Below are positions 1-64,000 of a DNA stretch of 64,000 nucleotides, in pieces. The notes below the pieces were generated by a model. That model did no database searches. It was not told where the DNA came from and worked only from the letters and a program-made list of their open reading frames with translations. The position numbers and the translations under genes were made by a program. Every line of letters starts with the position of its first letter. The stretch's first letter is position 1. Origin of the DNA: Desulfatitalea tepidiphila (lineage in GTDB: Bacteria; Desulfobacterota; Desulfobacteria; Desulfobacterales; Desulfosarcinaceae); assembly GCF_001293685.1 (NCBI RefSeq), contig NZ_BCAG01000005.1:372001-436000 (forward strand), written 5' to 3'.

Positions 1-1
1 A

Positions 2-52
2 GACGATATCAAAATCATCACCGTCATCTCTTACAAGGTCTTGAGCCAATAA
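2..52 (+). CDS. 3' end of an upstream gene (partial)
   Basis: An open frame enters from the left edge and gives DDIKIITVISYKVLSQ followed by TAA. It is too short to assign a function. It is listed because the first complete gene starts 120 bases later with its own ribosome binding site, so a gene ending here is plausible. It may equally be a chance frame. Confidence 0.25.
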   Translation, partial: DDIKIITVISYKVLSQ

Positions 53-171
53 CGAGACGATATTGCCGACACATCGACAAGTCTTCCCGATGCAGCCTGC
101 AGGACCGATGGATTTGCTTCACGTGGTTGTCCTTCACGATAGTCACACCGCAGGCATTGAGGAGATGACCT

Positions 172-426
172 ATGCCAAAGAAAAAGACGCCGGTATCCAA
201 CGAGACGCTCGTCGGCATCATCACGCCGGTCGAGTGGGATGTTGATGATCGCATCACCGCCGTCGCCTTGAGCGCCACGGATGATGAGGCCTACCTGATC
301 GAAAACGGAGACAAATTCATTGATCTGGTGCAAAAATGCATCGAAGCGAGCGGCCAGATCAAGCGTGATCGGAAAAGCAGCCGAAGTATCACCATCAAGC
401 GGTTTAACATCATCGACAACCCTTAG
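172..426 (+). CDS. small conserved-type hypothetical protein
   Basis: 84 residues, preceded by GGAGATGACCT just before the ATG, which supports this start. The protein is soluble and mixed-charge, with no signal peptide, membrane segment or cysteine motif. The middle (IITPVEWDVDDRITAVAL) looks like a small beta-barrel or OB-like start, but I do not recognise a family. It lies upstream of a DksA-type regulator and HU on the same strand, about 75 bases from the next start, so co-transcription is possible. Function unknown. Confidence 0.65.
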   Translation: MPKKKTPVSNETLVGIITPVEWDVDDRITAVALSATDDEAYLIENGDKFIDLVQKCIEASGQIKRDRKSSRSITIKRFNIIDNP

Positions 427-502
427 CGCCTGAACGGCCGGAATCAACGGCATAACGCGGCCCCAAGCGACATCCCCTTATCCGTCAAGAGGCAGTAGAC
501 AC

Positions 503-874
503 ATGGAAATATTGCTCCCCGAAGATAAGGCCTTTTTTAAGGAACTCCTGACCCGACAATTGGACGAGTTGCTCAATACGGCGGAAAAGACCGTCGGGTC
601 CCTGGTTCTTTGCGATACGCAGGCCGCGGACCCTTTGGATCAAGCCTCCCTGGACAATGATCGCAATTACACACTTCGCATCCGGGACAGGGAGAGCCAC
701 CTGATCAAAAAAATTAAAACCGCTTTGGCCAAACTCGAAGACGGATCGTTCGGCATCTGCGATCGATGCGGTGAAGAGATAACGATTGCGCGCCTGAAGG
801 CGCGGCCGGTCACCTCGTATTGCATTCGCTGCAAGACGCAGATGGAGGCATTTGAAAAGGTTTCCGGTTTCTGA
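503..874 (+). CDS. DksA/TraR family zinc-finger transcription regulator
   Basis: 123 residues. The N-terminal two thirds is charged and predicted helical (LLTRQLDELLNTAEKT), as in the DksA coiled coil that enters the RNA polymerase secondary channel. The C-terminal part has the four-cysteine zinc finger CDRCGEEI...YCIRCK at about residues 86-110. Proteins of this family act with ppGpp on rRNA and amino-acid promoters. It is shorter than E. coli DksA (151 residues), so it is a DksA-like paralogue rather than a sure dksA. A weak AGAGG lies upstream of the ATG. HU follows 57 bases downstream on the same strand. Confidence 0.85.
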   Translation: MEILLPEDKAFFKELLTRQLDELLNTAEKTVGSLVLCDTQAADPLDQASLDNDRNYTLRIRDRESHLIKKIKTALAKLEDGSFGICDRCGEEITIARLKARPVTSYCIRCKTQMEAFEKVSGF

Positions 875-930
875 CAGCAGGCGGTACAACACCCAACGAC
901 ACCCAAAATGGGAAGGAGCGGAGAAAAAGA

Positions 931-1200
931 ATGAACAAAAGCGATCTGATCAATGAAATGGCCAACGCCCTGGAGAGCAAGAAGGTGGCCGAGGCAACTT
1001 TGGAAAGTCTCCTCGATGCCATCACCCAGGGATTGAAAAAAAACGGTAAGGTGACCCTCACCGGCTTCGGCACGTTCAAGGTATCCAAGCGCAAAGCACG
1101 CACCGGCCGGAATCCGAGGACCGGTGAAGCGATTAAAATCAAGGCCCGTAAAGTCCCCCAATTTACGCCGGGAAAGAACTTGAAGACAGCGGTCGCCTGA
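931..1200 (+). CDS. hup: HU family DNA-binding protein
   Basis: 89 residues, the usual HU length. The start MNKSDLINEMA, the turn GFGTFKV and the arm motif RTGRNPRTGEAIKI are all typical of HU/IHF proteins. It would bend and compact DNA as a dimer. The gene is preceded by GGAAGGAGCGGAG, an excellent ribosome binding site, and followed by a strong hairpin at about 1229-1252. HU versus IHF subunit cannot be fixed from the sequence alone, but the arm and length favour HU. Confidence 0.93.
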   Translation: MNKSDLINEMANALESKKVAEATLESLLDAITQGLKKNGKVTLTGFGTFKVSKRKARTGRNPRTGEAIKIKARKVPQFTPGKNLKTAVA

Positions 1201-1228
1201 CAGAACGCCAACAGTATGCCGTTAGTTC

Positions 1229-1252
1229 GAAGGCGGCTCTCGAGCCGCCTTC
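1229..1252 (+). terminator. hairpin after hup
   Basis: A 10-bp perfect stem (GAAGGCGGCT / AGCCGCCTTC) with a four-base CTCG loop lies 28 bases after the HU stop codon. No T-run follows, so it is a weak or Rho-assisted terminator. It also lies between the convergent HU and thioesterase genes and could act on both. Confidence 0.5.
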
Positions 1253-1276
1253 GGCATTGACGCCAAGGCGTCCGTA

Positions 1277-2071
1277 TTACAAGCGATACTGCGCAATCTG
1301 ACGACTGATGGCAATCAGCTCCCCGCCCTCATCCCAAACCTCGCCATCTTCCTCCAACAGCCCGCAGGTAATGAATCGGGTATGGAAGAAACACTTTAAC
1401 CATCGGGACGAGGGGATCTTGCGGATATTGACGGAGAGTTCGATGGTCGGCACCCATGCGCCCAACCCGAGACTGGCATACGCCGGCGGCGGAAAACAAT
1501 CGGCCGCCAGCAGCAGCGCCAAGGCGTCGTAGGGCCGGCCATCCCTGAACTGAATCCAACCCTTATGCTCGGATCGATCCGCCAACTGCCCGGTGGTCAT
1601 CCACCCGGCACAAGAGGGGTCCAATCGCACCTCCACCTGGTCGAAAAGTGTGAAATTGGGGATGGTGGGGATGGACACACATTGATCCAGCGGCGCCAGG
1701 GCCGGCACACCGGCCTCGTAGCGATCCACCCGGCACACCATCTGGTCATCCATGAACGTGGCGATCGCCGCCACCGCCACCCGGTCTTCCTGCAGCAGCC
1801 GCGCGCCGAAACGTTCGAACTGGGCTGTCTCGGATATCCGTTCCAACGAGAGCCGCACAGGTCCCGGAGCCGTTCTCTGGATATAGTTGGCCGTCACGAT
1901 GGCCATCCGCTTTTTGTTTCGCTTCTGCTCCATGGCCCTGGCCAGGAGCGCCATGAGATACCCACCGTTGGGAAGTCCGTTGATCGCCCAGTTGGGAGAA
2001 ATCTCGGCCGCAAAATCAAAAGGCATCCCGTCTATCGGTCGGCTCTCGATATCCCGATCGAATGCAACCAT
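1277..2071 (-). CDS. acyl-CoA thioesterase, hot-dog fold family
   Basis: 264 residues. It looks like the double hot-dog thioesterases related to TesB (thioesterase-like superfamily): the N-terminal part carries ISPNWAINGLPNGGYLMALLARAM, the usual GGY/helix region of the first hot dog, and the second half contains the SVNIRKIPSSRWL strand. It would hydrolyse acyl-CoA thioesters in the cytoplasm. The natural substrate is unknown. It stands alone, convergent with HU and divergent from the cupin gene. Start chosen at the ATG giving MVAFDRDIES. Confidence 0.75.
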   Translation of the reverse strand: MVAFDRDIESRPIDGMPFDFAAEISPNWAINGLPNGGYLMALLARAMEQKRNKKRMAIVTANYIQRTAPGPVRLSLERISETAQFERFGARLLQEDRVAVAAIATFMDDQMVCRVDRYEAGVPALAPLDQCVSIPTIPNFTLFDQVEVRLDPSCAGWMTTGQLADRSEHKGWIQFRDGRPYDALALLLAADCFPPPAYASLGLGAWVPTIELSVNIRKIPSSRWLKCFFHTRFITCGLLEEDGEVWDEGGELIAISRQIAQYRL

Positions 2072-2219
2072 CTGGTATTCCCTTCGTGCAAAGGACGTTG
2101 ATTTTCGTTGTCTTTTTTAAAAAAATGCCCTTTTATCACACCGGAGATGGAATTTCATCCCTATTCAGTCGGGCGACGGCAAGGCTCGGCATCCACATCA
2201 GCCATTCAGAGGTAAGAAG

Positions 2220-2543
2220 ATGTTTACACAACACGACACGGGAAAAAAGCGGCATATGCTGGACGGCATCGACATGACCACGCTTGCATGGGGTGAAAAG
2301 ACCATCATGGTCCGGTTCGATCTCCAAAAAGGCAGCCAATTGCCATCCCACCACCATGTCTATGAACAAACCGGTTATCTGGTGTCGGGCCACATTCGCC
2401 TGACCATCGCCGATCAAACGGTGGAAGCGCATGCCGGCGACAGCTGGTGTATTCCACCGGATGCCCCCCACGAGGCGATTGCCCTGGAAGATAGCGTCGC
2501 CCTGGAAGTGTTCTCGCCATTGCGTCCGGACTATTTACCCTGA
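2220..2543 (+). CDS. cupin domain protein
   Basis: 107 residues, a single conserved barrel. The metal-binding pattern is visible as SHHHVYEQTGYLVSG (two or three His plus Glu, first cupin motif) and AGDSWCIPPDAPHEA (second motif, His). Small cupins of this kind bind Fe, Mn or Ni and act as sensors, isomerases or dioxygenases; nothing here decides which. AGAGGTAAGA lies just upstream of the ATG. Palindromic element copy A starts 36 bases after the stop. Confidence 0.8.
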   Translation: MFTQHDTGKKRHMLDGIDMTTLAWGEKTIMVRFDLQKGSQLPSHHHVYEQTGYLVSGHIRLTIADQTVEAHAGDSWCIPPDAPHEAIALEDSVALEVFSPLRPDYLP

Positions 2544-2578
2544 TCGCCATCTCCCTCCCGTCGGGTCGGCCACCCTCC

Positions 2579-2878
2579 AGCAGTTCTAACTGAATGTGAT
2601 TCACCAGACGGGCATGATTCCAGAAGTTATTTGAAAAAAATCGCATAAAAACGGTCATGGCAGGCGTGGGTGGGGCAGATGGCCAGGGCCACGTGAGCCA
2701 GCGGTCGATAGTGCCGGTTGAATGCAAACGGCGGATAAGCGGCCCAGACTGTTTGAGCGCAGCGAGTTTCTGGGCCGCCCGCCGTACATTTTACCGGCAC
2801 TTGACCGCTTGGCGCGTGGCGTCGGCCACATGCTCTTCCCACGCCGGATTTAATGAATCGCATTGAGATAGAATTGCT
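2579..2878. repeat. palindromic MITE-like element, copy A (300 bp)
   Basis: A full-length copy of the dispersed element. Terminal inverted repeats read AGCAGTTCTAACTGAATG on the left, and their imperfect complement on the right. It is flanked by an imperfect 11-bp duplication, GGCCACCCTCC / GGCCGCCTTCC. The interior is a long inverted repeat whose inner arms meet at a loop around 2748-2768 (GTTTGAGCGCAGCGAG). No coding potential. Lies between the cupin gene and the sigma-54 promoter. Confidence 0.85.
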
Positions 2879-3021
2879 GGCCGCCTTCCGGATTGAGGCG
2901 GGCGACCCCATCGTCCCGTGCGCAATTTTTGTACCCCTCACGCCGCAAGTTTGCACCGCCCGTGACCGTTAGTACTTCTCAATTAAAATAATTTTACTTA
3001 TAATTTCAATGACATTTGCTT

Positions 3022-3037
3022 TGGCACGTGGATTGCT
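3022..3037 (+). promoter_or_regulatory. sigma-54 (-24/-12) promoter
   Basis: TGGCACGTGGATTGCT matches the sigma-54 consensus TGGCACG-N4-TTGCW at every defined position. The invariant GG and GC are exactly 10 bases apart. It points at the small secreted protein starting at 3133, leaving an untranslated leader of about 85 bases. No activator site was identified. Confidence 0.85.
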
Positions 3038-3132
3038 TTTATATTTGGCAATCGCCGGTGGGATCTCAATACTTCGGGGGAAGGGAGGCTACCCGGCGGA
3101 AACCAGTTCCATCATAGAGGGAGGAAAGAGAA

Positions 3133-3408
3133 ATGAAACGTCATCGTATGAGATGGATCGCCGTCATGCTGGTCATCGGCTTCTTGACCGCTGCCGTCGC
3201 CATTGCCGGTGATCAAAGCATTACCGGTACGGTGGAGAAAACAAAACAGGGCATCGTCATTTCGGCAGACGATGGCGCCACCTACATGGTCCAAGGAAAA
3301 GACCTGTCCGAAATGGTCGGGAAGACGGTCAAAGCCACCGGCACGCTGGCCGAAGGAAAATCCGGCAAGACCCTGACGGTCATCAGCATCGAACCGGTTA
3401 ACGAATAA
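3133..3408 (+). CDS. small secreted protein, OB-fold-like
   Basis: 91 residues. Residues 1-26 form a clear Sec signal peptide (basic start MKRHRMR, hydrophobic core, VAIAG cleavage region). The mature part, about 65 residues, alternates beta-strand-like segments (ITGTVEKTKQGIVISADDG, YMVQGKDL, KTVKATGTL) and looks like a small OB or SH3-type barrel of unknown function. AGAGGGAGGAAAGAG provides a strong ribosome binding site. Expression probably depends on sigma-54 through the promoter at 3022. A strong terminator follows at 3560. Confidence 0.75.
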   Translation: MKRHRMRWIAVMLVIGFLTAAVAIAGDQSITGTVEKTKQGIVISADDGATYMVQGKDLSEMVGKTVKATGTLAEGKSGKTLTVISIEPVNE

Positions 3409-3559
3409 GCCCCAACCCTGCCGGCCCGGCGTTTCCGGTTCACCCCAATGCTTGCCGGATAAGACGGGCCGGCAGATCCCAACCCCTCCGTGGCCGTCGG
3501 GACACTCCTTTCTTGGAGCCCGTTCCCGTCCACAAAGAGCTTCCACCCCTTCGTGACGC

Positions 3560-3602
3560 CCGGTGCACCGCCGACGCTCGTTGGCGGTGCACCGGTTTTT
3601 TT
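3560..3602 (+). terminator. strong intrinsic terminator
   Basis: A perfect 13-bp stem (CCGGTGCACCGCC / GGCGGTGCACCGG) with a 10-base loop is followed by seven T residues. It ends plus-strand transcription from the sigma-54 unit and sits immediately next to the stop of the convergent AMMECR1 gene. Confidence 0.9.
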
Positions 3603-4209
3603 AGCGCCCCGCTTCCCTGTGCTCCTCGAAGGATTGGACCTGGTAGGTTTCGACTTGCAAATCCCCCCGCCGCCAGGCGTCGGCAGACAATCCGGCCTTC
3701 ATGCACAAGTGGGAGAGAAACACCTCGGGTAGCGGCAACTGATCCCATACCTGGGGCAGAAACGTGGCTTGGGCGAAGCCTTTACGGATGGTCACCCCTT
3801 CGATACGGGGCTTGAGCTTGGCCAGCAGATCATCGGCATCGGTGTAGGAAAGGGGCTGGGATTCCGTCAGCACGCTGATCTCTATGTCCACCTCCTCCAG
3901 TTCGGCTCGACCCAGAGGCTTGAACCGCGGGTCGTGAAACGCGGATTGAATCGCATGATGGCGAACACCTTCGACAATGGACTCATGTCCTACCAGGCTG
4001 CCGATACAGCCTCTCAGTTGGCCGCCGATCTTCAGTGTGACGAAGGTGCCGCTGTGGCGCTGCATGGCCGGAGCGGACAACAGTTCGTCCTGCAGACCCC
4101 CATCCAGGCCCGGATCTTTTCCGGTCAGCCTGGCCGTCAGCGTTCTGCGGGCCAGGCGCACCAGCGCTTGCCCCTGGTCGTCATCGAGTTCAGACACTTG
4201 GATTGACAT
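3601..4209 (-). CDS. AMMECR1 domain protein (AmmeMemoRadiSam system protein A)
   Basis: 202 residues from the ATG preceded by GGAGAGTGGAAC. AMMECR1 hallmarks are present: FVTLKIGGQLRGCIGSL (the conserved LRGCIG core), AFHDPRFKPL and the IEISVLTE strand. In many prokaryotes this protein is encoded beside a Memo-domain protein and a radical SAM enzyme. Neither partner is nearby here. Its biochemical activity is not established for the family. The upstream gene on the same strand, a LOG-like fusion, ends 51 bases before this start, so the two are probably one transcription unit. Confidence 0.85.
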   Translation of the reverse strand: MSIQVSELDDDQGQALVRLARRTLTARLTGKDPGLDGGLQDELLSAPAMQRHSGTFVTLKIGGQLRGCIGSLVGHESIVEGVRHHAIQSAFHDPRFKPLGRAELEEVDIEISVLTESQPLSYTDADDLLAKLKPRIEGVTIRKGFAQATFLPQVWDQLPLPEVFLSHLCMKAGLSADAWRRGDLQVETYQVQSFEEHREAGR

Positions 4210-4259
4210 GTTCCACTCTCCATTGAACAAAGATATCATCAAGAACCAATGGCCACGTC

Positions 4260-6227
4260 TCAAAACAGCTGCAGTTGTTTGAGGTAGGCCTCGATGACCA
4301 CTGCCGGATCGTCCGTGATCACCAGATGATCGTTGATCCAGGCCGGTGCCCGCTGATGCTGGACCATGGTGGCGATCTGGCGGCGCATGCTGTTCCAGAA
4401 ATCACGCTCACCTTCGGTGTCGAACAGGATAATGGGTACCCTCTCAATGATCGACAACTTCATATTGCACAGGGTGATGCCCAGTTCCTCCAGGGTACCC
4501 AGGCCGCCCACGTTGAAAATCGGAAACGAGGCGATCTCGAACCATTTCTGGCGGCTGTGACGGCAGGTGGCCTGAAATACCTGGCAAAAATCCACGTCCG
4601 TGGTCATGGCCTGGTCGGTGATGTCCAAAAAATTGGCACCTGAAAGGATGCCGCGCTGTCGGGCCATGGTGTTGGCCGCCTCCATCACCCCGCTGCCGCC
4701 GCCGGTCACGATGCCGATGCTCTTCCCCCAAAATGCGACCAGTGCATCCATCAGCTTCCCGAGCCGTTCGGTGGCGACCGGGGAGAGAGGCAACGTTGAG
4801 CCATAAAATGCAAAAAGCATGGACTTATGAAAATCGGCCAGCCGATCCGTGGCCACGAAATAGCCTTTCCCGTCACGCATGGTATGGACCATCAACCGTT
4901 GGTTCAAGCTGCAGATCCAATACACATCCACCCCAAAGGCGTGGTACTCTTGCAGGCGGGAGTGGTCCTCCTGGGAGAGAAAGGGTCCGAATTCACATGA
5001 GGCTTCGAAAAAATATAGCGCGCGGACCTTCTCCCTGACCACCAGGTTGATGATGTCGCGATGCTCGACCAGATTGGGAAAATACTTCAACACCAGAGCT
5101 CCGGCGGGCTGCTGAGGGTCCGGATGGATGCGCGACGTGGCGTACTGGTGGCAACAGCGGCTCCGCGTAGAAAAATCCACCCTTGCCGTCGAACATTGTG
5201 CCTTGGAGACCGGGCATTTCTCCTTGGGACCGTTGGCGAAGAACTCGACCTTTTTCAATCCCTGGGAAGGATCGACCATGGCCACGGAACGATCCGTAAA
5301 ATAACAAGTCCCTTTCGGACGCGCATCCAGTTGGGCTTGCAACCGCTTCAGGTCGGCCAGGCTCAAGCCTTTGGGGCCCGATGGCGATGTCTTGCGCCGC
5401 TCCCCGGTCCTTTTTTGAGGGGTGCCGTATACCCGGGCGCTGATCAGGGGATTCACGATCGTATGGCGCGTCCCGTTGATGATTTCCAGGTAGATGCATA
5501 TCCCCCGCGTCTTGATCGGATCGAGAACCGTGGCCGGTAGGTTGCGTCCCAACGAAAATCCACTCTGCAAGACGACATAATGCTCGTTCAGGTACATGGA
5601 GCAGGTCGTGATCACCCCTTCGCCGGGGGGAATCACCAGATGCGGCACCTTTTTCTGAAGCTGATAGCGGTTGAGCATTTCACGGCCATCTTCGCGCAGC
5701 AGGATTCTGCCGAAGGTCTCCTGGTCCACATCTTCGCGCAGCGTGCACACCACCCGGTGGGGTGCGATCACGATACTGCCGTCGCTGGAAATAGCCGCAG
5801 AGGCCGGTAGCTTGAGCTCGGCGCGGTCGACCGCGGCCAGTACCTCCTCGGATGTGAGTAGGGCGTCGGGATCGCAAAACACCATGCGTCCCACCGGAAG
5901 ACCTTCGTCGAAGAACATCCCCAACTGGTCCAACCCCGGATAGCCGGGAATGGCGGCCGATGCGGTCTGGGTCAACACCAGCAGGTCGCCATCGAGATGG
6001 TCGATGCACGGCGGATCGGAGGTGATCTGCACCCCAAGCCGCGCGATGCGCGAACGTTCACTGAAGACGATGTGCTCCGGGTTTTCCTTGAGTTGCCGGA
6101 TCATGTGCTGGGACAAGCCGAATGCGCTCTGGAAGGTGATACGCCGGCCATCGTTGGACAACACCTTGATAATGCAACCATCGTCAGACTGTAAAATTCC
6201 CCTGAAGGATCGATTGTCTCTCATCAT
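4260..6227 (-). CDS. LOG-like Rossmann protein with a long N-terminal region
   Basis: 655 residues. The C-terminal quarter resembles the LOG/TIGR00730-type nucleotide-binding fold: GIVTGGGSGVMEAANTMA at about 505-525 and VGGLGTLEELG at about 575, close to the PGGxGTxxE motif but with Val for Pro. The first 480 residues are of unknown type. They include a strand-rich part (1-290), a lysine-rich linker (about 275-300) and a cysteine cluster (KEKCPVSKAQC, SRCCHQY). LOG enzymes release free cytokinin-type bases or cleave nucleotide 5'-monophosphates. Whether that chemistry holds here is not known. Confidence 0.65.
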   Translation of the reverse strand: MMRDNRSFRGILQSDDGCIIKVLSNDGRRITFQSAFGLSQHMIRQLKENPEHIVFSERSRIARLGVQITSDPPCIDHLDGDLLVLTQTASAAIPGYPGLDQLGMFFDEGLPVGRMVFCDPDALLTSEEVLAAVDRAELKLPASAAISSDGSIVIAPHRVVCTLREDVDQETFGRILLREDGREMLNRYQLQKKVPHLVIPPGEGVITTCSMYLNEHYVVLQSGFSLGRNLPATVLDPIKTRGICIYLEIINGTRHTIVNPLISARVYGTPQKRTGERRKTSPSGPKGLSLADLKRLQAQLDARPKGTCYFTDRSVAMVDPSQGLKKVEFFANGPKEKCPVSKAQCSTARVDFSTRSRCCHQYATSRIHPDPQQPAGALVLKYFPNLVEHRDIINLVVREKVRALYFFEASCEFGPFLSQEDHSRLQEYHAFGVDVYWICSLNQRLMVHTMRDGKGYFVATDRLADFHKSMLFAFYGSTLPLSPVATERLGKLMDALVAFWGKSIGIVTGGGSGVMEAANTMARQRGILSGANFLDITDQAMTTDVDFCQVFQATCRHSRQKWFEIASFPIFNVGGLGTLEELGITLCNMKLSIIERVPIILFDTEGERDFWNSMRRQIATMVQHQRAPAWINDHLVITDDPAVVIEAYLKQLQLF

Positions 6228-6419
6228 AAGGATCTGTCGGATACTCCCCCTGCGACTTGACTGTTAAAAGATTGAAAACCTTTTGCCACGAATTGTCACA
6301 TGCGAGCCCTGCGGCGTCCCCCCCTTTTCTGCCGGTGGAACACCGCGTCCGGTGGTCAACCCGCGACCTGCACCATTTTACTATGATGATTTCCAAACCT
6401 GATTTCAACACTTTATTGC

Positions 6420-6436
6420 CGGCACGGTTTTTGCTT
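6420..6436 (+). promoter_or_regulatory. sigma-54 (-24/-12) promoter
   Basis: CGGCACGGTTTTTGCTT keeps GG-N10-GC and the CACG and TTGC blocks, differing from consensus only in the first base (C for T). It lies about 55 bases before the ATG of the zinc-ribbon membrane protein at 6491 and points towards it. It is the second such promoter within 3.5 kb. Confidence 0.72.
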
Positions 6437-6490
6437 AAGCTCTTTTTGACGTATTGTAACGGACTGCAACCGCCATGAACGAGGCCCAAG

Positions 6491-7600
6491 ATGAGATGTC
6501 CTAAATGCGGATACGAGCGACAGCCCAACGACAACAAGTTCGCACCGGCGACAGAGTGTCCCGCCTGCGGCGTGGTTTACGCCAAATCAGCCCCCGGCGA
6601 GACGGTAACACCTGCTAATCCAGGGCCTGCAAAAAAAACCAGCCCGGTTCACGAAGCATCCCTCAAGCGGGCTCGCGAGCGCGTTGAAAAACGACTGCGG
6701 CAGCGAATGGAAAGCGGCCGTCAAAAAGATGAACGAACCGAAAAAACCCTCCAGCGGGCTCGGCGTCTGGCTGCCGAAGGCGTACGCCAGCGTCAGGCGG
6801 AATGGAAGCGTCGTCAGATGGAAGAAAAAAAGGAACCGGACGACCGGACCATGGCCGAAGCGGCCATCCGGGTCAAAGATCCGACGATTGACCTCGACGG
6901 CTTCAAAAATGGAAGGCTGACGATGTTCGGCGTCGTTCGTCCCGAAATGGGCGGTGATGCCTCGGAACATGCCCCGGACCAAGATCGGCTTTCCAGGCGC
7001 AAGAACAAGGCGACCGTTTCGGTGACCGACGCGCTTGCAAAAATGGCCCCCGGTGACAACCTGTTTTCGGAAAAACAACCCAGAAAGGATACCCCGCCGA
7101 CGATGCTATCCGACCCACCGACAATGGCAGCCGCCAATCTGGAACCCTCCGATCCAATGACGATCGAACCGACGGCAGAATCAGAGGCGCACGATACGGC
7201 TTGCCAAAGCATGACCGAGAACGATAGCGACAGCATGCCCCGGGATCTACCTGAATGGACCGCTTACGCGGCTCAAAAGGCCCATCTCCAGCCCGGCATC
7301 TCGCTGATGCGCCTGCTGCCCGGCGCCGCGTGGCTCGTGTTGATCGTGGGCCTGACAGGGGCCGTACTGTCATGGATCACCCTCAACGATGTCCATGCCG
7401 ACGTAGAGGCGGCCATCACTACCAGCAACGGACCGGTTCCCATCGCCCTGCTGCTCGGCTTCGCCTATCTGGCCACCGGCATCCTGGGATTTGCTTTTTT
7501 CTGGGTAAGCGCCACCATCGGGGGCCAACTCAAGCAAATCCAACAGGAGCTGCAAACGAGAATGTCTTGCCAGGAGGATAGGAAAGATACTCAGAAGTAG
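6491..7600 (+). CDS. zinc-ribbon, two-TM membrane protein of unknown function
   Basis: 369 residues. The start MRCPKCGYERQPND...ECPACGVVY is a four-cysteine zinc ribbon. Residues about 50-125 are a very basic/acidic helix (KRARERVEKRLRQRMESGRQ) likely to form a coiled coil. The middle is low-complexity and acidic. Two hydrophobic helices (about 275-297 and 315-338) sit near the C-terminus. The plan suggests a tail-anchored membrane protein with a cytoplasmic zinc ribbon. No catalytic motif was found. It has a sigma-54 promoter and stands alone between two long genes. Confidence 0.7.
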   Translation: MRCPKCGYERQPNDNKFAPATECPACGVVYAKSAPGETVTPANPGPAKKTSPVHEASLKRARERVEKRLRQRMESGRQKDERTEKTLQRARRLAAEGVRQRQAEWKRRQMEEKKEPDDRTMAEAAIRVKDPTIDLDGFKNGRLTMFGVVRPEMGGDASEHAPDQDRLSRRKNKATVSVTDALAKMAPGDNLFSEKQPRKDTPPTMLSDPPTMAAANLEPSDPMTIEPTAESEAHDTACQSMTENDSDSMPRDLPEWTAYAAQKAHLQPGISLMRLLPGAAWLVLIVGLTGAVLSWITLNDVHADVEAAITTSNGPVPIALLLGFAYLATGILGFAFFWVSATIGGQLKQIQQELQTRMSCQEDRKDTQK

Positions 7601-7837
7601 CTGCCCTGCCTGCGAAAGCGCAGCCGTTGCCCAGCCGCCTCCCTCTGGGCACGTGCCCCTGTTACATCCTGTGTGAATGCCCCTGCACCTCAAAGGTCTT
7701 GACCACGGCCGTCGATGGTGCAAAATTAGGCATGACGATCATCAATCGATATTCCACATATTAGCGCATTGTACCCCCTTCAACGGATCGGCCGTAACGT
7801 CGTGATGGATGCAACCCGCCACGGCCGGAGGTCTGAG

Positions 7838-10800
7838 ATGGATAAGCCAATCGTAGCATTAGGTTTGTGTATGGGCGCATCCTCGGTCTCCCTGGTTCGC
7901 CTTGAACTCGATCGAACGACCGAATCGTCCCGAAAAATAAATGGGCGCCCGGTCATCATCGACCACATCGTGAGACCGCACGATGGCGACCCGAAGCAGA
8001 CCCTGTTTAAACTGATGGGAACGATGGATTGGAACGGCATCGACCGGGTGGCGGCAACCGGCCGCAAATTCCGCCATTTTCTCAACCTCTCCTCCATTCC
8101 CGAACCCCAGGCGGTCGAGTATGCCTACGACCACCTCAAACCCGCCGATGTCAATTGCCCGGCGGTGATCTCCGCCGGCGGCGAAACCTTCATGGTCTAC
8201 CAGCTCAATCCAGCGGGCAGGATCACCAATGTGCTCACCGGCAACAAATGCGCCGCCGGTACGGGTGAATTCTTCCTGCAGCAACTGCGCCGCATGAATG
8301 TGACGCTGGAAGAGGCAGGGCAATGGGCCGAAACCACGGAGCCTTACCATGTCTCCGGGCGCTGCTCGGTCTTTTGCAAATCAGATTGTACCCACGCAAC
8401 CAACAAGGGCGTTCCCAAGGCACGCGTCACGGCGGGACTCGGCCAGATGATGGCCAACAAGATCTTGGAACTGCTCAAAAAAGTGGACCGTCGCGATCTC
8501 ATGCTCGTGGGCGGCACGGCCCGCAACCAGATGATGGTGCGGTATCTGCGCGACGCCATTCCGGGGCTGATCATTCCAGACGAGGCCCCCTATTTCGAGG
8601 CACTGGGTGCGGCACTGTGGGCGCTGGAGAATCAACCCCAGCCCTTTCCCGGCGTGGATCGGCTCTTTGGCCAACAGCAGAACCGTTTCGATATCCTGCC
8701 GCCCCTGGCGCAGTTTCAAGACCAAGTCACCTTCAAGCAATTGACCCATGACACGGTGCGCGATGGAGATGTCTGCCTGCTCGGCCTGGACGTGGGCTCC
8801 ACGACCACCAAGGCCGTGCTCCTGCGCCAGAAGGACCATGCCCTGCTGGCCTCGGTCTATCTGAGGACCAACGGCGATCCGGTGGGCGCATCGCGTCATT
8901 GTTACCGCGCCATTCTCGAACAGGTCCAAAGCCGGGTCAACCCCGATCAGATCGAAATTATCGGGTTGGGGGTGTGCGGATCCGGACGCCAGATCGCCGG
9001 CCTGCACGCCCTGACCGATGGCGTGATCAACGAAATCATCGCCCATGCCACGGCATCGGTCTATTTCGACTGGGACGTGGATACCATATTCGAAATCGGC
9101 GGCCAGGATGCCAAATACACCTACATCACCAACGGTGTGCCGTCCGATTATGCCATGAACGAGGCCTGCTCGGCAGGCACCGGATCGTTTCTGGAAGAAT
9201 CGGCCCTGGAGACCCTGGGCGTGCCCATGGACCAAATCGCACCGGTGGCCCTGGGGGCGCGACGGCCTCCCAATTTCAATGATCAATGTGCCGCATTTAT
9301 CTCGTCGGACATCAAAAACGCCATTCATGACGGCATTGCCCATGAAGATATACTGGCCGGCCTGGTCTATTCGATCTGCATGAACTACAACAACCGGGTC
9401 AAGGGCAACCGCCCCATGGGTCGAAAGATCTTCATGCAGGGGGGCGTCTGCTACAATCAGGCCGTTCCCCTGGCCATGGCCGCCTTGACCGGCAAACCCA
9501 TCATCGTTCCCCCGGAACCCGGCCTGATGGGCGCCTTCGGGGCCGCCCTGGAAGTTCAAAAACGCATCACCAACGGATTGATGAAACCAGGCCGTTTCGA
9601 CCTGGCCGTGTTGGCCGATCGCGAAACCCAATACGGAAAGTCATTTATCTGCAAGGGTGGCGCCGGAAAATGCGATCGCCGCTGTGAAATCACCCGCATC
9701 ATCATCGAAGGCAAAACCTATCCATTCGGCGGCGCCTGCAACCGCTACGACAACATGCGCCGCAATCAGCGGTTCGATGTGGCCAAACTCGATCTGGTCC
9801 GCGTGCGCCAACAGCTCGTCTTCGGCAAGTACGCGCCTGTTCCGCCCGACCCGTCAGCGCCACATTACCGCGGCCGGATCGGGTTGAACCGCAGCTTCCT
9901 GGTCAACACCTATTACCCCCTGTACGCCCACTTTTTCAGCCGCCTGGGATTTACCCCTGTGCTGCCCGACACGGCCGATCCGGCCGGTATCGATCAGCGC
10001 AATGCGCCATTTTGCTATCCGTCCGAGCTGGCCCACGGCTTTTTCCACGATCTGTTGACCCGCCATCTACCGCTGACGGCGATCTTCATGCCCCATTTCA
10101 AATCGGTGCCGAGACTCGACGATACGCTCAGCGCCCAGGTCTGTCCCCTGGTCCAGGGCGAGACGTTTTACCTGCAGTCGACTTTCAAACCGCTTATCCA
10201 ACGCCTTGAATCCGAGGGCACCCGAATTTTCGCGCCGCTGATCGAACTGGGAAAAGGCCTGGAGGATGCGCGCAAGCCGTTGGTAGGTACGGCGACGGCC
10301 ATGGGAATATCCAAATCCATGGCGGAACAGGCATTTGAAAAGGCCCTGGCCGTCATGGCGGCCTGCCAGGCGGAAATGGAGGATATCGGCCGCCAGGCCC
10401 TGGCGGATCTGGCAAATGACACGCGAAAAATCGGCGTGGTCATTTTCGCAAGGCCCTACAACGGTTTTGTGGAAGAGGCCCACAAGGGCATCCCCCACAA
10501 ATTCGCCAGCCGCGGCATCATGGTGCTGCCGCTCGATTTTCTCGATCTGTCCGGCCGACCGACCAAACGTCACATGTACTGGGGCATGGGGCAACGCATC
10601 ATGGCCGGTGCCAGGCTGATCAAATCCCATCCCCAGCTCTTTGGCACCTACATCACCAATTTTTCCTGCGGCCCCGATTCGTTTCTGGTCGGCTATTTCA
10701 GAAACCTGATGGGTCGTAAGCCCTCGTTGACCCTCGAACTGGACAGCCACACGGCCGACGCCGGGCTGGAGACACGCATCGAGGCCTTTCTCGATATCGT

Positions 10801-12217
10801 GCACGCCTATCGCCAACTGGAGGCAACGGCACCCGATCGACCCTCGGACGCCGAAGACTATCGACCGGCCCGCACCATGGTTCACGACGGCGTTTTCAGC
10901 GTCATCGACGCACAGGGCCGCACGCTGCCCTACACCGACCCCCGGGTGAAGCTGCTCTTTCCATCCATGGGCGACCTGGCCACCCGGGCTATCGCCGCCG
11001 TCTTTGCCGGCAGTGGGTTTCACACCCACGCCCACGCGCCCAGCAACGAAGCGATCCTCAAGCTGGGCCGCGGCAACACCACCTGCAAGGAGTGCCTGCC
11101 GCTGATTCTCACCACCGGCACCCTGCTCGATTACCTGCACCACCAGAAACAGCCGGACGAAGTGGTGCTCTACTTCATGCCCACCGGCTCGGGGCCATGC
11201 CGCTTCGGACAGTATTACATCTTCATGGAAGATCTGGTGCGCAAACTCAAAATCCCCGATGTGGCCATGTTCTCCCTCTCCTCGGACGACGGCTACGAAG
11301 GATTGCCCACCAGTCTGCACCGCAAGGGATGGTGGGCGGTGGTGATCTCCGATATCTTCGAGGATATCCGTGCCATGCTGCTGGCCAACGCTCAGGCCAG
11401 GGACACGGCCACGTCCCTGTTCGAGCGGCAATACGCGCTCGTACTGGAAGCCCTCCGCAAGGGACGCTTCGAGGTCCTGGAACGTACCCTGGCCGAGGTA
11501 GCCGCCCGATTGGCGCGCATTCCGCTGAAGCGGCCGATGGAAGAGGTGCCGGTGATCTCTTTGATGGGAGAGATATTCGTACGCCGGGACGGCCTCTCCC
11601 GGCAATATCTGACCGAACAACTGGCAGACAAAGGGTTTGCCGCCGTGTGCGCACCGGTGGCCGAATGGGTTCACTATTCTAATTACCTGGTCAACAAGGG
11701 ATTGAGTGATCGGGGGCCCATCGGCTGGCGCAACAAAATCGGCGCCCGTATCAAGCAGCACTTCATGCATAAGGACGAACGGCGGATCAGGACGATTCTG
11801 GCCTCCTCCGGTCTGGTGGCATCCCATTCGGCGGACATCGAAGACATCATGGATGCCGCCAGGCCTTATATTTCACCCCATCTGGCCGGTGAAGCCATTC
11901 TTACCGTGGGCAGTTCCCTGAAAGAGGTGGCTTCGGTCTCCTGCGGTGTCATCGCCATCGGCCCGTTCGGCTGCATGCCCAATCGCCTGGCCGAATCGCT
12001 TTTGAACGAGGCCATGAAAGGTGAAGATAAACTGGCGTCCGAACCCCATAATGAAGAACTCATGGCCGCCTTGACCGATGTGCACGATCTGCCGTTTCTG
12101 GCCATCGAGAGCGATGGATCGCCTTTCCCACAGCTGATCCATGCCAAGCTCGAAGCCTTCTGCCTGCGGGCGGAACGCATGCATCTGCGGATGCTCTCGG
12201 CCAAACTGCGAAACTGA
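7838..12217 (+). CDS. acyl-CoA dehydratase activase (BadF/BadG/BcrA/BcrD type), multidomain
   Basis: 1459 residues from the ATG preceded by GGAGGTCTGAG; upstream starts lack such a site. Two ASKHA ATPase modules of the 2-hydroxyglutaryl-CoA dehydratase activator type lie in tandem. The first is about 1-290 (NKCAAGTGEFFLQQLRRM), the second about 325-590 (GLDVGSTTTKAVLL, FEIGGQDAKYT, CSAGTGSFLEES). A large C-terminal region of the DUF2229/CoA-enzyme-activase kind follows, with many Cys (CKECLPLIL, GPCRFGQYY). Such proteins use ATP and an iron-sulfur cluster to inject low-potential electrons into a dehydratase or reductase. No dehydratase subunit genes lie beside it. Confidence 0.85.
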   Translation: MDKPIVALGLCMGASSVSLVRLELDRTTESSRKINGRPVIIDHIVRPHDGDPKQTLFKLMGTMDWNGIDRVAATGRKFRHFLNLSSIPEPQAVEYAYDHLKPADVNCPAVISAGGETFMVYQLNPAGRITNVLTGNKCAAGTGEFFLQQLRRMNVTLEEAGQWAETTEPYHVSGRCSVFCKSDCTHATNKGVPKARVTAGLGQMMANKILELLKKVDRRDLMLVGGTARNQMMVRYLRDAIPGLIIPDEAPYFEALGAALWALENQPQPFPGVDRLFGQQQNRFDILPPLAQFQDQVTFKQLTHDTVRDGDVCLLGLDVGSTTTKAVLLRQKDHALLASVYLRTNGDPVGASRHCYRAILEQVQSRVNPDQIEIIGLGVCGSGRQIAGLHALTDGVINEIIAHATASVYFDWDVDTIFEIGGQDAKYTYITNGVPSDYAMNEACSAGTGSFLEESALETLGVPMDQIAPVALGARRPPNFNDQCAAFISSDIKNAIHDGIAHEDILAGLVYSICMNYNNRVKGNRPMGRKIFMQGGVCYNQAVPLAMAALTGKPIIVPPEPGLMGAFGAALEVQKRITNGLMKPGRFDLAVLADRETQYGKSFICKGGAGKCDRRCEITRIIIEGKTYPFGGACNRYDNMRRNQRFDVAKLDLVRVRQQLVFGKYAPVPPDPSAPHYRGRIGLNRSFLVNTYYPLYAHFFSRLGFTPVLPDTADPAGIDQRNAPFCYPSELAHGFFHDLLTRHLPLTAIFMPHFKSVPRLDDTLSAQVCPLVQGETFYLQSTFKPLIQRLESEGTRIFAPLIELGKGLEDARKPLVGTATAMGISKSMAEQAFEKALAVMAACQAEMEDIGRQALADLANDTRKIGVVIFARPYNGFVEEAHKGIPHKFASRGIMVLPLDFLDLSGRPTKRHMYWGMGQRIMAGARLIKSHPQLFGTYITNFSCGPDSFLVGYFRNLMGRKPSLTLELDSHTADAGLETRIEAFLDIVHAYRQLEATAPDRPSDAEDYRPARTMVHDGVFSVIDAQGRTLPYTDPRVKLLFPSMGDLATRAIAAVFAGSGFHTHAHAPSNEAILKLGRGNTTCKECLPLILTTGTLLDYLHHQKQPDEVVLYFMPTGSGPCRFGQYYIFMEDLVRKLKIPDVAMFSLSSDDGYEGLPTSLHRKGWWAVVISDIFEDIRAMLLANAQARDTATSLFERQYALVLEALRKGRFEVLERTLAEVAARLARIPLKRPMEEVPVISLMGEIFVRRDGLSRQYLTEQLADKGFAAVCAPVAEWVHYSNYLVNKGLSDRGPIGWRNKIGARIKQHFMHKDERRIRTILASSGLVASHSADIEDIMDAARPYISPHLAGEAILTVGSSLKEVASVSCGVIAIGPFGCMPNRLAESLLNEAMKGEDKLASEPHNEELMAALTDVHDLPFLAIESDGSPFPQLIHAKLEAFCLRAERMHLRMLSAKLRN

Positions 12218-12218
12218 T

Positions 12219-12446
12219 TTAGCTGTTTTCCGCATCGACCTTGCGGCGATCCGGGCGCTTGCGCCGATCATTCCGGGTGGAGAGCGTCACCACGACGCCA
12301 TCCCGCACGCTCTGGCGGCGATCGGTCCGGTTCTGGCGGCGATCCCGCTGCCGGATCGCTTTGGACGGCTGAGGTTGGCGCCTCTTCTCCTGTTGGTTCG
12401 GGTCGCTGTGCACGGGTGCAACCGTGCCTACGATGATATCCACCAT
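12219..12446 (-). CDS. small Arg/Asp-rich repeat protein
   Basis: 75 residues behind a textbook ribosome binding site (AGGAGGTGA, 6 bases before the ATG), which makes a real gene likely. The C-terminal half repeats a D/N-RR theme: RDRRQNRTDRRQSVRDG, then RNDRRKRPDRRK. The N-terminus is MVDIIVGTVAP. It is strongly basic with no membrane segment or cysteine. I do not know its function; a nucleic-acid or membrane-surface binding role is only a guess from charge. It is convergent with the activase gene, with one base between the stop codons. Confidence 0.6.
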   Translation of the reverse strand: MVDIIVGTVAPVHSDPNQQEKRRQPQPSKAIRQRDRRQNRTDRRQSVRDGVVVTLSTRNDRRKRPDRRKVDAENS

Positions 12447-12640
12447 AACGGGTCACCTCCTGATCACTTCATCGGCACCTGTGACGCGATACTTTAGCAA
12501 ATGAACCGTACGCTATTGCCATCAGCTGCAACCTGTCCAATATTAGTTTCACTTTACGCAGATGAACAGCATGCCATTCTAGCTTCAAGGCACGGCAAAG
12601 AACGACGATTCGATCGACAGGCGCAGGGAGAGACGACCTC

Positions 12641-13792
12641 ATGGAAAAAATCAAGATTGCCATCATCGGTGTTGGCAATTGCTGCAGCGCCCTGGTGCAG
12701 GGACTGGCCTATTATGGCAATACATCTTCCGAACAGGCCATTGGCCTCATGCATTGGGACATGGGCGGTTACACCCCCCACGACATCGAGATCGTGGCGG
12801 CCTTTGACGTGGATCGACGCAAGGTCGGCAAGGATGTGAGCGAAGCCATTTTTGCCCAGCCCAACTGCACCGCCACATTTTGTAAGAATGTCCCGGCCAG
12901 CGGCACCATCGTGCAGATGGGACGCGTCATGGATGGCATCTCCGACCACATGCGGGACTATGACGCGCAGCGCACCTTTCTCGAAGCGGACCTGCCCCAG
13001 CCGGACAAAGCCGACATCGTCAGGACACTCGTTGATAGCGGCGCCGAAGTGTTACTCAACTACCTGCCGGTAGGTTCCGAGCAGGCCTCCCGATTCTACG
13101 CCGAGTGCGCTCTCGACGCCGGCACGGCTTTCATCAACAATATTCCGGTGTTCATTGCCAGCGACCCGCTGTGGTCCGGTCGATTCAAGGAAAAGGGGCT
13201 GCCCATTATCGGCGACGACATTAAATCTCAACTCGGCGCGACGATCACCCACCGCGTCCTCACCGACCTGTTTAAAAAGCGAGGGGTAAAACTCGAAAGA
13301 ACTTATCAACTCAATACCGGTGGCAATACCGACTTTTTGAACATGCTCAACCGAGAACGACTCTCTTCCAAAAAAAAATCAAAAACAGAAGCCGTGCAGT
13401 CGGTGACCGCCGAACGGTTGACCGATGAAAATATCCACGTGGGACCAAGCGATTATGTGGCTTGGCAGAAAGACAACAAGGTTTGCTTTATCCGCATGGA
13501 AGGCCGTCTGTTCGGCGATGTCCCCATGAATCTGGAACTGCGCCTGTCTGTTGAAGACTCACCCAACTCGGCCGGCGTCGCCATCGATGCCATCCGGTGC
13601 GCCAAAATGGCCCTGGCTCGGGGCGAAGGAGGCGTTCTGGAAGGCCCTTCGGCCTATTTTTGCAAGCATCCTCCGCGGCAGGTGAATGACGATGAGGCCT
13701 ATCGACTGATCGAAGCCTTTATCCGACAGCATCCAAAACAGGTCGAGGTCCGTCAAGTCAAACCGTTGCGTGCTGCCCAAAGCGGCAGCTGA
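12641..13792 (+). CDS. ino1: inositol-3-phosphate synthase
   Basis: 383 residues. The Rossmann start [18 protein letters not shown], the segment [15 protein letters not shown], the [10 protein letters not shown] strand and the catalytic-region motif [15 protein letters not shown] identify the bacterial/archaeal-size myo-inositol-1-phosphate synthase. It converts glucose 6-phosphate to inositol 3-phosphate with NAD. The product could feed phosphatidylinositol-type lipids or inositol-based solutes. No partner gene for either pathway is adjacent. The gene stands alone; element copy B follows 47 bases after the stop. Confidence 0.92.
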
Positions 13793-13838
13793 CCCTCGCT
13801 GCAGATATCCCTCATGTTAAGCGAATCATGCGTTGGCC

Positions 13839-14141
13839 AGGGATTCTAACTGAACTTGATTGATTAAACCCGGCGTGGGTGGAACAGGTGGCCGATGCCA
13901 CACGCCAAGCGGTCAAGAGCCAGTAAAATGCACGGCGGGCGGCCCAGAAACTCGCTGCGCTCAAACAGTCTGGGCCGCTTGTCCGCCGTTTGCATTTAAC
14001 TGGCTCTAAGACCGCAGGCTCACGTGGCCCTGGCCACCTGCCCCACCCACGCCTGCCATCTCGATTGCCATGCGATTTTTTTAATCAAAAAACTTTGGGA
14101 AGCGCACCCTTAAAGGTGAATCGCATTCAGTTAGAATTGCT
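13839..14141. repeat. palindromic MITE-like element, copy B (303 bp)
   Basis: A full-length copy in the opposite orientation to copy A, lying between the convergent ino1 and cdaA genes. Ends are AGGGATTCTAACTGAA on the left and CATTCAGTTAGAATTGCT on the right. The flanks ATGCGTTGGCC / GTGTGTTGGGG agree at 7 of 11 positions, a decayed target duplication. The inner arms pair as GAGCCAG / CTGGCTC. Confidence 0.85.
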
Positions 14142-14180
14142 GTGTGTTGGGGTGTCTTAATACGCCGGTGGGGCTCTGTC

Positions 14181-15620
14181 CTATGCGTCGCGACGGCGGA
14201 TGGTATACCGCACGGTCACCTTGCCCTGGCCGGGGGAGTCGCCAGCCAGACGCACGCCCGTTTTGGTCACCACCGGCACGTCGACCTGGCCCGATACGGT
14301 GAGCCGGTCCAGTTTCACCTTCTCTGTGTAGAGGGTGCTGATCTTCTCGAGTAGCCCCTTGGTGCCGATGGCAGCCAGGCGATTCGGCGTGACCGAGACG
14401 CTTTCGAGAATCAACCCGTCCGGCAAGGCACCGACCCAATCCACCTGGACCGGAAGTTCCTTCCGGGTGGGCACATCCAAGGCCACCTGCACCTCAGGCG
14501 GCTCGATGCGGTTCAACCGCACCCCGGGCGGCAGCGTGATGTTGTCCCTGGAAAGACTGAAAAGATTCATTCCATTGACCGCCGTGCTCAGATCCAGCTT
14601 GGCCTTGACCTGGTCGGCACGCAACGATCCGATCAAGGCACTCGAACCGCTCAAATGCAGCCGCACGGTATTGACCGATGTGGAAATGATCTGCATTCCC
14701 GAATCACGATTGGAATACTCCAGCGGCACCTCGACGCTGGTCAATGTCTCCATGCCCTTGGCAATGCTGAACCAGACCCCGGCCATGCACAAAAAGCATA
14801 TGGCTGCGGCCACGGCCAGCTCCCGGCGCTCGCGCTGAATTCCCTGGTTGTTGGCGCCCCCCGCGCCCACATGCGCCGCCAGGGTCTTTTTGAGGGACAA
14901 GTTGTCATAAATCGGAACGAAAGTCTGCCCCTTGGCCGCTACCACCTGTCCCCGCTCTTCGGAAACCACGATGACCAACGCGTCGGACTGCTCGGCCATT
15001 CCAACCGCCGCCCGGTGACGGGTCCCATAGTATTGGGGCAAATCATCCCTCAAACTCAATGGCAGGATGGCCCCCACACGGGTCACCCGGTTGTTCTCGA
15101 GGATGGCGGCGCCATCGTGGACGGGATTCCCGTTGTAAAAAATCGAAAGGAGCATCTCCTTGGAGATGAGGCCGCCCCATGTGACACCGCCCTGGATGAT
15201 CTCGTCCAGGTCATCTTTGCCCGGGATCACGATAAGCGCGCCGGTGCGGGTTCTTGCCAATTCATAGACCCCTTCCACGATGCTGTCGATGGGGGTCCGC
15301 ACGGTTTTGTGGGGAAAATCCCACAGCAGGGCCTTCAAATTCTTGGCCTGGAGGACGTTCCTGATCTCGTTGCGAAATACGATCACGATGATCAGCGCCG
15401 CACCCGCGATGATGCCTTGCATGGCCCAACTGGTCACGATCAAGCCCAGGGTCACGGCGATTCGCTGGAATATCCACAAGAGGGCGATGCCGACCAACAC
15501 ACGCATGACGTTGGTGCCCCGAAACAGCACATAGAGACGAAACAGGATATATCCGTTCAACAGGATATCGACAATATCCTGCCACCGGATGGAGTGGAAG
15601 AAAGCAAAGAGGAAGTTCAT
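14181..15620 (-). CDS. cdaA: diadenylate cyclase CdaA fused to YbbR/CdaR domains
   Basis: About 480 residues from the ATG giving MNFLFAFFHSIRWQ; a GTG 39 bases upstream overlaps the previous gene and is the alternative start. Three membrane helices at the N-terminus are followed by a DAC domain with both signature motifs: NPVHDGAAIL (DGA) and GTRHRAAVGM (RHR). These make c-di-AMP from two ATP. After a fourth helix (about 270-290) come YbbR-type beta repeats, outside the membrane by topology. CdaA and its regulator CdaR are normally separate proteins; here they are one chain. The DUF2914 gene just upstream is likely co-transcribed. Confidence 0.88.
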   Translation of the reverse strand: MNFLFAFFHSIRWQDIVDILLNGYILFRLYVLFRGTNVMRVLVGIALLWIFQRIAVTLGLIVTSWAMQGIIAGAALIIVIVFRNEIRNVLQAKNLKALLWDFPHKTVRTPIDSIVEGVYELARTRTGALIVIPGKDDLDEIIQGGVTWGGLISKEMLLSIFYNGNPVHDGAAILENNRVTRVGAILPLSLRDDLPQYYGTRHRAAVGMAEQSDALVIVVSEERGQVVAAKGQTFVPIYDNLSLKKTLAAHVGAGGANNQGIQRERRELAVAAAICFLCMAGVWFSIAKGMETLTSVEVPLEYSNRDSGMQIISTSVNTVRLHLSGSSALIGSLRADQVKAKLDLSTAVNGMNLFSLSRDNITLPPGVRLNRIEPPEVQVALDVPTRKELPVQVDWVGALPDGLILESVSVTPNRLAAIGTKGLLEKISTLYTEKVKLDRLTVSGQVDVPVVTKTGVRLAGDSPGQGKVTVRYTIRRRDA

Positions 15621-15645
15621 AGCAGGCAACCACAAAACGCTGGGT

Positions 15646-16071
15646 TCAATCAACGACACTGAATCGCAATGTCTGGATCAGTTCGTCCTCGGCATCCAGG
15701 ATCTCAACGCGCCAGGGCCCCTTGTCGTCATCGCGCAATTGAACGCTGCTGTAAGTCGCCCAGCTGGGTGGCTTGAGTGTCAGGCGCTTGGCAGTGACCA
15801 GTTCATCACGCCGAAACCATTTGTGCTGAACAAAGGTGGTTTGAGCAACGCCCGCAAAAGCGCTGTAGCAGGAAATTCTACCGACATTGATGGAAAAAGC
15901 CGCGGCAACGTGTTTGGGTTCGTATCCCTCGATCGATTCGCACATGGCGGCCCGCACGAGTCGAAACGGTTTGGCCTGGGCGGCAAAATCATCGTCGGCC
16001 GCAAAAGCCTTCGAAAACCCGGCGAAAAGAAAAACCAAAACGATCCAGCAACCAACATATCTGCGTTTCAT
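15646..16071 (-). CDS. DUF2914 domain protein, secreted
   Basis: 141 residues. Residues 1-24 form a signal peptide (MKRRYVGCWIVLVFLFAGFSKAFA). The rest matches the DUF2914 pattern: a strand-rich domain with VHHKWF-like QHKWFRRDEL, SWATYSS and GPWRVEILDAEDELI. Proteins of this family are periplasmic or membrane-tethered with unknown function. It ends 26 bases before the CdaA ATG and overlaps the alternative GTG start, so the two probably form one unit. Confidence 0.78.
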   Translation of the reverse strand: MKRRYVGCWIVLVFLFAGFSKAFAADDDFAAQAKPFRLVRAAMCESIEGYEPKHVAAAFSINVGRISCYSAFAGVAQTTFVQHKWFRRDELVTAKRLTLKPPSWATYSSVQLRDDDKGPWRVEILDAEDELIQTLRFSVVD

Positions 16072-16268
16072 CGCGATTTATCTTCAGGTCCTGTAATTAA
16101 AGGTTTAAAAAATTCCTTCTAACGGAATTGCCGACTTTTGCAAGGAAAAAGCATCCCGCGATCCATTTCGGACTAAAAACCATCAGGCTTTCGGGATGTC
16201 AGGAACAAGGAAAAATGCGGGGGAGGAGAAGGCGGGCGGCAAGACAGAAAAGATACAGCTCCGTGGGG

Positions 16269-16415
16269 TCAGGGCCGCCGCAACAGATCGGCCAGCGTCT
16301 TTTCCACAATCACCTCCTTGTTTTCGCTTTTATCGTGGATCATCTGGATCATGGCCTTGTCAACGACCCATCCAAAACCAAGCTCGTCAAAAAAAATGAT
16401 CTCTTTCTTTTTCAC
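16269..16415 (-). CDS. possible 48-residue hypothetical protein
   Basis: A GTG start preceded by AGAAGGGGG gives a 48-residue, lysine- and aspartate-rich protein (start VKKKEIIFFDELGFGW, end KTLADLLRRP). The same frame opens further upstream to 16550, but without a good start. The composition is protein-like, and the spacing of the ribosome binding site is good. There is no family match that I know. It could be a chance ORF. Confidence 0.4.
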   Translation of the reverse strand: MKKKEIIFFDELGFGWVVDKAMIQMIHDKSENKEVIVEKTLADLLRRP

Positions 16416-16545
16416 GGCAACCCCCTTCTGTAGGTAAGGTCCATCCCTCTCCGCAACACGATGGGAACACAGCCTCGGGCGCGGCTCGGTACCCTTAATA
16501 TCGCCAGGCGCCGATACGAGCTTTAGTCGTTTTTGAATGCCCTGC

Positions 16546-16606
16546 AGCATCGGCCACCTGTTCTATACTCGCCGGGTATAATGAATCGCATTCAGTTAGA
16601 ATCGCT
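16546..16606. repeat. palindromic MITE-like element, fragment C (one end only)
   Basis: About 61 bases matching the right end of the A-orientation element: the CATCGGCCACCTG arm segment, then GCCGGGTATAATGAATCGCA and the terminal CAGTTAGAATCGCT. The rest of the element is missing. It lies in the divergent gap before the MFS gene. Confidence 0.7.
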
Positions 16607-16752
16607 CGGCACCGCCGCTATCACTTGTGGCGCCTGGGGGTGGCATGCTAATATCGCCCCCTGATTTTGCCCTCCACAATTACAGGTTGTGCATGACCAT
16701 CGACGACCGTTCGTTCCACCATGATACGGAGATGTGCTCAAGGAGAAACTGA

Positions 16753-18117
16753 ATGAACACACCGCACCACGGACAGCACCAGGACCCGCATGAAAAACGG
16801 ACGATATGGGGATGGGCGATTTACGACTGGGCCAATTCTGCTTTTGCCACGACGGTGATGGGGGTCTTTTTCCCCGGTTTTTTCAAGCAAGTGTGGAGCC
16901 AGGGGGTCGATGTCAATCTCAGCACCGCACGCCTGGGGTTGGGCAGTGCGGCGGCCAGCCTGCTGGTGGCGCTCATGGCCCCTATCTTGGGCGCCATTGC
17001 CGACCGCAGCGGCCGACGCAAGCGTTTTATGGTCGGATTCACCTACTTGGGCGTGGCATTGACCGCTGGTTTGGCCCTTATTCCCCAAGGGCAATGGACC
17101 CTGGCGTTGGCGTGCTACGCCCTGGCCTATATCGGTTTTGCCGGGGCCATCGTCTTCTACGATGCCTTGCTCCCCCAAATCGCACCGGCCCAACGCCTCG
17201 ACCAGGTCTCCAGCCTGGGGTACGCACTGGGCTATCTGGGCGGCGGCCTGCTGCTGGTGTTGAACGTGATCATGGCCACGAAACCGGAGCTTTTCGGCAT
17301 CGCCGATCCGGCCCTCGCCGTGCGCCTCTCGTTCGCCAGCGTGGCCATCTGGTGGGGCCTGTTCGCTCTGGTCACCTTTGCCTGGCTACCGGCTGACCCG
17401 ACCGGGCTTCGCCCGCCACTGGCCCAACAGATCACCTCTGGCTGGCGGCAATTGGTCGTCACCTTCAAAAAGATCCGCCAATTGAAAACCGCATTTCTTT
17501 TCCTGCTGGCCTACTGGTGCTACATCGACGGCGTGGACACGATCATCAAAATGGCGGTGGACTTCGGCATGTCCCTCGGATTTGAATTCAAAGACTTGAT
17601 CGGCGCGTTCCTCGTGACCCAATTCATCGCATTTCCATCGGCCTTGCTCTTCGGACAGCTCGGACGTTACTGGGGCGTGCGCCGCTCGATCTATCTGGCC
17701 CTGGGCGTCTATGTGCTGGTGACCATCTGGGGCGCCAACATGACCCGGGTCTCTGAATTCTATGTCTTGGCCGCGGCCATCGGTCTGGTGCAGGGCGGTA
17801 TCCAGGCCCTCAGCCGATCCTATTATGCCCGTTTCATTCCCCAACGCCAGAGCGCCGAATTCTTTGGCTTTTATAACATGCTGGGCAAGTTTGCGGCCAT
17901 TATGGGTCCGGCGCTCATGGGATTCACCGGTCTGGCGGTCAAACGTTTCCTGCTGCCGGCCAATGCCACCGTAGAGCAGATGGCCCGCACGAGCCTGCTG
18001 GCCACCCGCACCAGTATCATCGCCGTGCTGGTGCTGTTTCTGCTGGGCGCGGTCCTGCTCTATTTCGTGGACGAGGAAAAAGGGAAATTAGACGCCGCCC
18101 GTTTCGACATCCCCTGA
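16753..18117 (+). CDS. MFS transporter, UMF1/Atg22-like family
   Basis: 454 residues with about 12 hydrophobic segments. The N-terminal signature WGWAIYDWANSAFATTVMGVFFPGFF is characteristic of the UMF1 family of major facilitator permeases. The first intracellular loop has ADRSGRRKRFM (MFS motif A), and RSYYARFIPQRQSAEFFGFY is also typical. Substrates of bacterial UMF1 proteins are mostly unknown. It stands alone between fragment C and an unknown long gene. GGAGAAACTGA lies 8-10 bases from the ATG. Confidence 0.88.
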   Translation: MNTPHHGQHQDPHEKRTIWGWAIYDWANSAFATTVMGVFFPGFFKQVWSQGVDVNLSTARLGLGSAAASLLVALMAPILGAIADRSGRRKRFMVGFTYLGVALTAGLALIPQGQWTLALACYALAYIGFAGAIVFYDALLPQIAPAQRLDQVSSLGYALGYLGGGLLLVLNVIMATKPELFGIADPALAVRLSFASVAIWWGLFALVTFAWLPADPTGLRPPLAQQITSGWRQLVVTFKKIRQLKTAFLFLLAYWCYIDGVDTIIKMAVDFGMSLGFEFKDLIGAFLVTQFIAFPSALLFGQLGRYWGVRRSIYLALGVYVLVTIWGANMTRVSEFYVLAAAIGLVQGGIQALSRSYYARFIPQRQSAEFFGFYNMLGKFAAIMGPALMGFTGLAVKRFLLPANATVEQMARTSLLATRTSIIAVLVLFLLGAVLLYFVDEEKGKLDAARFDIP

Positions 18118-18302
18118 TCCAGTCACTCCAACCCGCCCTTTTTGCCGAAACATATTAATCCTTTTCGCATTTGGGCCGATATTACACGATGATCCCTATA
18201 TCCGATCCTCGCGTGCAGGGATCGGTCGGTGCAAACACAAAAAATCGTTAGGGCGGGCGCCCGCATCGGGCCCCGCGCGGTGTGGCAATACAAGAGGGTG
18301 GC

Positions 18303-20567
18303 ATGATGGAAGAAGAGAGAGACATCGAGCTGGACCCGGAGGCCCAGCAACTGTTTGAACAATTCGGCGGACTGCAGGCGCATCAAAAATTCGGCTCCCC
18401 GACGGGCATGGAGGATCTGGCGCACAGTCTGCTGGCCGAACAAAAACGACACGATGCCGTTCGCATCCTGATGATCCAGGCGACCTACCTGCTCAGCCGG
18501 TACCTGGTCAATGAGGATTTTTCCGCCGACCACAACCAAGAGGGCAAGGTGTTCGAACAGCTATCGGCGGTCCTGGGCAAAATGGGCCGACTGCCCGGGC
18601 ACCTGGGATGCATGCTGATTCGCTATCGAGGCGCCCCGCCCCAGAGTGATATTCCGGACAAATTCGACTATGAAGTGGTCTTCGGCCATCATGTGGTCGA
18701 CAGCGCCATCGCCCCGAACGTGGCCCGCCGCAACAGCCCCAAGTGGTCCAAATTGCCCGACCAACTGCTCGAAGCATCCACTTTGTTGGCCGACTACGGG
18801 GTCAACAATATCTTCATCCGCCTCTCCGATCGCCTTGCCGACGATCTGCCCGACTACCGGCTGTGCCTGAAGATTCTCTCCGGATTCCGTCAGTCGCGGC
18901 AGACCGGCCAACCCATCGGCGTCGATGACCATGGGCAACGCCTGATGGTCCCCATCATCAACGACGAAAACCTCTATCCAGACCCCAATCTGACCCTGAT
19001 GGCCGGCCTGAACCGCCTCGGCGCCAAATCCATGGAGCGCCTGGTGGACAAGGTGGATCAATGGATGCGGCAACAGGTCGCCTCCGCTAAAGTCAGGCGC
19101 TACACCGGCGTCTACAACGCGGCCCTGGAACTGCCCAAAGTGCGGGCCCAGGTCAAATCGCCGCCCATCGAGCTGAACAATATCAAATGGCTGCTCGGCG
19201 AATCCGAAAGCCAGATCGTTTCACCGGAAAAACTCCGTATCGCCCAGTTGGCCCTGGAACTGGCCGGTGCGTCGCCGCAAAAAGTGGCCAAGATGATCAA
19301 AAGCGTCTATGCCGACGATTTTGCCAAGATCAACACCTTCCTGCTGGGAGAGCGTCTCCACCTGTCGTCGGATCTGCTCCATGCCGCCGGGCAGGGAAAC
19401 AAGGAGCCCCAACTGACCCAGGAGCTTCTCGGAAACCTGCAAGTTCGCCTCGATCAGGTCAAAGACCATGTCATTGACGACATCCATGTGGTCGAGGACA
19501 CAGGGACCGAGCGTTCGGCCGGCAAGACACCGCCCCGGGAGGCGGTGGACAGCCGGATCTATCGCATGGTCTCCTTTTACAAAGGGCGTTCGGCCACGCG
19601 CAAAAAAATGGTCGGCATGGTGCACCACCCGATCCAGTTCACGGACCAGGATTACCAGATTCTGGCCAAGGATTTCCGCATCGCCCGGGAGGAAGCCGAG
19701 GCGCTGGTGGTAAAATTGAAGGGGTGCTTCAGCTTGGAGGGGCGCTTCAAGAAAAGCGCTTTTGCCGAGGCGGTGCCGCTGTTCCGCCAATACGAACAGA
19801 AAATCTTTCAATTCCTGTGGCACCATATGAAAGACGTGGTCGTACCCCAGGATCGAAGTGCCTTTCTCAACGCATTGCAGGGTCTGACGACCCAAATGAA
19901 TCAACCCAAACGCGCCTTGAAGATTCTCCTGGAAGACCTGAGCAGCGATTCGGCCACGGTCCAGTACTCGGACAACAAGGCGATCATGCTGGCCAACCTC
20001 ATCGTGCACAGCGACAAGTCACTGACCGACTATGACATCACCCCCGAGGATATTGTGCTGAGCCGCCATAAGATCGACACCCTGATGGCCGAGTACGCCG
20101 CCTGGCGGATCGAGAAGGACCATGAAGCGTTTTCCACCAAAATTCAAACGATCCACAAAAAATTGATGGAAGCGCTTCAGCTCGGCGAAACCAGCGGCCA
20201 GCGCATACCGGCCGCCATGCTGCTCAATCTGGAAAGAGAACTTTATATCTTTCTCTCATTGGTGGGTGGCGACACCAGCAAGGCGATCCTGCGCTCGGCC
20301 GCCTTCGAGTACGGCGACCCCCGGTCCGAAATTTTCGGGCACAAAGAGAGTCCCAATTGCATGGGCCCCCTGATGCAAAACCTGCGGGTCGCGTTGCGAG
20401 GTGTGGGCAGCCTGGGCACCATGGAGGATGTACCGCTGATAGAATCGATCAAGACCCAGGAAGAGACCTTCGGACGGCTGAAAAACGACCGCCAGCACCG
20501 CGCCCAGGTGCGTCACATCACCGAGTGGGTGGATGAAGCGGTCAAACTTATCAAATTCCGCAGCTAG
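18303..20567 (+). CDS. 754-residue cytoplasmic protein of unknown function
   Basis: Start chosen at the double ATG (MMEEERDIELDPEA) behind AGAGGGTGGC; an upstream GTG at 18282 is less likely. The chain is soluble, acidic at the N-terminus and mostly helical, with no membrane segment, cysteine cluster or nucleotide-binding motif that I can see. The part around 350-420 is basic and glutamine-rich. The region after 430 has SFYKGRSATRKKMVGMVHHP. I do not recognise a family. It ends 55 bases before the convergent ASKHA gene. Confidence 0.7.
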   Translation: MMEEERDIELDPEAQQLFEQFGGLQAHQKFGSPTGMEDLAHSLLAEQKRHDAVRILMIQATYLLSRYLVNEDFSADHNQEGKVFEQLSAVLGKMGRLPGHLGCMLIRYRGAPPQSDIPDKFDYEVVFGHHVVDSAIAPNVARRNSPKWSKLPDQLLEASTLLADYGVNNIFIRLSDRLADDLPDYRLCLKILSGFRQSRQTGQPIGVDDHGQRLMVPIINDENLYPDPNLTLMAGLNRLGAKSMERLVDKVDQWMRQQVASAKVRRYTGVYNAALELPKVRAQVKSPPIELNNIKWLLGESESQIVSPEKLRIAQLALELAGASPQKVAKMIKSVYADDFAKINTFLLGERLHLSSDLLHAAGQGNKEPQLTQELLGNLQVRLDQVKDHVIDDIHVVEDTGTERSAGKTPPREAVDSRIYRMVSFYKGRSATRKKMVGMVHHPIQFTDQDYQILAKDFRIAREEAEALVVKLKGCFSLEGRFKKSAFAEAVPLFRQYEQKIFQFLWHHMKDVVVPQDRSAFLNALQGLTTQMNQPKRALKILLEDLSSDSATVQYSDNKAIMLANLIVHSDKSLTDYDITPEDIVLSRHKIDTLMAEYAAWRIEKDHEAFSTKIQTIHKKLMEALQLGETSGQRIPAAMLLNLERELYIFLSLVGGDTSKAILRSAAFEYGDPRSEIFGHKESPNCMGPLMQNLRVALRGVGSLGTMEDVPLIESIKTQEETFGRLKNDRQHRAQVRHITEWVDEAVKLIKFRS

Positions 20568-20622
20568 GGCTCACTACAAATACCCAATTGGCCGATTTGT
20601 GGACAGCCCACAGGCAAGTGGT

Positions 20623-22596
20623 TTACTTTCCCTCCCCTGCGCGTATCCGGGCGATCATTTCACGCTGCTCCTGCAGGCGTTTGGTCAGTTTCGGGAACCG
20701 GTTCAAATCCGTGTGGGGCAGAAACAGCGCCGCGTAGTAATGGTCCATGTAAGAGTGGGTCTCTGAAAGTTCGAAGCTGGTCATCATGTTGGTCACGCTG
20801 ACCACCTCCTGACGCACACTGTTGGTCAACGCGCTCATGCGCGCACCGAGCAGCGAACTGTTGCCCACATAGACTACCTTCTCGGGTTCGACCTCGGGCA
20901 GCAGGCCGATCACCATGGCCCGCCCAAGGTCCACATAGCTGCCGAATCCGCCGGCCAGAATGATCTGCTCCACGTTGTCGAAATCCATGCCGACTTCGCT
21001 CAACAGCGTCATGCAGCCACTGAAGATGGCGCCCTTGGCGCGAATCAGGTTTTCGATATCGATCTCGTTGATCACGATGTCGCGATCGATCTGGGTGCTC
21101 TCCTGGTAGGCCAGCACATATTCATAGACATTGTTGTTTTCGCGGATACGATCGGTTTTCAGATCACGATCGAACTTACCCTGATTGTCGATCACGCCGT
21201 TTTCGAACAGGGTGGCCACGATGGTGATCAGGCCCGATCCGCAGATGCCCTTGGGCCGGACGTTGCCGATGGTGGCGATCATGGGTTCTAGGGTCTCGGG
21301 GTTGATGGAAAAGTCCTCGATGGCGCCCTTGGCGGCCCGCATGCCGAATTCGATGCCGCCCCCTTCGAAGGCCGGGCCGGCGCTGCAAGCCGCACAGGCC
21401 ATCCAATCCTTGTTACCGATGACCACTTCGGCATTGGTGCCGATATCCATGAACAGGGTCAACTTTTCGGTGCGGTACATGCCGCAACCCATCACGCCGG
21501 CCACGATGTCGCCGCCCACGTAACTCGACACCTGGGGGTAGACCAGGGCGGTCACATGGGAATCCAGATCAATGTCCAGATCGGTGGCGCGGATGGGCGG
21601 ATAGATGGTGGCGGTGGGCACGTATGGCGATCGCCGAATATAACGCGGCTCCACGGCCAGGAGCAACTGGGTCATGGTGGTGTTGCCGGCCAACGTGATC
21701 AAGGAGATGTTCTCGCGCGTCACCTTGGACTGCTTGACGATCTTAGCGATCACCTTGTTGACGGTGTCGATGACCACACGGTGAAGGGTCTGCAAGCCAT
21801 CCGGCCCTTTCTCGGCAAACATGATGCGCGTGATCACATCCTCGCCATAGCTGATCTGGCCGTTGAATTCACCATGCTCGGCAAGCACCTCGCCGGTGTT
21901 CAGATCGACCAGTTGCCCGTAGATCGTCGTCGTGCCGATGTCCATGGCCACGGCATAATGTTGTCCGGTGGTGTCGCCGGCCTGTACATTGATGATCTGG
22001 GTCTTTCCCGATTCACGCACCGGCCGGGCCAGGGTCACGGTCACCTTGAAATCCTGCTCACGAAAAGCCGACGGTATCTTGCGGATCACCGGCAGCTCGA
22101 CTTCGAGGCCATGCTCGTCATGGTGGATCCGCAGATGGTTGACCAGGCGGGTGACGTCGGGCAGGTGATCCTGTGCGTCCGGCGGAGTCAGTTCCAGGTA
22201 GCGTTTTTCTACGGCTGGCACGAAAAGGCCCTGCTCCTTGATCTCGGTGAATCCGATCTGTCGGACCGTTGCGGTCTGACGGGGCGACTTGCGCAACAAG
22301 GCCGATATGTCGACGGCCGACTCCACCGGTATCCGTACCCGGACATCACCGGTGACACGGGTCTTGCACGCCAGCCGATAACCGCGCGCACGATCTTCCG
22401 GGGTGATTTTTTCCGTAGGCTCGCTCTCGGTCGGCCCTTCTTCGATGATCACCCGACATTTCCCGCATATGCCTTCACCGCCGCACGAGGCATTGATATG
22501 GACACCAGCAGCCATGGCGGCCCGCAGCAAAATTTCTCCCTGTGGGACTTCGATGGTGATGTCGTTGGGCAAGAATGTGACGCGAACGTTACTCAT
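20623..22596 (-). CDS. 2Fe-2S ferredoxin plus ASKHA domain protein (DUF4445, corrinoid-activase-like)
   Basis: 657 residues from the ATG behind AAGGAGCTTGTC. Residues 1-90 form a plant-type 2Fe-2S ferredoxin (CGGEGICGKCRV plus a later Cys in RLACKTR). A linker follows, then an actin/sugar-kinase-like ATPase domain from about residue 200 (AVAMDIGTTTIYGQL, LAGNTTMTQLLL, FMDIGTNAEVVIGN, KGICGSGLI, LAGGFGSYVD). Proteins of this build reductively activate the cobalt of corrinoid methyltransferases (RACE/RamA-like activities). No methyltransferase or corrinoid protein gene is adjacent. Confidence 0.88.
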   Translation of the reverse strand: MSNVRVTFLPNDITIEVPQGEILLRAAMAAGVHINASCGGEGICGKCRVIIEEGPTESEPTEKITPEDRARGYRLACKTRVTGDVRVRIPVESAVDISALLRKSPRQTATVRQIGFTEIKEQGLFVPAVEKRYLELTPPDAQDHLPDVTRLVNHLRIHHDEHGLEVELPVIRKIPSAFREQDFKVTVTLARPVRESGKTQIINVQAGDTTGQHYAVAMDIGTTTIYGQLVDLNTGEVLAEHGEFNGQISYGEDVITRIMFAEKGPDGLQTLHRVVIDTVNKVIAKIVKQSKVTRENISLITLAGNTTMTQLLLAVEPRYIRRSPYVPTATIYPPIRATDLDIDLDSHVTALVYPQVSSYVGGDIVAGVMGCGMYRTEKLTLFMDIGTNAEVVIGNKDWMACAACSAGPAFEGGGIEFGMRAAKGAIEDFSINPETLEPMIATIGNVRPKGICGSGLITIVATLFENGVIDNQGKFDRDLKTDRIRENNNVYEYVLAYQESTQIDRDIVINEIDIENLIRAKGAIFSGCMTLLSEVGMDFDNVEQIILAGGFGSYVDLGRAMVIGLLPEVEPEKVVYVGNSSLLGARMSALTNSVRQEVVSVTNMMTSFELSETHSYMDHYYAALFLPHTDLNRFPKLTKRLQEQREMIARIRAGEGK

Positions 22597-22770
22597 GACA
22601 AGCTCCTTATGATTCATCACGGTGCAGACCGCCCGAAGAGGTATTCTTTTTTAACGTCTCTTCACCATAGCGAATAATTCCTGGAGTTAAAACTACATTT
22701 TTATGGACAACGGTGCCATAGAGCTTAGATTAGTAGCCGTGTTCCAAGGGGAAACAGAGGATATAGAAAA

Positions 22771-23598
22771 ATGAAGTGGACTCCAGAGGCCGAAGCGGCC
22801 ATTCAGAAAGTGCCCTTCTTCGTAAGAAAACGCGTTCGCGCGCGTGTGGCGGAAGAGGCGCGCCAAACCGGCAAATCCATTGTCACTCTGGCCGAAGTGA
22901 AGGCCAGCCAGAAGCGTTTTCTGTCCGGCATGGCCGCCGAAGTCAAAGGCTACCAGTTCGACGTCTGCTTCGGACCGTCGGGGTGCCCGCACCAGATCGG
23001 GACGTCCGAGGCCCTGGCCGAGCGGATCGAGCAGGTGCTGAAATCGGCCGATCTGCTCGCCTTTTTGAAATCCAAAGGCATCGCGAATCTCAAGTTCCAC
23101 CATGAACTGCGCGTGACCATGGCTCACTGTCCCAACGCCTGTTCCCAACCCCAGATCAAGGATATCGGCATCATCGCGGCCGCCCTGCCCGCCATCGGAG
23201 ACGAGGCGTGCAGCGGATGCGAGGCATGCGTCACCACATGCCGCGAGGCGGCCATTCGTCTGGGGCCGGACGGCGCCCAACCCGTCCTGTCGGACGACCG
23301 CTGTGTGGCCTGCGGCCAATGCATCGCGGTCTGCCCCACCGGTACCCTGATCAAGGCCTCCAGTGGGTTCCGTGTACAACTGGGCGGCAAACTGGGCCGC
23401 CATCCCCAGTTGGCCATGGAGCTGCCCGGCATCTACCCCGAAACGGCCGTCATCGATGTCGTCGCCGACTGCATCGACATTTACAAAGCCAAGTCCCGGC
23501 ATGGCGAACGCTTCGGCGAATTGATCACGACCCAGGACATAGAGCAACTGGCCCGACGTTATGCGGAGGTCAATCTGGCACCGGGAAAAAGATTCTGA
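22771..23598 (+). CDS. siroheme-type iron-sulfur protein with PCP-reductase domain and ferredoxin
   Basis: 275 residues in three parts. Residues 2-45 (WTPEAEAAIQKVPFFVRKRV) match the small C-terminal domain known from light-independent protochlorophyllide reductase. The middle has CFGPSGCPHQIG and MAHCPNACSQPQIKDIG, the cysteine pattern of the sulfite/nitrite reductase siroheme-iron-sulfur site. The end has two 4Fe-4S motifs, CSGCEACVTTCREA and CVACGQCIAVCPTGT. It resembles small assimilatory-type sulfite reductase or dissimilatory accessory proteins of anaerobes. The electron partner and substrate are unknown. GAGGATATAGAAAA precedes the ATG. Confidence 0.8.
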   Translation: MKWTPEAEAAIQKVPFFVRKRVRARVAEEARQTGKSIVTLAEVKASQKRFLSGMAAEVKGYQFDVCFGPSGCPHQIGTSEALAERIEQVLKSADLLAFLKSKGIANLKFHHELRVTMAHCPNACSQPQIKDIGIIAAALPAIGDEACSGCEACVTTCREAAIRLGPDGAQPVLSDDRCVACGQCIAVCPTGTLIKASSGFRVQLGGKLGRHPQLAMELPGIYPETAVIDVVADCIDIYKAKSRHGERFGELITTQDIEQLARRYAEVNLAPGKRF

Positions 23599-23617
23599 CG
23601 GTGAGCCGTGGATGCCG

Positions 23618-24469
23618 TCACCGGGACGGGCGCACCGGCTTGCGCCAGCGGGTATTGAAGCCCCTCTCTGCCAATACCCGTATACCTTCATCCAGATGCA
23701 ATCCAACGGTGGCCACCCCATGGGAATCGTCGCCCGGCACCACCGGAATCCGCAGGTAAAATGCCTGGTTGAGGATCGGCTGGCTGAGGTAGGGTTCAAA
23801 CGCACCTTTTTTCAAGGCCGCGACATTGTAATCGAGAATCAGCCCTAAGTCGCGGATCAATTCCAGGTTGCACTTGATGCGCTTCAACACTTCCGGATAC
23901 ATCAGGTTGCGCCGATACATCGGATCGAAAAGACGAATCAGATCAAAGTGCCCTACCACCTGGGGTTTCAACCGCTCGATGAGCTCGTGCTGCCGATCGA
24001 AGTAGGCGCAGTAAAGCGCTTCCATGCCGCCGAGTGCCTCGACGGCCCGCCTGTATTCGGCTTCGCTGTAATCGAAGGGGATGCCCTCCACGTGGTGAAC
24101 GCTGCCGACGATGTAATCCGGCGCATACACTACGATCAGTTGCTCAGCCAGTGTGATCGCGCCGGGAGTGGCCTCGGTCTCAAAACCGACCAGAACTTCG
24201 ATGCGATCGGCATAGAGCCGCTGCAGGCGTCGGGCCTCGTCCATATATCGGCCAAAACGCTCGGTCATGGCCGCCGCCGTCAACCCGGCCTGCCGCTCCT
24301 CGGGATAAAGATAGGCATCCGCGCTAGGCGGCATGTGCTCGGTCAACCCCACCCACGCGAACCCCTGGTCGGCATAGGCCTGGACCACCTCCTCCAGTCG
24401 GTCTTCGGCGTGGCTGCAGAACTCGCCGCTATGCCCCCCATGTATGGATACCCGTTCAATCGTTGCCAT
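23618..24469 (-). CDS. histidinol-phosphatase, PHP family
   Basis: 283 residues. PHP metal-binding motifs are visible: a start with VSIHGGHSGEFCSHAEDRLEE, then WVGLTEHMPP, the glutamate in VGFETE, the YIVGSVHHVEG segment and VVGHFDLIR, ending with PVVPGDDSHGVATVG. This arrangement fits HisJ-type histidinol-phosphate phosphatases (penultimate step of histidine synthesis). The first motif reads HGGHSG where HxH is usual. Other PHP phosphoesterases cannot be excluded. It is convergent with the iron-sulfur gene. Confidence 0.78.
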   Translation of the reverse strand: MATIERVSIHGGHSGEFCSHAEDRLEEVVQAYADQGFAWVGLTEHMPPSADAYLYPEERQAGLTAAAMTERFGRYMDEARRLQRLYADRIEVLVGFETEATPGAITLAEQLIVVYAPDYIVGSVHHVEGIPFDYSEAEYRRAVEALGGMEALYCAYFDRQHELIERLKPQVVGHFDLIRLFDPMYRRNLMYPEVLKRIKCNLELIRDLGLILDYNVAALKKGAFEPYLSQPILNQAFYLRIPVVPGDDSHGVATVGLHLDEGIRVLAERGFNTRWRKPVRPSR

Positions 24470-24652
24470 GATGTTCGCCCTTTCAGCGCTGGCATGTTAC
24501 CGCGCCATGATGGATCCCATGGCCGCATCGCCCGCAGTGGTTCGCAAATGCGGCATCCGTGCTCGATTTTCATCAGCAGGCACCATAGAGCCGAGCGGGT
24601 TGCTTGTCAATTTCATCCGCTCTCTGTCGGGGATTCGGATAGACGACACGAC

Positions 24653-24963
24653 AGCAGTTCTAAGTGAATGTGATTCACCCTGAAGGACATGCTTCCCAAA
24701 AGTCTTTTAAAACAATTCGCATGGCAACGGAGATGGCAGGCCCGGGTGGGGCAGGTGGCCAGGGCCACGCGAGCCACACGGGGTAGTGCCGCTCGAATGC
24801 AAACGACGGACAAGCGGCCCGGACTGTTTGACCCAGGCGCAGGCCGGGGGAGTTTCTGGGCCGCCCGCCGTGCATGTTACCGGCACTTGACCGCTTGGCG
24901 TGTGGCATCGGCCACCTGCCCACCCGGGCCGAGTTTAATGAATAGCATTCAGTTAGAGTCCCT
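24653..24963. repeat. palindromic MITE-like element, copy D (311 bp)
   Basis: A full-length copy in the same orientation as A, in the divergent gap before the ferredoxin gene. It is bounded by GACGACACGAC / GACGACGCGAC, an 11-bp target duplication matching at 10 of 11 positions. The loop differs from the other copies: GACCCAGGCGCAGGCCGGGGG replaces GAGCGCAGCGAG, which explains the extra length. A long plus-strand reading frame runs through it, but the real downstream gene starts at 25094. Confidence 0.87.
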
Positions 24964-25093
24964 GACGACGCGACAGGATGCTTGCCACCCCTGCCTCGCC
25001 CTGTTATACTTTGTTCACGAAATCAACTCTCCATGGTCCACCCGAAAGGCAAGCAACAGGATTTCACTCCGCAGACACCGACGCGAGGATGCC

Positions 25094-26446
25094 ATGGCAT
25101 TGGAGGCTTCCTTTTCAGGCTACCAGAACTTGGTGGAACGACTGAACCGGTTCCCCCAGGGCGCTCCGCCTTCCGAGCAGCTTTTCCGTATCCTAAAACT
25201 GCTCTTCAGCGAAGAAGAGGCTCGGTTGGTCGCCCTGTTGCCCATCCGGGTCTTCACGGCCGAGCAGGCCGCGCGCGCCTGGGGTCTGGATGATGCCACC
25301 ACCCGGAAAAAGCTCGACGACCTGTGCGATCGGGCCCTGCTCGTGGATTTCGAGGAGGCGGGGCGAACCACCTACTGCCTGCCGCCGCCCATGGCCGGCT
25401 TCTTTGAATTCTCGATGATGCGGGTACGCGGCGATATCGACCAGAAGGCTCTTGCCGAATTGCTCTATCGCTACATCAACGTCGAGGAGGATTTTGCCAA
25501 GGCCCTGTTTGCCCGGGGGCAAACGCAATTGGGTCGCGTATTTGTCGATGAGGGTCAACTGCCCGATGCCTTCACTCTCGAAGTGCTCGATTACGAACGC
25601 TTGTCCCGCGTGATCGACACGGCATCGCACATCGGCGTCAGTTTGTGCTACTGCCGGCATAAAATGGCCTACCTCGGCCATGCGTGCGACGCCCCGCGGG
25701 AAATTTGCCTCACTTTCAATCTGGTCGCCGCATCCCTTATCCGGCACGGCAACGCGCGACCGGTGGACGTGATCGAGGCGAAGGATATGGTGCAGCGCGC
25801 CCAGGCCCACCACCTCGTTCAGTTCGGCGAAAACGTCCGCGAAAAAGTCTGCTTCGTCTGCAACTGCTGCAAATGCTGCTGTGAAGGCATGATCGCGGCA
25901 CGCCGCTTCGCCACGTTTCATCCGGTCCAAACAACCAACTATTTGCCCGCCATCGATGCCGGGCAATGCACCGGCTGCGGCCAATGCACGCAATGGTGTC
26001 CGGTGGAGGCCATCGTCCTGACCCCGGACGAGGCCGACAATCGCAAACGGCCCAAAGCGGTGCTCAACAGCGACATCTGTCTCGGATGCGGTGTCTGTGC
26101 CCGGGCCTGCCCGTCCGACGCCATCACGATGATGGCCCGGTTCCGGCGTGTGGTGACGCCGGTCAACACCGCCCACCGGGTGCTGCTCATGGCCATCGAA
26201 CGCAACACCCTGCCCCATGTACTGATCAGCAACCAGGTGATGCGAAGCTATCGCTCCCTGGCCGCATTTCTGGGCGCCATCTTCAGTCTGCCACCGACCA
26301 AGCGCCTCCTGGCCGGCCGACAACTCCAGTCCCGCTACCTGGCCGCCATGATCGAAAAACTCCATTGGCAACCGTCCATAACGACACCAAAGGAGTCAAC
26401 CCAAGACCCAAAGGAAGGACAACCGAAATGCTCGACTTTCGCCTGA
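25094..26446 (+). CDS. 4Fe-4S ferredoxin with winged-helix-like and cysteine-rich regions
   Basis: 450 residues from the ATG behind GCGAGGATGCC; the open frame extends upstream into repeat D, but no better start exists there. Residues about 25-90 look like a winged-helix or MarR-type fold. The middle has dense cysteines (SLCYCRHKMAYLGHACDA; CFVCNCCKCCCEGM). Two 4Fe-4S motifs follow (CTGCGQCTQWCPVEA and CLGCGVCARACPSDA). A positively charged helix closes the protein. It likely hands electrons to or from the acyl-CoA dehydrogenase, whose ATG overlaps its last 19 bases. Family proteins are uncharacterised. Confidence 0.78.
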   Translation: MALEASFSGYQNLVERLNRFPQGAPPSEQLFRILKLLFSEEEARLVALLPIRVFTAEQAARAWGLDDATTRKKLDDLCDRALLVDFEEAGRTTYCLPPPMAGFFEFSMMRVRGDIDQKALAELLYRYINVEEDFAKALFARGQTQLGRVFVDEGQLPDAFTLEVLDYERLSRVIDTASHIGVSLCYCRHKMAYLGHACDAPREICLTFNLVAASLIRHGNARPVDVIEAKDMVQRAQAHHLVQFGENVREKVCFVCNCCKCCCEGMIAARRFATFHPVQTTNYLPAIDAGQCTGCGQCTQWCPVEAIVLTPDEADNRKRPKAVLNSDICLGCGVCARACPSDAITMMARFRRVVTPVNTAHRVLLMAIERNTLPHVLISNQVMRSYRSLAAFLGAIFSLPPTKRLLAGRQLQSRYLAAMIEKLHWQPSITTPKESTQDPKEGQPKCSTFA

Positions 26447-27771
26447 CCCCCGAACAGGAAGAACTTCGCGAGAAGGCCCGCCGGTTTGCCCGGGAAGAGG
26501 TGCTGCCGGTGGCCGCCTATTATGACGGCATCGACCAGACCCCCTTGCCTGTGATTCAAACAGCCTATGACGCCGGCATTATCAATCTGAACATCCCCAA
26601 GCAGTACGGTGGGCAGGGACTGGGACTGCTCGAGGCCACCCTGGTGGTCGAAGAGATCGCCGCCGCCTGCGCCGGTACGGCCACGTCGCTCTTCGATAAC
26701 TCCCTGGGCATGGAACCGCTCCTGCTCTCGGACAACGAGGCCCTCAAGGAGAAATACCTGCCCCGGGTGGCCCATGAGTTCAAAAAGATCTGTTTTGCCA
26801 CCTCCGAGCCCACCATGGGATCGGACGTCTCCGGTATCCGCTGCCGGGCCGAGGAGGATGGCGACGACTATATTCTCAACGGCACCAAATACTGGATCAC
26901 CAATGGCGGCCTGGCCGACTACGCATCGGTGTTCGCAACGATCGATCCAAAATCCAAACACAAAGGCATCTGCGCATTCCTGGTAGAGATGGACTGGCCC
27001 GGGGTGACCGTGGGCCGTCCCATTCCCAAAATGGGGCAGCGCTGTTCCAACACCGTGGGCATCCACTTCAAAGACGTGCGCGTGCCCAAAGCCAACGTGC
27101 TGGCCCCCCCGGGCAAGGGGTTCGTGCTGGCCATGAAGACCTTTGCCCGAACCCGGCCCACCATCGGTGCTTTCGGCGTGGGCGCCGCCCGATCGGCGAT
27201 GGAATTCGCCATTGACTATGCCAAGCGGCGCCAAGCCTTCGGCATGCCCATCAGTGGTTTTCAGGGCATCCAGTTCAAGCTTGCCGAAATGTACCAGAAA
27301 GTCGAAACCGCCCGGTTGCTCACCTGGCGATCGGCCTGGGAGTCGGACCAGGGGCTGGACGCCAACATCAGCGCATCGATCGCAAAAATGTACGCCACCG
27401 AATCGGCCCTGGAAGTGGCCGACGAAGCCCTGCAGGTGTTTGCAGGCTACGGCTACACCAAGATGTTTCCGGTGGAAAAAATCCTCCGGGACGTCCGCCT
27501 GCTGCGCATTTACGAAGGCACCAGCGAGGTCCAGCGGGTGGTACTGGCCGGCTACCTGCTCGGGAGCTATGAACCGGTCATGCCGGCACTGGAAGACCTG
27601 CCCATTCACCGCGAACAGAATCCACTGGAAGCCGAAGAGGGCCAGAAGGTCTGGCGCTGCCGCATGTGCGGGTATATCCATTACGGAGACGAAGCGCCGG
27701 AAGCATGCCCCTACTGCTTCTTCCCTCAGTCGGCCTTCAAAGAGGTCGGCGCCGCGAACCAGCAGTCCTAA
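26428..27771 (+). CDS. acyl-CoA dehydrogenase with C-terminal rubredoxin-like domain
   Basis: 447 residues. The first 385 match the acyl-CoA dehydrogenase fold (ATSEPTMGSDVSGIRC, NGTKYWITNGG, KRRQAFGMPISGFQGIQFKLA, LQVFAGYGYTKMFPVEKILRD and the YEGTSEVQR end). FAD oxidises acyl-CoA to enoyl-CoA. Unusually, residues about 402-440 add a rubredoxin-type metal site, WRCRMCGYIHYGDEAPEACPYC. This suggests direct electron transfer to iron instead of ETF. The start ATG overlaps the upstream ferredoxin gene, with AAGGAAGGACAACC as binding site. The final NQQS and the stop codon lie in the left end of repeat copy E. Confidence 0.9.
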   Translation: MLDFRLTPEQEELREKARRFAREEVLPVAAYYDGIDQTPLPVIQTAYDAGIINLNIPKQYGGQGLGLLEATLVVEEIAAACAGTATSLFDNSLGMEPLLLSDNEALKEKYLPRVAHEFKKICFATSEPTMGSDVSGIRCRAEEDGDDYILNGTKYWITNGGLADYASVFATIDPKSKHKGICAFLVEMDWPGVTVGRPIPKMGQRCSNTVGIHFKDVRVPKANVLAPPGKGFVLAMKTFARTRPTIGAFGVGAARSAMEFAIDYAKRRQAFGMPISGFQGIQFKLAEMYQKVETARLLTWRSAWESDQGLDANISASIAKMYATESALEVADEALQVFAGYGYTKMFPVEKILRDVRLLRIYEGTSEVQRVVLAGYLLGSYEPVMPALEDLPIHREQNPLEAEEGQKVWRCRMCGYIHYGDEAPEACPYCFFPQSAFKEVGAANQQS

Positions 27772-28062
27772 CTGAATGTGATTCAACCTGAAGGGCATGC
27801 ATTCCAGTGGTTGTTTGATAAAAATTCGCATGGCAATGGTTGTGGCAGGCCTGGGCGGGACAGGTGGCCAGGGCCACGTGAGCCAGCGGTCTTAGAGCCG
27901 GTTAAATGCAAACGGCGGACAAGCGGGCCAGACTGTTTGAGCGCAGCGAGTTTCTGGGCTGCCCGCCGTGCATTTTACCGGCTCTTGACCGCTTGGCGTG
28001 TGGCATCGGCCACCTGCCCCGCCCGGGCCGGATTTAATGAATAACTTCCAGTTAGAATCGCT
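27761..28062. repeat. palindromic MITE-like element, copy E (302 bp)
   Basis: A full-length copy in A orientation. Its left end overlaps the last 11 bases of the acyl-CoA dehydrogenase gene and supplies its TAA. Flanking 11-mers CGCCGCGAACC / GGCCGAGAACC agree at 9 of 11. Inner arms pair as GAGCCGG / CCGGCTC. It lies before proA on the same strand, so it would be part of the transcript if the genes were read through. Confidence 0.87.
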
Positions 28063-28151
28063 GGCCGAGAACCATTGACTTTGAAATTTTGCCTGTTTCG
28101 TTGTATGTAGCCGGCCTGTTGACAAAAACAAGCTGCGCAGAGGTCATAAAC

Positions 28152-29450
28152 ATGGATATTCAGGAAGTCGCCCGACAAGCCAAGGCCGCGGCCATCGGTA
28201 TGGCGGCGCTCGATGGAACGGTCAAGAACAATGCGCTCAAGGCCATCGTCGAGGCGTTGGCGGCACATCGCCACGCCATTGTCGCCGCCAACCAGGAAGA
28301 TGTGGACCAGGCTGAGAAAGAGGGGCTGGCCGCACCACTGCTCAAGCGATTGCGTTTTGGTGAAGATAAAATCAAGGAAGCCTGCACCGGACTGGAGAGC
28401 CTGATTCAACTGGAGGACCCGGTGGGCGTCACACTCAGCGCCCTCGAATTGGATGAAGGGCTGGAACTCTACAAGGTCAGCCGGCCCATCGGCGTCATCG
28501 GTGTCATCTTCGAATCGCGACCCGATGCACTGGTGCAGATCTCGTCCCTCTGCCTCAAGAGCGGCAACGCCGTGCTGCTCAAGGGCGGCAGCGAAGCGGC
28601 CCGCACCAACCGCATTCTGGCCGACACCATTGGCGAAGCCACTGCGGAGGCCGGTCTGCCGGCCGGTTGGCTGGGCCTGCTGGAAACCCGTGCGGACGTC
28701 ACCGACATGCTGGCCCTGGATGATTTTATCGATCTGATCATCCCCCGCGGCAGCAACGCCTTCGTACGCCACATCATGGACAACACGCATATCCCGGTGC
28801 TCGGACATGCGGACGGCATCTGCCACGTTTACATCGACAGGGAGGCTGACCTGCAGCAGGCGATCCGCATCACCGTGGACAGCAAATGCCAATACGTAGC
28901 CGTCTGCAATGCGGCCGAAACCATCCTGGTTCACGAGGCCGTGGCCGAACAGGTGCTGCCGGCCCTTCAAAAAGCCTTGACGGCGAAAAATGTCGAAATC
29001 CGGGGTTGCGACACCACCCGCCGCATCATCGACGTCAAAGCGGCGAACGAGGCCGACTGGGCCACGGAATACCTGGATCTGATCGTCTCCGTCCGGGTTG
29101 TGCCCAGCCTGAACGCAGGGGTCGAACACATCAACCGCTATGGATCGGGCCACACGGATGTCATCGTCACCCGCGACCGGCAACGTGCGGTGTGGTTCAT
29201 GGATCACGTAGACTCGGCCGATGTCTTCTGGAACGCCAGCAGTCGTTTCAGCGACGGTTACCGCTTCGGCCTGGGCGCCGAAGTGGGCATCAGCACCAAC
29301 AAAATTCACGCCCGCGGCCCCATGGGCATGGAAGGCCTGCTGATCTACCAGTGGCGGCTCATGGGCGACGGTCACATCGTCGCCGATTATGCCGGCGACC
29401 ACCCGAAACCCTTCACCCACAGGAAATTGAAAAAACGGTTCAACCGTTGA
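28152..29450 (+). CDS. proA: glutamate-5-semialdehyde dehydrogenase (gamma-glutamyl phosphate reductase)
   Basis: 432 residues from the ATG giving MDIQEVARQAKAAA; the frame is open upstream, but no better start exists there. Typical ProA segments are VSRPIGVIGVIFESRPDA, SGNAVLLKGGSEA, IPRGSNAFVRHIMDNT, the catalytic cysteine region DSKCQYVAVCNAAETILV, and FWNASSRFSDGYRFGLGAEVGIST. It reduces gamma-glutamyl phosphate to glutamate semialdehyde with NADPH, step two of proline synthesis. It precedes proB by 75 bases, the reverse of the more common proB-proA order. Confidence 0.95.
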   Translation: MDIQEVARQAKAAAIGMAALDGTVKNNALKAIVEALAAHRHAIVAANQEDVDQAEKEGLAAPLLKRLRFGEDKIKEACTGLESLIQLEDPVGVTLSALELDEGLELYKVSRPIGVIGVIFESRPDALVQISSLCLKSGNAVLLKGGSEAARTNRILADTIGEATAEAGLPAGWLGLLETRADVTDMLALDDFIDLIIPRGSNAFVRHIMDNTHIPVLGHADGICHVYIDREADLQQAIRITVDSKCQYVAVCNAAETILVHEAVAEQVLPALQKALTAKNVEIRGCDTTRRIIDVKAANEADWATEYLDLIVSVRVVPSLNAGVEHINRYGSGHTDVIVTRDRQRAVWFMDHVDSADVFWNASSRFSDGYRFGLGAEVGISTNKIHARGPMGMEGLLIYQWRLMGDGHIVADYAGDHPKPFTHRKLKKRFNR

Positions 29451-29524
29451 GAAATCCGTCGACCGGCGCGCCATCGCCAACTTTTTGTTCAACGCCGCCG
29501 GCCGGGTAGAAACACCCTACGCCT

Positions 29525-30655
29525 ATGCCGATTCAACGTCTCAAATCCGCAAGAAGGGTGGTCGTCAAAGTGGGCAGCAATGTCCTGACGGCCGCCGACG
29601 GCCTCAACATGGCGGCCGTCGCATCCCTTTCCTCTCAAATCAGCGCCCTCATCGACCGTGGCTTGGAAGTGCTGTTCGTCTCCTCCGGCGCCATGGCCTC
29701 GGGGCTGCGCAAACTGGGGCTCACCAAACGGCCCGACGAGATTCCCAAGCGCCAGGCCATCGCCGCAGTGGGACAGAGCGGCCTGATGAACGCCTATGAG
29801 AACGCCTTCGCCGAACACGCCAAACGCGTGGCCCAGATCCTGCTGACCAGCGACGACCTGAGCAATCGTAAACGCTATCTCAATGCGCGCAACACCCTCA
29901 ACACCCTGCTCGAATGGAAGGTGGTCCCCATCATCAACGAAAACGACACCATCATGGTCGAGGAGATCAAGCTGGGGGACAACGACAACCTGGCCGCCAT
30001 GATCGCCCTGTTGATGGACGCCGATTTTCTCATCAGCCTCACCGATATCGACGGCCTCTACACCAAGGACCCGCGCACCCAACCCGATGCCCGCCTCATC
30101 CCGCATGTGTCGGTCTACAACAAAGAAATCGAACTGTATGCCAGCGACATCCCCGGCGCCTTGGGCCGAGGCGGCATGCTGAGTAAAATCAAGGCGGCCA
30201 AAAAGGTCAACGCGGCCGGCGTGCCCATGATCATCGCCAAGGGCGACAAACCCGATATCCTGCTGAAGCTCTTTTCGGGCGAGGCGCACGGCACCTATTT
30301 CGAGCCACGCCGGAAAAAGCTGAACCGCCGCAAATGCTGGATCGCCTACACCCTCACGCCCAAAGGCGCGCTCACCATCGACAGCGGGGCCGAACAGGCC
30401 GTGCACCATCGCGGCAAGAGCCTGCTGCCCAGTGGCATTGTCTCGGTCACGGGGGATTTCCGGGAAGGTGCGCCGGTGGCCATCAGGAATTCAAGCGATG
30501 AGACCATCGGCGTCGGATTGGTCAATTACAGTGCGGCCGACATCCGGGCCATCCAAGGCATGAAGACCCAGCAGATCAAGGCCCGCCTCGGCGGAAAGCC
30601 TTACGACGAGGTGATCCACCGGGACAACCTGGTGATCACGGCCGGCGACGAATAG
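29525..30655 (+). CDS. proB: glutamate 5-kinase with PUA domain
   Basis: 376 residues. The amino-acid kinase domain is clear: RRVVVKVGSNVLT, VLFVSSGAMASGLRKLG, PIINENDTIMVEE with GDNDNLAAMIALLM, and SLTDIDGLYTKDPR. The last 95 residues form the PUA domain (GALTIDSGAEQAVHHRGKSLLPSGI). ATP phosphorylates glutamate, the first and usually proline-inhibited step of proline synthesis. It stands directly behind proA and ends 16 bases before the convergent pstB. Confidence 0.95.
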   Translation: MPIQRLKSARRVVVKVGSNVLTAADGLNMAAVASLSSQISALIDRGLEVLFVSSGAMASGLRKLGLTKRPDEIPKRQAIAAVGQSGLMNAYENAFAEHAKRVAQILLTSDDLSNRKRYLNARNTLNTLLEWKVVPIINENDTIMVEEIKLGDNDNLAAMIALLMDADFLISLTDIDGLYTKDPRTQPDARLIPHVSVYNKEIELYASDIPGALGRGGMLSKIKAAKKVNAAGVPMIIAKGDKPDILLKLFSGEAHGTYFEPRRKKLNRRKCWIAYTLTPKGALTIDSGAEQAVHHRGKSLLPSGIVSVTGDFREGAPVAIRNSSDETIGVGLVNYSAADIRAIQGMKTQQIKARLGGKPYDEVIHRDNLVITAGDE

Positions 30656-30670
30656 GCGATATGGACGCGG

Positions 30671-31399
30671 TCATGCGGCGTCTTGGGCCAGCAGCCGTCC
30701 GTTTTCCATGACCATCACCCGATCGGCGATCCGCCGCACCTGCTCCAAGTAGTGCGAAACCATCACCATCGTACACGATTCCTTCAGGTGGGCCAGCAGC
30801 GCCTCGATAACTTCACATGCCCGCCGGTCCAGGGAAGAGGTCGGCTCATCGAGCAGCAGCACCTCGGGTTTCAAAATCAGCGCCCGGGCGATGCACAGAC
30901 GTTGCTGCTGGCCCCCGGAAAGCTCACGAGCGTCCTTGTGCAGACGATCTTTGACTTCGTCCCACAAGAAGGCCTGCCGCAATGCCGCCTGCACCCGCTC
31001 TTCCATCCGATGATCCCGTTTTTCGCCAGCCAGCTTCAGGGGAAAGGCCACGTTCTTGTAAATGCTCATCGGCAATGGATTCGGGATTTGAAACACCATG
31101 GCCACGCGGCGACGCAGCCAGGTCAGGTCGTAAGGATCTTTATAGATGTCCACCAATCCACCATTCAAATGGATGCGAACTGTTCCGGCCAACTGTCCAA
31201 CGGTTGGCCGGTCCTCCTGCCACAAACGATTGAGCGTCATCAAGAGGGTCGTCTTGCCCTGGCCGGATGGCCCGACAACCGCAGTAATGCAGTGCGCGGG
31301 AAAATCGGCGGTCACACCGTTCAGAATCGGTGCGCCGCCATAATCGAACCGCACGTTTCTCAATTCGACTTTTACAGCAGGCACCTCGCTCATCTTCAT
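30671..31399 (-). CDS. pstB: phosphate ABC transporter ATP-binding protein
   Basis: 242 residues, a short form. Walker A GPSGQGKTTLL, Q-loop VFQIPNPLP, signature LSGGQQQRL, Walker B VLLLDEPTS and a switch His (VSHYLEQ) are all present. The ATG overlaps the pstA stop codon (ATGA), so it is translationally coupled. Context (pstS, pstC, pstA upstream on the same strand) identifies phosphate import. The usual phoU gene does not follow; proB is convergent instead. Confidence 0.9.
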   Translation of the reverse strand: MKMSEVPAVKVELRNVRFDYGGAPILNGVTADFPAHCITAVVGPSGQGKTTLLMTLNRLWQEDRPTVGQLAGTVRIHLNGGLVDIYKDPYDLTWLRRRVAMVFQIPNPLPMSIYKNVAFPLKLAGEKRDHRMEERVQAALRQAFLWDEVKDRLHKDARELSGGQQQRLCIARALILKPEVLLLDEPTSSLDRRACEVIEALLAHLKESCTMVMVSHYLEQVRRIADRVMVMENGRLLAQDAA

Positions 31400-32277
31400 A
31401 CTCGCTCGAACATGCGTTGGGACAATCTGCGTTGCAGCCAAAAAGCGATACCGAATAAAAAGGCGCACAACAACAGCAAAATAATGGCGGCCCCGTATCC
31501 GCGGGTCAGCTCGTCTGCGTCAGCGTATTGTGCGGACACATAATAGATATAAAAAGGCAAGGCTTCGAAATTGCCCCAGAGTGATTTCGGTATACCGGCC
31601 GAAACCACCACGCCGGTGAGCATGATCACGGCGGTGTCTTCGGCGCAACGGCCAATGGCCAGAAGAATCCCCGACAAAAGACCTTTCAAAGAATGCGGCA
31701 CCAGGACATGAAAGATATTTTGAAATCGTGTCGCCCCCAACGAGGGACCGATCAATCGCAAATCGGGGGAGATCGCCTCCAATGCAGCCTGGGTGGTGCG
31801 GATGAGATAAGGCAACACCAGCACCGCCAGCGACAACGCCGATATGAACAGGCAAGGGTAAATATTACCGGAAAAGCGATGGTGCAGGAAGATGGTGATG
31901 GAAAAGCCGAACAGCCCCACAACAATCGAAGGCATGCCGGCCAGGATGTCAAAAAACAGGCTGAGAAGGAAATACAAGCGGCCCGTGGCGTATTCTGCCA
32001 GATAGATCCCGGTCGCCAGGCCGACCGGCAGGGCCATACCCACCGAAAGCAATACCAGCGCGAAGGTGCCAACCATTGCCGGAAAAAGGCCATCGAAGAC
32101 CGGGCGTTGAAGCATCAGCGCGGCCAGCACCGGTGTCTCGCCAAAAACGAGCTCCCGGCCGATACCCGCCCACCCCCGAACCAACAAAAATCCGATGACC
32201 GTACCGGTTGCAGCCAAAAGAAGGAGCGTGCTGCCCCACACCCAGATATGAAACAGTTTAAAAGTGTGGCGCATCAT
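31396..32277 (-). CDS. pstA: phosphate ABC transporter permease PstA
   Basis: 293 residues from an ATGATG that overlaps the stop of the pstC reading frame; a longer frame upstream lies inside pstC. Six membrane segments are predicted, with the inner-membrane ABC permease EAA-like loop around EAISPDLRLIGPSLGATRFQNI. PstA and PstC form the channel of the high-affinity phosphate importer. It is followed by pstB with a 4-base overlap. Confidence 0.9.
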   Translation of the reverse strand: MMRHTFKLFHIWVWGSTLLLLAATGTVIGFLLVRGWAGIGRELVFGETPVLAALMLQRPVFDGLFPAMVGTFALVLLSVGMALPVGLATGIYLAEYATGRLYFLLSLFFDILAGMPSIVVGLFGFSITIFLHHRFSGNIYPCLFISALSLAVLVLPYLIRTTQAALEAISPDLRLIGPSLGATRFQNIFHVLVPHSLKGLLSGILLAIGRCAEDTAVIMLTGVVVSAGIPKSLWGNFEALPFYIYYVSAQYADADELTRGYGAAIILLLLCAFLFGIAFWLQRRLSQRMFERV

Positions 32278-33130
32278 GGCCTTTTCCCCTGAAGCCGCAT
32301 GGTGAGGCGTACGAACAGGACCAGCAACGTGGTCAGGACATAAAGGGTCAACCCACATAGAAAAAGGGTCCTGAATTCGGGACTGTCAAAATCGGCGGCG
32401 ATGATCAAGGCGATGTGCGCCGTAAGCGTGCGCGCTGAATCAAACACATGATCTGGGAAGGCGACCGCATTGCCGGCCAGCATCAGGGCGATCATGGTGT
32501 CGCCGAGGGCGCGGCCCAGACCGAGAAGCACACCGGCCAGAATACCGTTCCGGGCCTGAGGCAGCACGACAAAAAAAATAGCTGTGCGGTGGTGGCCCCC
32601 AACGCGGCTGCCGCCTGTCGATAGGTGTGGGCCACACGTCCAAAACTGTCGCAAAAGAGCAGGATCATGGTGGGTGACACCAACAGCGCCAGCATGAGGG
32701 CGGCCGTCAACAGCGAAAAGCCCGATCCTCCTCCGAAAGCCTCGCGTATCACGGGAACGAGCAGAAAGATGCCCACGAAACCATAAACCACCGTGGGAAT
32801 ACCTGTCATCATGCGCACCACGGCGTGCAGGAACCGCCCGACCGGTCCCGGGGCCGCATCGCTGACCAGGGCGGCACATCCCAAGCATACGGGAAACGCC
32901 GCGGCGACCGCCAGGATGGCGAGGATGAAGGTGCCGATGATCATCGGCAGGATGCCGTAGCTCTGGTGAATCGGATCCCATGCGCCGAGAAGGGTGCCCA
33001 ACAACCGGCCGCTGGTCAGTATAGGGTATCCCAAGAGAGCCATGAATATGAAAATGGCCAGCGGCACAGCCGCGCTCATGATAGCCGCGGCCATGAAGCT
33101 GTACTTGGTCAGAAATTCGCTACGCGTCAT
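32274..33130 (-). pseudogene. pstC: phosphate ABC transporter permease PstC, reading frame interrupted
   Basis: The N-terminal frame starts at 33130 (overlapping pstS by ATGA) and gives normal PstC sequence through ALGATTAQLFF. It then shifts in a run of eight A residues on the plus strand (32571-32578) and stops at 32492 after a nonsense tail. The other frame resumes with VVLPQARNGILAGVLLGLGRALG and runs normally to 32274. One extra base in the run restores a full-length permease of about 285 residues. All flanking genes and overlaps are intact, so an assembly error or slippage is as likely as real loss. Confidence 0.8.
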
Positions 33131-33972
33131 TTCACGGGAATGAATCCACTGTCACGGACGATGGCCTGTCCTGCGGGGCTGAAAAGAAAATCCAAAAAAG
33201 ATTGGGTCAATGGACCGGGATCGCCCTTGGTGTTACTGAAAAGTCCACGTGCGACCGGATAGTCGCCGCTCAGGACGCTCTCCATCGTGGGCGCCACACC
33301 GTCCAGCGCCACCGCCGACACGCTGTCATCGATATGCCCCACGGAGACATAACCGATGCCATAGGGATCATTGGAAATGGCCGCTTTCATGGCGCCGTTG
33401 GAGACCACGACATTGGCTTTATCTAAAATTTCTCCCTTGCCGAGCGCCTTTTGCCAGAAAACTTCACGGGTCCCGCTGGCAGCATCGCGGGTGTAGAGGT
33501 TAATCGCCTTGTCCGGTCCGCCGAGAAGCTTCCAATTGGAAATCTTTCCGCTGAATATCTCCTTGAGCTGCGACTCGGTCAACGCTTTCACGCCGTTTTG
33601 GGGATGCACCACCACGGCAACCCCATCGATGGCCCATTTGAACATCTTGAGACCGTACTTGCTCACCTCACCTTCGGTGGGTTGGCGTCCCGAGTTGCCG
33701 ATATCGACCAACCCTTCGCCCACCTGCTTGATCCCCACCCCCGAACCGCCGCCGGCAATGCTGATGCGGACCTCAGGATTCGCGCTCATGATCGCCTTGG
33801 CAGCCGCCTTCATCACCGGGATGTGGGCCGTGCCTCCGGAAATCTTGATCTCGCCCTTCATGCCCTCGAAAGCGGCCAGCGGATCGGCATGGGTTACCGG
33901 CATGGATGCGAAAAACAATAAGGGAATTGAAAAAAACATAATCACAAACATCTTCAAAGAGTTGTGCAACAT
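33127..33972 (-). CDS. pstS: phosphate-binding periplasmic protein PstS
   Basis: 281 residues from the ATG behind GGAGGGCTGCG. Residues 1-30 form a signal peptide (MLHNSLKMFVIMFFSIPLLFFASMP...). The mature protein has the substrate-binding landmarks of PstS-type proteins: ISIAGGGSGVGIKQV, the NSGRQPTEGE segment, YTRDAASGTREVFWQ and ISNDPYGIGYVSVG. It captures phosphate for the PstCA permease. First gene of a tightly coupled pstSCAB run (4-base overlaps). I found no clear Pho box in the 160-base upstream gap. Confidence 0.92.
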   Translation of the reverse strand: MLHNSLKMFVIMFFSIPLLFFASMPVTHADPLAAFEGMKGEIKISGGTAHIPVMKAAAKAIMSANPEVRISIAGGGSGVGIKQVGEGLVDIGNSGRQPTEGEVSKYGLKMFKWAIDGVAVVVHPQNGVKALTESQLKEIFSGKISNWKLLGGPDKAINLYTRDAASGTREVFWQKALGKGEILDKANVVVSNGAMKAAISNDPYGIGYVSVGHIDDSVSAVALDGVAPTMESVLSGDYPVARGLFSNTKGDPGPLTQSFLDFLFSPAGQAIVRDSGFIPVK

Positions 33973-34134
33973 CGCAGCCCTCCGGTCCATTTAATGGTTT
34001 TATCGAATTCAATGAGTTTGCAGGGGTTATACGGAACAATGGCCAGCAGCTACCACAGGGGGTGAGAGAAATCTAATGGAAAGGTCCGATAAGAAATCAG
34101 GGCTGCAATAGAATATTTCGATATATGACGGTTC

Positions 34135-34890
34135 TCAGTAGCGCAATCGATAGTACATCAGTCCCAGCCACTCGTGCAGGGCGGCCGAGGTGCCCGCCAG
34201 TGCGGTCGCGCTGGGCAACCAGTGATGCCAGCTGTAGACCTTTCCCGGGTAGGTGGTCACTGCACAGGGGAAGGGCGTGACCTCCAGACCGACCTTTTCG
34301 AAGGAGAGCCGAGCGCGTTTCAGATGATAGCCGCTGGTGACCACCAGCGGTCTTTGAAAACCGTGCCGCTCGCAAAGCTGCTTGCTGTAGAGCGCATTTT
34401 CATAGGTATCCCGGCTTCGATCTTCCAGGAGAACAAGCGCCGCCGGCACCCCCAGGTCCACCAGGAAACGTTTTGTCAAAAACGCTATCGAATCGGCTTC
34501 GGAAAAGACCCGGCCGCCCGAAACGATGATGGGCACCTGCAACCGGCGATAGAGACGCGCCGCCGTGACCATGCGCTCCATGGTACCGGGCCCCGGGGCG
34601 CCTCTGCCGGATAGGTCGGCCACATTCTGGTAGGCGGCGCCGCCCAGCATGACGATGACATCCGCCCGGATCTCTTTGGGGAGGGCCGCCTCCTGCTCCA
34701 ATCCCGCCATCAACAGATCCACGGTGGGAGGTACGGACAGGCCCCAGATCAGACCCCCCAACATTAAAGATATCCATGTCCCGGCCCAAGATCTGCGGCG
34801 AATGCACCACAGGGCGGCCACCACGAGAAGCAGGACGAAGAGGCCCGGTGGCAGCAGAAAGGGCGTTACCCATTTCTTTACCAGAAACAT
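34135..34890 (-). CDS. YdcF/ElyC family membrane protein (DUF218)
   Basis: 251 residues. Two hydrophobic segments at the N-terminus (about 10-30 and 37-55) anchor it. The DUF218 core follows: ADVIVMLGGAAYQN, AARLYRRLQVPIIVSGG, EDRSRDTYENALYS and PLVVTSGYHLKRARLSFEKVG. Relatives include ElyC and SanA, implicated in envelope integrity; the enzymatic activity is unknown. It begins 7 bases after the SDR gene stop on the same strand, so the two are probably co-transcribed. Confidence 0.85.
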   Translation of the reverse strand: MFLVKKWVTPFLLPPGLFVLLLVVAALWCIRRRSWAGTWISLMLGGLIWGLSVPPTVDLLMAGLEQEAALPKEIRADVIVMLGGAAYQNVADLSGRGAPGPGTMERMVTAARLYRRLQVPIIVSGGRVFSEADSIAFLTKRFLVDLGVPAALVLLEDRSRDTYENALYSKQLCERHGFQRPLVVTSGYHLKRARLSFEKVGLEVTPFPCAVTTYPGKVYSWHHWLPSATALAGTSAALHEWLGLMYYRLRY

Positions 34891-34897
34891 GTGAGGA

Positions 34898-35662
34898 TCA
34901 CACCGTCACCCCGCCGTCCACGACCAGCACCTGCCCGGTCATGAAGGTCGAGGCCCTGGAGGCTAAAAACAGCGCGACACCGGCAATATCGATCGGTTCG
35001 CCGATGCGCCTGAGCGGGGTCGCCGCCAGGCGTTTGTTGAGAAATTCGGGATTTTCCCACAATGCCCGCGCGAAGTCGGTCTTGATCAGGCCCGGTGCGA
35101 TGGCGTTGGCCCGGATGTTGTGCGGACCATACTCCAGGGCGATATTGCGCACCAGGGCGATTTCGCCGGCCTTGCTGATGCCGTAAGTGCCCAGCGTCTC
35201 AGAACCGCGCAGGCCGGCGATGGAGGAGACGACGATGATCGACCCGTCGCGACGCTGGACCATGCCCGGCAGCACCATGTGGCAAAGCCAGTGGGTGGAT
35301 TTCAGATTGGTGTCGATGATTTTGGAAAAGGCCTCATCTGAGATGGTGGCCGAAGGACCGTGATGGACATTGCTGGCCGCGTTACAGACCAGGATATCGA
35401 TCTGCCCCATGAGTGCGATGCTTTGATCGACCAGGGCCTGCAGCTGATCCTTGTGGGCGATATTGCAGGCTACTGGAAACGCCCGCCCCGCGCCGCCGGC
35501 GGTCGTTTGGTTGATCTGGTCGGCCACCTGCGCGCACGCATCGGACTTGCGGCTGGAGACCACTACCTCGGCCCCCTGCATCGCCATCTGCTCGGCGATG
35601 GACCGGCCGATACCGCGCGTGGCGCCGGTGATCACTGCCTTCTTCCCTTTCAAATCAAACAT
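34898..35662 (-). CDS. SDR family NAD(P)-dependent oxidoreductase
   Basis: 254 residues behind AAAGGAGCAGGAG. Classical short-chain dehydrogenase: cofactor motif TGATRGIGRSIA, NNAG equivalent VCNAASNVHHG, catalytic Ser region VVSSIAGLRG, catalytic YGISK, and the C-terminal PLRRIGEPIDIAGVALFLAS and FMTGQVLVVDGG. Arg-Ser after the second strand (VVVSSRKS) favours NADP. The chain resembles 3-oxoacyl-ACP reductase and DHRS4-type enzymes, but its substrate cannot be deduced. The YdcF gene follows. Confidence 0.85.
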   Translation of the reverse strand: MFDLKGKKAVITGATRGIGRSIAEQMAMQGAEVVVSSRKSDACAQVADQINQTTAGGAGRAFPVACNIAHKDQLQALVDQSIALMGQIDILVCNAASNVHHGPSATISDEAFSKIIDTNLKSTHWLCHMVLPGMVQRRDGSIIVVSSIAGLRGSETLGTYGISKAGEIALVRNIALEYGPHNIRANAIAPGLIKTDFARALWENPEFLNKRLAATPLRRIGEPIDIAGVALFLASRASTFMTGQVLVVDGGVTV

Positions 35663-35980
35663 CTCCTGCTCCTTTCGACGCCCGTCTTCTATAGACCCTA
35701 CAGTTTGCCATCAAGGTAGCCGGCACTGAAAAAATTGTCCAGCAGGAAAAATTGGAAAACACTAGCGGGGGTGTGATGACGCAATCGAAGGTGGAAATAG
35801 GTCAGCCAATGGAGATAATGAAAAATTCAGGCGGGCCCGGTGTCGACATGGGAAGAGAAACGCGCTGCTGCGAAAAGGTGCCGGTATGCATTGATATCAA
35901 AACCGGCACGATTCCTTCAATCGACACACCACGGAAAATTCACGCTGAGCATATACTTCCGGCGACGCAAAATCCCGCCG
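35663..35980. other. intergenic stretch without a supported gene
   Basis: About 320 bases between the SDR and bTHX genes. A plus-strand reading frame runs through here into repeat F, but it has no good ribosome binding site and a composition unlike its neighbours, so I do not call it. A small inverted repeat (TGCCGGT / ACCGGCA, about 35879-35909) is the only structure seen. Confidence 0.4.
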
Positions 35981-36082
35981 TTACTTTGCTGCCTTGGCTT
36001 TTTTGGATTTTTTCAGGCGGCACTTGCCGGTCGTTCCACGCCAGACCTTGCCACGTTTCGTACGACGATCTCCCTTGCCCAT
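35981..36082 (-). CDS. 30S ribosomal protein bTHX (Thx), 33 residues
   Basis: A very short gene behind a consensus ribosome binding site (AGGAGGTGG). The product begins MGKGDRRTKRGKVWRGTTGK, the hallmark of bTHX, the tiny basic peptide that sits in the head of the 30S subunit in Thermus and is found sporadically in other phyla. It ends with a lysine/alanine tail (KKSKKAKAAK). It stands alone, with no other ribosomal genes nearby, and is easily missed because of its size. Element copy F lies upstream of it. Confidence 0.85.
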   Translation of the reverse strand: MGKGDRRTKRGKVWRGTTGKCRLKKSKKAKAAK

Positions 36083-36175
36083 TCGACCACCTCCTCAGTG
36101 CGTTTTTTGAAAATGGTTTTAATAGCACGCTCTTGAATGGCTGCCAAGTACAAATCAAGTGCGCCACGAGGCCGG

Positions 36176-36202
36176 CTATCCCCAGGGTAAAGGCAAAGAA
36201 AG
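36176..36202. repeat. 27-bp direct repeat, left of element F
   Basis: This 27-mer begins CTATCCCCAGGGTAAAGG and matches 36423-36449 at 25 of 27 positions. On the minus strand the right copy encodes the last eight residues and stop of the CPBP protease (LSLPLPWG*). The left copy is therefore a detached duplicate of that gene end, with element F between them. Confidence 0.8.
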
Positions 36203-36204
36203 GG

Positions 36205-36422
36205 CCAGCAGCTTTTATTGAATGCGATTCATTTTATCCGGCATGGGTGAACCAGGTGGCCGATGCCACACGCCAAGCGGTCAACTGCCGCTATGAATGC
36301 ACGGCGGGCGGCCCAGAAACTCGCTGCGCTCAAACAGTCTGGGCCGCTTGACCGCCGTTTGCATTCAAGCGGCACTAACGACCCCTGGCGTATGTGGCCC
36401 TGGCCACCTGCTCAACCCATGC
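36205..36422. repeat. palindromic MITE-like element, copy F (one end lost)
   Basis: In B orientation. The left end (AGCAGCTTTTATTGAATG) and the whole hairpin core are present, with arms TGCCGCT / AGCGGCA. The right arm stops after CCCATGC, about 75 bases short of a full copy. The sequence continues directly into the stop codon of the CPBP gene. Flanked by the 27-bp direct repeat. Confidence 0.82.
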
Positions 36423-37079
36423 CTATCCCCAAGGCAAAGGCAAAGAAAGTACGAAGATGGCCGTGTTGCCCAGCACATGGATGGTCAAAGGCACCATCAG
36501 GTTGCGACTGGTTTCATACGCCAGGGCGAACACGATGCCTCCGACCACCTGGGTGACAGGCAGGCCGTGAACGGAATGCAGGGCCACGAAGATGGCGGTG
36601 CTGACGATCAGAGCCGTCCAGACGCCCCACCTGCGGAAGAAGGTGTACAGCACGCCCCGGAAACAGATCTCCTCGGCCAGGGGGGCCACCCATCCGCCGA
36701 CAAGGAAGAACAGGGCCGTTTCCATACGGCTGGCGGGTAAAGGCGTGTGCAACAGGGCAAACGGATCGTTTCCGGTCAGGAAGATTACGGCCATGCCCAA
36801 AGCCGCCGCAAGCGCAAACCCCAGGGACCACGCGGCTCCCTTTTTCAACCCCGCGCCCCACGTGGCCGGGGCCCAGCCGATAGCCGCCAACCCGCCTTCC
36901 AGACGCACAATCAGAACGAGCAAAAGAACGATCTGGCACAGCCGGGTCAAGCCGAGCAACACCAGGGGCGAGACCTCCATTTGCCGAATGAGCCATCCCG
37001 CCGCCGCTTCCGTGGCGATCAAGACCGCCAGGGTCGCAGCCAGGGTCAGGGGCCTGATGTGGATCGGGTCTGACGCCAT
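36423..37079 (-). CDS. CPBP family intramembrane glutamic endopeptidase
   Basis: 218 residues from the ATG behind GAGGAGGCTTGG. About six membrane helices. CPBP/Rce1 active-site motifs are visible: APLAEEICFRGVLY (EExxxR), FVALHSVHG (motif 2 His) and IHVLGNTAIF (motif 3 His/Asn). Family members process or protect against small peptides, or act on prenylated proteins. The start overlaps the end of the upstream HEAT-repeat membrane protein by 34 bases, so translation is probably coupled. Its last codons are duplicated beyond element F. Confidence 0.88.
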   Translation of the reverse strand: MASDPIHIRPLTLAATLAVLIATEAAAGWLIRQMEVSPLVLLGLTRLCQIVLLLVLIVRLEGGLAAIGWAPATWGAGLKKGAAWSLGFALAAALGMAVIFLTGNDPFALLHTPLPASRMETALFFLVGGWVAPLAEEICFRGVLYTFFRRWGVWTALIVSTAIFVALHSVHGLPVTQVVGGIVFALAYETSRNLMVPLTIHVLGNTAIFVLSLPLPWG

Positions 37080-38686
37080 CCAAGCCTCCTCATCGCACGG
37101 TAGCCGTACCACTGGGTGTACCAGTGGTCCGACTGCACCATTTGCGCTTCAATGGCCTTGGCCGCGGTCCGTTGGCCGCGCTGTCCCAAGGCGTAGTAGG
37201 CCTGACATACCACGTTGGGATGCGGATCTTGCGTTAAACGCAATAAATCCGGGTAGGTGGATGGATGGCGACTCGATCCTAAGGCCCTGGCCAGCCAATA
37301 GCGTTCGACCACCCAAGGGCTTTCCAGCAAGCGTCGATACTCGGAAAAGCGGGCGATATCCATGCGTTGATCTTCAATGCGCCGCAGGGCGGCCACCCGC
37401 CTCGGCCACGAGTCCGCCGACAGGGCCCGGCCGATCTGATCCTCGGGCACCGCCTGAACCCTGCTTATCAGAAGCGGTATCAACAGCATCACGCCGATGG
37501 CCAGGCAGACGGATGACCGTATCCACACGACGGCGTCGGTGCTCGCGATCAGGCCGGCCAGGCGTCCGATTCCCCCGTCCACCATGATATACAGCAAGAT
37601 CGGAAATCCGACCAAAAGGCCTATGAGTGCCATTCTCCGGAAGGGGCCGTAACGGTCCGCCGCTTCTGAAAAGCGTCTCAACCACGGGCGTGGATCCTGG
37701 CGGAAAGCGGTTTGGTCCGCATCGACGGCTGCACCGTTGGGCGAGACGAGTCGCAACTGCCCGTCGTGCAAATGAAGTCTCACATCCGCAGAAACGGTTT
37801 CCGGTACCGGCAGCACATCGTACCGGGCCAGCAGATCGACCCACGCGGATGCTGCATTGGGATCCAGATCAGGATCCAGGTGGCACGTTCTCAACGTCTT
37901 CTGCTCGAAGGATTTAAAGGCCTGGGCCGCAAACAGCGTATACCGGTAGTAAAAATCGTTCACCTGTCTTCCCGCGGCATTGGAGAGCAACAAATGATCC
38001 CGAATGGCGGTGAACAATTCTCGATTGAGCTGCGTGGACCACAACAGGATCAGCAGCAGCAATGTGATCAACGGCAGATACCACCGCCTGGGAGTTGACG
38101 GCTCCCCGGCCGCGTCAGGCCGCAACTGCACGGCGAACAGTGCGGTGGCCAGGGGCGTGCAGGCGACGAACAGGGTCGGAACGAGCGTCGGGCCATCCAG
38201 ATTGACGGCAATGAGAGCTGCGGTCCAGATCAGTGCCCCTGCCAATAACCACCAACGGCGGCCGCCACGGCATCGCCGCCCGAGAAATAAAAAGGCCACG
38301 GTAGCCAGAGTCAGGCCGGTTCCCACGCTGAGGGTAAAAAACAATCCACCCCAGAAGGCCGCGCCGAATGTCTTGAGCGCAGCGGCCGCAGGCCCCGACG
38401 GGATGGCCAGCCAACCCGCGGTTTGAAGGGCTTGGACCTGGTCGGCCAGCACCCGGTTGGCATGCCGCACAAAAAAGAAGGCAATGATCTGGGCCGTGGC
38501 CAGACCGGCGGTTATGGGAAGCAAACATCGGCTGCGAATCACAAGGGTTTTCAAAAACGAAACAGCGTCCTTTCGTCGGATGCCATGGTACGACCGGCAT
38601 ATCGCTGGTTGGCGATTGGAAATCGAGATATAGCCCAAATAGCGTGACAGGTCAAAAGCGGCCGCATGGATAGATTTCAGAAACAT
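37046..38686 (-). CDS. membrane protein with C-terminal HEAT-like repeats
   Basis: About 546 residues from the ATG at 38686; a TTG near 38550 behind AAAGGAC (giving LKTLVIRSRC) is an equally possible, shorter start. Several hydrophobic helices occupy the first 200 residues of the shorter form. A soluble region of about 130 residues follows, then two more helices, then a C-terminal segment of about 140 residues with repeated helices (RRVAALRRIEDQR, VVERYWLARALGSSRHPSTYPDLLRLTQDPHPNVVCQAYYALG pattern split across several turns) typical of HEAT/PBS-lyase repeats. Function unknown. It overlaps the CPBP protease gene. Confidence 0.65.
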   Translation of the reverse strand: MFLKSIHAAAFDLSRYLGYISISNRQPAICRSYHGIRRKDAVSFLKTLVIRSRCLLPITAGLATAQIIAFFFVRHANRVLADQVQALQTAGWLAIPSGPAAAALKTFGAAFWGGLFFTLSVGTGLTLATVAFLFLGRRCRGGRRWWLLAGALIWTAALIAVNLDGPTLVPTLFVACTPLATALFAVQLRPDAAGEPSTPRRWYLPLITLLLLILLWSTQLNRELFTAIRDHLLLSNAAGRQVNDFYYRYTLFAAQAFKSFEQKTLRTCHLDPDLDPNAASAWVDLLARYDVLPVPETVSADVRLHLHDGQLRLVSPNGAAVDADQTAFRQDPRPWLRRFSEAADRYGPFRRMALIGLLVGFPILLYIMVDGGIGRLAGLIASTDAVVWIRSSVCLAIGVMLLIPLLISRVQAVPEDQIGRALSADSWPRRVAALRRIEDQRMDIARFSEYRRLLESPWVVERYWLARALGSSRHPSTYPDLLRLTQDPHPNVVCQAYYALGQRGQRTAAKAIEAQMVQSDHWYTQWYGYRAMRRLGWRQTRSTSGP

Positions 38687-38788
38687 CGCGCATGGTTTAC
38701 ACCGTCGGCCGCCGTGTGGTAAAAATAGCTTTTCCCATTCAGCCAGGCGTACCTTTTTAGCGTTGCGCACCGTAAAGGAGTGGTACCC

Positions 38789-40243
38789 ATGATCACACCC
38801 GTCATCTTGGCCGGCGGTTCGGGAACGCGCTTGTGGCCCTTGTCCCGCAAGCTCTATCCCAAACAGTTCATGCAGCTGGTGGACGATTATACGCTGCTGC
38901 AAAACACCCTTCTGCGGGTCAGCGCCCTGGCGGAGGTTCAACCCCCCATCATCCTGTGCAACGAGGACCACCGCTTCATCGTGGCTGAGCAGATGCGCCA
39001 GATCGGCATCACACCGGCGGCTATCGTCCTGGAACCTGTGGGTCGCAACACCGCCCCGGCCCTGGCCGTGGCCGCGATCATGGCCGAGGCCCGACAAAAG
39101 GAGAGCACATTGCTGGCCCTGCCGGCCGATCACCATATCGAAAACACCGAGGGGCTCCTGGCCACCGTTCGAAAAGGGGCCGTCTATGCCGATCGCGGCC
39201 ATCTGGTCACCTTCGGCATCGAACCGGATGCCGTGGAAACCGGCTATGGCTACATTCGTAAAGGTAAATCCTTGGAAGCGGAGGACGCAGCAGACACAGG
39301 GCCACATGCCGGGGTCTGGACCATCGACCGGTTTGTTGAAAAGCCGGACCGGGACACCGCCCGCCGGTATGTGGAATCCGGTGAATACTGCTGGAACAGC
39401 GGCATGTTCATGTTCAAAGCCGGCAAATTGCTTGAGGAGCTGGAATCCTTTGCGCCCGACATCGTGTCCGGATGCCGGCAGGCCGTGGAAAAGGGCCGGA
39501 CCGATCTGGATTTCTTCCGGTTGGACAGGCAAGCCTTCGGCCGGTGCCCGTCGGACTCCATCGACTACGCGGTCATGGAAAGAACCCAGGCGGGCGTCAT
39601 GATCGCCCTTTGCAGCCCCTGGAACGATCTGGGATCCTGGGAAGCTCTCTGGCAGGCCGGCGAAAAAGATACCGACCAGAATGTGATTCACGGGGACGTC
39701 TGTCTACAGAACGTGGAGCGCTCGTTCATCCACGCATCGAGCCGGTTGGTGACGGCCGTGGGGTTGATCGATCATGTGGTGGTCGAGACAAAAGATGCGG
39801 TGTTCGTCGCCCCCCGCCACCAGGTGCAGCAGGTCAAGGCTCTGGTCGACCAGCTGACCCGCATGGAACGGCCTGAAACCGTCACCCAGAAATTGGCCTA
39901 CCGCCCCTGGGGTGCCTATGAAGATGTGGACATCTCCGAGCGTTTTTTGGTCAAGCGCATTACCGTCAAACCCAAGGCCAAGCTCTCGCTGCAGAAGCAT
40001 TTTCACCGGGCCGAACACTGGGTGGTGGTCAAGGGGACGGCCCTGGTGACCCGCGGCGAAGAACAATTCATCCTCAAGGAAGATGAATCCACCTACATTC
40101 CCCTGGGAACCGTTCACCGCCTGGAGAACCCCGGCAAGATCCCCCTGGAACTGATCGAAATCCAGTCGGGCAGCTATCTGGCCGAGGACGATGTGGTGCG
40201 CCTCGACGACGTTTACGGACGTCACAACGATAGGGACGATTGA
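38789..40243 (+). CDS. manC: mannose-1-phosphate guanylyltransferase / mannose-6-phosphate isomerase
   Basis: 484 residues behind AAAGGAGTGGTACCC. The nucleotidyltransferase half starts [23 protein letters not shown] and has [19 protein letters not shown] and YCWNSGMF. The C-terminal cupin half is the isomerase ([31 protein letters not shown], with metal-binding residues). It makes GDP-mannose from fructose/mannose 6-phosphate and GTP for surface polysaccharide. It heads a manC-rfbB-rfbC-rfbD run with tiny gaps, so one operon is likely. Confidence 0.95.
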
Positions 40244-40254
40244 GGAAAAACGCG

Positions 40255-41340
40255 ATGCAGACGATTCTGGTGACCGGCGGCGCCGGGTTTATCGGCTCCA
40301 ACTTCATCCGGCACATACTCGCCATCCGGCCCGAATGGCGCGTGGTCAACCTAGACGCTCTGACTTATGCGGGCAATGCGGCCAACCTGGCGGACCTGGA
40401 AGCCGATCGACAAAAGCGCTATCGATTTGTTCATGGCGACATTAACGACAGTGAACGGGTCGGCCGGCTCCTGGCGGAAGAACAACCGGTGGGCGTCGTC
40501 CACTTTGCGGCCGAATCCCATGTGGACCGCTCGATCCACGGGCCGCTGGCCTTTGTACAGACCAATGTGACCGGCACGGCCCGCCTGCTGATGGCCTGTC
40601 AGCAGATGTGGGAAGAGGCCGGCCGGCCGGCGGCATTCCGCTTCCTGCACGTCTCCACCGACGAAGTGTACGGCAGCCTGGGACCCACCGGGCATTTTAC
40701 CGAAGAGACGGCCTATGATCCCTCCAGCCCCTACTCGGCTTCCAAGGCGGCATCCGACCACCTGGTGCGCGCCTGGCATCGCACCTATGGCTTTCCGGCC
40801 ATCGTGACCAACTGCTCCAACAACTACGGCCCTTACCAATTCCCGGAAAAACTCATCCCGTTGATGATCCTCAATATCATCGAAGAAAAAGAGCTGCCGG
40901 TTTACGGAGACGGCCGCAATGTCCGCGACTGGCTCTATGTCATCGACCATTGCGAGGCTCTGGCCACGGTGCTCGAAAAAGGGTGTCCGGGCGAAACCTA
41001 TAATATCGGCGGCGGCGCCGAACGGGCCAACATCGATGTGGTTCAACAGCTCTGTGCCCTTCTCGACGAATGCCTCGGCCGTAGCGGTGCAAGTCGCAGC
41101 GAGCGCTTGATCCGCTTTGTGACCGACCGGCCGGGACACGACCGACGCTACGCCATCGACGCCGGCAAAATCGGACGGGAATTGGGATGGCGGCCGCGCT
41201 TCCAATTCGAAACGGCCCTGGCCGAAACCGTGGCGTGGTATCTGGCCCACCGACAGTGGATCGATTTCGTGCGCAGCGGCGAATACCTGCGTTGGATCGA
41301 CACCCACTATGGCGCGACAGGAGGAACAGCGAAACGATGA
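40255..41340 (+). CDS. rfbB: dTDP-glucose 4,6-dehydratase
   Basis: 361 residues; the ATG follows GAGGAAAAACGCG. Extended SDR: cofactor motif [25 protein letters not shown], active-site HVSTDEVYG (Asp-Glu pair) with [11 protein letters not shown], and [17 protein letters not shown]. It converts dTDP-glucose to dTDP-4-keto-6-deoxyglucose, step two of dTDP-rhamnose synthesis. Located 12 bases after manC and overlapping rfbC by 4 bases. Confidence 0.95.
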
Positions 41341-41894
41341 ACGTCATCCCGACCCGGATCCCCGAGGTGCTGATCGTCGAACCCCAGGTGTTCGGCGATC
41401 CGCGCGGCTATTTTCTCGAGACCTATCAGGGAAAAAGATATGAAGCCGCCGGTATGGCCGACACGTTCGTCCAGGACAATGTCTCCTTTTCCCGCCGCGG
41501 CACCCTGCGCGGCCTGCACTTCCAGCATCCCCAGGAACAGGCCAAGCTGGTCCAGGTGCTCTCCGGCGACATCTTCGACGTAGCCGTGGATGTGCGGCGC
41601 GGGTCGCCCACCTTCGGCCGCTGGATCGGCGTCCACTTGAGCGCCGGGCAGCCCCGGCAACTCTATGTGCCCAGGGGATTTGCCCACGGCTTCTGCGTGT
41701 TGAGCGATACGGCCCTGTTCATGTACAAATGCAGCGATTACTACGCCCCGGCCCACGAGGCAGGGTTTTGCTGGGACGATCCGGACGTGGGCATCGCATG
41801 GCCGGTCCAAAAGCCGCTGCTCTCCGACCGTGACCGCGCCTTTCCGCGGCTCAGGGATGTGGATTCCGAACGCCTGCCAGCGTATGAGGGTTAA
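41337..41894 (+). CDS. rfbC: dTDP-4-dehydrorhamnose 3,5-epimerase
   Basis: 185 residues; the ATG overlaps the rfbB stop codon. RmlC cupin features: [31 protein letters not shown] with the catalytic His, [13 protein letters not shown], and [14 protein letters not shown]. It epimerises C3 and C5 of the 4-keto sugar. Translationally coupled to rfbB and directly abutting rfbD. Confidence 0.95.
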
Positions 41895-42794
41895 ATGCGA
41901 CTACTGATTGTGGGCAGCAACGGCCAGCTCGGCCATGACCTGATGGCGCAGGCCCGCCAGCGCGGTTGGATGCCCACCGGCGCGGATATGCCCGTTTGCG
42001 ATATCACCGATCGGCAAAGCGTCGAAAGGGCCATCGAATCCGCCGGGCCGGCCGACGTACCGGTCGACATCATGATCAATGCCGCCGCTTACACGGCCGT
42101 GGACAAAGCCGAAAGCGAACCGGAGATCGCGTTCGCCGTCAATCGAGACGGCGCCGAAGTGCTTGCACGGGCCGGCCGTGATCATCAGATCCCCCTGATT
42201 CACGTCTCCACCGACTATGTGTTCGACGGGCGCCAGACCCGCCCTTATCGGCCGACCGACCCCGTCAACCCCCAGGGGGTTTATGGCAAAAGCAAGGCCG
42301 AAGGCGAAGCACGCATACGGCAGCTCTGGGAGAGGCATGTCATCGTGCGGACCGCCTGGCTCTTCGGACGGCATGGCGCCAATTTCGTCAAGACCATGAT
42401 TCGACTGGGCAAGGAACGCGACACCATACGGGTGGTCGACGACCAGGTGGGTTGTCCGACCTATGCCGGGGACCTGGCCGGTGCGCTTCTGGACGCGGCC
42501 GCAGATGTTACCGGGAAAACCGACGGTTGGGGCACCTATCATTATTGCAACGAGGGGGCCGTCACATGGTATGGCTTTACGCGCCGTATCCTGACCTTGG
42601 CCGGCCGCTATGAGCGGATACGTGTCGGGCAGATCCTGCCCATACCGACCTCCGAATATCCCCTTCCGGCGCCGCGACCCCAATACTCGGTCCTCGATTG
42701 CACCAGCTTCGAGGCCGATTTCGGAGTGACGCGCCGTCCCTGGGAAGCTGCCCTGCAGGAAATGCTGGCCGGCATTTACGGGACCGCGTCTTGA
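41895..42794 (+). CDS. rfbD: dTDP-4-dehydrorhamnose reductase
   Basis: 299 residues, beginning on the base after the rfbC stop codon. RmlD family: LLIVGSNGQLGHDL, INAAAYTAVDKAESEP, HVSTDYVFDGRQTRPY, VYGKSKAEGEA (YxxxK), RTAWLFGRHGANFVKTM and VVDDQVGCPTYAGDLA. It reduces the 4-keto group to give dTDP-rhamnose. The first enzyme of this pathway, RmlA, is not in the window and must be encoded elsewhere. Confidence 0.95.
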   Translation: MRLLIVGSNGQLGHDLMAQARQRGWMPTGADMPVCDITDRQSVERAIESAGPADVPVDIMINAAAYTAVDKAESEPEIAFAVNRDGAEVLARAGRDHQIPLIHVSTDYVFDGRQTRPYRPTDPVNPQGVYGKSKAEGEARIRQLWERHVIVRTAWLFGRHGANFVKTMIRLGKERDTIRVVDDQVGCPTYAGDLAGALLDAAADVTGKTDGWGTYHYCNEGAVTWYGFTRRILTLAGRYERIRVGQILPIPTSEYPLPAPRPQYSVLDCTSFEADFGVTRRPWEAALQEMLAGIYGTAS

Positions 42795-42860
42795 TACCGT
42801 CGGGCTCCATGCGGACAAATAGGATTTGATGATTAAGCAAAAGGCCCGTGCCGGCCGACG

Positions 42861-43688
42861 TCACACCTCCACGGCGCAGTGGGGCCCGACGAGCAGCATG
42901 TTGTTGGGCATCCATGCCTGGATCTTTTCCGTTTTGCTTCCGAAAAGCAGCACCTTGATCAATCCATGACTGTAGGCACCCAGGACCAGCAGCGTATCGT
43001 GGGCCACTGCATAGAAGGCCTCCTCGAAACTGCCCCGATCGATTTTGTGCCACGTGCTTACCCGGTCTCCCAATTCGTCCCATAGCCCGGCCTGGCGCAG
43101 CTGTTCCTCGAAGTGGGCCGCCTTGTGTCTTTCCATGAAGGTAAACAGTTCGACGGGCATGCCTGACTTGCGTCCGAGATGCAATCCCCATCGCAGCGCC
43201 TTGTTGGCGTTGTTCGAGCCGGTGTAGCAGACCGTAATGCTCGTCCACGGTTTGTAGACCCTGCCGGTCATGAAAACGGGAAAGGTCGAGGACTTGGCGA
43301 TGCGCCACACCTTGGGCCCCACGTAGCCCAAACCGATTTTGGCCGACAAATCACTGATGCTTTGCGGGCAGCACATGTAGGTATAGTGGGTGGGAATGTC
43401 GGGCAGCTGGGCGGACGTATAGTTCTTTGGCACGAGAAAGGTGACATGAACATCTAAAAGGTCGGCGAGTTGCCGGGCATGGTCGACGGCACTCTCCGGT
43501 GACAACAGATAGGATCGATCGAGGTCCACCTGCACCATGTCATGATCGAAATACATCAAAAACTGCTTGGATTCGGGCACATAGATGTGCAGATCGACCC
43601 CGAGGGTCTTGCAAAAATGAAGGGACTGCAGCAATGACTCCCGTCCCAGGGGCGTGTTTTGAAATACGTGCAGCAGGCGTTCGGTCAC
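42861..43688 (-). CDS. universal stress protein-like protein
   Basis: 275 residues from the GTG (giving VTERLLHVFQNTPLG) behind AAGGATTCTATC; the frame stays open upstream without a good start. Two UspA-like halves can be seen: the N-terminal one starts with a strand then LGRESLLQSLHFCKTLGVDLHIYV, the second with SITVCYTGSNNANKALRWGLHLGRKSGMP. It ends with AHDTLLVLGAYSHGLIKVLLFGSKTEKI, near the usual GSxSxxI region. Such proteins bind ATP or act as stress signals. It is followed on the same strand, upstream, by the ClC channel gene 134 bases away. Confidence 0.75.
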   Translation of the reverse strand: MTERLLHVFQNTPLGRESLLQSLHFCKTLGVDLHIYVPESKQFLMYFDHDMVQVDLDRSYLLSPESAVDHARQLADLLDVHVTFLVPKNYTSAQLPDIPTHYTYMCCPQSISDLSAKIGLGYVGPKVWRIAKSSTFPVFMTGRVYKPWTSITVCYTGSNNANKALRWGLHLGRKSGMPVELFTFMERHKAAHFEEQLRQAGLWDELGDRVSTWHKIDRGSFEEAFYAVAHDTLLVLGAYSHGLIKVLLFGSKTEKIQAWMPNNMLLVGPHCAVEV

Positions 43689-43744
43689 GATAGAATCCTT
43701 CACTTCACCGTCCGGCAACGACTTATTTCAGAGCCATCAATCTT

Positions 43745-43798
43745 GATGAAACCGTAAAAAGTCGTAGAAGCGTCATGCCGGCGAACGCCGGCATCCAG
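43745..43798. repeat. dispersed hairpin repeat with GATGAAACCGTAAAAAG end
   Basis: GATGAAACCGTAAAAAGTCG at 43745-43764 is followed by a perfect 8-bp hairpin ATGCCGGC-GAAC-GCCGGCAT (43775-43794) inside CGTCAT...ATCCAG. The first part matches the terminal sequence of the small element nested in copy I. The hairpin part matches the two hairpins at 57691-57758. Confidence 0.7.
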
Positions 43799-43821
43799 AA
43801 CCTATTGAAAAAGCTGGAGCA

Positions 43822-45549
43822 TCAGTTTCCGGCCTGCACGATCAGCTCCTTGCGGTAATGATCGAGCAGCGTGGACTTGGACAGCAACCCGACAAAACGG
43901 CGATTCTCGACCACCGGCAAGGCCTCCAGATCCTCATGCTCCATAAGCGAAAGCACTTCGGAGAGTTCGTCATCCGGCGCCACGGTAGGCACGTTCGACT
44001 CCATGAGTTGTTCGATCATAAGAACGCCGTACATCTGGCGATCGAACAGGAATGGCCGGATGCGATCCACAAAAATCATGCCCTGGTAGGCCCCGCTGTG
44101 CGGGTCCACCACCGGAAACAGGTGTTCCTTCGACTGCTCGAGAATGGTCAGAAATTCACGCAGCAACATATCGCCGCGCAAGAGCGTCGGAACCTCTTTG
44201 ACCAATTCTCGTACGGCCAGATCGGAGAGCACCCGGGCATCGGTGCCCGGACGGAGAAACTGGCCCCTCTCGATCAGGTCCCGCAGATAGTATGACGCGG
44301 GTTCGATATAGTAGCAAAAGGTGGAGGTCAATGCCGAAACGATGATCAGGGGCAGGATCACATCATACCCGCCGGTGATTTCCACCACCAGAAAAATGCC
44401 GGTTAACGGCGCCTGCAAAATGCCGCTCAACAGCCCGGCCATTCCCAGCAGGGCGAAACAGCCTTCGTTGCTGAGGATCGCCGTGGGCATGATCCAGCTG
44501 AGAAAACGGTGGTAAACCAGGCCCACGAGGCTGCCGATCATCAGGCTGGGGGCGAAAATACCGCCCGATCCACCCCAACCCAGCGTCAAGGCCGTGGCCA
44601 GCATCTTGGCCGCCATCACCAGGGCGGCCAGCAGGAGGCCCTGGGAAAAAGTACCCTGGATCATCTGCTGCACCGAGAGATAGCCTTCGCCCAGCACAAA
44701 CGGCAGATAGATCCCGAGCAGGCCCACGGCCAGCCCGCCGACGGCCGGACGGACCAATGGCGGAATGGGGGTTCGCATGGCCACCCCATGCATGCCCTTA
44801 AGCATTCTTCCCAGCACCACGGAAACCACGGTGGCCACTATCACCACGCCGAAACTGGCGGCGATATCGGGCAACCCGATGGTGTAGTGCTGACGAGGAA
44901 AAACAATCTGATTCCCCTGGAGCAGCCGGCTCACTTCGGTCCCCGCCACCGCGGCGATGGCGATGGGAATGATATTGAACGACCGCCATTCACCGAGAAT
45001 CACCTCGACCGTGAAGACCAGTCCGGTAATCGGCGCATTGAAAATCGAAGCGATGGCGCCGGCCGCCCCGCATCCCACCAGCGTGATGCGTTGCCGCTCT
45101 TTGAGTGAAAAAAATTTGGCGATATTGGAGCCCAGGGCCGCCCCGCTGATCACGACCGGCGCTTCCGGACCTGCCGAACCGCCGCTCCCGATGGTCAGGC
45201 AACTGGACACCAGTCGCGAATAGCTGGATCGAAACCGCAGCAGACCGCCATAGCGCGATACCGCATAGACCACCTCCGGGACCCCGTGACCGGCGCGTTC
45301 TTTCATCAGAACATTGAGAAATATTGCCGAGAGGGTGGCACCAACGGCCGGCAGGACGACACCCCACCAGTGATGATGCAACGTGTGCAGCGCCGTACCC
45401 ATGAAATGGAGGGAGCGATTCAGAGCGACCGCCGCCAGACCACTGCAGGCGCCCACCAGACCGGCCATGGCAATGACAATCAAACGGTCATCGGATCTAA
45501 AAACGGCCCATTTGCGCCTGGCCGCTTTCAGCATGCCGCGTTCGCTCAT
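43822..45549 (-). CDS. ClC-family chloride channel/antiporter with CBS domains
   Basis: 575 residues. About 11 hydrophobic helices in the first 430. ClC motifs: GSGGSAGPEAPVVISGAALG (the selectivity loop with the gating-glutamate position), FNAPITGLVFTVEV and the final VEITGGYDVILP helix. Two CBS domains (about 445-500 and 515-572; LPVVENRRFVGLLSKSTLLDHY) probably regulate it by nucleotide binding. It exchanges or conducts chloride or related anions. The PTS-IIA-like gene lies just upstream, 44 bases away. Confidence 0.9.
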   Translation of the reverse strand: MSERGMLKAARRKWAVFRSDDRLIVIAMAGLVGACSGLAAVALNRSLHFMGTALHTLHHHWWGVVLPAVGATLSAIFLNVLMKERAGHGVPEVVYAVSRYGGLLRFRSSYSRLVSSCLTIGSGGSAGPEAPVVISGAALGSNIAKFFSLKERQRITLVGCGAAGAIASIFNAPITGLVFTVEVILGEWRSFNIIPIAIAAVAGTEVSRLLQGNQIVFPRQHYTIGLPDIAASFGVVIVATVVSVVLGRMLKGMHGVAMRTPIPPLVRPAVGGLAVGLLGIYLPFVLGEGYLSVQQMIQGTFSQGLLLAALVMAAKMLATALTLGWGGSGGIFAPSLMIGSLVGLVYHRFLSWIMPTAILSNEGCFALLGMAGLLSGILQAPLTGIFLVVEITGGYDVILPLIIVSALTSTFCYYIEPASYYLRDLIERGQFLRPGTDARVLSDLAVRELVKEVPTLLRGDMLLREFLTILEQSKEHLFPVVDPHSGAYQGMIFVDRIRPFLFDRQMYGVLMIEQLMESNVPTVAPDDELSEVLSLMEHEDLEALPVVENRRFVGLLSKSTLLDHYRKELIVQAGN

Positions 45550-45593
45550 GTTGAATCACATACCCTTATGTACGCTGCGGTTTGAACGATGGG

Positions 45594-46262
45594 TCATTGC
45601 ATCTCGGCCAACCTGTCCAAGAGCGCCTGGGCAGGCGGCGCAGTCAGCAGATAATCCCGGAACGAACGGTTGCGAAGGAAAAAAGAGATCTTGGACAAAA
45701 GGGTCAGATGCAGCTTGGTCGACCCGCTGAGCAGCACCATCATCACGGAAACCGGCTGGCCATCGATGGCATCGTATGGGATAGGCCGGGCGAAAAAACA
45801 GGTGCTGATCTGCGGCAGCATCAGACCGACACCCGGATTGGCCCTGGGATGGGGCAGCGCGATCCCATGACCGATGCCCGTGGAAGCCAGTTGTTCCCGT
45901 TCGATCAATTTTTCGAAAACGATTTTGCGATCGATCCGCTCCAGGTTGGGGATGTTGGCCACTGCGGCCTGCAAGGCCGCCTCTTTGCTGTCCCCTGTCA
46001 GGCCATAAAAGATGCCCCCCCGTTGCATGGCCGGCAATACCCCGTCGAAGGCCGCCTCCTCGCTGGGCTGCACGGCACCCGCTGTCTCGTGGATGCTGAG
46101 TTTGTGCTCGTCGGCCCATCGCTCGAACATCTCCTGCCGGATCACATACTCGCCCCGGTTGCGCTGCATGGGAATTTTCCCCTGGCGCACCCAGCGGTGA
46201 AGCGTCTCCAAGGGGATGCTCAGGCGCGTGGCGACTTCTTTTATGGTGAGCTCCACAGGCAT
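45594..46262 (-). CDS. EIIA-Ntr-type PTS protein with N-terminal helix-turn-helix
   Basis: 222 residues from the ATG behind GGGAAAGAACGC. Residues 1-50 form an excisionase-type helix-turn-helix (LTIKEVATRLSIPLETLHRWVRQGKIP, then YVIRQEMFERW). From about 75 it is a fructose/nitrogen-type EIIA domain with the phosphorylatable histidine in GIGHGIALPHPRA and the FPISTCFF-like strand. EIIA-Ntr proteins regulate rather than transport. The DNA-binding head suggests a phosphorylation-controlled regulator. It precedes the ClC channel gene on the same strand. Confidence 0.85.
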   Translation of the reverse strand: MPVELTIKEVATRLSIPLETLHRWVRQGKIPMQRNRGEYVIRQEMFERWADEHKLSIHETAGAVQPSEEAAFDGVLPAMQRGGIFYGLTGDSKEAALQAAVANIPNLERIDRKIVFEKLIEREQLASTGIGHGIALPHPRANPGVGLMLPQISTCFFARPIPYDAIDGQPVSVMMVLLSGSTKLHLTLLSKISFFLRNRSFRDYLLTAPPAQALLDRLAEMQ

Positions 46263-46348
46263 GCGTTCTTTCCCATCCACGATTAAAACAAAAAAACCTA
46301 ACCCAATACATTTTGCCCAAAAAGTCAATCCCATATCGCCGGCAGGGC

Positions 46349-46421
46349 AGGGATTCTAACTGAATTCTATTCATTAAGCCCGGCGTGAGTGGGACAGGTG
46401 GCCGATGCCACAGGGCAAGCG
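46349..46421. repeat. palindromic MITE-like element, fragment G (left end)
   Basis: 73 bases in B orientation: AGGGATTCTAACTGAATT, TCATTAAGCCCGGCGTGAG, then ACAGGTGGCCGATGCCACA. The match stops at about 46421. What follows (46422-46620) is unrelated and contains a different inverted repeat. Confidence 0.75.
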
Positions 46422-46467
46422 AATTCAAACTCCGGAAGCGTGGCAAACGGGCAGGGCCAGCGCAGTC

Positions 46468-46577
46468 GTGCCCATCCTCAAACGGAGCCCATGACTGCGC
46501 TGCGTCGGTCGACCCCCTCATGGCTTCGGGAGCCAAGGTCGCGCGCCGAACCGGCCGTGCCGTTTCAGGATGGGCAC
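46468..46577. repeat. separate inverted repeat beside fragment G
   Basis: GTGCCCATCCTCAAACGG (46468-46485) pairs with CCGTTTCAGGATGGGCAC (46560-46577), 17 of 18 positions, around a loop of about 74 bases. It replaces the core of element G. No other copy of this repeat was noticed in the window. Confidence 0.65.
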
Positions 46578-46632
46578 GAAAAGAGAGCCCACCGTTCTGA
46601 ATTTTCAGATTGACGCTGTCGTCGAAATGCGC

Positions 46633-47061
46633 CTACCAACCCCTGGCGTTGATGATAGTTTTCAGTTTCGTTTCCATCTGTTTTTCGACCAACACCATTT
46701 TCTCGGCCCTGGCCTGGTGAATTTTCTCGGTCAGCGCATCGATATCCGCAGGTTTTTCCACGAAATCCATGGCACCCAGCTTCATCGCCTCGATCCCCTT
46801 TTCCAGGGTGGCATGCCCGGAAAGCAGGATCACCTGTAACTCCGGCCTCTTGCGCTTGATCGCCTTCAGGGTTTCCAATCCGTCCATACCCGGCATCATC
46901 AGATCGAGCACAATGGCATCAAATCCACCTTTCTCGACCTGCTCCAGCGCATCCAGGGCCGATTCTGCCGTGGTCACCTCCATGCCCCGGGCGCTCATGC
47001 GTTCGGACATGACTTCCAGGAAATCGGTTTCATCATCGACGAGTAAAATTTTTTCTGCCAT
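46633..47061 (-). CDS. response regulator (receiver domain)
   Basis: 142 residues, receiver domain plus a short basic C-terminal tail. LLVDDETDF holds the acidic pocket, IVLDLMMPGMDG the phospho-aspartate, LSGHATLEKG the switch Thr and VEKPADID the Lys. There is no DNA-binding or enzymatic output domain, so it works as a phosphorelay or protein-interaction switch. The partner is probably one of the histidine kinases transcribed just upstream. Confidence 0.88.
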   Translation of the reverse strand: MAEKILLVDDETDFLEVMSERMSARGMEVTTAESALDALEQVEKGGFDAIVLDLMMPGMDGLETLKAIKRKRPELQVILLSGHATLEKGIEAMKLGAMDFVEKPADIDALTEKIHQARAEKMVLVEKQMETKLKTIINARGW

Positions 47062-47117
47062 ATGGTGCCTCCTTTCGGCCGCCTACCCATCTGACCCCGT
47101 TGCGGGCAGACAGGAGA

Positions 47118-47774
47118 TCAACGATTCGACAGGTTCACGAGAAGCGTTCCCGCATCGGGATCGATGTGGCACGCTGCATCCAACGATTGTAGCAAAACAT
47201 TTTCGGCTTCTCCGGGAAATTCCCCCTTGTCCGCCCCCTTCAACCCGGAAAGCGGTGAAAAAAGAATTCGTGCCCCATCCTCGACTTTTTCGACTTGCAG
47301 ATGCAACACCTTCTCCGGACCCAAAACCTCTAAACTAAATGTCATACAATGACCCAAAAAGGTCAACAGCCAAAATGGCGCCGTCTTGACCGTCATCGGC
47401 AATTCTCCCATCGACAACTGCAGCGTCGCCTGCTTCATGGAGACTTCCCGCTGGGTCAACGCGGCCAGCAACGAAACGACGTCGTTCAGGTCGACCGTGG
47501 TCAGCGGTTCGTCGATACTGTGTCCGAAGCGATTGAGATGTCTGATCAGCGTGTCGGCCCGGCGGGTCTGTTGGTCGATGCGATCGGCCAATATTTTAAG
47601 GCGTTCGGGTTTAAGCGGTGTGCCCTTTTCAGCCATCAACAGGTAATCGTTCAGCAGGCCGGCATTTTCCTTGATAATCGCGAGCGCGTTTTTCAACTCG
47701 TGGGACACCGATGCCGTCGTACGGCCGAAAAACTGCAGTCCGGTCCAGCCGGGCAAGTCCGTGGTGGTGGTCAT
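47118..47774 (-). CDS. degenerate histidine kinase (phosphotransfer domain, no functional ATPase)
   Basis: 218 residues from the ATG behind GGAGGCGACC. Residues 15-80 look like a DHp domain with a histidine in TASVSHELKNALAIIKENAG. The following part is ATPase-like in length, but the N, G1 and G2 boxes cannot be found (no NxxxNA, DxGxG or GTGLGL). It therefore cannot bind ATP in the usual way and probably acts as a phosphotransfer or scaffold protein. Its start overlaps the stop of the next receiver gene by 4 bases. Confidence 0.75.
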   Translation of the reverse strand: MTTTTDLPGWTGLQFFGRTTASVSHELKNALAIIKENAGLLNDYLLMAEKGTPLKPERLKILADRIDQQTRRADTLIRHLNRFGHSIDEPLTTVDLNDVVSLLAALTQREVSMKQATLQLSMGELPMTVKTAPFWLLTFLGHCMTFSLEVLGPEKVLHLQVEKVEDGARILFSPLSGLKGADKGEFPGEAENVLLQSLDAACHIDPDAGTLLVNLSNR

Positions 47775-48145
47775 TGGTCGCCTCCAATGTCCCCTATCAA
47801 CTCCTTCATCCGCTTTAAAAGATCCTCGATATCCACGGGCTTGACCATGTAGCAGGTCTCGCCCTCCTGGCATTTGACCTTGTTGAAGTCCATCTCCGAT
47901 CCATAGCCGGTCACGAAGATGAACTTCATGCGGGGATGTCGTTCGTGGAGGCGCTCCCTGAGTTCCAGCCCACCGATCTTGGGCATTTTCACATCCAGTA
48001 TGGCCAGATCGTAATCGACCGCATCGGCTTTATCTATGGCTGCCTGGGCCGTAGTCACCCAATCGGCCTTGATACCGCGCAAATCGAGTCTTTCCGCCAG
48101 GGCAGAGGCCAAATCCACCTCGTCGTCAACCAGCAGTACGCGCAT
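47771..48145 (-). CDS. response regulator (receiver domain)
   Basis: 124 residues, receiver only. VLLVDDEVDLA, LAILDVKMPKIGG (phospho-aspartate), FVTGYGSEMD and MVKPVDIED are the standard receiver motifs. A CQEGETC pair gives two nearby cysteines before the Lys motif, which is unusual. It overlaps the histidine kinase gene upstream by 20 bases and the degenerate kinase gene downstream by 4, so the three are one unit. Confidence 0.88.
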   Translation of the reverse strand: MRVLLVDDEVDLASALAERLDLRGIKADWVTTAQAAIDKADAVDYDLAILDVKMPKIGGLELRERLHERHPRMKFIFVTGYGSEMDFNKVKCQEGETCYMVKPVDIEDLLKRMKELIGDIGGDQ

Positions 48146-49892
48146 CGTTTCGTCCTTTCCGGGGCGGCATGGTCATCGGCAGTTGTATTTCAAAGGTGGT
48201 GCCCACGTCGACCTCACTGGAAACCGCGATCTGACCGCCGATCTCATGCGCCAGGCTATAGGTGATCGAGAGCCCCAGTCCTGTGCCACCCTGCCCGGTT
48301 TTGGTAGAGAAAAAGGGTTCGAAAATCCGATTCAGGTCCTCCTTGGGGATACCGCAACCATCATCGCTGATCCTGACGGTCACGCCCCGGGTACCCGCCG
48401 AAGGTAAAACCTGAACATTGATATGGCCGCCGTTGGGCACCGCCGCACAGGCATTGTTGACGATATTCAGAAAGATCTGCTGGAGTTTACCCCGATCGCT
48501 TTGAATGGTCGCAGCTTCGGGAGACACCTCTATATTGATCTGCACTTCCCGTACCTGGGCCTGCTTTTCGATGAAACTGAACACCTCATACACCACCTCG
48601 CCCACATTGATCTCTTCGACCGTGGCCTCCAGGTTGCGGGCAAACGTCAACAGCCGCTTGGTGATCCGGCCCGCCCGCTTGACCGAGGCCGAGATGGCAT
48701 CGACCAGGCCGATCAGCTTCTCATCGGCCGAATAGGTCTTCTTGAAGGTGAACAGGTCCTTGATCAACCCGGCCTTCTCACCGATGATGGCCAGCGGGTT
48801 GTTGATCTCGTGGGCCACGCTGGCCGCCATGCGACCAATGGAAGCCATTTTGTTAGCATACTCCACATGGTGCAAACTGACGAGGCGTTTTTCGTCGGCC
48901 ACGTACATGTTGTTGACCATATAGGTGGCCGTGCCGAGGATCACCCCCAAGATCAAGGTCACGCTGATGACCAGAAACAGAATCAGTCCCAGACGGGTAC
49001 GGTGCCACGAGCGCATCAGGTCCTGCTTCTTTTTGACAATCATCAGGATGAACGGGGTATCCTGAATGAAACGATAGCCGATCAACAGCTTTTCCCCCTC
49101 GGGATTGACCGCGTCGACCAGCTCGGTGGCCGAACTGAATTCAGGAATAGGCAAATCCAAGTAATCCAGTACTTGACCATGGTATCGCGAATTGGTCTGC
49201 AGGATCCCGTCTCGGTTGATGATAAAAGCATCACCGAGACCTCCCAGTTCCAGGTTGGCAAGCAGATCCTCAAACGGCGAGATCCCGACCGACGCCCTTA
49301 AAATCTGAAAGTCCCCATCGGGCATCGTCTGCTTGACGGCAATGACCAGATGCGGCACCTGCCGGAATCCGAGGAAAATATCGCTGACATAGACACCGCG
49401 CTCGACGACCTGCTGAAACCAGGGTTGCTCGTGGTAATCCTTGTCATACAACTCGAAATCCCCCACATAGGCCTCCTGCTCGCCGCTGGACCCGATAACG
49501 CCCAAATCGACGAATCCGCCACCGAAACTTTTCTGCAGGGCATCGAGTATGAAGGCCAGACGAATCGGATCGCCCAGGTCATCCGCAGGATTGTCCCGTA
49601 CAATGAAATCGAGGGCCGCACGTCGCTCGATGAGGAAAAAACCGATGGCGCGCTGGGTATTGGCCACCACCCGGGCCGTGGTGGACCGGAACTCGGATTC
49701 GAAGGCCTGTTCGGTCACCTTGTAATCCACCAGGGTGATGAATATCAACGGCAGCAAGGCCACCACCCCGGTGAGCAGGACCGACAATTTCCAGATGCGG
49801 CGATAATTGAACAGGTATCTGGGGGCCCCCGGTAAGTGATCGGGAACGTTCCAGAAACCTGGTATGAAGTTGCGTACCGGCATGGGGTTCAT
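48126..49892 (-). CDS. membrane sensor histidine kinase with periplasmic Cache domain
   Basis: 588 residues. Two membrane helices (about 34-54 and 300-325) frame a periplasmic double-Cache-type sensor (FGGGFVDLGVIGSSGEQEAYVGDF, then YHEQPWFQQV). The cytoplasmic kinase core follows: H-box AASVAHEINNPLAII, N-box NIVNNACAAV, DDGCGIP and GTGLGLSIT. It should autophosphorylate and pass phosphate to the neighbouring receivers. No HAMP domain is obvious. The next genes downstream, in order, are receiver, degenerate kinase, receiver. Confidence 0.9.
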   Translation of the reverse strand: MNPMPVRNFIPGFWNVPDHLPGAPRYLFNYRRIWKLSVLLTGVVALLPLIFITLVDYKVTEQAFESEFRSTTARVVANTQRAIGFFLIERRAALDFIVRDNPADDLGDPIRLAFILDALQKSFGGGFVDLGVIGSSGEQEAYVGDFELYDKDYHEQPWFQQVVERGVYVSDIFLGFRQVPHLVIAVKQTMPDGDFQILRASVGISPFEDLLANLELGGLGDAFIINRDGILQTNSRYHGQVLDYLDLPIPEFSSATELVDAVNPEGEKLLIGYRFIQDTPFILMIVKKKQDLMRSWHRTRLGLILFLVISVTLILGVILGTATYMVNNMYVADEKRLVSLHHVEYANKMASIGRMAASVAHEINNPLAIIGEKAGLIKDLFTFKKTYSADEKLIGLVDAISASVKRAGRITKRLLTFARNLEATVEEINVGEVVYEVFSFIEKQAQVREVQINIEVSPEAATIQSDRGKLQQIFLNIVNNACAAVPNGGHINVQVLPSAGTRGVTVRISDDGCGIPKEDLNRIFEPFFSTKTGQGGTGLGLSITYSLAHEIGGQIAVSSEVDVGTTFEIQLPMTMPPRKGRNDARTAG

Positions 49893-49949
49893 CTCATTTT
49901 GGCCGGCCGTAATGTCGCCACAGGACGCCTGGGGCTAAATTACCGCCGG

Positions 49950-51170
49950 TTACTTCGTATGCTTGCGCTGAATCTTCTCATTGGCCCGTTTGATGGTCGC
50001 GCTGAGTTCCTCCACATCCACCGGCTTTTGCAGATAGGCGAATGCACCCAGCTGCATGCAGGTTTCCCGGTCCGCGTCGGAGCCGTGGCCGGTCAGGATG
50101 ATCACCTCGATCTCGGGCTGCGTCTCCTTGACCCGGCGCAATACTTCTATACCATCGATTCCCGGCATTTTTAAGTCCAGGATCATCACGTCCGGTTCAT
50201 CTTCGCGCACCACCTCCAGGGCCGACTCGCCATCATAGGCCACGGCGGACCCCAAATCACGCATGAGCAGGCGCTCGGACAGGGTTTGCACGAATTCACG
50301 CTCATCATCGACCAAAAGAATTCTGGAAGGCATATTAAAATCCTGTTTTCGATAAATGTCGGCCTGGTAAAAGCCAGGGCCGACCTTGGTGGTCACTTCC
50401 TTTACCTCGGGCACCTTGCCGGCAATGGTTTTCAGTTCGTTTTCCAGACGGCTGAGCATCAACACGTGCTTGTTGATGGTCAAGGTCACGACACCATCCT
50501 TGGCGCTTACGATCACCTGATGTCCCTGGTTGACCAGGGCCACCTCCACTTCTGCGGCCAGCAGAAAATCGGCTACGGCTGCATCGCTCCGCGCCGTTCG
50601 GCGAACGACATCCGAAGCCGCGTTTTTGGCGATGTCACGGGCAATCTCCTCAGGGGCCAGTTTGTCCGTGGGCAGCACCATGTCATACAGATCCGATGCC
50701 CAGGGGTCGGAAATCTCCCGCAAGCTTTGAACCCATGCGGCCCGATCTTCATCCTGCTTATGGATCAGTTTGAGGGCGTCCGGTTCCGGGACATTCATGG
50801 TCGTCATGGCCTTGACCAGCCGTGATTTCAAATCGGCGATGAGACAGATGCGAAGCACATGGCTGATCCTGGAAGGGATCAGATGACTGACGAATCCGTT
50901 GACGATCAACCCGTCCTCTCCGATGGCTTGGGCGGTCACCAGTCGCAGATAGGCAATAGCCCGCTCACGATCATGGGTGAATTTATTGAACACCGAGGGT
51001 TGGGCTGCAAAGGCACGCTCGACCTTGGCTTCGGACATGCCGGCAAGCTGGCCGGCCCGCTCGATCAAATCGACATCACCAACCAGGCGATAGCCGGTCT
51101 GTTCGGCCATGGCGCGCAAAACGATCTCTTCGTCACAGAAACTGCCGCTGAATAATGAAATGATGGACAT
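49950..51170 (-). CDS. cytidylate-kinase-like / BON / receiver fusion
   Basis: 406 residues in three parts. About 1-190 resembles the cytidylate-kinase-like family of small P-loop relatives (FCDEEIVLRAMAEQTGYRLVG at the start; RARDDRA-like KQDEDRAAWVQ). About 205-275 is BON-like (VALVNQGHQVIVSAKDGVVTL, then KTIAGKVPEVKEVTTKV). From about 285 comes a complete receiver (LLVDDEREF, IMILDLKMPGIDG-like, LTGHGSD, LQKPVDVE). The N-terminal P-loop GSFCD lacks the usual GxxGxGK, so kinase activity is doubtful. Part of the signalling block, 57 bases upstream of the sensor kinase gene. Confidence 0.72.
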   Translation of the reverse strand: MSIISLFSGSFCDEEIVLRAMAEQTGYRLVGDVDLIERAGQLAGMSEAKVERAFAAQPSVFNKFTHDRERAIAYLRLVTAQAIGEDGLIVNGFVSHLIPSRISHVLRICLIADLKSRLVKAMTTMNVPEPDALKLIHKQDEDRAAWVQSLREISDPWASDLYDMVLPTDKLAPEEIARDIAKNAASDVVRRTARSDAAVADFLLAAEVEVALVNQGHQVIVSAKDGVVTLTINKHVLMLSRLENELKTIAGKVPEVKEVTTKVGPGFYQADIYRKQDFNMPSRILLVDDEREFVQTLSERLLMRDLGSAVAYDGESALEVVREDEPDVMILDLKMPGIDGIEVLRRVKETQPEIEVIILTGHGSDADRETCMQLGAFAYLQKPVDVEELSATIKRANEKIQRKHTK

Positions 51171-51192
51171 GGTCTTCTCCCATTCACAGTCA

Positions 51193-53324
51193 TTAATTTT
51201 CTACGAGATGACAAACAGTCAACAATGGACAAGTCGGCTCACTACTCTCTTTATGGGCTTGGGGGTGCACCGCGGCAATAGCCTTTTCCATGGTCGGGAA
51301 CAAATGATCCCCACCTATCTTTTCCGGCAAATGGGTGTTGCGCAGCACTTTGAGCACGGCTTCGTTCACACCGCTCAACGAGATGTCCACACCGGCGCTG
51401 CGCAATCGGTCGATCAACAACGAAAGCGTCTCCTCGCCCGAGGCATCGATATCGTTGATGCCGTTGGCCACGAGGATAATATGCCGCAACTTCTTCTTGT
51501 TCCGAAGGATTTCCATCATCTTGTCTTCCAGGTAGCTGGAATTGGCGAAAAAGAGCGGGCCGTCGAAACGCACCATCGCGATGTATTCACACTCTTTCAA
51601 GCCATGGGTGCTGGCGCAGCGCAATGCATCGTCCGCAGCCCGCGCGAGGGATACCACCTTCGGACGCATGCTGTTGTACAAGAAGACGCCCAGCGACAAG
51701 ACCACACCGATCATGATGCCTTTGTCCAGATGGGGGGCGAATACCAGGGTCGCCAGAAACGAGATAATGGAAATCACGCCGTCATACCATTTGGCATGCC
51801 AGGCATGCACGAAACCGGAAACGTTCACCAGGCCGATCACCGCCATCATGATGACGGCGGCCAGCACCGATTGGGGCAGATGATACAATAACGGGGTAAA
51901 AATAACAGCACGATCACCACGGTCATACTGGTAAACACGCTGGAGAGCCCCGTTACGGCGCCGGCCTGCAGGTTGACCGCCGAACGCGAAAACGATCCGG
52001 AGGTCGGATAGCTCTTTCCGATGGCGCCAAGGATATTGGCCAGTCCCTGTCCGATCAATTCCTGGTTGGGGTCGAGACGCTGACCGGTCTTGGCAGCCAT
52101 GGCCTTGGCAATGGAGATGGCTTCCATGAAACCAAGCAGTGAAATGATGACCGCAAAGGGAAAAAGGTGTCCCACGACCGTCCACTGGATCTTGGGAATG
52201 GAGAGGGTGGGCACCCCTTTGGGGATGGTGCCGACCACAGCGCCGCCGCCCATCATGGTGATGGCCTCCGTCGGTATGGCGGCGTTACCCACCTTGATGT
52301 GCCAACGGCGGCCGTCGGTTTCCGCCCCGGCCGGCACGGCTTCAGATGGATAGAACCGCAACCCCTGATCGCCCTGAGGCACGCCCTTGAAAATAAGGTA
52401 GCGCATCCGTTCCCGGGCGACATGGGACTCCTCCTTGAGGCGGTTTATCTTTGCGTTGATGATGTCCATGTCGTGCTGGGCATCGATGGTGCCAAGGGTA
52501 TCGCCAGCGTTGGCCGCTTCGGTCAATTCTGCGCTCACCTCGGTTCGCTGCCTGGCGAGCGCCGCGATTTCAGAGGTGGCGGCATTGAATGAATCGAGCA
52601 GCTCCTGGACCTCCTGGGACTCGATTTGGCTGCGATCCACCTTGACATTGTGCTCGAAACCGATGGTCCAGGAGATCAGGGTGGTCACCACCACCGCCAC
52701 GAGAACGTTGGGAATGCGGGGATTGAGCATCTTGAGCCCGTACATGATGCCAAAGGCCAACGCACCCATGAAGAGGGTCGGCCAGTGTGTGTAATGACCG
52801 GCCGCCTGGATCACCCGCCAGATGGTTTCGTAATGGTGCCCGGCCTGGTCCACATAGACACCGAACATCTTGGAGAGCTGGGACGAGGCGATGATAATGG
52901 CGGCCGCATTGGTGAAGCCGTTGACCACCGGGTGGGAGAGAAAATTGACCACCAGCCCGAGTTTAAGCACCCCCAGCGCCAATTGGAATATGCCGACCAT
53001 GAGGGCCAGGATGATGGCATAGGCGATATACCCTTCGCTGCCGGCCGTGGCCAGGGGTTCCAGCGACGCCGCCGTCATCAACGACACGATGGCCACCGGT
53101 CCTGTGGCCAGTTGACGGCTGGAACCGAACAGGGCGGCGATCATGGGCGGCAGAAACGAAGCGTAAAGCCCGTAATAGGCCGGCATGCCCGCCAGTTGGG
53201 CATACGCCATGGATTGGGGGATCAACACGAGGGCCACGGTCAGCCCTGCGATCGCGTCGATCTTGAACGCACTGAATTTGTAGTCCTTGAACCATTCGAT
53301 AAAGGGGAAAACTTTGGCAAGCAT
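51193..53324 (-). pseudogene. SulP family anion transporter, reading frame interrupted
   Basis: The ATG is behind CAGGAGCTGAAG. The first frame gives a normal SulP transporter (IPQSMAYAQLAGMPAYYGLY, VVNGFTNAAAIIIA, GSFSRSAVNLQAGAVTG). It shifts at a run of five A on the plus strand (about 51898-51902) and stops at 51846. The second frame resumes with FTPLLYHLPQSVLAAVI and ends with a STAS domain (FFANSSYLEDKM, DASGEETLSLLI). One extra base restores about 710 residues. A coiled-coil insertion of about 80 residues lies in a loop near residues 215-310. Expression is probably coupled to tetR, 2 bases upstream. Confidence 0.82.
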
Positions 53325-53326
53325 CT

Positions 53327-53926
53327 TCAGCTCCTGGTTGGCGACACGTGATTTTGTAAAATGGTGCGACACGATTGAACCACATCATCGTAGAGCACAC
53401 CGGCATCGTACAGATTGTGGGTGTGAAAACGGACCAATCCATCCACCATAGTGAAAACGATCATGGCCATGCGGCGCGCCGGCCCCTTGCGAATCGAGCC
53501 GTCCTGTTGACCGGTCGCGACCGCCCTTTCAAAAATATCGATCAGGCAGTTGTAAATCGCCTCCAAATAGTGATGGCAGGTGGGGTTGACCCTTGCCAGC
53601 TCATAGGCGTCATGGCGGTGCAGCAGCATGAAACGATCTTCCATCTGGGAGGCCATCTGCAGATAGAAGCCGATCACCGCCTCGACCATCTCCAGGCCGC
53701 TGGCAAAGTGGTGCTCCCGCCGGTAGCGGGAGAACTCTTCGACGATATCCTCCTGGAATGCCTTCAAGATCGCCAGGAAGAGCTCTTCTTTGTTTTTGTA
53801 ATGATAGAAAATGGTGCCCTGGGCCACGCCGGTGGATTTGGCCAGTTCGGCCATGGAGGCGTCCTTGTATCCTTTGACCGCCAACAGGTGGGTAGCGGTG
53901 AGCAAAATTTCGGCCTTTTTGGACAT
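53327..53926 (-). CDS. TetR/AcrR family transcriptional regulator
   Basis: 199 residues. The N-terminal helix-turn-helix is typical: KAEILLTATHLLAVKGYKDASMAELAKSTGVAQGTIFYHYKNKEELF. The C-terminal ligand domain is helical and includes DRFMLLHRHDAYELARVNP. It likely represses itself and the SulP transporter that follows 2 bases after its stop. A palindromic candidate operator lies upstream at 53949. The ligand is unknown. Confidence 0.9.
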   Translation of the reverse strand: MSKKAEILLTATHLLAVKGYKDASMAELAKSTGVAQGTIFYHYKNKEELFLAILKAFQEDIVEEFSRYRREHHFASGLEMVEAVIGFYLQMASQMEDRFMLLHRHDAYELARVNPTCHHYLEAIYNCLIDIFERAVATGQQDGSIRKGPARRMAMIVFTMVDGLVRFHTHNLYDAGVLYDDVVQSCRTILQNHVSPTRS

Positions 53927-53948
53927 CGCAGCGATCCCATAAAATTTA

Positions 53949-53962
53949 ACTGAGTGCTCAGT
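53949..53962. promoter_or_regulatory. candidate TetR operator
   Basis: ACTGAGTGCTCAGT has two perfect 6-bp arms around a TG centre and is followed by CAGTA, giving the TGAGTGCTCAGTCAG motif seen upstream of many self-regulated TetR genes. It lies 23 bases before the tetR start codon on the minus strand, a fitting place for autorepression. Confidence 0.6.
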
Positions 53963-54078
53963 CAGTATCTTACAGGTCTGCTGCTGTCAACCGAAAATTT
54001 GCGAGACATATGAGACACAAGTGGATCGAAAAACAGCGATACATTGTGCCCTCAAATCGGCAAAAATTCGCCGAGATG

Positions 54079-54097
54079 GAAAAACATATTGTTTTTC
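54079..54097. promoter_or_regulatory. palindromic A/T-rich site in the tetR-rubredoxin gap
   Basis: GAAAAACATATTGTTTTTC has perfect 7-bp arms (GAAAAAC/GTTTTTC) around ATATT. It lies about 110 bases before the rubredoxin ATG in a divergent intergenic region. It looks like a protein-binding site, but no specific regulator can be assigned. Confidence 0.35.
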
Positions 54098-54205
54098 ATA
54101 AGGAATTTGGTGCACGAATTTATTATTCGGGCCTGGCATGTTCGTTGAATTATCGAGGAGGAATTATTCAACCCTGCCAGAAATGAAACTCAAAGGAGAA
54201 CGACG

Positions 54206-54367
54206 ATGGCAAGATACGAATGTCCGTGCGGCTACATTTACGATCCAGCAGAAGGCGACGCCGAACACAACATCCAGATCGGGACCGCCTTCGAGGACCT
54301 GCCCGATGACTGGGTCTGCCCCAAATGCGGCGCGGAAAAGGAGTTTTTTGAACGGCTGGAGGACTGA
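54206..54367 (+). CDS. rubredoxin with a CxC first metal-binding pair
   Basis: 53 residues behind AAAGGAGAACGACG. The core [10 protein letters not shown], the [19 protein letters not shown] end and the aromatic residues are standard rubredoxin. The first iron-binding pair, however, reads [13 protein letters not shown] rather than C-x-x-C. The second pair CPKC is normal. Rubredoxins pass single electrons, often to oxygen-detoxifying enzymes in anaerobes. No such partner is adjacent. The convergent membrane-protein gene ends 7 bases after it. Confidence 0.92.
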
Positions 54368-54373
54368 TCGGCA

Positions 54374-55411
54374 TCAGTCGATCCAGCCACCGAAACGCAC
54401 CCGCCAGAGCACCACGGGTGCGGCGGTGCTCGCCCAAAAAAGAAGTGAAGACCACATGATACGACGGCCGGCGCGTTGTGAACGACGGCGTGCGTCCTGG
54501 TACAGGGCAGGATTGTGTCGGCCAACCGAAACGGCGACCAGACCGGCCAGGGCTTCACAGATCACGAGGGCCACCAGACCGTAAAAAACGAATCCCACGG
54601 CATGGTGCGCCGTGAGGAAGAAGCACCACGGACACGGATGGCCGAGCACTTCGTAGACATAGGGTGCGATACCGAATTTCAATCCGTTCAATGCGGCCAC
54701 GAGCCATAGCAGCAGCAAACCGGCCGAGATGGCAATAACGCCCTTTCCGATCCGCCCACACCACCCGTGCAAAGCGCCCCAGACCGTCATGACGCCGCTG
54801 GCCGCCATGCAGGACCAGAACCACGCCCTGGACGACATGAGGTCTGTCGTCCAGGCGGTGACCCACCCCTGGCCGCCAACCTGATCGTAAAGCACAGCGC
54901 AGCAACTGACCGGCACCTCCGTTGTCAAGGCGGGCAGGGCCTGGGCCAGGCTCCAGGTGCCCAGCACCATAAATGGCGACGCCACCAGCAGCAACCTCGC
55001 CTGCAACAAAGAGAGCCACCCTTCGGGTCGGCAGCCGTCGATCTGTACCACCACGAGCCAGACGTAGAGCACTCCCAGGGTCAGCGCGCGATACAGCAGC
55101 GTCCGGGCACCGGGTGCGCCCATGGCCTGGAGCACGCCCGTTCCGCACATGGCGCCAGGCACGAGGGAAGGCCACAGGTTGCTGATGCCGATCACCAGCA
55201 GCACGAAAGCCGCGGCCAGGAGCAACACCACCCAACGCCCCTGATAACGGGTCAATTCAAGGGCACGTTCACACCAGAGTTGCTGGGCGTCAAGAGATAA
55301 CGGCTGCCAGTTCGGCAAGATCCGCAATAGCCGCCAGGCGGCACCCATATAAATCAGCCAGGCCGTGATATCGAGAAGCCAGATCGCCAGGGCCGTCGGA
55401 TGCCAGGTCAT
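54374..55411 (-). CDS. polytopic membrane protein with a CPWC motif
   Basis: 345 residues with about eight hydrophobic helices. The only conspicuous motif is GHPCPWCFFLTAHHAVGF near residue 260, a CxxC next to two His at a membrane edge, reminiscent of DsbB/VKOR-type thiol oxidoreductases or heme/copper sites. Overall similarity to those families is not evident. It is translated after an ABC ATPase and a permease gene in tight overlap, with NosL further upstream, so a role in copper or thiol handling at the membrane is inferred. Confidence 0.6.
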   Translation of the reverse strand: MTWHPTALAIWLLDITAWLIYMGAAWRLLRILPNWQPLSLDAQQLWCERALELTRYQGRWVVLLLAAAFVLLVIGISNLWPSLVPGAMCGTGVLQAMGAPGARTLLYRALTLGVLYVWLVVVQIDGCRPEGWLSLLQARLLLVASPFMVLGTWSLAQALPALTTEVPVSCCAVLYDQVGGQGWVTAWTTDLMSSRAWFWSCMAASGVMTVWGALHGWCGRIGKGVIAISAGLLLLWLVAALNGLKFGIAPYVYEVLGHPCPWCFFLTAHHAVGFVFYGLVALVICEALAGLVAVSVGRHNPALYQDARRRSQRAGRRIMWSSLLFWASTAAPVVLWRVRFGGWID

Positions 55412-56085
55412 GGATCGGGCTCCAGGCGAGATGAGTGCAAACGAAATTTTTGCCCGAATATACGGGTCTCATCGCACAGACGCACATCATGGGAACAGAC
55501 CACCACACAGGCGTCATCGGCCGCCGCCTCGGCCAGAAGGATGAGCAGGTTGGCGGTGCCGTCATCGTCCTGAAAGCTGGTGGGTTCGTCCATCAACAGA
55601 AAACGGGGCCGGGTGATCAGGGCCCGAACAATGGCCACCCGCTGCCGCTCTCCGCCGGAAAGGGTTTGCAAGGGCTCCCGGCCCGCTGCAGGCAGGTCCA
55701 ACTGTTTCAACAGCGCCCCCGCCCGCTGGATCAGCGCCGTGTAGGACGATGCCGTGGGAATGCAGGGGAGCAGCACGTTCTCCATCACCGAAAGATCCGG
55801 CACCAGGTTTAAATGCTGAAACACCATGCCCACCTGCCGCCGCCATCGGTCCCGATGAGGTGCGGGCCATCGCGAAACCGGCTGGCCGTCGGCCCATACT
55901 TCCCCGCTGGTCGGCCGCAACAACCCGCCCAGCAAGTGCAGCAGCGTGCTTTTGCCGGTGCCGGTGGGAGCGGATATCAGCGTGGCCTGTCCCGGTGTAA
56001 ACCGGGCTTGAAGCATCTCCAGCACCGGTTTACGGCCGGGCCGCGCAAAGCCCAACTGATGGCAGGCCAGTCCCGAAAGGTGCAT
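55408..56085 (-). CDS. ABC transporter ATP-binding protein, LolD/MacB type
   Basis: 225 residues behind GGAAGGAGGCCGCTG. Walker A SAPTGTGKSTLL, Q-loop VFQHLNLVPDL, signature LSGGERQRVA, Walker B LLMDEPTSFQDD and switch His VVCSHDVRLC. The Thr in the Walker A lead is acceptable. The D-loop reads SFQD rather than the usual SALD. Its start overlaps the permease stop (TGATG), so the two make one exporter-type unit, probably mechanotransmission rather than transport as for MacB/FtsX-like systems. Confidence 0.85.
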   Translation of the reverse strand: MHLSGLACHQLGFARPGRKPVLEMLQARFTPGQATLISAPTGTGKSTLLHLLGGLLRPTSGEVWADGQPVSRWPAPHRDRWRRQVGMVFQHLNLVPDLSVMENVLLPCIPTASSYTALIQRAGALLKQLDLPAAGREPLQTLSGGERQRVAIVRALITRPRFLLMDEPTSFQDDDGTANLLILLAEAAADDACVVVCSHDVRLCDETRIFGQKFRLHSSRLEPDP

Positions 56086-57548
56086 CAGCGGCCTCCTTCC
56101 AGAATGTCGCCGGGCTCGGCACCGGCCGCCCCCCATCCGGTCCAGAAAACGGCCGCCATGAACGGCACGCCGACCAACACCATCGACAGCAGCCACGCGC
56201 CGGCGCTGCCTGCGGAAGACAGGTAGAACCCCGGCGGCGGGCCGCTCCATCCGAACAGCAATTGTGGGACCCAGGTCATGCCGGGCCAAAAAAGCAGCAA
56301 ATGGGCGATCAAGGTGCCGACGGCCATGGCCGGGAGCCCCACCAGCAGACCGCGATACAGATGCAGGCGCAACATGTCGGCGCCGGTCCAGCCCACCGCC
56401 CTGAGCACACCCGTCTCCCAGCTGCGCCGGCCCCAAATCCCGACCGCCATCACCACTGAAAGAATCGCCAGCAGCAGCGGCCCGATGCCCAGGCAGGCCG
56501 TGCCGGTGGCGCGGGAAATATGAGCCAGATGACGCCCCAGCTGTTCCTGCCGGGTGGTGATCTGCACGGGCCAGTCGAAAGCGGCCGCCAACTCCGGCAG
56601 CAGTGCCGATGCTTCATCCGGGTGAAACACATCCAACGCCAGGTCGCTGGCTTGCCCGGGACCGAGCCCCAACAGCGCCCGGACATCCTCCGCATGCGCC
56701 ACGACCACGTCGTGAACAACCGAACCGGCGCCGCGGGGCAACTGCCCGATGACCGTCAGCAGACGCGAAACAGAACCATTTAAGGAGATGTGATCCGGCG
56801 TTTCATCCCCTGAAACACCGGGGCCGGCCAAGGCTTGTCCCGGTTGCGGCAGTGGGCAGCCGGACGGCAAGTCGATATGATCTCGGCCATCGACGGCCAC
56901 CAGTGTCACCGCACCTTCCGGGCCGCTCACCACACCCCACAAACGGGCCCGGGGACGAAGCACGCCCACCACGGACGCTGCCCTGGCCCGCGCCGTCTCA
57001 GCATCCAGGGGCAGCCATCCTCCGGCGCCCACCCGCCGCACCACCACATGGGGGGACTGCTCGAGCAAACGGGTGCTGGCCGTGGCCAGGGTTTGCTGCA
57101 GCAGGAGCACCAGGGCCGCCAGGGCGGTCACCGCCGCCAGGGCCACAAAAAGGACCAGGGTAAAGGCAGGTTGCCGCATCAGGTCACGGGCGGCCCAGGA
57201 GGCCAGGGCCGGGGACCAGAATTTCCGATGTGTGGTTTGGAACATGGCGTGCGGCATCTCGGTTATCGTGGCGACGGAAGAAGCAGGCGTCCGTTCGCGG
57301 TCCCAGTCAAAGAGTGGACTCATCCGTACATCCACGGCCGGCGGCAGCAATTGCGGGTGGCGCTGAAAGGTGCCGGCCGGCCAGAATGCCGGCGATGGGA
57401 GATCCAGGGCCGCCATCCAGCGCAGTGCCGCGCGATCCTGCCGGCCGGTCCGTAAGTACCGATCGGCGGTGAGGGTCATGATGATCACCAGCGGCAGCAT
57501 TCCAGCGATCCATACGAGCAACCGGGCCCACCGCATCGATTTTTCCAT
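56085..57548 (-). CDS. ABC transporter permease, FtsX/MacB type
   Basis: 487 residues from the ATG behind GGGCGGGAGACG; the frame extends upstream without a good start. One helix at the N-terminus, a second at about 155-180, a periplasmic domain, then three helices at the end (SVVMAVGIWGRRSWETGVLRAVGWTG is the typical FtsX coupling loop region). With the ATPase it resembles the permease-ATPase pair found beside nosL in some genomes. The cargo is unknown. Confidence 0.82.
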   Translation of the reverse strand: MEKSMRWARLLVWIAGMLPLVIIMTLTADRYLRTGRQDRAALRWMAALDLPSPAFWPAGTFQRHPQLLPPAVDVRMSPLFDWDRERTPASSVATITEMPHAMFQTTHRKFWSPALASWAARDLMRQPAFTLVLFVALAAVTALAALVLLLQQTLATASTRLLEQSPHVVVRRVGAGGWLPLDAETARARAASVVGVLRPRARLWGVVSGPEGAVTLVAVDGRDHIDLPSGCPLPQPGQALAGPGVSGDETPDHISLNGSVSRLLTVIGQLPRGAGSVVHDVVVAHAEDVRALLGLGPGQASDLALDVFHPDEASALLPELAAAFDWPVQITTRQEQLGRHLAHISRATGTACLGIGPLLLAILSVVMAVGIWGRRSWETGVLRAVGWTGADMLRLHLYRGLLVGLPAMAVGTLIAHLLLFWPGMTWVPQLLFGWSGPPPGFYLSSAGSAGAWLLSMVLVGVPFMAAVFWTGWGAAGAEPGDILEGGR

Positions 57549-57690
57549 CGTCTCCCGCCCCTCGTTCAATCCGTTCAATTTTGATGAGCTCGTAAAAAGC
57601 GGCTTACCCCGCTTCGCGGTGAAACATTTGATCCCAGGAAACGGCCCACAATAATGACGCTTCCTTAGAAGTCCGGAATCAGGTTTCCCC

Positions 57691-57758
57691 GTCATCCCGG
57701 CGGAAGCCGGGATCCAGTATTTTCAATAGCTACTGGATGCCGGATCAAGTCCGGCATG
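57691..57758. repeat. paired hairpins of a dispersed CGTCAT...ATCCAG repeat
   Basis: Two hairpins in a row: ATCCCGGC-GGAA-GCCGGGAT (57694-57713) and ATGCCGGA-TCAAG-TCCGGCAT (57737-57757). The first lies in CGTCAT...GATCCAG, the same frame as at 43771-43798; a related half-site (CTGGATCCCGGATCAGG) occurs at 60499 and supplies the last codons of the hydrolase gene. A GATGAGCTCGTAAAAAG sequence at 57583 is a decayed version of the end seen at 43745. Confidence 0.7.
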
Positions 57759-57785
57759 AGGCTTCTATGACCTTTTACCGTACCG

Positions 57786-58352
57786 TCAATTTTGTTTTGA
57801 CGGGAATAACGCCCCCCACAACTCGTCGTCGACCTCCCTGAGCCGAAATACGCGCCGGCCGCCATGGCGCTTCTTGAACGCGGCCACCTCCTGTTCGGAT
57901 CCCAGGGTCACCAGGGCAGGTCCCATGGGGCCAATGACATCGGAGCCGGCCACCCACCAGGCTTCATGGGCGTCCAGGGGCGCGCCATTGAAATAGTCCT
58001 GCACGACCATTCGCTGAATGCCCTGGACCGGGACCTTCAAGCGGCGCTCGGATTGGCGCCAGGCGCGCAACAGGCAACCGTTGGCACAAAAATAGAAGGT
58101 CCGGCCGTCATTCAACACCATGGCCGCAGCGCTCTTGGGCCGCTTGGCCGGAAACATCCCGCACAACGGGCAGCGGTCTTGCTCGCTGATCTGCATCCGG
58201 CCGTTTTGATCCAAGGACTTGAGCGCCGCATGGGGCCCCTGGCCATGGCCAGTAGCCGCCTGACCATCCGGATCGGCCGCGAACCCGGCGGTGACGCCCC
58301 AAAAGAGTGCAACCCAACACACCCCGACAAAAAAGAAGTGTCGTTTCAACAT
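57786..58352 (-). CDS. NosL family (nitrous oxide reductase accessory-like) protein
   Basis: 188 residues from the ATG behind AAAGGAGAATC. Residues 1-24 form a signal peptide (a lipoprotein Cys is not obvious at the cleavage point). The NosL core has the copper-binding-type motif DRCPLCGMFPA, FYFCANGCLLRAW, and DAHEAWWVAGSDVIGPMG. NosL proteins are copper(I) chaperones for nitrous oxide reductase. No nosZ is in the window, so a general copper-handling role with the ABC pair downstream is likely. Confidence 0.82.
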   Translation of the reverse strand: MLKRHFFFVGVCWVALFWGVTAGFAADPDGQAATGHGQGPHAALKSLDQNGRMQISEQDRCPLCGMFPAKRPKSAAAMVLNDGRTFYFCANGCLLRAWRQSERRLKVPVQGIQRMVVQDYFNGAPLDAHEAWWVAGSDVIGPMGPALVTLGSEQEVAAFKKRHGGRRVFRLREVDDELWGALFPSKQN

Positions 58353-58495
58353 GATTCTCCTTTCAAGGATAAAAAAAGCCATTCGAACGGCTCGAAACAT
58401 TTGAAACCAGCGAAGTTGGCCTCAGGCGGGTCGTTTCATCGCCCATCCACCTTAACTGTTTTTGACAGAGGCTTCAAGCCAAGCCCTCACGACCC

Positions 58496-58556
58496 GGGAA
58501 TTCTAACTGAATGTCATTCATTGGATCCGACCCGGGTTGGACAGGTGGCCACCGGC
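58496..58556. repeat. palindromic MITE-like element, fragment H (left end)
   Basis: About 60 bases in B orientation: GGGAATTCTAACTGAATGTC, TTGGATCCGACCCGGGTTGG, ACAGGTGGCC. The match ends there. It is in the divergent gap between nosL and the SafE-type gene. Confidence 0.72.
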
Positions 58557-58610
58557 CCCTTTTTGGTCTATATAAACAACTTCGTTCATCTGAAAAGGAG
58601 CCATCCAACC

Positions 58611-59300
58611 TTGGAGAGCGGCGTCGATCATCTTTCCATGTTTCTGCTGGGGCTGCTGGGATCGGGGCATTGCATCGGCATGTGCGGGCCGTTGATCATC
58701 GCCCTGCCCGGCCGTTATGGCCGCTGGTCCGCCCACATCATCTACCACCTGGGGCGCCTGCTGACTTACGGCGCGGTCGGTGCGCTCATGGGCGGCGTCA
58801 ACCAGGGTCTGGTCCGATTGGCCGGCGGCGGCGCCCAGGCGGCCCTGGCCTGGACCACGCGCATGCAAATCGCCATCTCTGCATTTGCCGCGATCTGCCT
58901 GCTGCTCATGGGCCTGGCTCGAATCGGCCTGGTCCATGAACCCGCGTGGATGGTCAAGGCATCCCCTCAGCGGATTCCCGGATACCAAACCCTGATGCGG
59001 CGCTCCTTGGACCGCCGCAACGCGATTTGGCTTTTCGGCATGGGATTGATGCTCGGTCTGCTGCCTTGCGGCCTTTCCTACGGGGCCTTCACCCGCTGCC
59101 TGGCCGCTGAAAGTTTTGCCACCGGCGCCGCCCTGGCCGGCAGTTTCGGTCTGGGCACCCTGCCCGGCCTCCTGCTCCTCGGCACCGGCCTGACTCGTCT
59201 GTTGCGGCGCTATCAAATACAAACCGAATTGATCGCCGGTCTCGTCATGATCGGCATGGCGGTCGTGCTGTTCGCCGACGCCTGGACCGCACTCGCTTAG
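58611..59300 (+). CDS. SafE/TauE-type membrane exporter family protein
   Basis: 229 residues from a TTG that follows AAAAGGAGCCATCCAACC at good spacing; the ATG at 58638 lacks a site and is the alternative. About six helices with the conserved GSGHCIGMCGPLIIALPG at the start and GLLPCGLSYGAF in the second half. These cysteine/proline motifs are typical of the DsbD/CcdA-related SafE group often found next to cytochrome oxidase or copper-handling genes. Function beyond membrane transport or thiol/metal handling is not known. It faces the nosL gene across fragment H. Confidence 0.8.
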   Translation: MESGVDHLSMFLLGLLGSGHCIGMCGPLIIALPGRYGRWSAHIIYHLGRLLTYGAVGALMGGVNQGLVRLAGGGAQAALAWTTRMQIAISAFAAICLLLMGLARIGLVHEPAWMVKASPQRIPGYQTLMRRSLDRRNAIWLFGMGLMLGLLPCGLSYGAFTRCLAAESFATGAALAGSFGLGTLPGLLLLGTGLTRLLRRYQIQTELIAGLVMIGMAVVLFADAWTALA

Positions 59301-59399
59301 CTGTCATTGAATGGGATTCTGAACCATTGAAGGTATTTACTATTGCCATGAATTTCGGTATGCGTGCTTGGATCTCATAAAAAAGGACCTGACGCACCC

Positions 59400-60320
59400 A
59401 TGACGCAGATATTCCAAAATCGTCTCAAACTCTTTCTGGCCTTGTCCCGCACCCCTCACGGCATCATCGACATGGCCGCACCGGCATTGGCGGCTCTCCT
59501 TTGTCTGGGCCATTTCCCGCCGATCCAGGTGACGCTGGTAGGGATCGTTACGGTATTTGCCGGATACACGGCGGTTTACGCGCTGAACGACCTGGTCGAC
59601 CTGCGAACCGACCGGCAGAAAGTCGATATCGGCGGCTACAGCGACGGTGAAAACTACCTCGACGGCGTGATGATGCGCCATCCCATGGCCAAAGGCGCCC
59701 TGAGTTTCAAAGCCGGTCTCGCATGGGCCGTGGGCTGGGCGATCCTCGCCCTGGCCGGCGCCTACTGGCTCAACCCGGTGTGCCTCTATATTTTTCTTGC
59801 CGGATGTCTTCTCGAAGGCCTTTACTGCAAACTCTGGCGGGTAACCCCCCTGCGCGCCCTGGTCAATGGCGCTGTCAAAACACTCGGGTCCGTGGCAGCA
59901 GTCTTTGCCGTCGACCCTTCGCCATCACCACTTTTCCTGATCGCCCTGTTTGCATGGATGTTTGCCTGGGAAATCGGCGGCCAGAATATCCCCAATGACT
60001 GGACCGACATCGAAGAGGACCGTCACTTCAAGGCTCAGACCATCCCCCTGCGCCTCGGCCTGCACAAGGCCACGCTGGTCATCGTGGCCTGTTTGACGGC
60101 CACGCTTTTTCTCAACATCGTCCTGTTGTGGGTCTCGCCACTCACCTTCGGCATCCTGCCCATGATCGTCGTGGTAGCCGTGAACGTCCTTCTCCTGCTT
60201 CATCCGGCCCTGCTGCTGGTCGAACGCCAAAAACGAGAGTTGGCCATGACGCTGTTCAACAAGGCCAGTTATTATCCCCTCGCCATATTGGGGATTGTGC
60301 TGGTTCGGCTGGCCTACTGA
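59400..60320 (+). CDS. UbiA family prenyltransferase
   Basis: 306 residues. Eight or nine hydrophobic helices and both Asp-rich prenyl-diphosphate motifs: YALNDLVDLRTDRQK and NIPNDWTDIEEDRHFKA. The spacing fits UbiA-type intramembrane transferases that attach prenyl chains to an aromatic or polyol acceptor (quinones, chlorophyll, archaeal-type lipids). The acceptor cannot be told from sequence. The ATG at 59400 is preceded by AAAAAAGGA at long spacing. The SafE-type gene precedes it by 99 bases. Confidence 0.88.
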   Translation: MTQIFQNRLKLFLALSRTPHGIIDMAAPALAALLCLGHFPPIQVTLVGIVTVFAGYTAVYALNDLVDLRTDRQKVDIGGYSDGENYLDGVMMRHPMAKGALSFKAGLAWAVGWAILALAGAYWLNPVCLYIFLAGCLLEGLYCKLWRVTPLRALVNGAVKTLGSVAAVFAVDPSPSPLFLIALFAWMFAWEIGGQNIPNDWTDIEEDRHFKAQTIPLRLGLHKATLVIVACLTATLFLNIVLLWVSPLTFGILPMIVVVAVNVLLLLHPALLLVERQKRELAMTLFNKASYYPLAILGIVLVRLAY

Positions 60321-60509
60321 TTGGACTCGCTGCCGAAACTAGTACCTCGGCCTTCCACGTTTCCTTGCCTGGTCCAAACGGAAGACGACAGCAGGTCTCT
60401 CCGTTGGAATCCATAAGGCAGTACTTGACCTCTATAACACCTTGACGATCTCACGCCGCATCGCCTGCGGGGAAATGCGAGGACGGCATAGATAGCGCTG
60501 GATCCCGGA

Positions 60510-61541
60510 TCAGGTCCGGGCTGGCGGAAGGTGATCTTTTGGATTACGGGCATTAAAAGCGATCTCTGCTCCGGCCTCACGCGCCCTCGAGTGCGCTATA
60601 GACCTGCGCCGTATCCTTCTCAAAAACGAAGTAAACGACTCCCGCTGCCAATCCTGGAAAATCAAGTCATTATGCCCGCCCCGCGCAATCACGATGTTTT
60701 CCCCGGGCAGGAAGCCAAGAACGGCGTTTAACGTGTCCTTGAACGGCACGATGGCATCGTCCACATTGAGAAACAGGTTGAGATCGTATCCGTACTGTCT
60801 GCTCAAGGCCGCCATTGCCGGAAGGATGTTGAAGCTGACGATGTCACGTGCCTCGCGATAGGAACGCAACGGGTCTTTAAAGGCCCTGGAGGCCATCGCG
60901 GCAATCCCGCAGATCTGGCGATGAATATAAATGGTTTTCCAGGGGTCGTCTTCTCCGATCGGCCCGCGGCCCAAGCCGACCATATGGGCGAACATCTTTA
61001 ACCAACCGAGAAGCACATACCCTAAAATGAAACGCAAACAATGGGTGACGGCACCAATCTTTCTCCTGAATCCAGGCGGATTGATAAAAAGCACACTCTT
61101 CACCCAGGACCGGTAACCCAATGGATCTGACATCAGGGTTCGCACCACTTCGAAGGCGGCATACGAATGGGCGACGATGTCAATCCCTTTGACATGCCGG
61201 TCTTCCTTGAGTCTGGAGACATAGTCTTTGAAAGCACTCTTGCGAAATAACTTGGGCCGGATGGCCGGTCCAAGCAAGCTTCCCATGGGATAATCGATCG
61301 CCGCCACCGTCATTCCGCTGGCTATCAAGTGTTGAATCAATTCGTGTTGATCATTTAGCGTAATACTGGTGCCGCCAATGAGCAACACCGGTCTCTGGAC
61401 ATCATCTGATAAAAAAGAATTCTCTTCGCGGGTGAGGCACTGACCCGTCGCATAAAGTCCGTGATATTCTCCGTGTAGACTTTCTTTACCAAATAAGAAA
61501 GCATATCGGCGCAAATGTGCGCCTTGCATACACAACTGCAT
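60510..61541 (-). CDS. alpha/beta hydrolase-like protein
   Basis: 343 residues from the ATG behind GGAGGGTCGGG. The fold is suggested by VLLIGGTSITLND (oxyanion region), IDIVAHSYAAFEVVRTL (nucleophile elbow, Ser in HSYAA rather than GxSxG), VDDAIVPFKDTL (acid) and ARGGHNDLIFQDW (catalytic His). The triad order fits an esterase or lipase of unknown substrate. Its last four or so codons (PPART) come from a dispersed hairpin repeat at 60499-60525. Confidence 0.7.
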   Translation of the reverse strand: MQLCMQGAHLRRYAFLFGKESLHGEYHGLYATGQCLTREENSFLSDDVQRPVLLIGGTSITLNDQHELIQHLIASGMTVAAIDYPMGSLLGPAIRPKLFRKSAFKDYVSRLKEDRHVKGIDIVAHSYAAFEVVRTLMSDPLGYRSWVKSVLFINPPGFRRKIGAVTHCLRFILGYVLLGWLKMFAHMVGLGRGPIGEDDPWKTIYIHRQICGIAAMASRAFKDPLRSYREARDIVSFNILPAMAALSRQYGYDLNLFLNVDDAIVPFKDTLNAVLGFLPGENIVIARGGHNDLIFQDWQRESFTSFLRRIRRRSIAHSRAREAGAEIAFNARNPKDHLPPART

Positions 61542-61844
61542 CCCGACCCTCCATTTCTGCAAGGTTTACCAACAGAAACAAAACAGGGATCGATTCCTCG
61601 TGATGACAATTCGTTCAGGTCAATCTCAATTCAAACGCCGATCTTCTGAAATGGGTTCTAAAGCGGCGACCCAACGGTATCGATGATTCAGGAGTGACAG
61701 CGATCGATTGAACGATAGCGCATGGGAGAGACGGCGCGCCTTGACATACCGATGCCGCAGAATGGCACCCAACTGGATGAAAAGTGTTTACCATGGACCC
61801 GACATCCTTTTCAATATCTTTTAAAACAGTACCCATCCTCGTTG
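61542..61844. other. intergenic stretch without a supported gene
   Basis: About 300 bases upstream of the hydrolase gene and before the repeat region. Reading frames are short and without ribosome binding sites. I see no hairpin or promoter that stands out. Confidence 0.4.
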
Positions 61845-61876
61845 GGCTTAATGCATGGCATTCAGTTAGAATCACT
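61845..61876. repeat. palindromic MITE-like element, end remnant before copy I
   Basis: GGGCTTAATG...GGCATTCAGTTAGAATCACT repeats the right end of copy I almost exactly. It is followed by GGGTCACATGC, the same 11-mer that flanks copy I on both sides. It is the last piece of an older neighbour copy placed in tandem. Confidence 0.78.
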
Positions 61877-61887
61877 GGGTCACATGC

Positions 61888-62322
61888 AGCAGTTTTAATT
61901 GAAAGTGATTCACAATGAAGGGCATGCATTCCAAAAGTGACGTCACCGTAAAAAGCCCAAGATCTGCGTTGTGCTCATCCCGTCGTCCTTGCGGCGTAAG
62001 ACAAGTACGCCTCAGGACACGGAATTTCGCACGCCTTGATCTTGAACTTTTTACGGTTTTATCAAAAGTGTTTTGTTAAAAAAATTCGCATCGCAACGGA
62101 TATGGCAGGCGTGGGCGGGGCGGGTGGCCAGGGCCACGTGAGCCTGCGGTCTTAGAGCCAGTTAAATGCAAACGGCGGACAAGCGGCCCAGACTGTTTGA
62201 GCGCAGCGAGTTTCTGGGCCGCCCGCCGTGCATGTTACTGGCTCTTGACCGCTTGGCGTGTGGCATCGGCCACCTGCCCCACCCGCGCCGGGCTTAATGA
62301 ATAGCATTCAGTAGGAATCACT
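61888..62322. repeat. palindromic MITE-like element, copy I (with nested element)
   Basis: A full-length copy in A orientation, 435 bp because a second element sits inside; without it about 304 bp. Target duplication GGGTCACATGC / GGGTCACACGC (10 of 11). Inner arms pair as GAGCCAG / CTGGCTC. It ends 18 bases before the -35 box of the thi promoter, so it could influence that promoter by topology or by read-through. Confidence 0.87.
61940..62062. mobile_element. small nested inverted-repeat element (123 bp)
   Basis: Inserted into the left arm of copy I and flanked by an exact 8-bp duplication CAAAAGTG (61932-61939 and 62063-62070). Its ends are complementary: ACCGTAAAAAGCCCAAGATC on the left and GATC...CTTTTTACGGT on the right. 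No coding sequence. The end sequence recurs at 43745, so this is a second dispersed element family. Confidence 0.78.
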
Positions 62323-62340
62323 GGGTCACACGCCAGCCGG

Positions 62341-62369
62341 TTGACAAATCCACCTCACTTATCTATAGG
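62341..62369 (+). promoter_or_regulatory. sigma-70 promoter of the thi operon
   Basis: TTGACA (62341-62346), a 17-base spacer and TATAGG (62364-62369) form a near-consensus promoter. Initiation would fall at about 62376, just before the riboswitch. Confidence 0.65.
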
Positions 62370-62382
62370 TGAATCCATCATA

Positions 62383-62461
62383 CGCTAGGGGTGCGATTCA
62401 CGCTGAGAGGATTTCTCCAACCCTTAGAACCTGATCCGGATAATACCGGCGAAGGGAAGCG
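62383..62461 (+). promoter_or_regulatory. TPP riboswitch (THI element)
   Basis: The conserved thi-box blocks are in order: CTAGGGGTGC, CACGCTGAGAGG, ACCCTTAGAACCTGATCC, then GATAATACCGGCGAAGGG. A closing stem CGCT / AGCG brackets them. It binds thiamine pyrophosphate. A perfect intrinsic terminator follows at 62491, so it switches transcription off when the vitamin is plentiful. It governs thiS, thiG and thiH. Confidence 0.93.
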
Positions 62462-62490
62462 GCCTGATGAAAGCACCTGCCACTCAATCA

Positions 62491-62526
62491 GAAAGCCGCT
62501 TTCCCGATGCCGGGAAAGCGGCTTTT
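62491..62526 (+). terminator. riboswitch-controlled terminator
   Basis: Stem GAAAGCCGCTTTCCCG / CGGGAAAGCGGCTTTT with a loop of about four bases and a short T-run, between the TPP riboswitch and the thiS start. It is the expression platform; an anti-terminator pairing with the upstream GAAGGGAAGCGG part is likely. Confidence 0.85.
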
Positions 62527-62543
62527 CGATTTATGGGGGGCCC

Positions 62544-62744
62544 GTGATACGCGTGACGATTAACGGAAAAACCGAGTCTGTGGGGGCGGGCACGATCGAA
62601 CAACTGGTCCATGACAAAGGGTTGCGGCCCGAAGCACTGGTGGTCGAACACAATTTCACCATCGTCAAGCAGCCCCAATGGTCCCGGATCCAACTGAGCG
62701 AGGGAGACACCCTGGAACTGCTCAGCTTCGTCGGGGGAGGTTGA
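62544..62744 (+). CDS. thiS: sulfur carrier protein ThiS
   Basis: 66 residues from a GTG behind GGGGGGCCC. Ubiquitin-like small protein: start [13 protein letters not shown], middle [20 protein letters not shown], and the C-terminal GG (LLSFVGGG) that is adenylated and made into a thiocarboxylate. It donates sulfur for the thiamine thiazole ring. thiG starts 5 bases downstream. Confidence 0.92.
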
Positions 62745-62748
62745 TTCA

Positions 62749-63537
62749 ATGGAAAACGACACATTGACCATCGGCGGCCTTGAATTTACCAGCCGTCTCT
62801 TCACCGGCACCGGCAAATTCGCCGATGACCGCCGGATCGCCGACATGCTGGCAGCCAGCGGATCCCAACTGATCACCGTTGCCCTGCGGCGCATCGATCT
62901 GGGGGGCAAAAGCCACAACATCCTCGACTTTATTCCCAAATCGGTCACCCTGCTGCCCAACACCTCGGGTGCCCGCACCGCCGCCGAAGCCGTGCGCATC
63001 GCCCGCATCGCCAGGGAGGCGGGTTGCGGTCCTTTTATCAAAATCGAGGTGATCACCGACACCAAGTACCTGATGCCCGACAATTATGAAACCCTGGCCG
63101 CCACCGAGACGCTGGCCCGGGAGGGATTCGTGGTGCTGCCTTACGTGTTACCCGACCTACCGCTGGCCAAGCGTCTGGAGGATGCCGGCGCCGCTGCGGT
63201 GATGCCGCTGGGAGCGCCTATCGGGTCCAACCGGGGCCTGGAAACCGCCCCGTTGATCGCGCTGCTGATCGAAAACTGCCGGGTACCGGTGGTGGTCGAT
63301 GCCGGTATTGGACGGCCGTCGCACGCAGCGGCCGCCATGGAGATGGGGGCCGATGCAGTCCTGGTCAACACCGCCATCGCCACGGCCGAATATCCGGTCG
63401 CCATGGGCCGCGCGTTCTCGCTGGCCGTCGAGGCCGGCCGTATGGCCTACCTGGCCAAAATGGCCGAAGAGAGCCGAACGGCACAGGCATCGTCGCCCCT
63501 GACCGGATTTTTGGATCCGATCGAGGATATCGTTTAA
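62749..63537 (+). CDS. thiG: thiazole synthase ThiG
   Basis: 262 residues. TIM-barrel enzyme: [19 protein letters not shown], active-site lysine in [58 protein letters not shown]. It assembles the thiazole phosphate from deoxyxylulose phosphate, the ThiS thiocarboxylate and dehydroglycine. The latter would come from ThiH (tyrosine lyase) encoded next, the anaerobic route rather than ThiO. Confidence 0.95.
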
Positions 63538-63568
63538 CGTTCACCTACGGAACAATGCGGTCGTTGCC

Positions 63569-64000
63569 ATGTCTTTCATAGATGTCGTGGAACAGTACGA
63601 AGATTTCGACGTTGATGGCTTTTTAGGCCAGGTCACCGATCGGGATGTGGAACGTGCCCTTGCAAAAGAGAAAATGGAACCCATGGATTTTCTCGCCCTG
63701 CTCAGCCCGACGGCCGCCGGGCACCTCGAACCCATGGCCCAGAAGGCGCGGCGCCTCACGGTGCAGTATTTCGGCCGCACCATCCAGCTGTTCATACCCC
63801 TCTATATCTCCAACTATTGCAGCAACCAGTGTCTCTATTGCGGCTTCAACCGGACCCATGCCATCGAACGCAAGACATTGACCCTCGAAGAGATCGAATG
63901 CGAAGCCCAAGCCATTGCCAGCACCGGCATGCAGCACTTGCTTCTGCTCACCGGAGAATCCCTGCAGGCGACGCCCATGGATTACCTGGAGGCGGCCGTG
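63569..64000 (+). CDS. thiH: 2-iminoacetate synthase ThiH (partial, runs off the window)
   Basis: The first 144 residues are present, ending at the window edge. Radical SAM cluster motif CSNQCLYCGFN, preceded by the family-typical LTVQYFGRTIQLFIPLYISNY. It cleaves tyrosine to p-cresol and dehydroglycine for ThiG, an oxygen-sensitive step that fits an anaerobe. It lies 31 bases after thiG in the same operon under the TPP riboswitch. Confidence 0.93.
   Translation, partial: MSFIDVVEQYEDFDVDGFLGQVTDRDVERALAKEKMEPMDFLALLSPTAAGHLEPMAQKARRLTVQYFGRTIQLFIPLYISNYCSNQCLYCGFNRTHAIERKTLTLEEIECEAQAIASTGMQHLLLLTGESLQATPMDYLEAAV

Follow-up and report, generated by a model that had tools for sequence, protein, structure and literature searches.

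The genome of Desulfatitalea tepidiphila carries many copies of a gene-less repeat of about 300 bp that lie, with strong polarity, at a preferred distance from predicted promoters. With a probability of roughly 0.8, we propose that these repeats are MITEs that a DDE-type transposase mobilizes in trans and that this enzyme would insert them in one orientation with the right end 17 bp upstream of promoters that already exist. Copies were studied in a window of 64,000 nucleotides, elsewhere in the genome (G000), and in related genomes.

A profile scan of 29% of the genome found 83 loci of the element. The end motif TTCTAACTGAATG, with at most one mismatch, has 79 + 83 matches in the genome, and a reversed-pattern control has 0. 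Full copies begin with CAG and finish with CTG, and the copy ends given in an earlier, sequence-only reading of the window were moved to these positions. The element is short, lacks a transposase gene, has inverted terminal repeats, occurs in multiple copies, is flanked by a target duplication, and is present or absent between species with exact empty sites. These observations support the earlier proposal of a single family of non-autonomous transposable elements (MITEs) whose transposase gene is not in the window, a proposal that is now firmer because empty sites exist in a sister species. When copy B (13837-14139) was folded as single-stranded DNA, it formed a long hairpin (-99.3 kcal/mol, z -13.75), and 0 of 100 shuffles folded equally well.

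Right ends have a preferred offset from sigma70-like promoters. Promoters here are predicted by consensus only. After three of the 83 loci were dropped for want of a usable right end, 80 right ends remain. In 49 of them a TTG begins at base +18, so that a gap of 17 bp precedes the -35 box; the other 31 include copies A and F of the window. For the 46 of 83 loci that have both ends and enough flanking sequence, TTG is at +18 beyond 29 right ends versus three left ends. By a looser measure (-35 box matching at least four of six positions at offsets 17-19), the counts are 33/46 on the right and 9/46 on the left and, given these scores, the polarity of the element towards the promoter may not be absolute. 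The 17-bp offset is the most telling feature of the family, and was overlooked in the sequence-only reading.

All of the window's long copies (A, B, D, E, F, and I) and fragments (C, G, H, and the piece at 61845) listed previously lie where they had been placed and belong to one family. The genes identified next to some of them fit the earlier statement that copies occupy intergenic space. Copies A, B, D, E, and I are full; copy F, which had been counted with them, is truncated on the left. Copy A (2578..2879, + strand; target duplications at 2569-2577 and 2880-2888) has no -35 box at +18, and its site is empty in the sister species (G007). Copy B (13838..14142, - strand) has TTAACA at +18 (13820-13815), and the corresponding site in the sister species also holds element sequence, in shortened form (gap 195). 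Copy D (24652..24964, + strand) is followed by TTGCCA (24982-24987), 17 bp, and TATACT (25005-25010); the sister species has an exact empty site with the promoter already there. Copy E (27760..28063, + strand) has TTGAAA at +18 (28081-28086) before an aldehyde dehydrogenase gene, and its site too is empty in the sister species. Copy F (36204..36425, - strand) has no promoter at +18.

The fragments have all retained the same (right) end. Fragment C (16523..16607, + strand), which is common to the sister species, precedes an ATG22/MFS transporter gene, with TTGTGG at +18 (16625-16630) and TAATAT at 16649-16654. In fragment G (46346..46435, - strand), TTGACT starts at +20, and fragment H (58493..58550, - strand) has TTGAAG at +18 (58477-58472) with NosL as the next gene. 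An older right-end fragment (61832..61877, + strand) lies directly upstream of copy I (61887..62323, + strand): between its CTG and copy I lie exactly 9 bp (GGTCACATG). Beyond copy I, which contains a separate nested 123-bp sequence (61940-62062), are TTGACA (62341-62346), 17 bp, and TATAGG (62364-62369), and then a TPP riboswitch and thiG. This riboswitch was the only match in an Rfam search of the window.

The strongest signal is the TTG at +18, so a transposase that itself reads TTGAC, a -35-like motif, could be imagined in place of one directed to polymerase-bound promoters. We consider this unlikely, because -10 boxes at the right spacing are enriched as well. Among 46 right flanks with a -35 box of at least four of six matches at +18, 24 also have a -10 box of at least four of six, as compared with 16% of 340 TTGACA sites in contig C1; the commonest spacer between the boxes is 17.

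Comparison with the sister species bears on the order of events. The copies are not always at the same loci: orthologous G007 DNA exists for 12 full copies, and eight of these are absent there. The G007 sequence used in the profile scan (526 kb) includes some stretches twice. All eight absent copies were inspected at base level, and the G007 junction holds one 9-mer. On the premise that exact loss of an element is rare, we take an absent copy to reflect insertion in the lineage that has it. The -35 TTG is already at the +18 position in G007 at five of the eight empty sites, and at a sixth (C1:557945) it is one base nearer. As judged from these alignments, the predicted promoters are older than the insertion at the five sites. 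The reverse case also occurs: a G007 copy (L182) that is absent from D. tepidiphila has a perfect 9-bp duplication and TTGCCA at +18.

Some promoters have been hit repeatedly at the same coordinate. Re-insertion in tandem, 9 bp apart at one promoter, is found in D. tepidiphila, at G007 locus L176, and at locus L216 of a diverged sister element. At a looser threshold (9 of 13), there are four more right-end-like matches, at 6, 8, 17, and 22 bp, where, by our estimate from background, chance alone would give about two across 30 offsets. The diverged sister element, from two other species, has TTG at +18 in six of eight copies, or in five of eight if the automatically placed end of L212 is not shifted by one base.

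These results also bear on the idea that insertion is random and followed by selection, with the right end serving as a regulatory module whose useful spacing survives. Under this explanation, the palindrome TGAATnnnATTCA, located near -72, might act as an operator. Right ends are indeed kept at many more loci than left ends (of the 83 loci, 33 are right-only and two left-only), a ratio that degenerate left ends may inflate; one of the two left-only loci, C1:758055, does retain a right end overlooked by the profile. However, copies absent from the sister species are mostly at the offset already (5/8), and repeat insertions hit the same base. Sequence divergence points the same way. Of 13 shared loci, two gave no alignment. 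Among the 11 left, the -35 and -10 boxes differ between G000 and G007 at 2 of 140 positions (10 loci), the 17-bp spacer at 19 of 155, and the last 26 bp of the element at 30 of 212 (eight loci plus four bases of a ninth). The numbers of loci differ because three were aligned only in part (C5:385835 from about +48, C1:536163 from +16, and C5:418346 from four bases inside the element), and C1:227798 may set two separate insertions at one site against each other. Without the three most diverged and possibly nonorthologous loci, the boxes differ at 2/98 positions and the element end at 11/134 (p 0.048), so the conservation argument is weaker than the full set implies. Because the right end diverges about as fast as the spacer, regulatory exaptation is unlikely as a general explanation, and we regard random insertion with selection as distinctly improbable.

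The target duplication speaks to the enzyme. Over 42 full copies compared at a shift of 9, the flanks match over a run of exactly nine positions (62-86% agreement); agreement is 50% at the tenth position and, for the other shifts tried between 5 and 15, at most 45%. The duplication is thus 9 bp, rather than the 11 bp claimed in the sequence-only reading. In the window, the 9-mers agree at 7/9 positions in copies A (GCCACCCTC/GCCGCCTTC) and B (CCCAACACA/GCCAACGCA), and at 8/9 in copies D (ACGACACGA/ACGACGCGA), E (GCCGCGAAC/GCCGAGAAC), and I (GGTCACATG/GGTCACACG). The earlier 11-mers were too long because they take in a terminal base of the element itself at one edge and one flanking base at the other; they agree at 9-10 of 11 positions in four copies because the neighboring base on each side often matches. 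Mobilization by an IS4-family transposase, suggested on the basis of those 11-mers, loses its support with the 9-bp length, and we know of no fixed, oriented promoter-proximal insertion as a property of IS4. We therefore find this origin very unlikely.

The many left-truncated copies with a common right end, together with the imperfect 27-bp direct repeat around copy F (25/27, read by eye), might recall a bacterial retroelement, an idea that is hardly credible: retrotransposition is rejected on the constant 9-bp duplication, and both ends of full copies are well defined. Most truncated copies are old and occur in both species, with element sequence still present in G007 at 8 of the 11 right-only loci that were compared. 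Truncation therefore resembles decay. Although a promoter adjoins the element in many copies, that it belongs to the element and travels along can be dismissed with near certainty, since flanking sequences differ from copy to copy, the thi promoter beside copy I stands free of the element in nine of the genus's 11 genomes, and the empty sites with TTG in place already contradict it.

For oriented insertion by a transposase acting in trans, we envisage the following steps. The transposase complex would be guided by sigma70-type RNA polymerase on a promoter, or would read the promoter DNA itself. The right end would then be set immediately ahead of the polymerase footprint, at about -53 from the start site, with the orientation fixed by the unlikeness of the two ends. 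Copies would subsequently decay through point mutation and through deletions that enter from the side away from the promoter, so that right-end fragments remain. The element would gain a safe site, because genes and core promoters stay unbroken. The enzyme is probably a p-MULT (promoter-targeting Mutator-like) transposase, or one that behaves alike.

An insertion sequence with matching ends was sought, and no transposase with CAG ends was found in the 29% of the genome read base by base or in relatives searched with ISLre2 and ISKra4 models. In 1.25 Mb scanned, 20 inverted end pairs lie 0.4-6 kb apart. Judged by ends alone, these are ends of profile-found MITE loci, except for two pairs that use a weak, unexplained match (C1:756775). 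The ISLre2 model had no match in G000, in a search whose controls gave no match anywhere either; among 146 relatives, it had matches in 34, one of them above the cut-off, and none in G000-G010. The ISKra4 model revealed no CAG-ended element in G000 or relatives. Of 20 transposase loci tried, eight yielded a pair of inverted repeats together with a 9-bp duplication: six (ISKra4-type, same order) start with GGGTG or GAGTG, and two weak-model loci in G009 start with GGAG or CGAG. With 0/8 starting with CAG, terminal sequence does not place the MITE in the ISKra4 group. Weak ISKra4-model matches in G000 correspond to an IS256-like element (p-MULT 1), so labeled from our own reading of the protein, whose ends begin GGATAACG and GGTAGTGT, unlike those of the MITE. 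An IS-like end, CAGCGATTCTAACTGAATGTTCTTCAG, occurs at three contig edges of a Desulfobacteraceae MAG (G146), where the contigs stop; no body for it was found in 395 genomes of the phylum, viral contigs, or plasmids. Tentatively, and against the odds as we see them, the transposase could represent a promoter-targeting lineage outside both ISLre2/TnGBS and ISKra4, one that recognizes sigma70 RNA polymerase ready for initiation, and CAGCGATTCTAACTGAATGTTCTTCAG may edge its autonomous element. If so, MITEs parasitizing such a lineage would be a natural genome-wide recorder of active promoters.

By landing upstream of promoters, the element could multiply while leaving genes intact. Because it is gene-less and offers dozens of copies, empty sites, and repeat hits, it provides clean data on promoter finding by a bacterial transposase, and could possibly be used to map promoters in uncultured bacteria from sequence alone. 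A literature search by title and start of abstract, with most subscription journals outside it, found no description of a promoter-targeting MITE.

Fixed-distance, oriented promoter targeting has been described for autonomous ICEs and ISs, with yeast Ty3 and its transcription factors as a comparison case (PMC3942029). TnGBS/ISLre2 elements (p-MULT 3) insert in an oriented manner with one end 15-17 bp upstream of the -35 box of housekeeping promoters, and have 8- or 9-bp duplications, terminal C at both ends, and short inverted repeats (PMC3942029). Our element shares the oriented insertion, at 17 bp, the 9-bp duplication, and the terminal C (CAG...CTG). However, p-MULT elements are 1.1 to 52 kb long and encode their own transposase, and ISLre2 ISs are mainly reported from Firmicutes (PMC3942029), whereas this element is a gene-less hairpin from Desulfobacterota. 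Promoter-targeting members of the ISKra4 group (p-MULT 4) likewise insert upstream of promoters with 8- or 9-bp duplications, and 13 ISs of this group have promoters on both sides and nearly identical ends (PMC3942029); here, the right side is strongly preferred. Correia, MITEAba12, and BrickBuilt elements are also short, gene-less, and present in many copies near genes, and are discussed as carriers of promoter sequences or an IHF site (PMC10969869). In contrast, our element lies at a preferred distance from a promoter that existed earlier. The target rule, oriented and upstream of promoters, points to transposition of the TnGBS/ISLre2/ISKra4 kind, as a likeness in behavior.

Gene-less elements of about 300 bp with ends CAG...CTG are dispersed through the Desulfatitalea tepidiphila genome (G000), commonly with the CTG side, here called the right end, facing a predicted promoter at a fixed distance. 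The window spans C5:372001-436000 of G000; its copies named in the sequence-only reading (A to I) are present and can be aligned with one another. A profile made from 30 copies was run over 1.647 Mb, or 29%, of G000 (5.61 Mb in 7 contigs), comprising contig C1 (complete), C5:1-450000 and C6:1-140000. Of the 83 chained loci found, 47 have both ends, 33 retain just the right end, two just the left, and one has neither. Linear extrapolation gives about 280 loci genome-wide, and an initial genome search returned 207 to 219 candidates; a fair guess for the total is 200-280. Matches occur in 13 of 60 searched genomes: copies in the congener G007 are near full-length, and in the 11 genomes other than G000 and G007 it is chiefly the central core that matches. 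Scanning named genomes for the exact end motif gave 23 stretches, of which 18 belong to Desulfatitalea sp. UBA4791.

Alignment of 66 right flanks on CTG revealed TTG at +18 to +20 (0.93, 0.92 and 0.72 bits), which leaves 17 bp between the end and the -35 box, and a -10-like signal near +41 to +43. In a larger G000 set, TTG begins at +18 in 49 of 80 right ends; among copies with both ends, it does so on the right in 29 of 46 and on the left in 3 of 46. At least four of six positions match TTGACA at offset 18 in 46 cases on the right side, versus 0 to 7 at each of the remaining offsets between 5 and 39; on the left side, offset 18 has five such cases and the others have 0 to 6. A -10 with at least four of six matches at spacers of 16-18 follows in 24 of these 46 right flanks, compared with 16% of all 340 TTGACA sequences in C1, and mean -10 matches are 3.65 versus 2.47 (sd 0.13) in shuffles. 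Of 28 distinct right ends in G007, 15 have TTG at +18. Window copies C, D, E, H and I also have it there; copy B has TTAACA instead, copy G has TTGACT two bases farther on, copies A and F have no TTG at the right-end offset, and copy I comes directly after the old fragment at 61832. These promoters are predicted from the consensus, backed by conservation.

The target duplication is 9 bp. Flanks of 42 full copies, anchored on CAG and CTG, were compared at shifts of 5 to 15. Identity at shift 9 is 0.71, 0.76, 0.86, 0.79, 0.62, 0.67, 0.74, 0.76 and 0.83 over positions 1-9, and 0.50 at the tenth position, where the target prefers C; other shifts give at most 0.45. The 11-bp duplication proposed from the sequence alone is not borne out, because the flanks agree over nine positions. 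The same reading took the copies for non-autonomous transposable elements, and empty sites in G007 support this. The G007 assembly is incomplete (73%) and was compared in part, with 24 G000 loci comparable and most flanks some 90-97% identical. Eight of 12 comparable full copies are absent from G007 and four are there in some form; 8 of 11 right-only loci retain element sequence, and the sole left-only locus is empty (gap -28). For the eight absent copies, flanks joined through one 9-mer align across the G007 sequence, seven without gaps and C1:557945 with a 1-base gap. The empty site of copy D, for example, is ATTCGGATAG-ACGACACGA-CAGGATGC-TTGCCA...TATAC. TTG is already at +18 in five of the eight empty sites (C1:2757, C1:126436, C1:144923, D and E); it is one base nearer at C1:557945, while C1:568123 has TTTCC in that position and copy A has nothing there. 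In the reverse case, a G007 copy (L182) absent from G000 has perfect 9-mers, GGCAAGATG, and TTGCCA at +18. Left-truncated copy F (window 36160-36460), flanked by an imperfect 27-bp direct repeat, is an exception to both the 9-bp and the promoter rule; its alignment with the relative has room for one version only, with no element (gap -25).

In copies shared by G000 and G007, differences number 1/60 in the -35 box and 1/80 in the -10 region, versus 30/212 in the element's terminal 26 bp; the 17-bp spacer has 19/155. For boxes versus element end, Fisher p is 1.5e-5 over all shared copies, 0.0004 without C1:227798, which possibly represents two separate insertions (2/126 versus 23/186), and 0.048 without the three most diverged loci (2/98 versus 11/134). 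From these sequence differences, the predicted promoters look functional, and the right end appears to behave like unconstrained sequence. Given such an end, the excess of right-only loci would most likely reflect deletions unable to cross the promoter, plus some detection bias.

If insertion is fixed relative to the promoter, a second insertion is expected where the first one meets its flank, giving CTG-9 bp-CAG. With the threshold set at 10 of 13, three of 48 copies with a left end show this arrangement (copy I, C1:73510 and C5:338584); the only other offset passing was 8 bp, at C1:758055. Further 9-bp repeat insertions occur at L020, at G007 locus L176 and at L216 of a sister family. Separately, four G000 copies (C5:433885, C5:62659, C1:70443 and C5:262399) contain internal inserts of roughly 95-160 bp, all at almost the same place within the element; the inserts represent two or more clearly distinct sequences. 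Flanking 9-mers, judged by eye, match in two of the four (CATGCGTTG and CAAGCGTTG). This place is a putative insertion hot spot within the element.

Copy I precedes the promoter of a thi operon that has a TPP riboswitch. This operon was found in all 11 genus genomes searched, each time preceded by a TTGAC-type promoter, and the element occurs within 230 bases before the operon match in G000 and G007 alone; in G007, the right end of the copy is gone. Nested in copy I (window 61940-62062) is a second repeat family of about 117-123 bp, ACGTCACCGTAAAAAG...CTTTTTACGG, with about 15 loci in 1.65 Mb (16 BLAST pieces). It is missing from the orthologous G007 copy.

Two other relatives, G005 and G009, carry a different element, which has its central hairpin and its ends (CAGCAATTCTCGGTGAAC...AGAATTGCTG) in common with the first but little else. 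In this sister family, TTG is at +18 in six of eight complete copies (one after shifting its end by a base), and the other two have TTGACA at +20 and TGGACG at +18; L209 and L217 have perfect 9-bp duplications. The core hairpin of copy B (window 13838-14142), with loop CTGTTTGAGCGCAGCGAGTTT, recurs in L092, L104, L213 and L218-L228, and is found in repeats from other species and families of the order whose ends differ. The hairpin is a module that several repeat families have in common. A neighboring gene (window 14181-15659, minus strand) encodes diadenylate cyclase (DAC) and YbbR domains, usually in separate genes, in one 492-aa reading frame.

A search of G000-G010 with an ISLre2 model gave no match. 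Three weak ISKra4-model matches in G000 were rejected, as the protein was read as IS256-like and the ends differ from those of the element; the six ISKra4-type elements from other genomes of the order for which ends could be placed begin GGGTG or GAGTG, none of them CAG. In a Desulfobacteraceae PIR-30 MAG (JAMOUQ01), L164, L174 and L180 share a 102-127 bp IS-like end from CAGCGATTCTAACTGAATG with a perfect CAG end. All three lie at contig edges, as expected of an unassembled multicopy IS, and may be the edge of an autonomous element.

According to Guerillot et al. 2014 (PMC3942029), p-MULT 3 (TnGBS and ISLre2) and some ISKra4 elements insert at a fixed distance upstream of housekeeping promoters (15-17 bp for TnGBS; 13-17 bp in the tree figure); the repeats are 8 or 9 bp long and the terminal base is C. 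The authors propose that the RNA polymerase initiation complex is contacted during targeting, and that orientation stems from asymmetry of the ends. The Desulfatitalea element matches these outward features in promoter offset, repeat length and terminal C. It behaves like a promoter-targeting p-MULT element and may belong to that group.
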